22,194 nt of DNA, taken from IMG/VR virus record IMGVR_UViG_3300046318_000442, positions 1 through 22,194 of that record. The stretch is one strand, 5' to 3'. Source of the stretch: a virus. The notes below the pieces were generated by a model, which saw only the letters and a list, made by a program, of their open reading frames with translations, made no database searches and was not told where the DNA came from. Position numbers and translations under genes: made by a program. Below are positions 1 through 22,194 of this stretch, one piece after another (position 1 is the first letter of the stretch; every line of letters begins with the position of its first letter).

Positions 1-2
1 AG

Positions 3-515
3 TTCCCAGCAAACAAAATATTCGATTACGATGGTAATTTTGATTTTAAAGTGGTATTTGAATTTGAAATACCTATTACAAAAAAGTGTTCATTATTTTC
101 TAAATTACCTGATTATGTTGGGGTTGATATAGAGGAATACGGATTTACATTCATTTATACAGATGAAAATAAACACACAGAATATCTTTTTATGGATTAT
201 AAATGGGAAATCAACACAAAGTACCATTTACACATCAAGAAAAGAAAGAATGTGATAAGTTTTTATATTAATGAATCGTTGATATTCAATGAGTTCTTAA
301 AGAATAAATTAGCTTCTGATGATATATCACATATCATTTTTGGTGCAGGAAATTTCCCTAAAAATAACTTTAATTTGAACTATTTTTCTGTTATATTACA
401 TAATGTTGAAATAGTAAAAGAAAACGAACTTATATCAAAACACGATTTCGAGACATTCATTCACGATAAGAGTTTTGACTTAACAAATAATTGCAATTTC
501 ATATACAAAATTTAA
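3..515 (+). CDS. LamG/concanavalin-like domain protein, C-terminal part
   Basis: The reading frame is open to the left edge with no stop, so the gene very likely begins outside the window; a GTG at 51 is the first possible internal start but I see no reason to prefer it. The visible 171 codons alternate short hydrophobic beta-strand-like runs with charged turns. The stretch reading W-E-I-N-T-K-Y-H-L-H-I followed by I-S-F-Y-I-N-E-S-L-I-F resembles the LamG/laminin-G jelly-roll pattern in which a Trp-Tyr strand precedes a 'fYiNg' strand. Such domains bind carbohydrate or act as structural lectin folds in phage surface proteins. No catalytic motif is visible. It ends four bases before the radical SAM gene. 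The fold is inferred from pattern only; the product could equally be another beta-sandwich virion protein. Confidence 0.5.
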   Translation, partial: FPANKIFDYDGNFDFKVVFEFEIPITKKCSLFSKLPDYVGVDIEEYGFTFIYTDENKHTEYLFMDYKWEINTKYHLHIKKRKNVISFYINESLIFNEFLKNKLASDDISHIIFGAGNFPKNNFNLNYFSVILHNVEIVKENELISKHDFETFIHDKSFDLTNNCNFIYKI

Positions 516-519
516 AAAA

Positions 520-1968
520 ATGTCAGAAGAATTAAGAGAATGGAGAGATAAGAACCTAAACTCAGTAAGTAAGAGTTTTTGTGCTGCTAAGTGGTACAAT
601 GCAAGTTTACATTTAGGTCACGGTTTCACAAATTCGTGTCACTTACCCTTACCTCATCCAATCGATTTAGAGGAAATTCAAGATAACCCATCAGCGTTAC
701 ACAACACCAAACATAAAAAGGAGATGCGTAAGATGATGTTGACAGGTAAAAAACCTGCAGAATGTTCTTATTGTTGGAAGATTGAAGATATTGGACGTAA
801 TAATGTTTCTGATAGGGTGTATAAGAGTAGAATTTATAAAGAAGAAGACATTGCCGCGTTGAAAGATATGCCGTATGATGAGGACGTGTTATTAAAAACG
901 GTTGAAGTTAGTTTTGACCGTATTTGTAACTTTGCTTGTTCATATTGTAACTCTGGTTATAGTACTACTTGGGCTAAAGACATTAGTACTAACGGAGCAT
1001 ATCAGAAATTTAAAACAAGTAGTGCTGGAGCATATCACGCAGACGGTTCTTGGGCTGAGAAGTTCGGTAAGTTTGGTGAAAACAACCCTTACGTTAGTGC
1101 TTTCTTGGAATGGTGGCCTGAACTATCAAAAACATTAGAAGAAATTAGAGTAACTGGTGGAGAACCATCCCAAAGTCATAACTTCTGGAATTTTATTGAG
1201 GTATTAAAACAACACCCTTCAGATAAATTAAGATTGGCGGTTAACTCTAACTTAGGTGTAAATGAGAAAACATTAGATAAACTAATCTCAATGTCACACG
1301 AATTACCTATTAAAGAATTTGATTTGTACACAAGTAATGAATCGTTTGGGGTTCACGCAGAATATATTAGAGATGGTTTAAAGTATGAAACTTGGAGATC
1401 TAATATGGTTAAATTTATCGAGAACGCTAAGTTCCGTTCTTTAACCATTATGATGACCATCAATAGTCTTTGTCTTTTCAGTATCACCGAATTTCTTGAC
1501 GATATGTTAGAATTAAAACAAAAATACGGAGCACATAGACCAAATGTAGATTTAAATATTCTAAGATGGCCAGCATTTATGTCACCACTAACATTACCTG
1601 ACGATGTTAAGGAGAAGTTACACTTTAAATTGAAAACTTGGTATGATAAACATAGGGATAGCGAATTATTCAGTATTTCTGAGAAAGCACAATTCGAACG
1701 TTTAATCGATTATATTGAAGTGGTGGAAAGAGGTCATAACACGACAGAGTTAGATAAAGAATTACAATTTCACGACTTTAAAAGTTTCTACACTCAATAC
1801 GATATTCGTAGAAATAAAAACTTTGTTGAAACATTTCCAGAATTAAAAGAATGGTATGAATCGTTAGTGGTTGACCAATCAATTCAAGATGTTAAAGTTA
1901 CCGATGGAAGAATAACACATTTTGAGGCGGGTGAATACGTTTCAGATGTTAAACCTAATTTGATATAA
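520..1968 (+). CDS. Radical SAM protein (twitch-type)
   Basis: This 482-aa protein carries the radical SAM cluster motif CxxxCxxC at C136, C140 and C143 (C-N-F-A-C-S-Y-C), which ligates a [4Fe-4S] cluster that cleaves S-adenosylmethionine. The SAM-contacting GGEP motif lies at 213-216 (V-T-G-G-E-P). An N-terminal extension of about 130 residues holds a further CSYC pair (C82, C85) with C21 and C40, which might bind another metal or cluster. The C-terminal 200 residues lack the seven-Cys SPASM pattern, which fits a shortened 'twitch' style tail. Radical SAM proteins of this general type occur in marine T4-like phages beside glycan genes; the substrate is unknown. No precursor peptide is adjacent. 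The start follows an A-rich spacer, and the stop overlaps the next ATG (TAATG). The family call is firm, the reaction is not. Confidence 0.9.
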   Translation: MSEELREWRDKNLNSVSKSFCAAKWYNASLHLGHGFTNSCHLPLPHPIDLEEIQDNPSALHNTKHKKEMRKMMLTGKKPAECSYCWKIEDIGRNNVSDRVYKSRIYKEEDIAALKDMPYDEDVLLKTVEVSFDRICNFACSYCNSGYSTTWAKDISTNGAYQKFKTSSAGAYHADGSWAEKFGKFGENNPYVSAFLEWWPELSKTLEEIRVTGGEPSQSHNFWNFIEVLKQHPSDKLRLAVNSNLGVNEKTLDKLISMSHELPIKEFDLYTSNESFGVHAEYIRDGLKYETWRSNMVKFIENAKFRSLTIMMTINSLCLFSITEFLDDMLELKQKYGAHRPNVDLNILRWPAFMSPLTLPDDVKEKLHFKLKTWYDKHRDSELFSISEKAQFERLIDYIEVVERGHNTTELDKELQFHDFKSFYTQYDIRRNKNFVETFPELKEWYESLVVDQSIQDVKVTDGRITHFEAGEYVSDVKPNLI

Positions 1969-3242
1969 TGAATTTTTTATTTGAAAATAAAGATAATCTA
2001 ACAAACTTCACAAGTTGTGCTGATATTAATAAGTCGGGAATTGGTAGATTTGGATTCTCACCACTAGTTTCCGCAGCGAACATTTATTACGTTAGAAAAA
2101 ACATTAGAAGTGTTGTTAATTTTCTCCCTTCAACAGAACAAGTTGAAAATTACATCATATCTTGTAGTGTAAATCATAGCCCAGATGATTGGACTGGATA
2201 CGACCCAAGAGTAAAAAGTTTATTTTCTTACCTAAATGAAAAATATCTAACCGACTTAAGAAACCGAAAGGCGTTATTATTGTTGGACCAAAGCTTCGAA
2301 GGATATCAAACACCTTGGTTGTGGGAGTGGTTTCATAATGAATGTAAAGAATATGGAATTTCACCTAAATGTATCGTCTATGTGACAGGTAATATGATTG
2401 TGGAAGATGTTTATGAAAAATGGGCTAACGATAATAACATAACCGAAAGATTATGTACAATCGGTTACCCACACTTCGAACTCGATGTTGCAATGAATTG
2501 TTATGGTAAATCATTTAAAGAAGATCATCTACCAACATTTCAGGAACACATTGATTATAAATCAACACATAATATTAAGACCTTCTCCTGTTTAAATAAA
2601 AGAATAAGACCACACAGAGTATGGTTTTATAATTACTTATTTCATTCGGGTTTACTAGATAAAGGTTTAGTGAGTATGAATGAATTTCAAAAACACGGAT
2701 ATACTTGGGAAGGTCACACAATGGAGATGGACACTGTTGATAGAATAAGTGAGAGACTACCTTTGAGGGTGTATGATATTCGAAATGATGAGTTAGATGA
2801 TAATTTCTACATCAATAGATTTAATCCTGAGATTTGTTTAGATACCTACGTTAGTGTGGTAAGCGAAGCTCATTGTGGTGATAGTGACGAAACTATGTTT
2901 TTAAGTGAAAAGATATTCAAACCTATCGCGTCTAGACATCCATTTATGGTGATGGGAAACAAAGATAGTCTAAAGAAAATGAGAGAGATTGGATATAGAA
3001 CTTTTGATGAGTACATTGACCAATCATACGATGGTCTACCAACTCACCAAAGACTTCAAAAATTGATTGAATCTATTAGAACGATAGATAACATAGAAAA
3101 CAAATTAGAGTGGTTTAAATCAATGGAAAATGACGTGGAACACAATTATAAATTACTAATTGATAGAATTAACGTTTCACCACCGTTAGCGTTTTTAAAA
3201 CTACAACAATATTATAACAACTTCTTTAAAATTATTATTTAA
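1968..3242 (+). CDS. Glycosyltransferase-like protein (paralogue A)
   Basis: This 424-aa protein is paralogous to the one at 4997-6265. Shared blocks include a central FEGY / YEGY with a following V-x-G-N strand, the stretch S-C-L-N-K-R-I-R-P-H-R (paralogue: S-Y-N-R-Q-P-R-I-H-R), and a C-terminal block F-L-S-E-K-I-F-K-P-I followed by H-P-F-M-V-M-G-N-K. The 'sEK-x-x-kP-x-x-x-x-x-Pf-v-x-G' pattern resembles the donor-binding end of GT-B glycosyltransferases such as the GT10 fucosyltransferases. A sugar-transfer role is therefore inferred, supported by neighbouring SGNH, NDP-sugar dehydrogenase and carbamoyltransferase genes. No DxD motif is evident. It starts inside the stop of the radical SAM gene and its own stop overlaps the next ATG, so it is probably translationally coupled. 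Donor and acceptor are unknown. Confidence 0.6.
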   Translation: MNFLFENKDNLTNFTSCADINKSGIGRFGFSPLVSAANIYYVRKNIRSVVNFLPSTEQVENYIISCSVNHSPDDWTGYDPRVKSLFSYLNEKYLTDLRNRKALLLLDQSFEGYQTPWLWEWFHNECKEYGISPKCIVYVTGNMIVEDVYEKWANDNNITERLCTIGYPHFELDVAMNCYGKSFKEDHLPTFQEHIDYKSTHNIKTFSCLNKRIRPHRVWFYNYLFHSGLLDKGLVSMNEFQKHGYTWEGHTMEMDTVDRISERLPLRVYDIRNDELDDNFYINRFNPEICLDTYVSVVSEAHCGDSDETMFLSEKIFKPIASRHPFMVMGNKDSLKKMREIGYRTFDEYIDQSYDGLPTHQRLQKLIESIRTIDNIENKLEWFKSMENDVEHNYKLLIDRINVSPPLAFLKLQQYYNNFFKIII

Positions 3243-4144
3243 TGTATAGACATCAATACAAAGATATTAACATAACTAATGAATCTAAAATTGTAATTGG
3301 TTTAGGTGACAGTTTCACTCAAGGACAGGGTGCCTGTAAAAATGAAATATGGGAAAAATATAATTGGTCATTCGATGAAATGTATAAACAACACGAAACT
3401 CTTGTTGAAGAATACGAAGGGGCTTGGGTTAATCAATTATGTAAAAATCACTTAACCGATTACATACCGGTTAATCTAGGTATGAGGGGTTGTGGAAATA
3501 GGGCAGCAGTTAAAGAATTATATCTACATCCCGATCTTAATTTACATTTGGCAAAAGAAAAAATCGTTATCTATATGTTAAGTGGTATGGAACGTTTTGA
3601 CTTTATAAATAAAGAGTTTAACGACCATCACCATTTTTTCGCTATGTGGCCAAACCCTTGGGATAAGGGTGCAACTAATCTAAAATTATGGGAAGCTTAT
3701 GCTGAAGATATTTGGGATGATAAATTTGGATACATTGAAATGTTATTAAACATTGCTGAGGCACAAACTTGGTGTAAGGCCAATAATGCAAAATTTATCC
3801 TTATTAATGCGTTTAGAAGAGACTACATTAAAGAGATGTATACTCACATTCTAACCAAAGACCACGAAAAAGGATTAATTGATGTAATAGAATGGGACAA
3901 CTACCTATACCCAAAAGGATATAGTTGTATGACTGATTTGTTGGTTCATTTGGAAGATAGAGATGACTTATTAGGTGGAGGTTTTTATGGTTGGGCTATG
4001 GGTCACGATAAACTAACACCGAAAGGGTTATTTACTAAATGTGCACATCCATCTCACGAAGGTCATAGAATAATCGCTGAGACGATATACGATTACATTG
4101 TTAATGGTAAAGAGGGTCATAGAATTAATAAAAGATTAATATAA
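3242..4144 (+). CDS. SGNH/GDSL hydrolase-like protein (first of two)
   Basis: The 300-aa product shows the SGNH hydrolase blocks in order. The GDSF nucleophile motif has Ser24 (G-L-G-D-S-F-T-Q-G). A block II Gly-Asn pair sits near 85-86 (C-G-N-R). The C-terminal His box H-P-S-H-E-G-H is at 269-275, where His272 or His269 would be the catalytic base. Block III is non-canonical (L-S-G-M-E-R), so the usual Asn is not obvious. Members remove or transfer acyl groups on sugars and lipids, and phage examples often act on glycans. The gene lies between two glycosyltransferase-like paralogues and directly before a second SGNH gene, suggesting sugar acylation or deacylation. It ends with the TTAATATAATG seam. 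The fold is probable; activity and substrate are unproven. Confidence 0.72.
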   Translation: MYRHQYKDINITNESKIVIGLGDSFTQGQGACKNEIWEKYNWSFDEMYKQHETLVEEYEGAWVNQLCKNHLTDYIPVNLGMRGCGNRAAVKELYLHPDLNLHLAKEKIVIYMLSGMERFDFINKEFNDHHHFFAMWPNPWDKGATNLKLWEAYAEDIWDDKFGYIEMLLNIAEAQTWCKANNAKFILINAFRRDYIKEMYTHILTKDHEKGLIDVIEWDNYLYPKGYSCMTDLLVHLEDRDDLLGGGFYGWAMGHDKLTPKGLFTKCAHPSHEGHRIIAETIYDYIVNGKEGHRINKRLI

Positions 4145-4146
4145 TG
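4136..4146 (+). repeat. TTAATATAATG gene-seam element, copy 1
   Basis: This exact 11-mer encodes Leu-Ile-stop of the upstream SGNH gene and supplies the ATG of the next. Identical copies stand at 14858 and 18760 and close variants elsewhere; it also contains TATAAT, a bacterial -10 consensus. Its function is unknown. Confidence 0.5.
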
Positions 4147-5052
4147 AAATTAACCCCACCACCTAAATTTGGTAAAATAGTTGACGGGAAATATGTGTGG
4201 AATCAAAGTAAACCATTCCCAAAATATTTCAAAGATGGTATGGAATTTATGCCATTATACCTACCTCACGGAAATCCCGGTAAGTATCAATTTTATATGG
4301 GGGACAACGAGGACTTTTTAAATGAAAATTTAAAAAAATTACCCGAAGATTGGCATTATAGAACCCAACCCGTTGAATACACTTTAAATGATTTAGGTTA
4401 TAGAGGACCTGATTTTGACACTCACGATTGGAAGAATTCAATTGTAGTGTTTGGATGTTCTTGTGTTTTTGGTGTTGGAGTTGACGATAGTGAAACATTA
4501 ACTAGTCAAATATCGAATATAACGGGTAGAAACGTAATCAATGTCGGAATTGGCGGTGGGTCTAATCAGCTTATATTGGACACCAGTTTAATAATGAAAA
4601 GAAAATATGGTAATCCATATTCAATTATAGTAATGTGGACTGGTACCGATAGACTACCATATTATGGTGATAGTGTTATGTATAATGTTGGACTATGGAA
4701 CAATTCACTATATGTGGATAACGAACAACATAGGCATTATAAGAAATTATTTGATAGTTTTTATCAAGAAGCGGGACACGAAAACGTAACATTCTACAAT
4801 ATAGTTCAGGCAATGAGAAATATTTGGGAAGATAAAACAAGATATTTTGAAGGGTCTTTCTTTGAACCGACCGCACATTATGGACAATTACCCGATTATT
4901 TTCCATTTTCAAATACCGCTAGAGATTTACTACATCCCGGACCTAACGATTATAAAAAAACTGCAGAACAACTTGTTGATTACTGCGTAAAAAAATATGG
5001 AAAAGATTATTTGCAGCCTGGAGGATTGGGACTCAATATTAAATTATTATAG
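4144..5052 (+). CDS. SGNH/GDSL hydrolase-like protein (second of two)
   Basis: The 302-aa protein has an N-terminal extension of about 95 residues before a variant SGNH nucleophile block V-F-G-C-S-C-V-F-G-V-G, with Ser106 as candidate nucleophile. A G-I-G-G-G-S-N block follows with Asn141, then a T-G-T-D-R strand, and a C-terminal H-P-G-P-N-D-Y box with His264. The order Ser, Gly, Asn, His fits the SGNH fold although the GDS motif is replaced by GCS, a replacement typical of many phage members. Its immediate neighbour is another SGNH protein with little similarity outside the motifs, so the pair may act on different acyl positions or as partners. The last 56 bases are shared with the next gene in another frame. 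The fold call is probable, substrate unknown. Confidence 0.7.
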   Translation: MKLTPPPKFGKIVDGKYVWNQSKPFPKYFKDGMEFMPLYLPHGNPGKYQFYMGDNEDFLNENLKKLPEDWHYRTQPVEYTLNDLGYRGPDFDTHDWKNSIVVFGCSCVFGVGVDDSETLTSQISNITGRNVINVGIGGGSNQLILDTSLIMKRKYGNPYSIIVMWTGTDRLPYYGDSVMYNVGLWNNSLYVDNEQHRHYKKLFDSFYQEAGHENVTFYNIVQAMRNIWEDKTRYFEGSFFEPTAHYGQLPDYFPFSNTARDLLHPGPNDYKKTAEQLVDYCVKKYGKDYLQPGGLGLNIKLL

Positions 5053-6265
5053 ACCTAACGGATCTTCAAAAACTTGGTACCTTAAAGAATTAAAACAATT
5101 ACACCTACCTTTAATGTGGGCTAATTGGACGTTGTTTTCTGAGGATGGTGATATGTTTGAACTAGATCGGTTTAAAAGGACTATTACCGCACCTTACACC
5201 GATAAAATCGAATACTTAACTTCAGATAAAATAAATGGTAGATCACACATTTATATTATTAACGTAAATGATAGTGAATTCTTTAAGAAAAATAGACAAA
5301 TTGGATTTTCCTGTATATCTGAAAATTACTTGGAAGATGTAAGAAACGGTAGAAGTGCAATTGCTCTATTTTTACCTTATGAGGGTTATTCCGGAACCCA
5401 GGGAAATATGGATTTTGAAATAATTGAAGAATGGAGAAAACAGAGTGATTTGCCTTTAGGTTCTGTTTACTATATTTGTGGTAATCTATTAAGTGAAAAA
5501 ATTGTTAAAGAAAGAAATTTAGGCATCGAGGGAAGAGGACTTCATTATTTTGAACCTTGGAACAAATACAATGAAGATTTGGTAGAATTTAAACCTGTTG
5601 ATGATAAAAATCTATTTTTATCATATAATAGACAACCTAGAATACATAGAATTAGATTAGCTATCGAATTATTAAGGACTAATCTTTTTAATAGAGGGTT
5701 ATTGAGTTTATATAGGTTAAATGGACCATTACCATATGCATTACCTCACGAAAACGAATTCTTAGTTAACAATTCACCATTTACCATTGATTCCAAGTAC
5801 GATTTGTATTATAATTTAGCTATAAACATCACTAAAGAAGATTACGAAAAAACGTTTATCTCACTATTAACGGAAACGTTAGTGGATGATGGTACATTAT
5901 TTCTTTCTGAAAAGATATGGAAACCAATTATGGTTGGACATCCTTTTTTAGTATATGGAAATAAAGGTACGTTAAAATATTTGAAAGAATTAGGTTATAA
6001 AACTTTTGACAAATGGATTGATGAAAGTTATGATGACATTGATGATAGAGAGTTAAGGTGTTGTAAGATTGTTTCGGAATTAAGTAAATTCTCAGATATG
6101 TCTAATGATGAATTAAAAGGTATCAGAGAAGAAATGAAAGAAGTTTGCCAACATAATAGAGAACATTTTAAGAAATTATATGATTCAAATTATGATCAAC
6201 ACGCAAACTCAACTAAAATAGAAAACATCCTAACTGAAATTTGGGATAAAATAAAAGATAAGTAA
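4997..6265 (+). CDS. Glycosyltransferase-like protein (paralogue B)
   Basis: The 422-aa product is the paralogue of the 1968-3242 protein, with the same ordered blocks: Y-E-G-Y, then an I-C-G-N strand, then S-Y-N-R-Q-P-R-I-H-R, then F-L-S-E-K-I-W-K-P-I with H-P-F-L-V-Y-G-N-K, and G-Y-K-T-F-D-K-W-I-D-E-S-Y-D. This last segment matches the paralogue nearly residue for residue (G-Y-R-T-F-D-E-Y-I-D-Q-S-Y-D). The pattern suggests a GT-B-type sugar transferase. The ATG at 4997 overlaps the preceding gene by 56 bases, an unusually long overlap here; a later start cannot be excluded, because the first 35 residues have no obvious match in paralogue A. The stop is followed at once by the ATG of a sugar dehydrogenase. 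Confidence 0.6.
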   Translation: MEKIICSLEDWDSILNYYRPNGSSKTWYLKELKQLHLPLMWANWTLFSEDGDMFELDRFKRTITAPYTDKIEYLTSDKINGRSHIYIINVNDSEFFKKNRQIGFSCISENYLEDVRNGRSAIALFLPYEGYSGTQGNMDFEIIEEWRKQSDLPLGSVYYICGNLLSEKIVKERNLGIEGRGLHYFEPWNKYNEDLVEFKPVDDKNLFLSYNRQPRIHRIRLAIELLRTNLFNRGLLSLYRLNGPLPYALPHENEFLVNNSPFTIDSKYDLYYNLAINITKEDYEKTFISLLTETLVDDGTLFLSEKIWKPIMVGHPFLVYGNKGTLKYLKELGYKTFDKWIDESYDDIDDRELRCCKIVSELSKFSDMSNDELKGIREEMKEVCQHNREHFKKLYDSNYDQHANSTKIENILTEIWDKIKDK

Positions 6266-6266
6266 A

Positions 6267-7412
6267 ATGAATATTGGATTTATTGGTATTGGTAAACTAG
6301 GTTTAGACGTTGCTCAAGTAATGTCCGAAAAACATAACGTAGAAGGTTACGATGTGAATGAAATAGTTAATGCAGGATTTCCTGTGAAATCTAATTTAAA
6401 AGATTTGTGTGAAGGAAAGGAATTAATTTTTATTGCGGTTCCAACACCTCACGACCCACTATATGATGGTAAACAACCAACATCTCATTTATCCCCAAAA
6501 GACTTCAATTACGACATAGTTAAAGGAATTTTAGAAGAGTTAAACGATTATTGCACTAAAGACCAATTGATTGTCTTAATATCTACGGTACTACCTGGAA
6601 CCACAAGAAAAGAATTTATACCATTAGTTAAAAACTATCGATTTATTTACAACCCGTACCTGATTGCTATGGGAACGGTTAAATATGATTTTGTTAATCC
6701 TGAAATGGTTATAATTGGAACCGAGGATGGTTCTGAAACTACTGATGCAAAAATATTGGTCGATTATTATAAGACAATCATCAACCCAAATGCGAGATAT
6801 GAAATCGGAACTTGGGATGAGGCGGAGTCCATAAAGATATTCTACAATACATTTATATCTGTTAAAATATCCGTTGTTAATATGATTCAAGATGTTGCAG
6901 AGAAGAACGGTAACATTGATACGGATGTTGTAACTGGGGCATTAGAAAGAAGTACTTACAGAGTTACAGGACCTGCCTATATGAAAGCAGGTATGGGAGA
7001 CGGAGGATCTTGTCACCCAAGAGACAATATTGCATTAAGACATATGGCCCAAGAATATGATTTGGGTTATGATTTGTTCGACGCTATTATGAGGTCAAGG
7101 GAAGTCCAAGCTAAAAACGTTGCAAAAAGATTAACTGAGCTATCCATCGAACACAATTTACCAATTGTGATTATGGGTGAAAGTTATAAACCTGGTGTTC
7201 CTTATATTGATGGTTCATATACTAAACTAATTGCTTACTATTTGGGAAGTTCCGTAACAATTTTTGATAAAATGAATGAACCCGCAATATACCTATTAGG
7301 ACATAGAGGAGTGTTTAATGAAACTGAATTTCCAAAAGGTAGTGTGGTTTTAGATCCTTGGAGAGAAAGAAATAATGTGGACACAATTTATTATGGTAAT
7401 AAGAAAAAATAA
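6267..7412 (+). CDS. UDP-glucose/GDP-mannose dehydrogenase family protein
   Basis: This 381-aa protein belongs to the family that oxidises the C6 hydroxymethyl of nucleotide sugars to a carboxylate in two NAD-dependent steps. An N-terminal Rossmann motif G-I-G-K-L-G is at 7-12. The catalytic Cys is C249 in G-G-S-C-H-P-R-D, a variant of the usual GGSCFPKD. The C-terminal domain carries the G-E-S-Y-K-P-G motif followed by a substrate-loop Ser-Tyr. It is slightly shorter than typical members (about 390-440 aa). It would supply a uronic-acid-type donor to the adjacent sugar transferases. The precise sugar (UDP-Glc, UDP-ManNAc, GDP-Man) cannot be told from motifs alone. Its stop overlaps the next ATG. 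Confidence 0.85.
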   Translation: MNIGFIGIGKLGLDVAQVMSEKHNVEGYDVNEIVNAGFPVKSNLKDLCEGKELIFIAVPTPHDPLYDGKQPTSHLSPKDFNYDIVKGILEELNDYCTKDQLIVLISTVLPGTTRKEFIPLVKNYRFIYNPYLIAMGTVKYDFVNPEMVIIGTEDGSETTDAKILVDYYKTIINPNARYEIGTWDEAESIKIFYNTFISVKISVVNMIQDVAEKNGNIDTDVVTGALERSTYRVTGPAYMKAGMGDGGSCHPRDNIALRHMAQEYDLGYDLFDAIMRSREVQAKNVAKRLTELSIEHNLPIVIMGESYKPGVPYIDGSYTKLIAYYLGSSVTIFDKMNEPAIYLLGHRGVFNETEFPKGSVVLDPWRERNNVDTIYYGNKKK

Positions 7413-8446
7413 TGATAGCAATCCATACATATGCACCTTGTAATGAAAATGATAACATTGATAAACCATTGGTTTACAATATGTTATTATCCGCTTTACT
7501 TGCAAATGTATTTTTTGATGGTATAAAATTATACACAACAAAAAAGGTAAAAGAAATTGTCGAACACATAGGTATTCCATATAAAGAAATCATAACGGAA
7601 CCGTTTGACAATTATAATTACAAAACCTTCTCAATACCTAAACTAATAACATTCTCTCTTCAGGAAGAACCGTTTATACATTTAGATTTAGATACCCACA
7701 TCTATAATATCGACCAAAAGAAATTAAATGATATGGATATTTTCTATTCATATCCCGATACCCCTGTTGGTGGTGGGACCTACAGTGAAGTTGAGAGATT
7801 ATATAATACGTATCTAACAAATTTATATAAAATAGATGATAAATTGTCACCAGAATTAAAGGAAAACATTACTCTTTTTGATATTCCAAATTTTTGTGTA
7901 TTTGGTGGGACTGACTATAAGTTAATTAAAAAATCTGTAAACCATTGTTTGGAAATTTACAAATCCAATATGGAACATTTCGATTCTAACTACTATAATG
8001 CGTGTATTATCGAACAGTTATTGATTCCTTCGGTAATCAGAATGTTGAAAGATAAAAAAGATGAAGAACACACCTATTTATTTAATGTGGAGGATAAGTT
8101 TATTGTTGAAAATGAACAAGATGAATTCATCAAACCAACTTATCCATTCAAAATGAATTTTAATGGGAAACATCGTCTAATTGGAAGCGAACAGGAACTA
8201 TATAATATGGTAAACTATGATTTCAATGAGATTATACATTTAAACGGTTATAAAAATATGGAACAAATCCTATTTTTAACTAAAGAAATGATAATTCAAA
8301 GATTTAAGGGATTCAAGTATATTCTAAAAATAAATGAACTCTTCCCAGATAAGTATGAATTTGAAGATATCAGTAAACGATATTATACCACATTAAAGAA
8401 CAATCTTATTGATTGGGATAAAACATATAAATCAACCATATTATAG
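7412..8446 (+). CDS. GT-A-like sugar transferase with DLDT motif
   Basis: The 344-aa protein shows the early layout of a GT-A glycosyltransferase. An opening beta-strand with a Tyr-Ala-Pro loop is followed by helices and then the metal-binding DxD motif as H-L-D-L-D-T-H at 90-96 (Asp92 and Asp94), preceded by a K-L-I-T-F segment as in many nucleotide-diphospho-sugar transferases. A G-G-G-T-Y loop follows at about 115-120. The C-terminal third is Lys/Glu-rich without recognisable motifs. No membrane segment is evident. It sits between the sugar dehydrogenase and the carbamoyltransferase, which supports a glycan role. Donor and acceptor cannot be assigned. The stop TAG overlaps the GTG start of the next gene. 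Confidence 0.6.
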   Translation: MIAIHTYAPCNENDNIDKPLVYNMLLSALLANVFFDGIKLYTTKKVKEIVEHIGIPYKEIITEPFDNYNYKTFSIPKLITFSLQEEPFIHLDLDTHIYNIDQKKLNDMDIFYSYPDTPVGGGTYSEVERLYNTYLTNLYKIDDKLSPELKENITLFDIPNFCVFGGTDYKLIKKSVNHCLEIYKSNMEHFDSNYYNACIIEQLLIPSVIRMLKDKKDEEHTYLFNVEDKFIVENEQDEFIKPTYPFKMNFNGKHRLIGSEQELYNMVNYDFNEIIHLNGYKNMEQILFLTKEMIIQRFKGFKYILKINELFPDKYEFEDISKRYYTTLKNNLIDWDKTYKSTIL

Positions 8447-10131
8447 TGAAAAAATTTATCATAGGTATATCGGCTTTTTATCACGACTCCTCCGCTTGTC
8501 TGTTTAGAGATGGAGAATTAGTTTTTGCTTGCGAAGAGGAGAAATTCACAGGAATTAAACACGACAGTTCATTCCCAACTAACACCTTAAATTATATCTT
8601 TAAAAAATATAAAATAAAAAAGGAGAATGTTGAGGCAATTTGTTATTACGAAAATCCTTTACTTAAATTAGAAAGAGTTAAGAAAAACATTAAACCATTG
8701 TGGTTTAAGAGACCTTTCTATTCTATTAAGTCATATTTTAACATAAAGAAGAACATTCGAGAAATTAAAAAACAACTTCCTCAGTTTTCGGATAAAGTAT
8801 TTTTTTCAACACATCACGAATCACATCTTTATTATTCATTTTATACGTCACATTTTAATTCCGCAACTTGTTTATCTATAGACGGTGTTGGGGAATTAGA
8901 TACGATGTCATTAGGTATTGCTAAAAATAATGATATTGAATATACATCTTTAGCTCAATATCCACACTCTTTAGGTTTATTTTATTCGGCGATGACAGCA
9001 TTTTTAGGATTCAAACCAAATGAAGGTGAATATAAAGTTATGGGGTTGGCATCATATGGTAATCCAAATAGATATATTGAAAAAGTTAGGAGATTAATTA
9101 AATATAAAAATAGTAAATTAGAATGTAACTTAGACGTATTCACTTGGCATATGGACGATAAAATTATGTTCAATGAAAAGTTAGGTGAATTGTTAAACAT
9201 ATTACCAAGAATCCCGGACGATAAGTTAGAAGATATTCATATGGACTTAGCGGCTGCAGTTCAAATGAGATACGAAGAAATACTATTCCAAGTTATGAAG
9301 TCTATTAGAATCATTGACAATAATAGTAGATTATGTTTAAGTGGTGGTTGTGCGTATAATGGAACCGCAAATGGTAAGATAGTAGAAAAAACACATTTTG
9401 ATAGTGTTTGGATTCCACCTGCACCATCTGACGCAGGGTCGGCAATTGGTGCGTGTGTTCATTATATGGTTAAGAATAAAATGTTATCGGGTAAGATTAA
9501 TAGAAACCCATTCTTGGGTCCGATGTATTTTTATAACGATATTCAAAAGGCAATAAAGGGTAGAAGATATAGAAAATTCCTATCGGACAAAAAATTAAGA
9601 GAGTATGTTGCCGAAAAATTAAATGAAGGTAAGGTTGTTGGATGGTTCCAAGGACATTGTGAATTTGGTTCAAGGGCACTAGGTAACAGGTCTATTTTAG
9701 CCGACCCAACGGTGGACGGTATGAAAGATAGAATTAACAAGGTCATTAAAAAAAGAGAAGGATTTAGACCATTTGCGCCTATGGTTATGAAAGACAAACA
9801 AGACACCTATTTTGAAATGACAGATGATGTTCCATATATGAATCAAGTGGTTAAAGTTAAACCAGAATATAGGGACATATTAAAAGCGGTAACTCACGTA
9901 GATGGTACGGCAAGAGTACAAACAGTTTATAAGAATACTTTAATTTACCAATTACTTATTGAGTTTGAGAAACTTTCAGGTTATCCAATTTTACTTAACA
10001 CGTCTTTTAATATAAAAGATAAAACAATGGTTTTAACACCACAAGATGCTATTGACACTTTTTATGACACTGATATAGATGTGCTAGTTATTGATAATTT
10101 TATAATAGAAAAAAAGAAAAAAAATGTTTAA
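8446..10131 (+). CDS. Carbamoyltransferase (NodU/TobZ family)
   Basis: The 561-aa length fits the family, which transfers a carbamoyl group from carbamoyl phosphate through an adenylate to a hydroxyl of a sugar or antibiotic. Motifs appear in order: F-Y-H-D-S-S-A-C at 11-18, the HxxxH-type metal box T-H-H-E-S-H at 122-127, S-I-D-G-V-G-E, Y-K-V-M-G-L-A-S-Y-G, L-S-G-G-C-A-Y-N, A-P-S-D-A-G-S-A-I-G, F-G-S-R-A-L-G-N-R-S, F-R-P-F-A-P and L-L-N-T-S-F-N. Both the YrdC/Kae1-like and the C-terminal domain signatures are therefore present. Translation starts with GTG fused to the previous stop (TAGTG); an ATG alternative is not available nearby. The acceptor is probably a sugar made by the neighbouring genes. 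A 39-aa basic protein overlaps its end. Confidence 0.93.
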   Translation: MKKFIIGISAFYHDSSACLFRDGELVFACEEEKFTGIKHDSSFPTNTLNYIFKKYKIKKENVEAICYYENPLLKLERVKKNIKPLWFKRPFYSIKSYFNIKKNIREIKKQLPQFSDKVFFSTHHESHLYYSFYTSHFNSATCLSIDGVGELDTMSLGIAKNNDIEYTSLAQYPHSLGLFYSAMTAFLGFKPNEGEYKVMGLASYGNPNRYIEKVRRLIKYKNSKLECNLDVFTWHMDDKIMFNEKLGELLNILPRIPDDKLEDIHMDLAAAVQMRYEEILFQVMKSIRIIDNNSRLCLSGGCAYNGTANGKIVEKTHFDSVWIPPAPSDAGSAIGACVHYMVKNKMLSGKINRNPFLGPMYFYNDIQKAIKGRRYRKFLSDKKLREYVAEKLNEGKVVGWFQGHCEFGSRALGNRSILADPTVDGMKDRINKVIKKREGFRPFAPMVMKDKQDTYFEMTDDVPYMNQVVKVKPEYRDILKAVTHVDGTARVQTVYKNTLIYQLLIEFEKLSGYPILLNTSFNIKDKTMVLTPQDAIDTFYDTDIDVLVIDNFIIEKKKKNV

Positions 10132-10243
10132 AAAATTAATTGATTTTATTAAAAATAAAATAGAGAAGAATAAAAAGAAGAAGGAGTTCAAAAAAAGAAT
10201 TGAAGAACTTAAAAAAAGAGACCCCTTCACTTATAACCATTAA
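10124..10243 (+). CDS. Small basic coiled-coil-like protein, 39 aa
   Basis: An ATG inside the last codons of the carbamoyltransferase opens a 39-codon frame that fills the gap up to the next gene. The protein begins M-F-K-K-L-I-D-F-I-K, continues as a Lys/Glu-rich probable helix, and ends D-P-F-T-Y-N-H. Hydrophobic residues at i, i+3/4 spacing in the first half suggest an amphipathic helix, possibly membrane- or partner-binding. The 8-base overlap with the carbamoyltransferase and the 2-base gap to the next ATG support a real, coupled gene rather than chance. Small companion proteins beside carbamoyltransferases are known in bacterial gene clusters, but I cannot match this one to a named family. 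Confidence 0.62.
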   Translation: MFKKLIDFIKNKIEKNKKKKEFKKRIEELKKRDPFTYNH

Positions 10244-10245
10244 TT

Positions 10246-10869
10246 ATGATACTGTCAATTGTGGCGTTTGGTGATCAATATATTGATAATGTGACGCCCC
10301 ATATTTCAAAATTCATAGATAATGGATGGAATGTTCACATCCTAACAAATAACCCAACAAAATTTAAAGTTGGGACCACTCATTATTATCCAAATAAAAT
10401 ATTTTCATATTTTGATAAACTACTGTTTCCGTTAAGATTGGTAGAAACACATAAAGACTCGGTACTTTATGTTGATGCAGATTGGATTCAAAATCTTAAT
10501 CAAGACTTCATTAAAAACTTTAAAGGTAGTGATGAATTTTTATACTTATATGGGTGGCCAAACGGTGACTATTTCGAGGATTACATAAACGATAACTACT
10601 TTACAAAAATTATTGATTTTTGGGATAAAGTAGGATTCGACTATTCCAAATTACCTACGATATTAGAATGGTTCTATTTCATACCAACCCACGAACAAAT
10701 ATCCAACATAATCTACGATGTGGAGAAAATCAAACCAGTATTTGAATATAGTAGTTTTTATTATGATAGTGCGTACCCTGGAATTGGAAATGGAGAGGGG
10801 TTAGGTTTATCTTATATATTAAAAAAATACAATATTCCATTTAAGAAAATAAATGAGAATATAATTTGA
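10246..10869 (+). CDS. Small GT-A-like glycosyltransferase (DADW motif)
   Basis: The 207-aa product opens with a beta-strand M-I-L-S-I-V-A-F-G. A V-H-I-L-T-N-N-P strand follows and then the DxD-type motif L-Y-V-D-A-D-W at 74-80 (Asp77, Asp79), the arrangement of the Mn-dependent GT-A sugar transferases. A C-terminal segment G-I-G-N-G-E-G-L-G-L-S is a plausible acceptor-side loop. It is shorter than most GT-A enzymes, so it may be a minimal domain or need a partner. It has no signal or membrane segment. It follows the 39-aa protein by two bases and is the last gene before an A/T-rich spacer, which suggests the end of a coupled block. Confidence 0.58.
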   Translation: MILSIVAFGDQYIDNVTPHISKFIDNGWNVHILTNNPTKFKVGTTHYYPNKIFSYFDKLLFPLRLVETHKDSVLYVDADWIQNLNQDFIKNFKGSDEFLYLYGWPNGDYFEDYINDNYFTKIIDFWDKVGFDYSKLPTILEWFYFIPTHEQISNIIYDVEKIKPVFEYSSFYYDSAYPGIGNGEGLGLSYILKKYNIPFKKINENII

Positions 10870-10900
10870 TTTTTACTATTTTTTTTTGTATATTAATACA
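10870..10900 (+). promoter_or_regulatory. T-rich spacer, possible weak promoter
   Basis: This is one of the few non-overlapping gaps in the first half of the window. It holds a nine-base T run and then TATATTAATA just before the APS-kinase ATG. No hairpin precedes the T run, so I do not call a terminator; the TATATTAATA is only a loose match to a late-promoter or -10 box. Confidence 0.25.
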
Positions 10901-11344
10901 ATGATTATATGGTTAACAGGTCAACCTGGTTCAGGAAAAACCACATTGGCAAAATGGTTACAAGCATCATACCCTAATAAAGGGGTAATCGTTGATGGAG
11001 ACGATATCAGAGAAATTTTCAACAATAAAGATTACTCCGAAGAAGGTAGACGTAAAAACATCGATTTAGCACAAAAAATTGCCAAATTTTTACACTTAAA
11101 AGGTGATGTTGCAATTGTTTCATTAGTATCCCCGTACAAAGACCAACGAGACGAATTTAAATCCGAAATGGGTAAAGATTTGATTGAGGTGTATGTACAC
11201 ACAACAGATATCAGAGGTAGGGAAAACTTTCACGTTGAAAATTATCAACCCCCTACAGAATTCTTCATCGATATTGACACAACTAACAGACCTGAATTCG
11301 AAACGGTTCAAGAACTTAGATTAAAAATTAAATTATATGAGTAA
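10901..11344 (+). CDS. cysC: Adenylylsulfate (APS) kinase-like P-loop kinase
   Basis: From the ATG at 10901 the protein is 147 aa. An in-frame TTG at 10886 would add five residues, but the family begins with the same W-L-T-G-Q-P-G-S-G-K-T-T block, so the ATG is preferred. Walker A is G-Q-P-G-S-G-K-T-T at 7-15. V-D-G-D-D-I-R at 31-37 corresponds to the APS-kinase DGD-x-R substrate motif, and L-V-S-P-Y-K-D-Q-R at 75-83 to the conserved 'fiSPf..dR' lid region. APS kinase phosphorylates adenylylsulfate to PAPS, the universal sulfate donor. Length is shorter than the usual 170-200 aa, mainly at the C-terminus. The next two genes and the sulfotransferase-like genes downstream fit a sulfation role; a related nucleotide or sugar kinase activity remains possible. 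Confidence 0.82.
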   Translation: MIIWLTGQPGSGKTTLAKWLQASYPNKGVIVDGDDIREIFNNKDYSEEGRRKNIDLAQKIAKFLHLKGDVAIVSLVSPYKDQRDEFKSEMGKDLIEVYVHTTDIRGRENFHVENYQPPTEFFIDIDTTNRPEFETVQELRLKIKLYE

Positions 11345-11717
11345 AAAGTACGCTTTATACGTAGGACGTTGGCAGAATTGGCATAAAGGTCACGAATGGT
11401 TAATTAGTCAACAATTAAACCAAGGTAAAAATGTTTGGGTGGCGATTAGAGACGTTGAGGTTGACGAGAACAATCCAAAGACAGCCCACCAAGTTATGGC
11501 AGAACTAATGAACGAACCATTCTTTATGAATAATTGGGATAAAGTGTTAATATCTATTATTCCCGATATCGAATCAATCAACTACGGACGAGGTGTTGGT
11601 TATGATGTGATTTATCACGAACCTCCATCAGACGTGGCAGTTATTAGCGGTACCGCAATTAGAACTGGACATATGAGTCCTGATGGAACAATAAAATACG
11701 ACCAAACTAAAGGATAA
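11337..11717 (+). CDS. HxGH nucleotidyltransferase (cytidylyl/adenylyltransferase-like)
   Basis: The 126-aa protein has the class I nucleotidyltransferase fold signatures: G-R-W-Q-N-W-H-K-G-H-E at 10-20, containing the HxGH nucleotide-binding motif (H16-K-G-H19), and I-S-G-T-A-I-R at 103-109, the counterpart of ISSTxIR. Such enzymes transfer AMP or CMP from NTP to a phosphate or sulfate acceptor. ATP sulfurylase shares this superfamily and a Q-x-x-N-x-x-H-x-x-H-E arrangement that this motif echoes, but it is about three times longer, so that identity is only a hypothesis. The gene overlaps the APS kinase by 8 bases (ATGAGTAA) and abuts the DUF2061 gene, so the three form one coupled cassette. 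Confidence 0.75.
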   Translation: MSKKYALYVGRWQNWHKGHEWLISQQLNQGKNVWVAIRDVEVDENNPKTAHQVMAELMNEPFFMNNWDKVLISIIPDIESINYGRGVGYDVIYHEPPSDVAVISGTAIRTGHMSPDGTIKYDQTKG

Positions 11718-11938
11718 TGATAGTAGAACGTAGAAGACACATCGCTAAAACAATATCGTATCGAATCATAAGTACCTTAATTGGGTTTGGTTTGATGTGG
11801 TTAATTAGTGGATCGGTTAAAGTAGGTGCGGCCTTCGGGGTTGCTGAGTTGGTATATAAACCAATTCAATATTACCTTCACGAGAGAATATGGTATAAAT
11901 GGATTAAGTATGGTCTAAAAAAAAATAATGGAGAATAA
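11717..11938 (+). CDS. DUF2061 small membrane protein
   Basis: The 73-aa protein starts R-R-R-H-I-A-K-T-I-S-Y-R, has two hydrophobic segments (about 16-31 and 36-48) and ends in Y-Y-L-H-E-R-I-W-Y-K, all hallmarks of the DUF2061 family. In bacteria DUF2061 proteins are found with, or fused to, sulfate-assimilation genes such as cysC and cysN/cysD, which strengthens reading the two preceding genes as sulfur-nucleotide enzymes. Its biochemical function is not established; a two-helix inner-membrane protein is predicted. It shares TAATG with the previous stop, and its end overlaps the next gene by 11 bases. Confidence 0.87.
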   Translation: MIVERRRHIAKTISYRIISTLIGFGLMWLISGSVKVGAAFGVAELVYKPIQYYLHERIWYKWIKYGLKKNNGE

Positions 11939-12404
11939 AAAAATAAACATTATTGAGAATTTCTTATCTAAAGAAGAATGTGATGATATAATAAATAACC
12001 ACAAGAATGGTAAGTCATTGGATTTAACTCACATATCGGAAAAAATTGTCGAAGTGTTAAATGATAATTTTAAATTTAGGGGTTATGAATTGGGTGACTT
12101 AGAACATTTGTTATTTAAAGAGTATACACCTAAAACAAAATACTCATTAAAGTGGAATATAAACAATAACAGTTATTTTACCATAATTGTGCAATTGAAT
12201 GATAATTTCGTTAATGGGTACCATCAATATCTACTTAATGACGATGAGAAATATTTTCAGTCTCCAAAAATAACTGGAAGTTTAGTGTTTTTTTTCTCAA
12301 ATATAAAACATAGGTTATCACCTGTCGAATCTGACTTTAAATACATTTTAGAAACCGAAATTAAATTATTAGAAAGTCCCGAGTTTAAAAAAACATTAAT
12401 ATAA
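11928..12404 (+). CDS. Degenerate 2OG-Fe(II) oxygenase-like protein
   Basis: This 158-aa protein aligns with the following gene: E-N-F-L-S-K-E-E-C versus E-N-F-I-T-D-E-E-C near the N-terminus, I-I-V-Q-L-N-D-N-F versus L-I-I-Q-L-N-D-N-Y in the core. At the position of the neighbour's metal motif W-H-K-D it reads W-N-I-N (76-79), so both His and Asp are Asn. The distal His128 (I-K-H-R) is kept, while the 2-oxoglutarate-binding Arg ten residues later is Lys138. Two of three iron ligands are thus absent and it is unlikely to be a standard dioxygenase. It could serve as a regulatory or scaffolding partner of the intact paralogue next door, or have diverged to another role. Confidence 0.65.
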   Translation: MENKKINIIENFLSKEECDDIINNHKNGKSLDLTHISEKIVEVLNDNFKFRGYELGDLEHLLFKEYTPKTKYSLKWNINNNSYFTIIVQLNDNFVNGYHQYLLNDDEKYFQSPKITGSLVFFFSNIKHRLSPVESDFKYILETEIKLLESPEFKKTLI

Positions 12405-12408
12405 TATG
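12396..12408 (+). repeat. TTAATATAATATG gene-seam element, spaced variant
   Basis: This is the same Leu-Ile-stop seam as at 4136, with two extra bases placing the next ATG after rather than inside the stop. Confidence 0.4.
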
Positions 12409-12978
12409 TTCAATAAATTAATTGAAAATTTTATCACAGATGAAGAATGTGAAATCTTAATTAGTAAAGGGGTGAATCAAGGATTAATGGATATGAAATC
12501 CAGTAAAGTTGTTAATGGGGTTGTTTATAATGAAAATATGACAGACACCAAGAACAATAAAAGGAAAGGTACCTATTTTACTAACAACACATTAATTGAA
12601 CCCGTATTAGATAACCTGTCTAAAAAAATTATTGACACGGTAAACAATCTTAAAATTTTTAACGGAGTTCAGTATGGTGAGATTTCTAAGTACAGTTTTA
12701 ATGAATATTCTGTTGGTGATTTTTTAACTTGGCACAAAGATTCTCACGAAATAATATATGGTGCAACCATCACATTAATAATACAATTAAATGATAATTA
12801 CAATGGTGGTGACATTAAATATAAAATAGATGAGATTGAATATACGGTTCCTAAAAAACGAGGAAGTGTGTTTATATTTGACTCAAATATAAACCATTGT
12901 GTAAGTGAATTAGAAAGTGGTAAACGATATTCGATGAATGTTTGGCCATCAAAGAAAATTAAAATGAGGTTAATATGA
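12406..12978 (+). CDS. 2OG-Fe(II) oxygenase, prolyl-4-hydroxylase-like
   Basis: The 190-aa product carries a complete non-haem iron site: HxD at H110-K-D112, distal His164 (N-I-N-H-C) and Arg174 (G-K-R-Y-S-M-N-V-W) to bind the 2-oxoglutarate carboxylate. Spacing and the following N-V-W strand match the prolyl-hydroxylase-like branch of the cupin-fold dioxygenases. These hydroxylate peptide, nucleic-acid or small-molecule substrates with O2 and 2OG. It lies between a degenerate copy of itself and a flavin-dependent halogenase; the ATG follows the TTAATATAATATG seam and its own end, TTAATATGA, contains the halogenase ATG. Substrate unknown; a hydroxylation step coupled to halogenation is a reasonable inference. 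Confidence 0.83.
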   Translation: MFNKLIENFITDEECEILISKGVNQGLMDMKSSKVVNGVVYNENMTDTKNNKRKGTYFTNNTLIEPVLDNLSKKIIDTVNNLKIFNGVQYGEISKYSFNEYSVGDFLTWHKDSHEIIYGATITLIIQLNDNYNGGDIKYKIDEIEYTVPKKRGSVFIFDSNINHCVSELESGKRYSMNVWPSKKIKMRLI

Positions 12979-14216
12979 AAAACATTGTAATTGTAGGTGG
13001 AGGAACTGCGGGATGGTTGACCGCTTTGGTTGTTAATAAATTCCATAAAAATTGTAACGTAACGTTAATAGAAAGTTCTAAAATTGGAATTTTAGGTGCG
13101 GGAGAAGGTAGTGTACCTAATTTCGGAGCAATGTTAAAGTTGTTAGAAATTAGTAGAGTTGATTTTTTTAATCAAACAAAATCAACAATTAAAAATGGAA
13201 TTACGTTTGTAAATTGGAGAGGTGATGGTAAATCTATGAGTCATTTATTCTCAGGTAAAAACGACTTCATAAATCCCAATATAGGATTTCATTTCGATGC
13301 TAGATTAGTAGCGGAATTCTTTAAAAAAATTGCCGTTGAACGAGGAGTTAAACATATTGACGGTATTATTAAAGATTGTAATTTGGAGGGGGATAACGTT
13401 AAATCAATTATATTAGATGATGAAACAACCATCGATGTTGATTTATTATTTGACTGTAGTGGATTATCTCGACTTATTATTGGTAAGTTTTACCGTGAAA
13501 AGTGGGTTTCATATAACAAATACCTAAAAGTAAATTCTGCCATTGCATATTTTTTACCACAAGAAGACAAACAAACAGTCAACGATAAGACACAAACCAA
13601 TATGGTTTCAATGAAATGTGGTTGGATGTGGCAAGCACCATTACAACATAGATGGGGTTGTGGTTATGTGTATAACGATTCTTACATAAACGAATCGGAG
13701 GCAAAAAAAGAAGTTGAAGAATATCTCGGACGTGAAATTGAAATTGTTAAAAGTTTTAAATATGAAGCGGGATATTATAAGAGAAGTTGGATTGGTAACT
13801 CCATAGCGATTGGATTGGCTTCGACATTTTTAGAACCTTTAGAATCCACATCTTTAATGTCAGTTATTATGCAATTAAAACGATTAATAGACACGGATTT
13901 TGATGAATCACTTAAAGATAATTTTAATGTTTTTTGTGAGGAAATTAATCTTCAAAATATGGTATTTGTTAGGTATCATTATATGTGTGAAAGAAATGAC
14001 ACCAAATTTTGGTCCGACTATAAAAGTGTAGAAGTTCCTGAAAAATTAAAAAAACTCATCAATGATGATGGTAGTATTAAAATAAGTAATAATGTGGAAT
14101 TATATAACGCATTAGAACTTAAAGAAACTAACATTTCACAGTTGACATTTTTCTATAACAATTATTTCACGATACATAAGAAAAACTCTAAAAAATTCGA
14201 ACACAATATCATTTAA
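12975..14216 (+). CDS. Flavin-dependent halogenase (tryptophan halogenase family)
   Basis: The 413-aa protein has the FAD-binding G-G-G-T-A-G-W at 8-14, G-A-G-E-G-S-V-P-N at 41-49, and a Lys73 in S-T-I-K-N-G-I-T-F that aligns with the catalytic lysine of PrnA-type enzymes, which carries the haloamine/hypohalous intermediate. The family signature GWxWxIP appears as G-W-M-W-Q-A-P at 216-222, and F-L-E-P-L-E-S-T-S at 285-293 holds the conserved Glu. These features suggest a working halogenase. It is about 100 residues shorter than the PrnA type, so the substrate lid may be reduced. A flavin-dependent halogenase from cyanophage Syn10 (VirX1) is known to be active and to iodinate varied substrates. 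No flavin reductase gene is present in this window. Overlaps the preceding oxygenase by four bases. Confidence 0.9.
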   Translation: MKNIVIVGGGTAGWLTALVVNKFHKNCNVTLIESSKIGILGAGEGSVPNFGAMLKLLEISRVDFFNQTKSTIKNGITFVNWRGDGKSMSHLFSGKNDFINPNIGFHFDARLVAEFFKKIAVERGVKHIDGIIKDCNLEGDNVKSIILDDETTIDVDLLFDCSGLSRLIIGKFYREKWVSYNKYLKVNSAIAYFLPQEDKQTVNDKTQTNMVSMKCGWMWQAPLQHRWGCGYVYNDSYINESEAKKEVEEYLGREIEIVKSFKYEAGYYKRSWIGNSIAIGLASTFLEPLESTSLMSVIMQLKRLIDTDFDESLKDNFNVFCEEINLQNMVFVRYHYMCERNDTKFWSDYKSVEVPEKLKKLINDDGSIKISNNVELYNALELKETNISQLTFFYNNYFTIHKKNSKKFEHNII

Positions 14217-14227
14217 AAAAATATACA

Positions 14228-14866
14228 ATGGAAAAAATAACATTTAGCGACAGCTCTCACATATATAAAACTAAGTTGAATATGTTGGATTTTAAATCCG
14301 AACTATTGGACATATGTAATAACATAATTAGTAAACAACCTGACGTGAAAACTGACGGTTTTGGTTATAACCACACATCTGGGAATATTAATTTTTTAGG
14401 TGAAGTGGAAATTAATAATGTATTAGATCAGGTTATTCAAAAAGGAATCAATAGTTGTATTGAAATATATAACAACGAATTCGGTGAACATAATATAGTC
14501 GAAACCTCTGGTTGGGTAAACGTGGTAAGAGCTAAAGAACCGGTGCAACCTAATTTTAAAGAAGGTGAAGAAAAATATCACATACACACGGAAATCAGTA
14601 AGCAATTTAATTATTTCATACCAACGTATACGTATGTTTACTATATTCAAATGCCCGATAATCTAAAAGGGGATGATGGGGTTTTGTATTTTAAAGATAA
14701 AAATGATATCGAGTACTCAATACTACCTGAAGAAGACGACTTAATAATAATGTCCGCAGATACACCACACGCACCCAATAAAGCAACTAGTTCAACAAAA
14801 GATAGGATTGTTTTTGCGGGTAATGTTGGGTTGAGGTTCATTAAAAAACAAAAGTCTTTAATATAA
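14228..14866 (+). CDS. Putative 2OG-Fe(II) oxygenase with HxHxE site
   Basis: The 212-aa protein resembles the phage 2OG-Fe(II) oxygenase family in which a Trp strand precedes the metal motif: S-G-W-V-N-V at 94-99, then Y-H-I-H-T-E at 117-122, a Y-Y-I-Q-M-P strand and G-V-L-Y-F. The distal His181 (D-T-P-H-A-P) and Arg193 (K-D-R-I-V-F-A-G-N) follow at the expected spacing. The proximal ligands are either H118-x-H120 or H120-x-E122 rather than the usual HxD, so the metal site is atypical. Its position right after the halogenase makes it a candidate tailoring partner. It begins after an 11-base A/T spacer and ends in the TTAATATAATG seam. Confidence 0.65.
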   Translation: MEKITFSDSSHIYKTKLNMLDFKSELLDICNNIISKQPDVKTDGFGYNHTSGNINFLGEVEINNVLDQVIQKGINSCIEIYNNEFGEHNIVETSGWVNVVRAKEPVQPNFKEGEEKYHIHTEISKQFNYFIPTYTYVYYIQMPDNLKGDDGVLYFKDKNDIEYSILPEEDDLIIMSADTPHAPNKATSSTKDRIVFAGNVGLRFIKKQKSLI

Positions 14867-14868
14867 TG
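14858..14868 (+). repeat. TTAATATAATG gene-seam element, copy 2
   Basis: Exact copy of the 11-mer at 4136, joining an oxygenase-like gene to a sulfotransferase-like gene. Confidence 0.5.
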
Positions 14869-15612
14869 TTAGTAGATAATAAATTCATATACCTAAGTTT
14901 ACCTAGATGTGCATCAACATCTTTTTTGATAACCTGTCTTAGAAATGACATCAGTTTCGATCATTTTGATAAGTTCTATGCGAACTATATGGGAAGTACT
15001 ATCAATTTGAATTTAGATAACGAAAATTTAGCAGATCAATTATTGCACGGACACGAAAAAATAACAGATTTAAAGAGTAAGTTTGGTAATAGTTATCCTG
15101 TTGTTGGTATAAGAAGAAATAGACACGAAAGGTTCTTATCATTATGGAAACATTTAGTCGATTTAACTGCTAATTTACCTCATTTATACCATCCCGATGT
15201 CTCTAAAATATTAAGTGAATTAGATTCTAATGATATTCTTTTTTATAAATCAGAAGATTTGGTTAAGGAAAATAAAGTCGATGTAATAACCAAACTTATT
15301 AAAAGAAGCGGACTTTCCAATTATATTGGTTCTAATAATTACGAACATTTTAGAACAATTGGGTTTATCACGATAAACCCCCTATCTTTTTATCACAATA
15401 ACGACCCAAATATCGTCTGGTTTGATTATAATAACTTGGCTGAATTCGAGTTGTGGGTTTCCAATATCATAGGTAAACCATTTAAATTAGAAAAAAGTAA
15501 CTCAAGTAAGGTTTTCCACACCAAATTAGAGACCTGTCCAAATTTTACAGACAAGTATGATGAAATATACAATTACTTTGATTTACCGAAAGTACAGAAA
15601 TCTTTAATATGA
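14866..15612 (+). CDS. Sulfotransferase-like protein (first)
   Basis: The 248-aa product starts with a beta-strand and a P-loop-like 5'-phosphosulfate-binding motif, F-I-Y-L-S-L-P-R-C-A-S-T-S-F (7-20). This corresponds to the PRxxSTS box of PAPS-dependent sulfotransferases. The 3'-phosphate-binding region is visible as G-I-R-R-N-R-H-E-R-F-L-S-L-W (81-94), with Arg84 and Ser92 at the expected spacing of eight. Such enzymes move sulfate from PAPS to sugar or phenol hydroxyls or amines. The APS-kinase-like gene about 3.5 kb upstream could make its donor. The protein is cytosolic by appearance, with no signal or membrane segment. The next gene's ATG sits inside its TTAATATGA end. Confidence 0.72.
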   Translation: MLVDNKFIYLSLPRCASTSFLITCLRNDISFDHFDKFYANYMGSTINLNLDNENLADQLLHGHEKITDLKSKFGNSYPVVGIRRNRHERFLSLWKHLVDLTANLPHLYHPDVSKILSELDSNDILFYKSEDLVKENKVDVITKLIKRSGLSNYIGSNNYEHFRTIGFITINPLSFYHNNDPNIVWFDYNNLAEFELWVSNIIGKPFKLEKSNSSKVFHTKLETCPNFTDKYDEIYNYFDLPKVQKSLI

Positions 15613-15896
15613 TAGATTTTAAAGAGGTAATTAATTCTTGGATTATTAAGTTTAACCCTACGGACAATGAAAAACAACTGTCAGAAGAAAGATTGACTAT
15701 CTGCCAGAATTGTGTATATTATAGTGAAGTGTTAAAAAAACGGGAATGGTCTGCGGTATGTACCGAATGTAATTGTCCATTGGCAGCCAAGATTTTTACA
15801 CCAAAAACTAATTCTTGTCGAGTTGGATATTGGGAAGAGGTTGACAAAAAATACGGTATTTATATGGACACTAAAACCAATAAAACGATTTTATAA
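15609..15896 (+). CDS. Cys-rich zinc-ribbon-like protein
   Basis: This 95-aa protein has six cysteines: I-C-Q-N-C at 31-35 (C32, C35), V-C-T-E-C-N-C-P-L at 50-58 (C51, C54, C56), and C70 in N-S-C-R-V-G-Y-W. The CxxC...CxxCxC...C pattern fits a zinc ribbon resembling the DUF6171-type proteins that are common in marine phages. A role in metal binding, or as an adaptor for a protein complex, is plausible but unproven. The remainder is basic and hydrophilic. It overlaps the sulfotransferase-like gene by four bases, and its stop codon lies inside the first late-promoter box, so it closes one transcription block. Confidence 0.7.
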   Translation: MIDFKEVINSWIIKFNPTDNEKQLSEERLTICQNCVYYSEVLKKREWSAVCTECNCPLAAKIFTPKTNSCRVGYWEEVDKKYGIYMDTKTNKTIL

Positions 15897-15907
15897 ATAT
15901 TTATAAA
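15890..15907 (+). repeat. 18-bp perfect palindrome TTTATAAATATTTATAAA
   Basis: Perfect inverted repeat formed by two close TATAAATA boxes. It could let a late-promoter sigma factor bind either way, or be a by-product of tandem boxes in A/T-rich DNA. Confidence 0.5.
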
Positions 15908-15909
15908 TA
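15892..15909 (+). promoter_or_regulatory. Tandem T4-type late promoter boxes (TATAAATA x2)
   Basis: Two exact TATAAATA sequences occur at 15892-15899 and 15902-15909, ten bases apart, immediately upstream of the Hint-domain gene (ATG at 15926). TATAAATA is the T4 late-promoter consensus recognised by gp55-type sigma with the gp33 and sliding-clamp co-activators. The second box would place a start roughly ten bases ahead of the ATG. This is the only intergenic exact match I found. Confidence 0.72.
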
Positions 15910-15925
15910 ACATTAATAAGATAAT

Positions 15926-17416
15926 ATGAAAGGAATAATAATAGGTACTGACTTACTTGAACAGGGAGATTCGGTTAAGATTTTGGAAATAAACACAAAC
16001 ACCACAATATACAATTCTGGTGCCGATATGTTGGATTTCAATCCTTTGTTCGACGTGATGATTGAAAACAACATTACTGATTTACATTTTATATGGACTG
16101 AGGGAAATGCTTACACGCCGTTGACTGAAACCTTTAGATTTGAGGAGATTTTAATTCAAAAATGTGAGGAAAACAATATCAATTACCACGCACATAAGGT
16201 ACCTGAAAATTCCGTTACCGTACCGTACATCGAAGATAGTGACGATAAGTTCATTCTAAGACAATCATTTGATACAACCGCCCTTGTTGACGAGTTATAT
16301 TGTGCGGATAAGTTCCAATTTTTCAATTTAATGAAAAATACGGATTTAATCCCTAAAACGTATTTCAGTACAACTGAAATATCGATGGATACCATAGATA
16401 CTGTGAATTACCTTAATGGGGACGAACCTAATTTATTAAAAAAACACAGACTCCCAACATATGATGGTAAAGTGTTACCGTCCTTACATTCAATCCAATC
16501 CGATTCGGACTTATCTACTATGAAAGCGGATACCGCGAATGACCAAAACGTTCTTCTTCAAGAATTCGTTTATGATGAAAAAAATATAGTTGATGGTAGA
16601 TATAACATCATCAGAAGTATTGATATTGTTTTCGGTTCAAATTTGGATGTCATCAATATGGGTGGGTACAAACAATCAACAATAATACCGTTAGATTTTT
16701 CAGAAAACGAATTTATTGAAAATACCAGACAATTAAATCAAAAATCAAGATACAAATACATAACCAAAGCTATCGGTAATTTTGCTAACGTTGATTATCA
16801 CACAGATGACGATAGTAATATATTATCATATGATGGGACACTAAAAGATGTTGATACAATCCAATTGGGTGATTATATTAAATCAATAGATTTTAGAGAC
16901 TTTAATGGTACGGGACCATCTAGTGATAGAAACATTGAGGTCTTTGGTTGGGACGCAACAGTACAACAAACTCAAGATACTTTAGTGGAAGTACAGTCAA
17001 CTTTATCTGGAATGACGTCAGCGGAAGTTGATACGATTTATATTAGAATAACATTATCGAATGGTTTAACTTGGACAGATGCACCGTCTTGTACATATTA
17101 CATAGAAGAAAAAGATTCATTAGCCACTAGATTTGAAAAGGTAAATAAATTATTCGTTGGAGATAAACTGATAATCATAGATAAAGATACTAACCAATTG
17201 AGTACGGTTGAAATTACTGGGTTAGAGATGGAATATGCAAAGAAAACAATTTACGCTTTGGATTTTGAACCATCGGATCTTTTCTTAGTTGACGTTGGTG
17301 ACGGATTATTTGGTATAATGCATAACTCTTGTTGGTGTCCTTGGAATTATTGTGGATACTATTGTAATTCTTGGTATTGCCCATCTTGTGGTGGTGGAGG
17401 ATTTGAAAAAATTTAA
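15926..17416 (+). CDS. ATP-grasp-like / Hint-domain protein with Cys-rich tail
   Basis: The 496-aa product appears to have three parts. Residues 1-280 resemble an ATP-grasp front half: F-I-L-R-Q-S-F-D, D-K-F-Q-F-F-N-L-M-K, I-P-K-T-Y-F, then L-L-K-K-H and L-L-Q-E-F. The usual Mg-binding C-terminal ATP-grasp motif is not seen. Residues 290-467 resemble a Hint (hedgehog/intein) domain: L-S-Y-D-G-T-L...L-G-D-Y-I, a second V-G-D-K-L-I strand, Y-A-L-D-F-E-P, and G-I-M-H-N-S ending at H466-N467-S468. The block A Cys nucleophile and block B His are not found, so self-cleavage is uncertain. The tail (469-496) contains six Cys in 20 residues with many Trp/Tyr, then a Gly run. The preceding tandem late promoter suggests a virion protein. 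Confidence 0.62.
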   Translation: MKGIIIGTDLLEQGDSVKILEINTNTTIYNSGADMLDFNPLFDVMIENNITDLHFIWTEGNAYTPLTETFRFEEILIQKCEENNINYHAHKVPENSVTVPYIEDSDDKFILRQSFDTTALVDELYCADKFQFFNLMKNTDLIPKTYFSTTEISMDTIDTVNYLNGDEPNLLKKHRLPTYDGKVLPSLHSIQSDSDLSTMKADTANDQNVLLQEFVYDEKNIVDGRYNIIRSIDIVFGSNLDVINMGGYKQSTIIPLDFSENEFIENTRQLNQKSRYKYITKAIGNFANVDYHTDDDSNILSYDGTLKDVDTIQLGDYIKSIDFRDFNGTGPSSDRNIEVFGWDATVQQTQDTLVEVQSTLSGMTSAEVDTIYIRITLSNGLTWTDAPSCTYYIEEKDSLATRFEKVNKLFVGDKLIIIDKDTNQLSTVEITGLEMEYAKKTIYALDFEPSDLFLVDVGDGLFGIMHNSCWCPWNYCGYYCNSWYCPSCGGGGFEKI

Positions 17417-17427
17417 TTAAAAATATT

Positions 17428-17565
17428 ATGGCGGTAAAATTAAAAGTTGAAAGACCGATACAGACAATCAAAACTAATGTTAGTCCAGTGTCAAGTGATT
17501 TAAAACTAAAAATGGCGGCAGCAATACAAGGGGTTGTCAATGAAATCAAAACAACTCACTTATAA
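17428..17565 (+). CDS. Small protein, 45 aa, unknown function
   Basis: An ATG 11 bases after the Hint-protein stop opens 45 codons beginning M-A-V-K-L-K-V-E-R-P and ending K-T-T-H-L. It is basic at the start, then has a helical-looking Ala/Ile/Val segment (K-M-A-A-A-I-Q-G-V-V-N-E-I). It fills the interval between the Hint gene and the next oxygenase, and is the only sizeable frame there on the + strand. No family is recognised. It may be a small virion component or chaperone of the Hint protein, given its likely co-transcription from the late promoter. Confidence 0.55.
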   Translation: MAVKLKVERPIQTIKTNVSPVSSDLKLKMAAAIQGVVNEIKTTHL

Positions 17566-17590
17566 TATAGAGAGTTAAAATTTTGACGTT

Positions 17591-18127
17591 ATGGACTATA
17601 GTGTAAACACATACTTCACAAACGAAGAATGTTTGTGGATTTTAGACTATTGTATGAATAACGGAGAAATATTCTTTTACGACCCTAAAGAAACTTGGGA
17701 TTGTCGTAGGGTTTACGATGAGTCATTTAAAGAAGACGTATTAAATAAATTCATTACAAACCACCAACCAAATAACCATTGGAACATTCCACAAAACTTC
17801 AACGTAAATGAAGTTAATATCAGTCTAACTAGATATTATGATGGTAGATTTCTAAATTTACATAGAGACACATCGTCTCAATACACAACTGTTATTGTTT
17901 TAACGGATGAATTTGAGGACGGTAGATTTGTAATTTCAAACACACCAGGTAAAGAAATTACGGATTTAGGTGAACATTCCGAAAAGATAAAATTGAATCG
18001 TGGGGAGGGAATTTCATTTGATGGGTCCAAAACTTATCACGGAGTTATGCCCGTATATAGTGGGATTAGATGTGCATTAAACATTTGGATACCAAACTCA
18101 CTAAAAAAGAATAAAACAATAATATGA
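17591..18127 (+). CDS. 2OG-Fe(II) oxygenase, prolyl-4-hydroxylase-like
   Basis: The 178-aa protein has an intact dioxygenase site: H91-R-D93 in L-N-L-H-R-D-T, distal His150 in T-Y-H-G-V, and Arg160 in G-I-R-C-A-L-N-I-W. The order, the ten-residue gap from His to Arg and the final N-I-W strand are the same as in the oxygenase at 12406, so the two belong to one branch. The N-terminus F-T-N-E-E-C also matches the start of that protein. It would hydroxylate an unknown target with O2 and 2-oxoglutarate. The gene follows a 25-base spacer with GAGAG 15 bases ahead of its ATG, and its end, ATAATATGA, contains the start of the next gene. Confidence 0.82.
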   Translation: MDYSVNTYFTNEECLWILDYCMNNGEIFFYDPKETWDCRRVYDESFKEDVLNKFITNHQPNNHWNIPQNFNVNEVNISLTRYYDGRFLNLHRDTSSQYTTVIVLTDEFEDGRFVISNTPGKEITDLGEHSEKIKLNRGEGISFDGSKTYHGVMPVYSGIRCALNIWIPNSLKKNKTII

Positions 18128-18768
18128 GGGTTGCAATATTAACATCTGCGAGAAGCGGATCAACTAGTTTATATCATTTATTTGAAGAACATCTTTATAA
18201 AACATACACCTGTGTGTCCGAACCATTCAATAATTATTGGAGGGATAAAATAGGTTTACCAACATACGATACCGATTTTTTTGAGGGTAAGGATAATATT
18301 CTTATAAAAACCTTTGTTAGTGAAAATCAGAAACCAAAAAGTATGATGGAAGATGAGGAAGGATTTTGGAAATGGTTTTTTGGTTACTTTGATAAAGTCA
18401 TATTATTAAACAGATTAGATAAAGATTTACAAAGTGAAAGTTTAACTTATCATATGAAAGCCGATGACATTCATAGTTGGCAAAAGAGACAATTTTACGA
18501 TTTATCTAACATCACAAAAGAAGAACTCGAAAACAGTAAAAATACGTTATTAAAGGAATCTGAAATGTTATATAATTTTTCTAAAATGGGGCATCCAATA
18601 TATCATTTTGAAGATATTTTTGTAAAGAAAGATAAATCCGTTATTGAGGAAATGTTTAGATATGTAGGTATCGAACTAAAAACCCCTATATATGAAAAAT
18701 TTGTTGGTACAGATCTATACCGGGTGAGAATCGGTAGTGGAGAAAAAAGATTTAATGGTTTAATATAA
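18124..18768 (+). CDS. Sulfotransferase-like protein (second)
   Basis: The 214-aa product begins M-R-V-A-I-L-T-S-A-R-S-G-S-T-S-L, in which S-A-R-S-G-S-T-S (8-15) matches the PAPS 5'-phosphosulfate loop of sulfotransferases. A second strand K-V-I-L-L-N-R-L-D-K-D-L-Q-S-E-S (91-106) resembles the 3'-phosphate-binding region, with Arg97 and Ser104 or Ser106. The C-terminal Y-H-F-E-D-I-F strand with V-K-K-D is compatible with the fold. It differs clearly from the sulfotransferase-like protein at 14866, so the two may act on different acceptors. Coupled upstream to an oxygenase and downstream to an unknown gene by the TTAATATAATG seam. Actual sulfate transfer is inferred. Confidence 0.75.
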   Translation: MRVAILTSARSGSTSLYHLFEEHLYKTYTCVSEPFNNYWRDKIGLPTYDTDFFEGKDNILIKTFVSENQKPKSMMEDEEGFWKWFFGYFDKVILLNRLDKDLQSESLTYHMKADDIHSWQKRQFYDLSNITKEELENSKNTLLKESEMLYNFSKMGHPIYHFEDIFVKKDKSVIEEMFRYVGIELKTPIYEKFVGTDLYRVRIGSGEKRFNGLI

Positions 18769-18770
18769 TG
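18760..18770 (+). repeat. TTAATATAATG gene-seam element, copy 3
   Basis: Exact third copy of the 11-mer, giving Gly-Leu-Ile-stop and the ATG of the next gene. Confidence 0.5.
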
Positions 18771-19466
18771 CCATCTAAAAATAATAGAATAATACAATCA
18801 ATCGAAAAGGTTTTGGGTCCACATTCAAATCCATACACTTATAATTTTATTAATAATAATAAAACTTACTTAAAGAATCACACATTACCCTCTCAATTAA
18901 ATACAATTGGTAATTATGTACATCTTTTGGGTAATAATAATTATTCCTGTTTAAATAACATTACTGCCGAGTTGTTATATAACACCTACATAGAATATAT
19001 TCAAGATTTTAAATTAAAATATAACAATACCGACTATGTCGAACATAATAAAATAATTTTAGATGAGAGAATTGATGGTGTTGGGTTTTATTGGGTTGAT
19101 TTAGAAAATGAATTCTGCGTTGAATCAATGGTCAGAATGGAAGATTGTGGTAGGGTTAATTATGGTAACACCACTTTAGAATTAAGGGAACAAAACGAAA
19201 CAAATAATGTGTCCCATATGATTTTAGTATATGAGGTAAAATCCAAAAATATTAAACAAATAAAAGGTAAACAAAACACTAAACCAAAGTCTGATTATTG
19301 GATTTACCTATTTAAATTATTAACAGAATCTGAATATATTTTTAACCAATATGTCCCAACATATAAACCAGAAAACGACCTATTAATTTCAGAGTTTTCC
19401 GATAGTCTACAATCAGCTATTTATAATAAACACCCAAACTTAAAAAAATCTAATAACTTAATGTAA
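18768..19466 (+). CDS. Protein of unknown function, 232 aa
   Basis: I do not recognise this protein. It is Asn- and Lys-rich, with clusters such as N-F-I-N-N-N-K and L-L-G-N-N-N-Y, and it appears soluble. A central region contains G-V-G-F-Y-W-V-D and M-E-D-C-G-R-V-N-Y-G-N-T-T-L-E-L-R-E-Q, alternating in the manner of beta-strands, then a basic loop (K-I-K-Q-I-K-G-K-Q-N-T-K, approximate) and a helical C-terminus. No catalytic triad, P-loop or metal motif is obvious. It sits between a sulfotransferase-like gene and a methyltransferase gene, overlapping both ends by one base, so it is expressed with them and may be a partner or a structural protein near the tail module. Confidence 0.7.
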   Translation: MPSKNNRIIQSIEKVLGPHSNPYTYNFINNNKTYLKNHTLPSQLNTIGNYVHLLGNNNYSCLNNITAELLYNTYIEYIQDFKLKYNNTDYVEHNKIILDERIDGVGFYWVDLENEFCVESMVRMEDCGRVNYGNTTLELREQNETNNVSHMILVYEVKSKNIKQIKGKQNTKPKSDYWIYLFKLLTESEYIFNQYVPTYKPENDLLISEFSDSLQSAIYNKHPNLKKSNNLM

Positions 19467-20080
19467 TGGACGGAAAAGAAGAGTTAATAATTACTGACGA
19501 ATACATATATACCCCAAATAATAATCATTACGTTATGCACGTTTGTGAAACATCTATGATGAAAAAACAGGCGGAAATTGCAACATCAAATGGAGGAGAT
19601 ATTTTAGAAATCGGTTTTGGGATGCATATTTCTGCGGATTTCATAACCTCAAATCCAAATGTTACGTCATATACCGTAATTGAAATTCACCCAGAACAAT
19701 ATGAAAGGGCTTTAGAGTGGGCAAAAACCAAAACAATCCCAATAAACGTGATATTAGGTGATTGGTATGATGTTTTACCATTATTGGATAAGAAATTTGA
19801 TGGTGTATTTTTTGATAGTGATACCGATAAACACGGTATTGTACATTTTTTAGATAAAATTGAGGATAACTGTAAAAATGGAACAATTGTAACGTTTTAC
19901 GCTTACTATAAATACGACACAAGACTAACACCTGTAGTTATTCCTTATACAAAAGAGGAATTTGATTCACAACCTAACGAATGGAAAAGGGTTAAGTTCT
20001 TTTCTGGAGGTTCATCCACCATATATTATACGAAATATGATGGTGAGAAGTTCTATAGTGACCATCAAAAACTTATATAG
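19466..20080 (+). CDS. SAM methyltransferase, guanidinoacetate-methyltransferase-like
   Basis: The 204-aa class I methyltransferase has motif I as I-L-E-I-G-F-G-M-H-I-S (46-56), the acidic strand V-I-E-I-H-P-E (71-77), a G-D-W turn at 98-100 and F-D-G-V-F-F-D at 111-117. The upstream V-M-H-V-C-E-T-S-M-M-K and the F-D-G-x-x-x-D block strongly recall guanidinoacetate N-methyltransferase and the related arginine methyltransferase RMT2, where V-M-x-x-W-E and F-D-G-I-x-x-D are typical. The Trp of that first motif is Val-Cys here. It is therefore an N-methyltransferase candidate acting on a guanidino or amine group. It ends the gene block before the tail fibre; its last codons are Leu-Ile-stop. Confidence 0.8.
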   Translation: MDGKEELIITDEYIYTPNNNHYVMHVCETSMMKKQAEIATSNGGDILEIGFGMHISADFITSNPNVTSYTVIEIHPEQYERALEWAKTKTIPINVILGDWYDVLPLLDKKFDGVFFDSDTDKHGIVHFLDKIEDNCKNGTIVTFYAYYKYDTRLTPVVIPYTKEEFDSQPNEWKRVKFFSGGSSTIYYTKYDGEKFYSDHQKLI

Positions 20081-20138
20081 TAATTTCATTCACATAACCG
20101 AAGGACTAAGTATTTATCTATGTATAATACACATTTAG
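20081..20138 (+). promoter_or_regulatory. Spacer before tail-fibre gene, possible promoter
   Basis: A 58-base gap contains TATTTATC at 20111 and TGTATAATAC at 20121, a loose match to a -10 or late box 10 bases before the ATG at 20139. No hairpin terminator is visible. The methyltransferase gene ahead also contains one exact TATAAATA at 19907. Confidence 0.3.
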
Positions 20139-22194
20139 ATGAATATATTTGACGCACACGTAACGGGATCGTTATCCGTATCTAGCTCGGCTCACATTTC
20201 GGGTGATTTAACCGTATTAGGTACCATAAATGCAACCATTAGTGGAACAACCTCTAATGCGTTAACTGCATCCGAAGCTCCAAAATACACATTAACATCG
20301 AGTTTTGGTGATTTTACATCATCATATACTACAGGTTCATTTACTGGATCATTCATTGGTGATGGTTCGGGTTTATATGACATACCAGCAAGTGGAGTTA
20401 CGGGATTAAATCTTAATAAAATCATCTCAGGTAGTGTCAGTGCGTCGATATCTCCAAATAGAGGATTTGAGGTTAATACAGATGCAACATTCACTGGGTC
20501 AGTTAATATTACGGGTTCAATATATTTGAACGGTAATCCAATTGGAACGGGTAAATTAGATGAATCAACGTTTAATTCTTACACCTCATCATTATCTTCA
20601 AGTATAGGTGGACTATCAAGTTCAATTGCAACAACTACATCGGGATTAGATGGTAGATTAGATTCTATTGAAGGTGTGAGTGGAAGTTACGCAACAACTG
20701 GGTCTAATATTTTTATCGGGACTCAAACACATAGTGGGTCTATAGTACCATCCGTGGATAATCAATATGATTTAGGTAGCCCAACACATCAATGGAAAGA
20801 CGTTTACATCTCATCTGGATCTTTATATATTGATGGAACTAAAGTTATTAGTAGTACCACACAAGAATTACAAATCACAACCGATAACGGACAATCAATT
20901 AAAATATTGGAGGCTGGTACCGATTCTATCATATTACAAACCGCAGATGGAGATGTTGAATTAAAATCATCAGGTGGTGGTGACATCTTACTTGACCCTA
21001 CCAATGGACTCATATCCATAAAAGGAACAACACAAATTCAAGATGGGTTTAAAATTACATCATCTGGAGGAACTAACATTGTTTTCGGTGACGATATTAT
21101 AGTAAGTGGTTCTATAGAATTAACGGGAACGATTGATGGTATAGATTTACAATCATTCAGTTCTTCAGTTAGTGGTAAACTAACAAGTATTGAAAGTACC
21201 ACTAGTTCATTAAATTCATATACATCATCGATAAATGATAGGTTATCGAATATAGAAACAAGTACGGGTTCATTGAATTCGTTCACATCATCTATTAATA
21301 CCACAATCAAATCTAAATTGAATTCCGATGGGGTTATTTCAGGTTCATCTCAAATTAGTTTAGGGATAACAAATGGATACACAACCTTTAGTTCATCTAT
21401 TAGTGAATCTATCGGTTTGTTAAGTTCATCAGTTGCATTTAAAGACCTTTCACAAGATGGTCGTATAGATTCTATTTCAAATAAAACAGGTAGTTATGCA
21501 ACTACGGGTTCAAACATATTCGTTGGAAGCCAAACAATTAGTGGTTCCGTAATAATTACGGAAAACTTAACAGTTTTTGGTTCCTCATCTATAACATATG
21601 TGACATCATCTCAATTAAGAGTTGAAGATAACATAATTACGGTGAACACGGCAAGTCCTGGTGCTAGATTTGGTGGATTAGAAGTTCACGATTCGGGTTC
21701 AGTTGGAATTGCAACAGGATCTATATTATGGGATTCTGTTAATAACCGATGGATATACCAAAACTCAAGTGAAGCATCATATGGTGGTGGTGTATTATTA
21801 TCAGGACCTCGTAGCTCCGGTTCGTTAGGTAGTGAATTGACATTAACTAGTGGTAAAATTGCTAGATCTGCGGGTGGTGATCACCTTAACGATTCAATTA
21901 TTACTGAATATGGTGGAACCACTATCGGTATAAACGGTGGATTAGAAATCACGGGTTCAATTATATCGACAACAACACCATTAGTTTCGGGTTCAGGACA
22001 AATATCGTACACAGGAATAACAAATGTACCTGTGGGTATTGTTAGTGGTGCAGCTCAAGTGGTATCATTATTACCAACAGGAACTGTATCTGGCTCTTCA
22101 CAAGTATTAAGTGGAACCGGAATTTGGAGTGGGAGTGCTCAGTTACCATCAGGTGTTGTGTCAGGTTCATCACAAATATTAAGTGGAACGGGCA
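20139..22194 (+). CDS. Tail-fibre-like structural protein, N-terminal 685 aa (incomplete)
   Basis: From the ATG at 20139 the frame stays open to the right edge. The product is dominated by Ser, Thr, Gly, Ile and Asn. It starts with a short N-terminal domain (M-N-I-F-D-A-H-V-T-G-S), then has N-Q-Y-D-L-G-S-P-T-H-Q-W-K-D at about 207-220, a motif common in phage fibre and tail proteins. A 31-residue unit beginning D-G-R-L/I-D-S-I occurs twice. A likely trimeric coiled coil carries S-L-N-S-Y/F-T-S-S-I-N twice. The end turns into tandem V-S-G-S-S-Q-I/V repeats. These are the signs of a beta-rich trimeric host-recognition or collar fibre. Abundant Ser/Thr offers possible acceptor sites for the modifying enzymes upstream, which is inference only. 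The antisense frames in this region are shadows. Confidence 0.85.
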   Translation, partial: MNIFDAHVTGSLSVSSSAHISGDLTVLGTINATISGTTSNALTASEAPKYTLTSSFGDFTSSYTTGSFTGSFIGDGSGLYDIPASGVTGLNLNKIISGSVSASISPNRGFEVNTDATFTGSVNITGSIYLNGNPIGTGKLDESTFNSYTSSLSSSIGGLSSSIATTTSGLDGRLDSIEGVSGSYATTGSNIFIGTQTHSGSIVPSVDNQYDLGSPTHQWKDVYISSGSLYIDGTKVISSTTQELQITTDNGQSIKILEAGTDSIILQTADGDVELKSSGGGDILLDPTNGLISIKGTTQIQDGFKITSSGGTNIVFGDDIIVSGSIELTGTIDGIDLQSFSSSVSGKLTSIESTTSSLNSYTSSINDRLSNIETSTGSLNSFTSSINTTIKSKLNSDGVISGSSQISLGITNGYTTFSSSISESIGLLSSSVAFKDLSQDGRIDSISNKTGSYATTGSNIFVGSQTISGSVIITENLTVFGSSSITYVTSSQLRVEDNIITVNTASPGARFGGLEVHDSGSVGIATGSILWDSVNNRWIYQNSSEASYGGGVLLSGPRSSGSLGSELTLTSGKIARSAGGDHLNDSIITEYGGTTIGINGGLEITGSIISTTTPLVSGSGQISYTGITNVPVGIVSGAAQVVSLLPTGTVSGSSQVLSGTGIWSGSAQLPSGVVSGSSQILSGTG
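20649..20741 (+). repeat. 31-residue fibre repeat, unit A
   Basis: Encodes D-G-R-L-D-S-I, a variable four residues, then G-S-Y-A-T-T-G-S-N-I-F and G-T-Q-T-H-S-G-S. Unit B at 21456 has the same length and matches in most positions. Confidence 0.7.
21207..21299 (+). repeat. Repeated SLNSYTSSIN / SLNSFTSSIN coiled-coil segments
   Basis: Two ten-residue units (21207-21236 and 21270-21299) separated by a helical D-R-L-S-N-I-E linker. Heptad-like Leu/Ile spacing suggests a trimeric coiled coil within the fibre. Confidence 0.6.
21456..21548 (+). repeat. 31-residue fibre repeat, unit B
   Basis: Same-length partner of the unit at 20649, with D-G-R-I-D-S-I, then G-S-Y-A-T-T-G-S-N-I-F and G-S-Q-T-I-S-G-S. 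Confidence 0.7.
21984..22194 (+). repeat. Tandem VSGSSQ-type repeats at the fibre's visible end
   Basis: Units reading V-S-G-S-G-Q-I, V-S-G-A-A-Q-V, V-S-G-S-S-Q-V, W-S-G-S-A-Q-L and V-S-G-S-S-Q-I follow at irregular short spacing, and the array continues past the window edge. An isolated I-S-G-S-S-Q-I unit lies earlier, near 21335. Confidence 0.75.

Follow-up and report, generated by a model that had tools for sequence, protein, structure and literature searches.

Several described systems resemble parts of the locus analysed here. Encapsulin cargo-loading peptides, PTS1-type signals and PDZ ligands are short C-terminal motifs common to unrelated enzymes; class I PDZ ligands carry T or S at position −3 and a hydrophobic last residue. 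The tail that we studied is likewise short, C-terminal and common to unrelated enzymes, but its motif differs from these. A-type BIL and other Hint autoprocessing domains share the Hint fold, a terminal His-Asn and a free +1 residue with one protein of this locus (the hub candidate, hereafter hub), in which the fold is, however, fused to an N-terminal domain of no assigned family and to a Cys-rich peptide. Compared with RiPP biosynthesis, a putative Cys/Trp/Tyr-rich ribosomal peptide here adjoins radical SAM, halogenase, oxygenase and sulfotransferase-like genes, though the common element sits on the enzymes. The T4-like Flavobacterium phage immuto, whose TerL shares 54% identity with that of relative G002, likewise has starts without a Shine-Dalgarno (SD) sequence, an A-rich stretch at −14..−10 and A at −3 and −6, but it has no hub and nearly no Leu-Ile ends (1/217). 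Literature searches returned nothing relevant on such a tag or on a phage Hint/ATP-grasp/RiPP-like system, and in tblastn searches of named phages the hub, the 95-aa protein, one oxygenase family, one radical SAM family and the GT-like family were unmatched.

The window, i.e. the whole stretch of viral DNA that was analysed, comprises 22,194 nucleotides (IMG/VR record IMGVR_UViG_3300046318_000442, positions 1 to 22,194), and all features given below lie on its + strand. An initial annotation had drawn attention to an 11-mer at the seams between genes, and we found the string and its variants where it had described them. The exact form TTAATATAATG has three copies and no others in the window: it ends an SGNH-like protein at 4136..4146 (NKRLI*), a 2OG-Fe oxygenase-like protein at 14858..14868 (QKSLI*) and a 214-aa protein at 18760..18770 (FNGLI*), and each time it also starts the next gene. 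Among the variants, TTGATATAATG at 1960..1970 ends a radical SAM protein with a match to NF033640 (KPNLI*), TTAATATAATATG at 12396..12408 ends a protein in KKTLI* with the next ATG 1 nt beyond, and TTAATGTAATG at 19458..19468 ends a 232-aa protein (SNNLM*). The remaining forms are −4 overlaps: TTAATATGA lies behind a 2OG-Fe oxygenase matching PF13640 at 12970..12978 (KMRLI*) and behind a sulfotransferase-like protein at 15604..15612 (QKSLI*), and ATAATATGA occurs at 18119..18127 (NKTII*).

To count protein ends we used the 25 complete genes, the 45-aa gene at 17428..17565 among them. Of the 25 proteins, 8 have Leu-Ile as their final residues and 15 have two Leu/Ile there, exactly the figures of the initial annotation. 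When codons were shuffled within genes (5000 trials), Leu-Ile ends had a mean of only 0.19 (maximum 3) and two-Leu/Ile ends a mean of 0.72 (maximum 5). A/T bias was rejected as the cause on this count and because the order of the residues matters (LI 28, IL 3). The 11-mer itself is above the dinucleotide shuffles (0.13 expected; three copies reached in 0/100 shuffles), and at junctions its mean in the codon shuffles was 0.009. However, when the amino acids were fixed and synonymous codons redrawn, the expected number for the three 11-mers was 0.81 (P=0.025); most of the surprise therefore resides in how the proteins end, and codon choice contributes a smaller share. Even among close relatives the exact 11-mer is scarce, with 0-3 copies per contig.

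We fetched about 210 relative loci as a comparison set. Roughly half of the gene families in the auxiliary cluster carry the tail regardless of what comes next, and the families are bimodal, with the tail in about 0% or about 100% of their members. For hydrophobic-hydrophobic ends, 20 of 52 families were at <10% and 13 at >=90%; on the newly fetched set this was repeated with 15 low and 13 high of 40 families, and the untagged families of that set showed Leu-Ile ends in 0/223 cases. From 408 distinct tails of the new set we derived the consensus K-x-x-K-[T/S]-L-I-COOH, in which the last two places tolerate L/I/F/M: K is enriched at −7 (+2.7 bits) and −4 (+2.8), T/S at −3 (+2.5/+2.0), L at −2 (+3.1) and I at −1 (+3.0). 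An ssrA/ClpX-type LAA degron was rejected, as this consensus ends in T/S-L-I and Ala is unenriched at −1 to −3, with a count of 0 at −3. A hydrophobic C-terminus general to phages was rejected as well (LI 0/238 in SD-using relatives). Where no ATG follows within 20 nt, two hydrophobic end residues are kept in 62/63 tagged-family tails, with LI in 28 and IL in 3, and the Ile codons (ATT 27, ATA 20, ATC 2) resemble those of gene interiors. The tail DNA also differs among tagged genes (TTA/TTG/CTN followed by ATA/ATT/ATC). Judged by these comparisons, the Leu-Ile end is a property of the protein and not of the junction, and the recurrence in the DNA follows from a tag that the proteins share. Whatever the type of junction, homologues have Leu-Ile or two aliphatic residues at their ends, an outcome which the initial annotation had itself named as one that would speak against a junction element.

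What remains at the junctions concerns codon choice. The phage group lacks SD sequences (SD-like starts: 2-7% in the relatives of the window versus 54% in the HTVC008M part) and is enriched for A at −3, −6 and −14..−10, in line with Kozak-like starts of the Bacteroidota type. The same signals mark Flavobacterium johnsoniae, a member of the Bacteroidota in which initiation is Kozak-like and Shine-Dalgarno-free with A at −3 and −6 (PMC6847099); they account for the codons and not for the Leu-Ile tails. Because the group prefers A at −3/−6 in place of SD, Leu-Ile is written TTA ATA ahead of TAATG, and tag, stop-start overlap and start context together yield TTAATATAATG. In tagged tails at −1 junctions the Ile codon is ATA in 47/54 cases, and A is the third base of the last and the penultimate codon at rates of 0.74/0.79 in tagged and 0.57/0.56 in untagged genes, compared to 0.38 in gene interiors. 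The start-context preference is thus a minor second layer which biases tail codons at junctions only. These observations are what favours a re-initiation site replacing Shine-Dalgarno, with Leu-Ile merely encoded by the context of the next start. This proposal of the initial annotation holds for codon choice, but as an account of why the ends are Leu-Ile it is largely refuted, and overall we consider it very improbable: Leu-Ile stays without a downstream start, where synonymous codons are free, and it is nearly absent from equal junctions in immuto and elsewhere in the same genomes. At −1 junctions Leu-Ile-type ends were found in 16/48 cases within the cluster versus 1/87 outside, and at −4 junctions in 13/56 versus 2/68. 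A short homology seam for cassette exchange, with recombination at the 11-mer carrying Leu-Ile along, would fit the variable gene order and the recurrence of tails in unrelated genes. We find it hardly credible, since the tail DNA varies, the motif reaches K at −4/−7, tails are equally frequent in junction-free genes and close relatives hold few exact copies; moreover the tail stays with its gene while the downstream neighbours change, as in one oxygenase family with 268/274 members tagged across 20 distinct downstream families. A hidden −10 promoter, also raised initially, is unlikely: transcripts from it would begin within the following gene, and tails that have no gene behind them still show synonymous variation.

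Tagged families comprise 2OG-Fe oxygenases, Trp halogenase, sulfotransferase-like, radical SAM and methyltransferase enzymes and the 95-aa Cys protein. In the window they include a Trp halogenase-like flavoenzyme at 12975..14216 (PF04820, E 1.6e-89; tail EHNII; family tagged 79/82), the 2OG-Fe oxygenase-like protein at 14228..14866 (KKQKSLI), the sulfotransferase-like enzyme at 14866..15612, whose tail PKVQKSLI is disordered in the model, and the 95-aa Cys protein at 15609..15896 (KTNKTIL; family tagged 118/124). Further downstream follow a 178-aa protein at 17591..18127, tagged by sequence (KKNKTII), and a 204-aa protein of a tagged family at 19466..20080 (HQKLI). In one model of a tagged enzyme the tail consists of about 8 residues with pLDDT <50, and the tag is probably unstructured. 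A Type IX secretion C-terminal sorting domain, which is folded and about 80 residues long, was rejected given these few low-confidence residues and the lack of any NCBIfam sorting-domain match in nine window proteins.

The untagged hub is encoded at 15926..17416 and its gene is present in 58/58 tag-rich loci, although these loci were fetched by near-hub genes, so local synteny contributes. Directly 3' of it lies the conserved, untagged 45-aa protein, with its family in 52/58 of these loci; a tblastn search of plasmids gave no match to the hub. The hub model has a pLDDT of 86.8. Residues 290-467 (16793..17326) were unrecognised by Pfam but gave VIA-align Z scores of 16 to inteins, hedgehog and BIL (16.1 to BIL 2lwy), and they end in H466-N467, which is invariant in 54 sequences; the +1 residue varies (S, G, T, A, P and others). 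Intein residue 1, a Cys or Ser nucleophile, aligns with His292, so only C-terminal cleavage is expected, and on the basis of the model we file the region as a Hint-fold domain and not as a BIL member. Behind His-Asn follows the peptide SCWCPWNYCGYYCNSWYCPSCGGGGFEKI (17327..17413; 20% Cys, 8% Trp and also Tyr-rich), modelled mostly at low confidence. The N-terminal domain looks ATP-grasp-like by eye; it had no Pfam match and no convincing PDB sequence match, and in the fold searches the result lists were filled by the Hint domain.

The tag is concentrated around this gene. For tagged genes the values were 47% within 5 kb of the hub, 22% at 5-10 kb and 4% beyond 40 kb, and coupled junctions carried the tag in 38/88 cases near the hub versus 17/185 far from it (p=3e-10). 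Among loci that had been retrieved by means of a different gene, the fraction tagged was 0.38 with the hub and 0.16 without (p=5e-6). We note that tag-like tails persist (16%) where the hub was not found, and that contig fragments may hide it.

A common tag on unrelated phage enzymes would indicate a common reader, and its clustering about a self-processing protein with a Cys-rich peptide suggests an undescribed way to gather enzymes on a shared partner. We lean towards the reading that the tag docks tailoring enzymes on the hub or its complex. The K-x-x-K-[T/S]-L-I tail would then be a docking signal on the oxygenases, halogenase, sulfotransferase, radical SAM and methyltransferase enzymes, and the partner would most likely be the Hint-domain protein or its complex. 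Main rival to docking is a C-terminal degron, by which the auxiliary enzymes would be short-lived and a host or phage protease would read the exposed Leu-Ile ends. In Mycoplasma a hydrophobic C-terminus reduces the level and stability of a protein, and such ends are under-represented across bacteria in general (PMC7246954); the tail also appears exposed in one enzyme model. A degron alone nevertheless leaves K at −4/−7 and T/S at −3 unexplained, as well as the fact that hub-adjacent tailoring enzymes are tagged while precursor-maker-like enzymes of the same cluster (UDP-glucose dehydrogenase, carbamoyltransferase, APS kinase, nucleotidyltransferase) are not, and we regard it as unlikely. Alternatively a host protein (e.g. 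PDZ-like, a membrane or a secretion factor), and not the hub, could read the tail for docking or localisation, and T/S at −3 in 61% of the newly fetched tails together with the hydrophobic last residue does recall class I PDZ ligands. No match to PDZ_2 (PF13180), the one PDZ model used, was found in 11 phage genomes (the model matched 14/14 controls), so a PDZ-type reader would probably be the host's. Tag density, however, peaks at the hub gene and tracks its presence, and immuto, likewise a phage of a Bacteroidota host, lacks the tag, which makes a host reader improbable.

If docking on the hub holds, it would amount to plug-in enzyme assembly in which seven added residues bring an enzyme in. 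The docked enzymes would modify the Cys/Trp/Tyr-rich peptide at the end of the hub, and the Hint domain may free it by a cut after His-Asn. A fuller reading, possible but distinctly more tentative, is that uncultivated phages, probably of Bacteroidota, encode peptide or glycopeptide tailoring in modular form, with the common tag recruiting unrelated enzymes to a hub that carries its own Cys/Trp/Tyr-rich substrate and releases it by the Hint domain. It would imply a so far undescribed class of phage peptides that release themselves and are heavily modified. Several observations weigh against docking, the tag-like tails of loci where no hub was found among them: the tag has no genome-specific dialect across genomes (tag letters z <= 1.2), although co-evolution with a single reader could have given rise to one, and for some tagged families (SGNH-like, GT-like) a peptide is not a necessary substrate. 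The tag would also offer a simple rule for recognising, within viral dark matter, the proteins that belong to an undescribed pathway. In hub-bearing contigs richer in SD-like starts, 10/12 members of tagged families were tagged compared to 3/42 others.

The 11-mer, a recurrent stop-start string that encodes Leu-Ile-stop and supplies the next ATG, occurs in three exact copies in the 22,194 bases of the window, every one at a stop-start overlap, compared to 0.13 expected. Eight of 25 proteins end in Leu-Ile and 15 of 25 in two Leu/Ile residues, where codon shuffling gave 0.19 and 0.72, respectively; genes were called with our own simple caller, for which stop positions are robust and start positions less so. 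Given these excesses over the shuffled expectation, the observation made in the initial annotation stands.

As TTAATATAATG places A at −6 and −3 relative to the following start, we initially read Leu-Ile as a by-product of initiation free of Shine-Dalgarno (SD) sequences, close to the re-initiation site that had been proposed for the element. Three controls led us to drop this explanation. Within the same genomes Leu-Ile was found at 16/48 of the −1 junctions (stop-start overlaps of consecutive genes) in the cluster compared to 1/87 outside and at 13/56 of the −4 junctions compared to 2/68, with cluster limits that were set by eye on positions already seen, so that the hub-centred distance count given below is cleaner. 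Flavobacterium phage immuto (NC_055915.1) has equal start signals and only 1/217 Leu-Ile ends. The ending is also retained in genes without a nearby downstream start.

The Leu-Ile ending is almost certainly a tag at the level of the protein. Gene families fall into two classes: roughly half mostly have two aliphatic end residues and roughly half almost never do. When aligned, three families that are not related to one another (a 95-aa Cys protein, an oxygenase and a sulfotransferase-like enzyme) share the tail K-x-x-K-[T/S]-L-[I/L/F] after diverged linkers. We repeated the analysis on SD-less loci newly fetched with two of these three families (2,431 unseen genes). The bimodality recurred, with 17 tagged families and 408 distinct tails enriched for K at −7, K at −4, T/S at −3, L at −2 and I at −1 (+2.0 to +3.1 bits), and the 17 untagged families showed Leu-Ile in 0/223 cases; families were classed as tagged from their own ends (at least 60%), which leaves as independent evidence the two-peaked distribution of families, the K and T/S preferences upstream of Leu-Ile and the codon usage. 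Tagged tails without an ATG within 20 nt retained two hydrophobic residues in 62/63 cases, with Leu-Ile outnumbering Ile-Leu by 28 to 3. Their Ile codons (27 ATT, 20 ATA, 2 ATC) match gene interiors, while ATA accounts for 47/54 at −1 junctions. Thus the amino acids are fixed at the protein level and the codons at the DNA level. Bacteria in general show the opposite trend: hydrophobic C-termini are depleted and reduce expression (PMC7246954).

The tag is carried by several 2OG-Fe oxygenase families, a Trp halogenase, a sulfotransferase-like family and radical SAM proteins, and further by DUF6734, GDSL-like and methyltransferase families, one epimerase, the 95-aa Cys protein and a number of families of unknown type. 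Other members of these clusters lack it: carbamoyltransferase, UDP-glucose dehydrogenase, APS kinase, nucleotidyltransferase, DUF2061 and the Hint protein described below. The window's sulfotransferase-like enzyme weakly matches solved sulfotransferases; its model has a well-folded body and final eight residues with pLDDT <50. Consecutive APS kinase, nucleotidyltransferase-like and DUF2061 genes (10886-11938) possibly provide sulfate activation for the sulfotransferase-like enzymes. The phage-encoded Trp halogenase-like enzyme (12975-14216) is related to PrnA and viral VirX1.

Relatives were collected with several different genes as queries, the loci being fragments; deduplication used 70% clusters plus tail. 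When families were ranked by presence over 58 tag-rich loci, the untagged Hint-domain family came top (58/58; window 15926-17416, + strand), and we refer to it as the candidate hub. Tag density fell with distance from the hub gene, from 47% (<5 kb) through 22%, 10%, 9% and 4% to 4% (>80 kb). For loci fetched with the carbamoyltransferase the tag fraction was 0.38 with the hub and 0.16 without it (p=5e-6). On three hub-bearing contigs where SD-like starts are commoner (25-43%), 10/12 members of tagged families still carried the tag, a small sample. Hub and tag are present in L186 and L242 despite many SD-like starts (27-43%), so that the system appears not to be tied to one type of initiation. 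Directly 3' of the hub gene, the window encodes a conserved 45-aa protein (17428-17565), present in 52/58 tag-rich loci, that ends in ...KTTHL and gave no family match.

The hub consists of an N-terminal domain of unknown family, a Hint-fold domain (residues 290-467, Z 16) with an invariant terminal His-Asn and, after it, a C-terminal peptide (23-60 residues) that is enriched in Cys, Trp, Tyr and Gly and modelled with low confidence. The Trp-rich peptide neighbours the Trp halogenase-like gene. In L189 and L230 a second Hint domain lies C-terminal to the peptide and in L302 an S74-like domain (weak, E 0.02); L099 likewise encodes a Hint-domain protein with a Cys/Trp/Tyr-rich end. The additional domain past the peptide suggests that the peptide is destined for release, and the arrangement in these relatives looks as if it were cleaved on both sides. 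The data show the tag and the families that bear it, its clustered occurrence irrespective of junction type, and the hub's Hint fold; from these we propose that the tag would dock tailoring enzymes onto the hub or a hub complex, where they would act on the hub peptide before or after Hint cleavage. We somewhat favour a docking role of some kind; docking to the window's hub specifically is a more tentative proposal.

The host is likely to be a member of the Bacteroidota, since the T4-type terminase of the relative G002 (179 kb) is 54% identical to that of immuto and the start signals are of Flavobacterium type. The window's group and immuto lack SD sequences and show an A-rich stretch at −14 to −10 and A at −3/−6, the same pattern as the start context measured in Flavobacterium (PMC6847099). 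Immuto (L169-L172) has a glycosyltransferase cluster and neither tag nor hub. The window, an IMG/VR fragment, holds an auxiliary enzyme cluster adjoining a tail-fibre-like gene; this ORF (20139-22194) contains many SGSSQVLSGTG repeats and extends past the window end.
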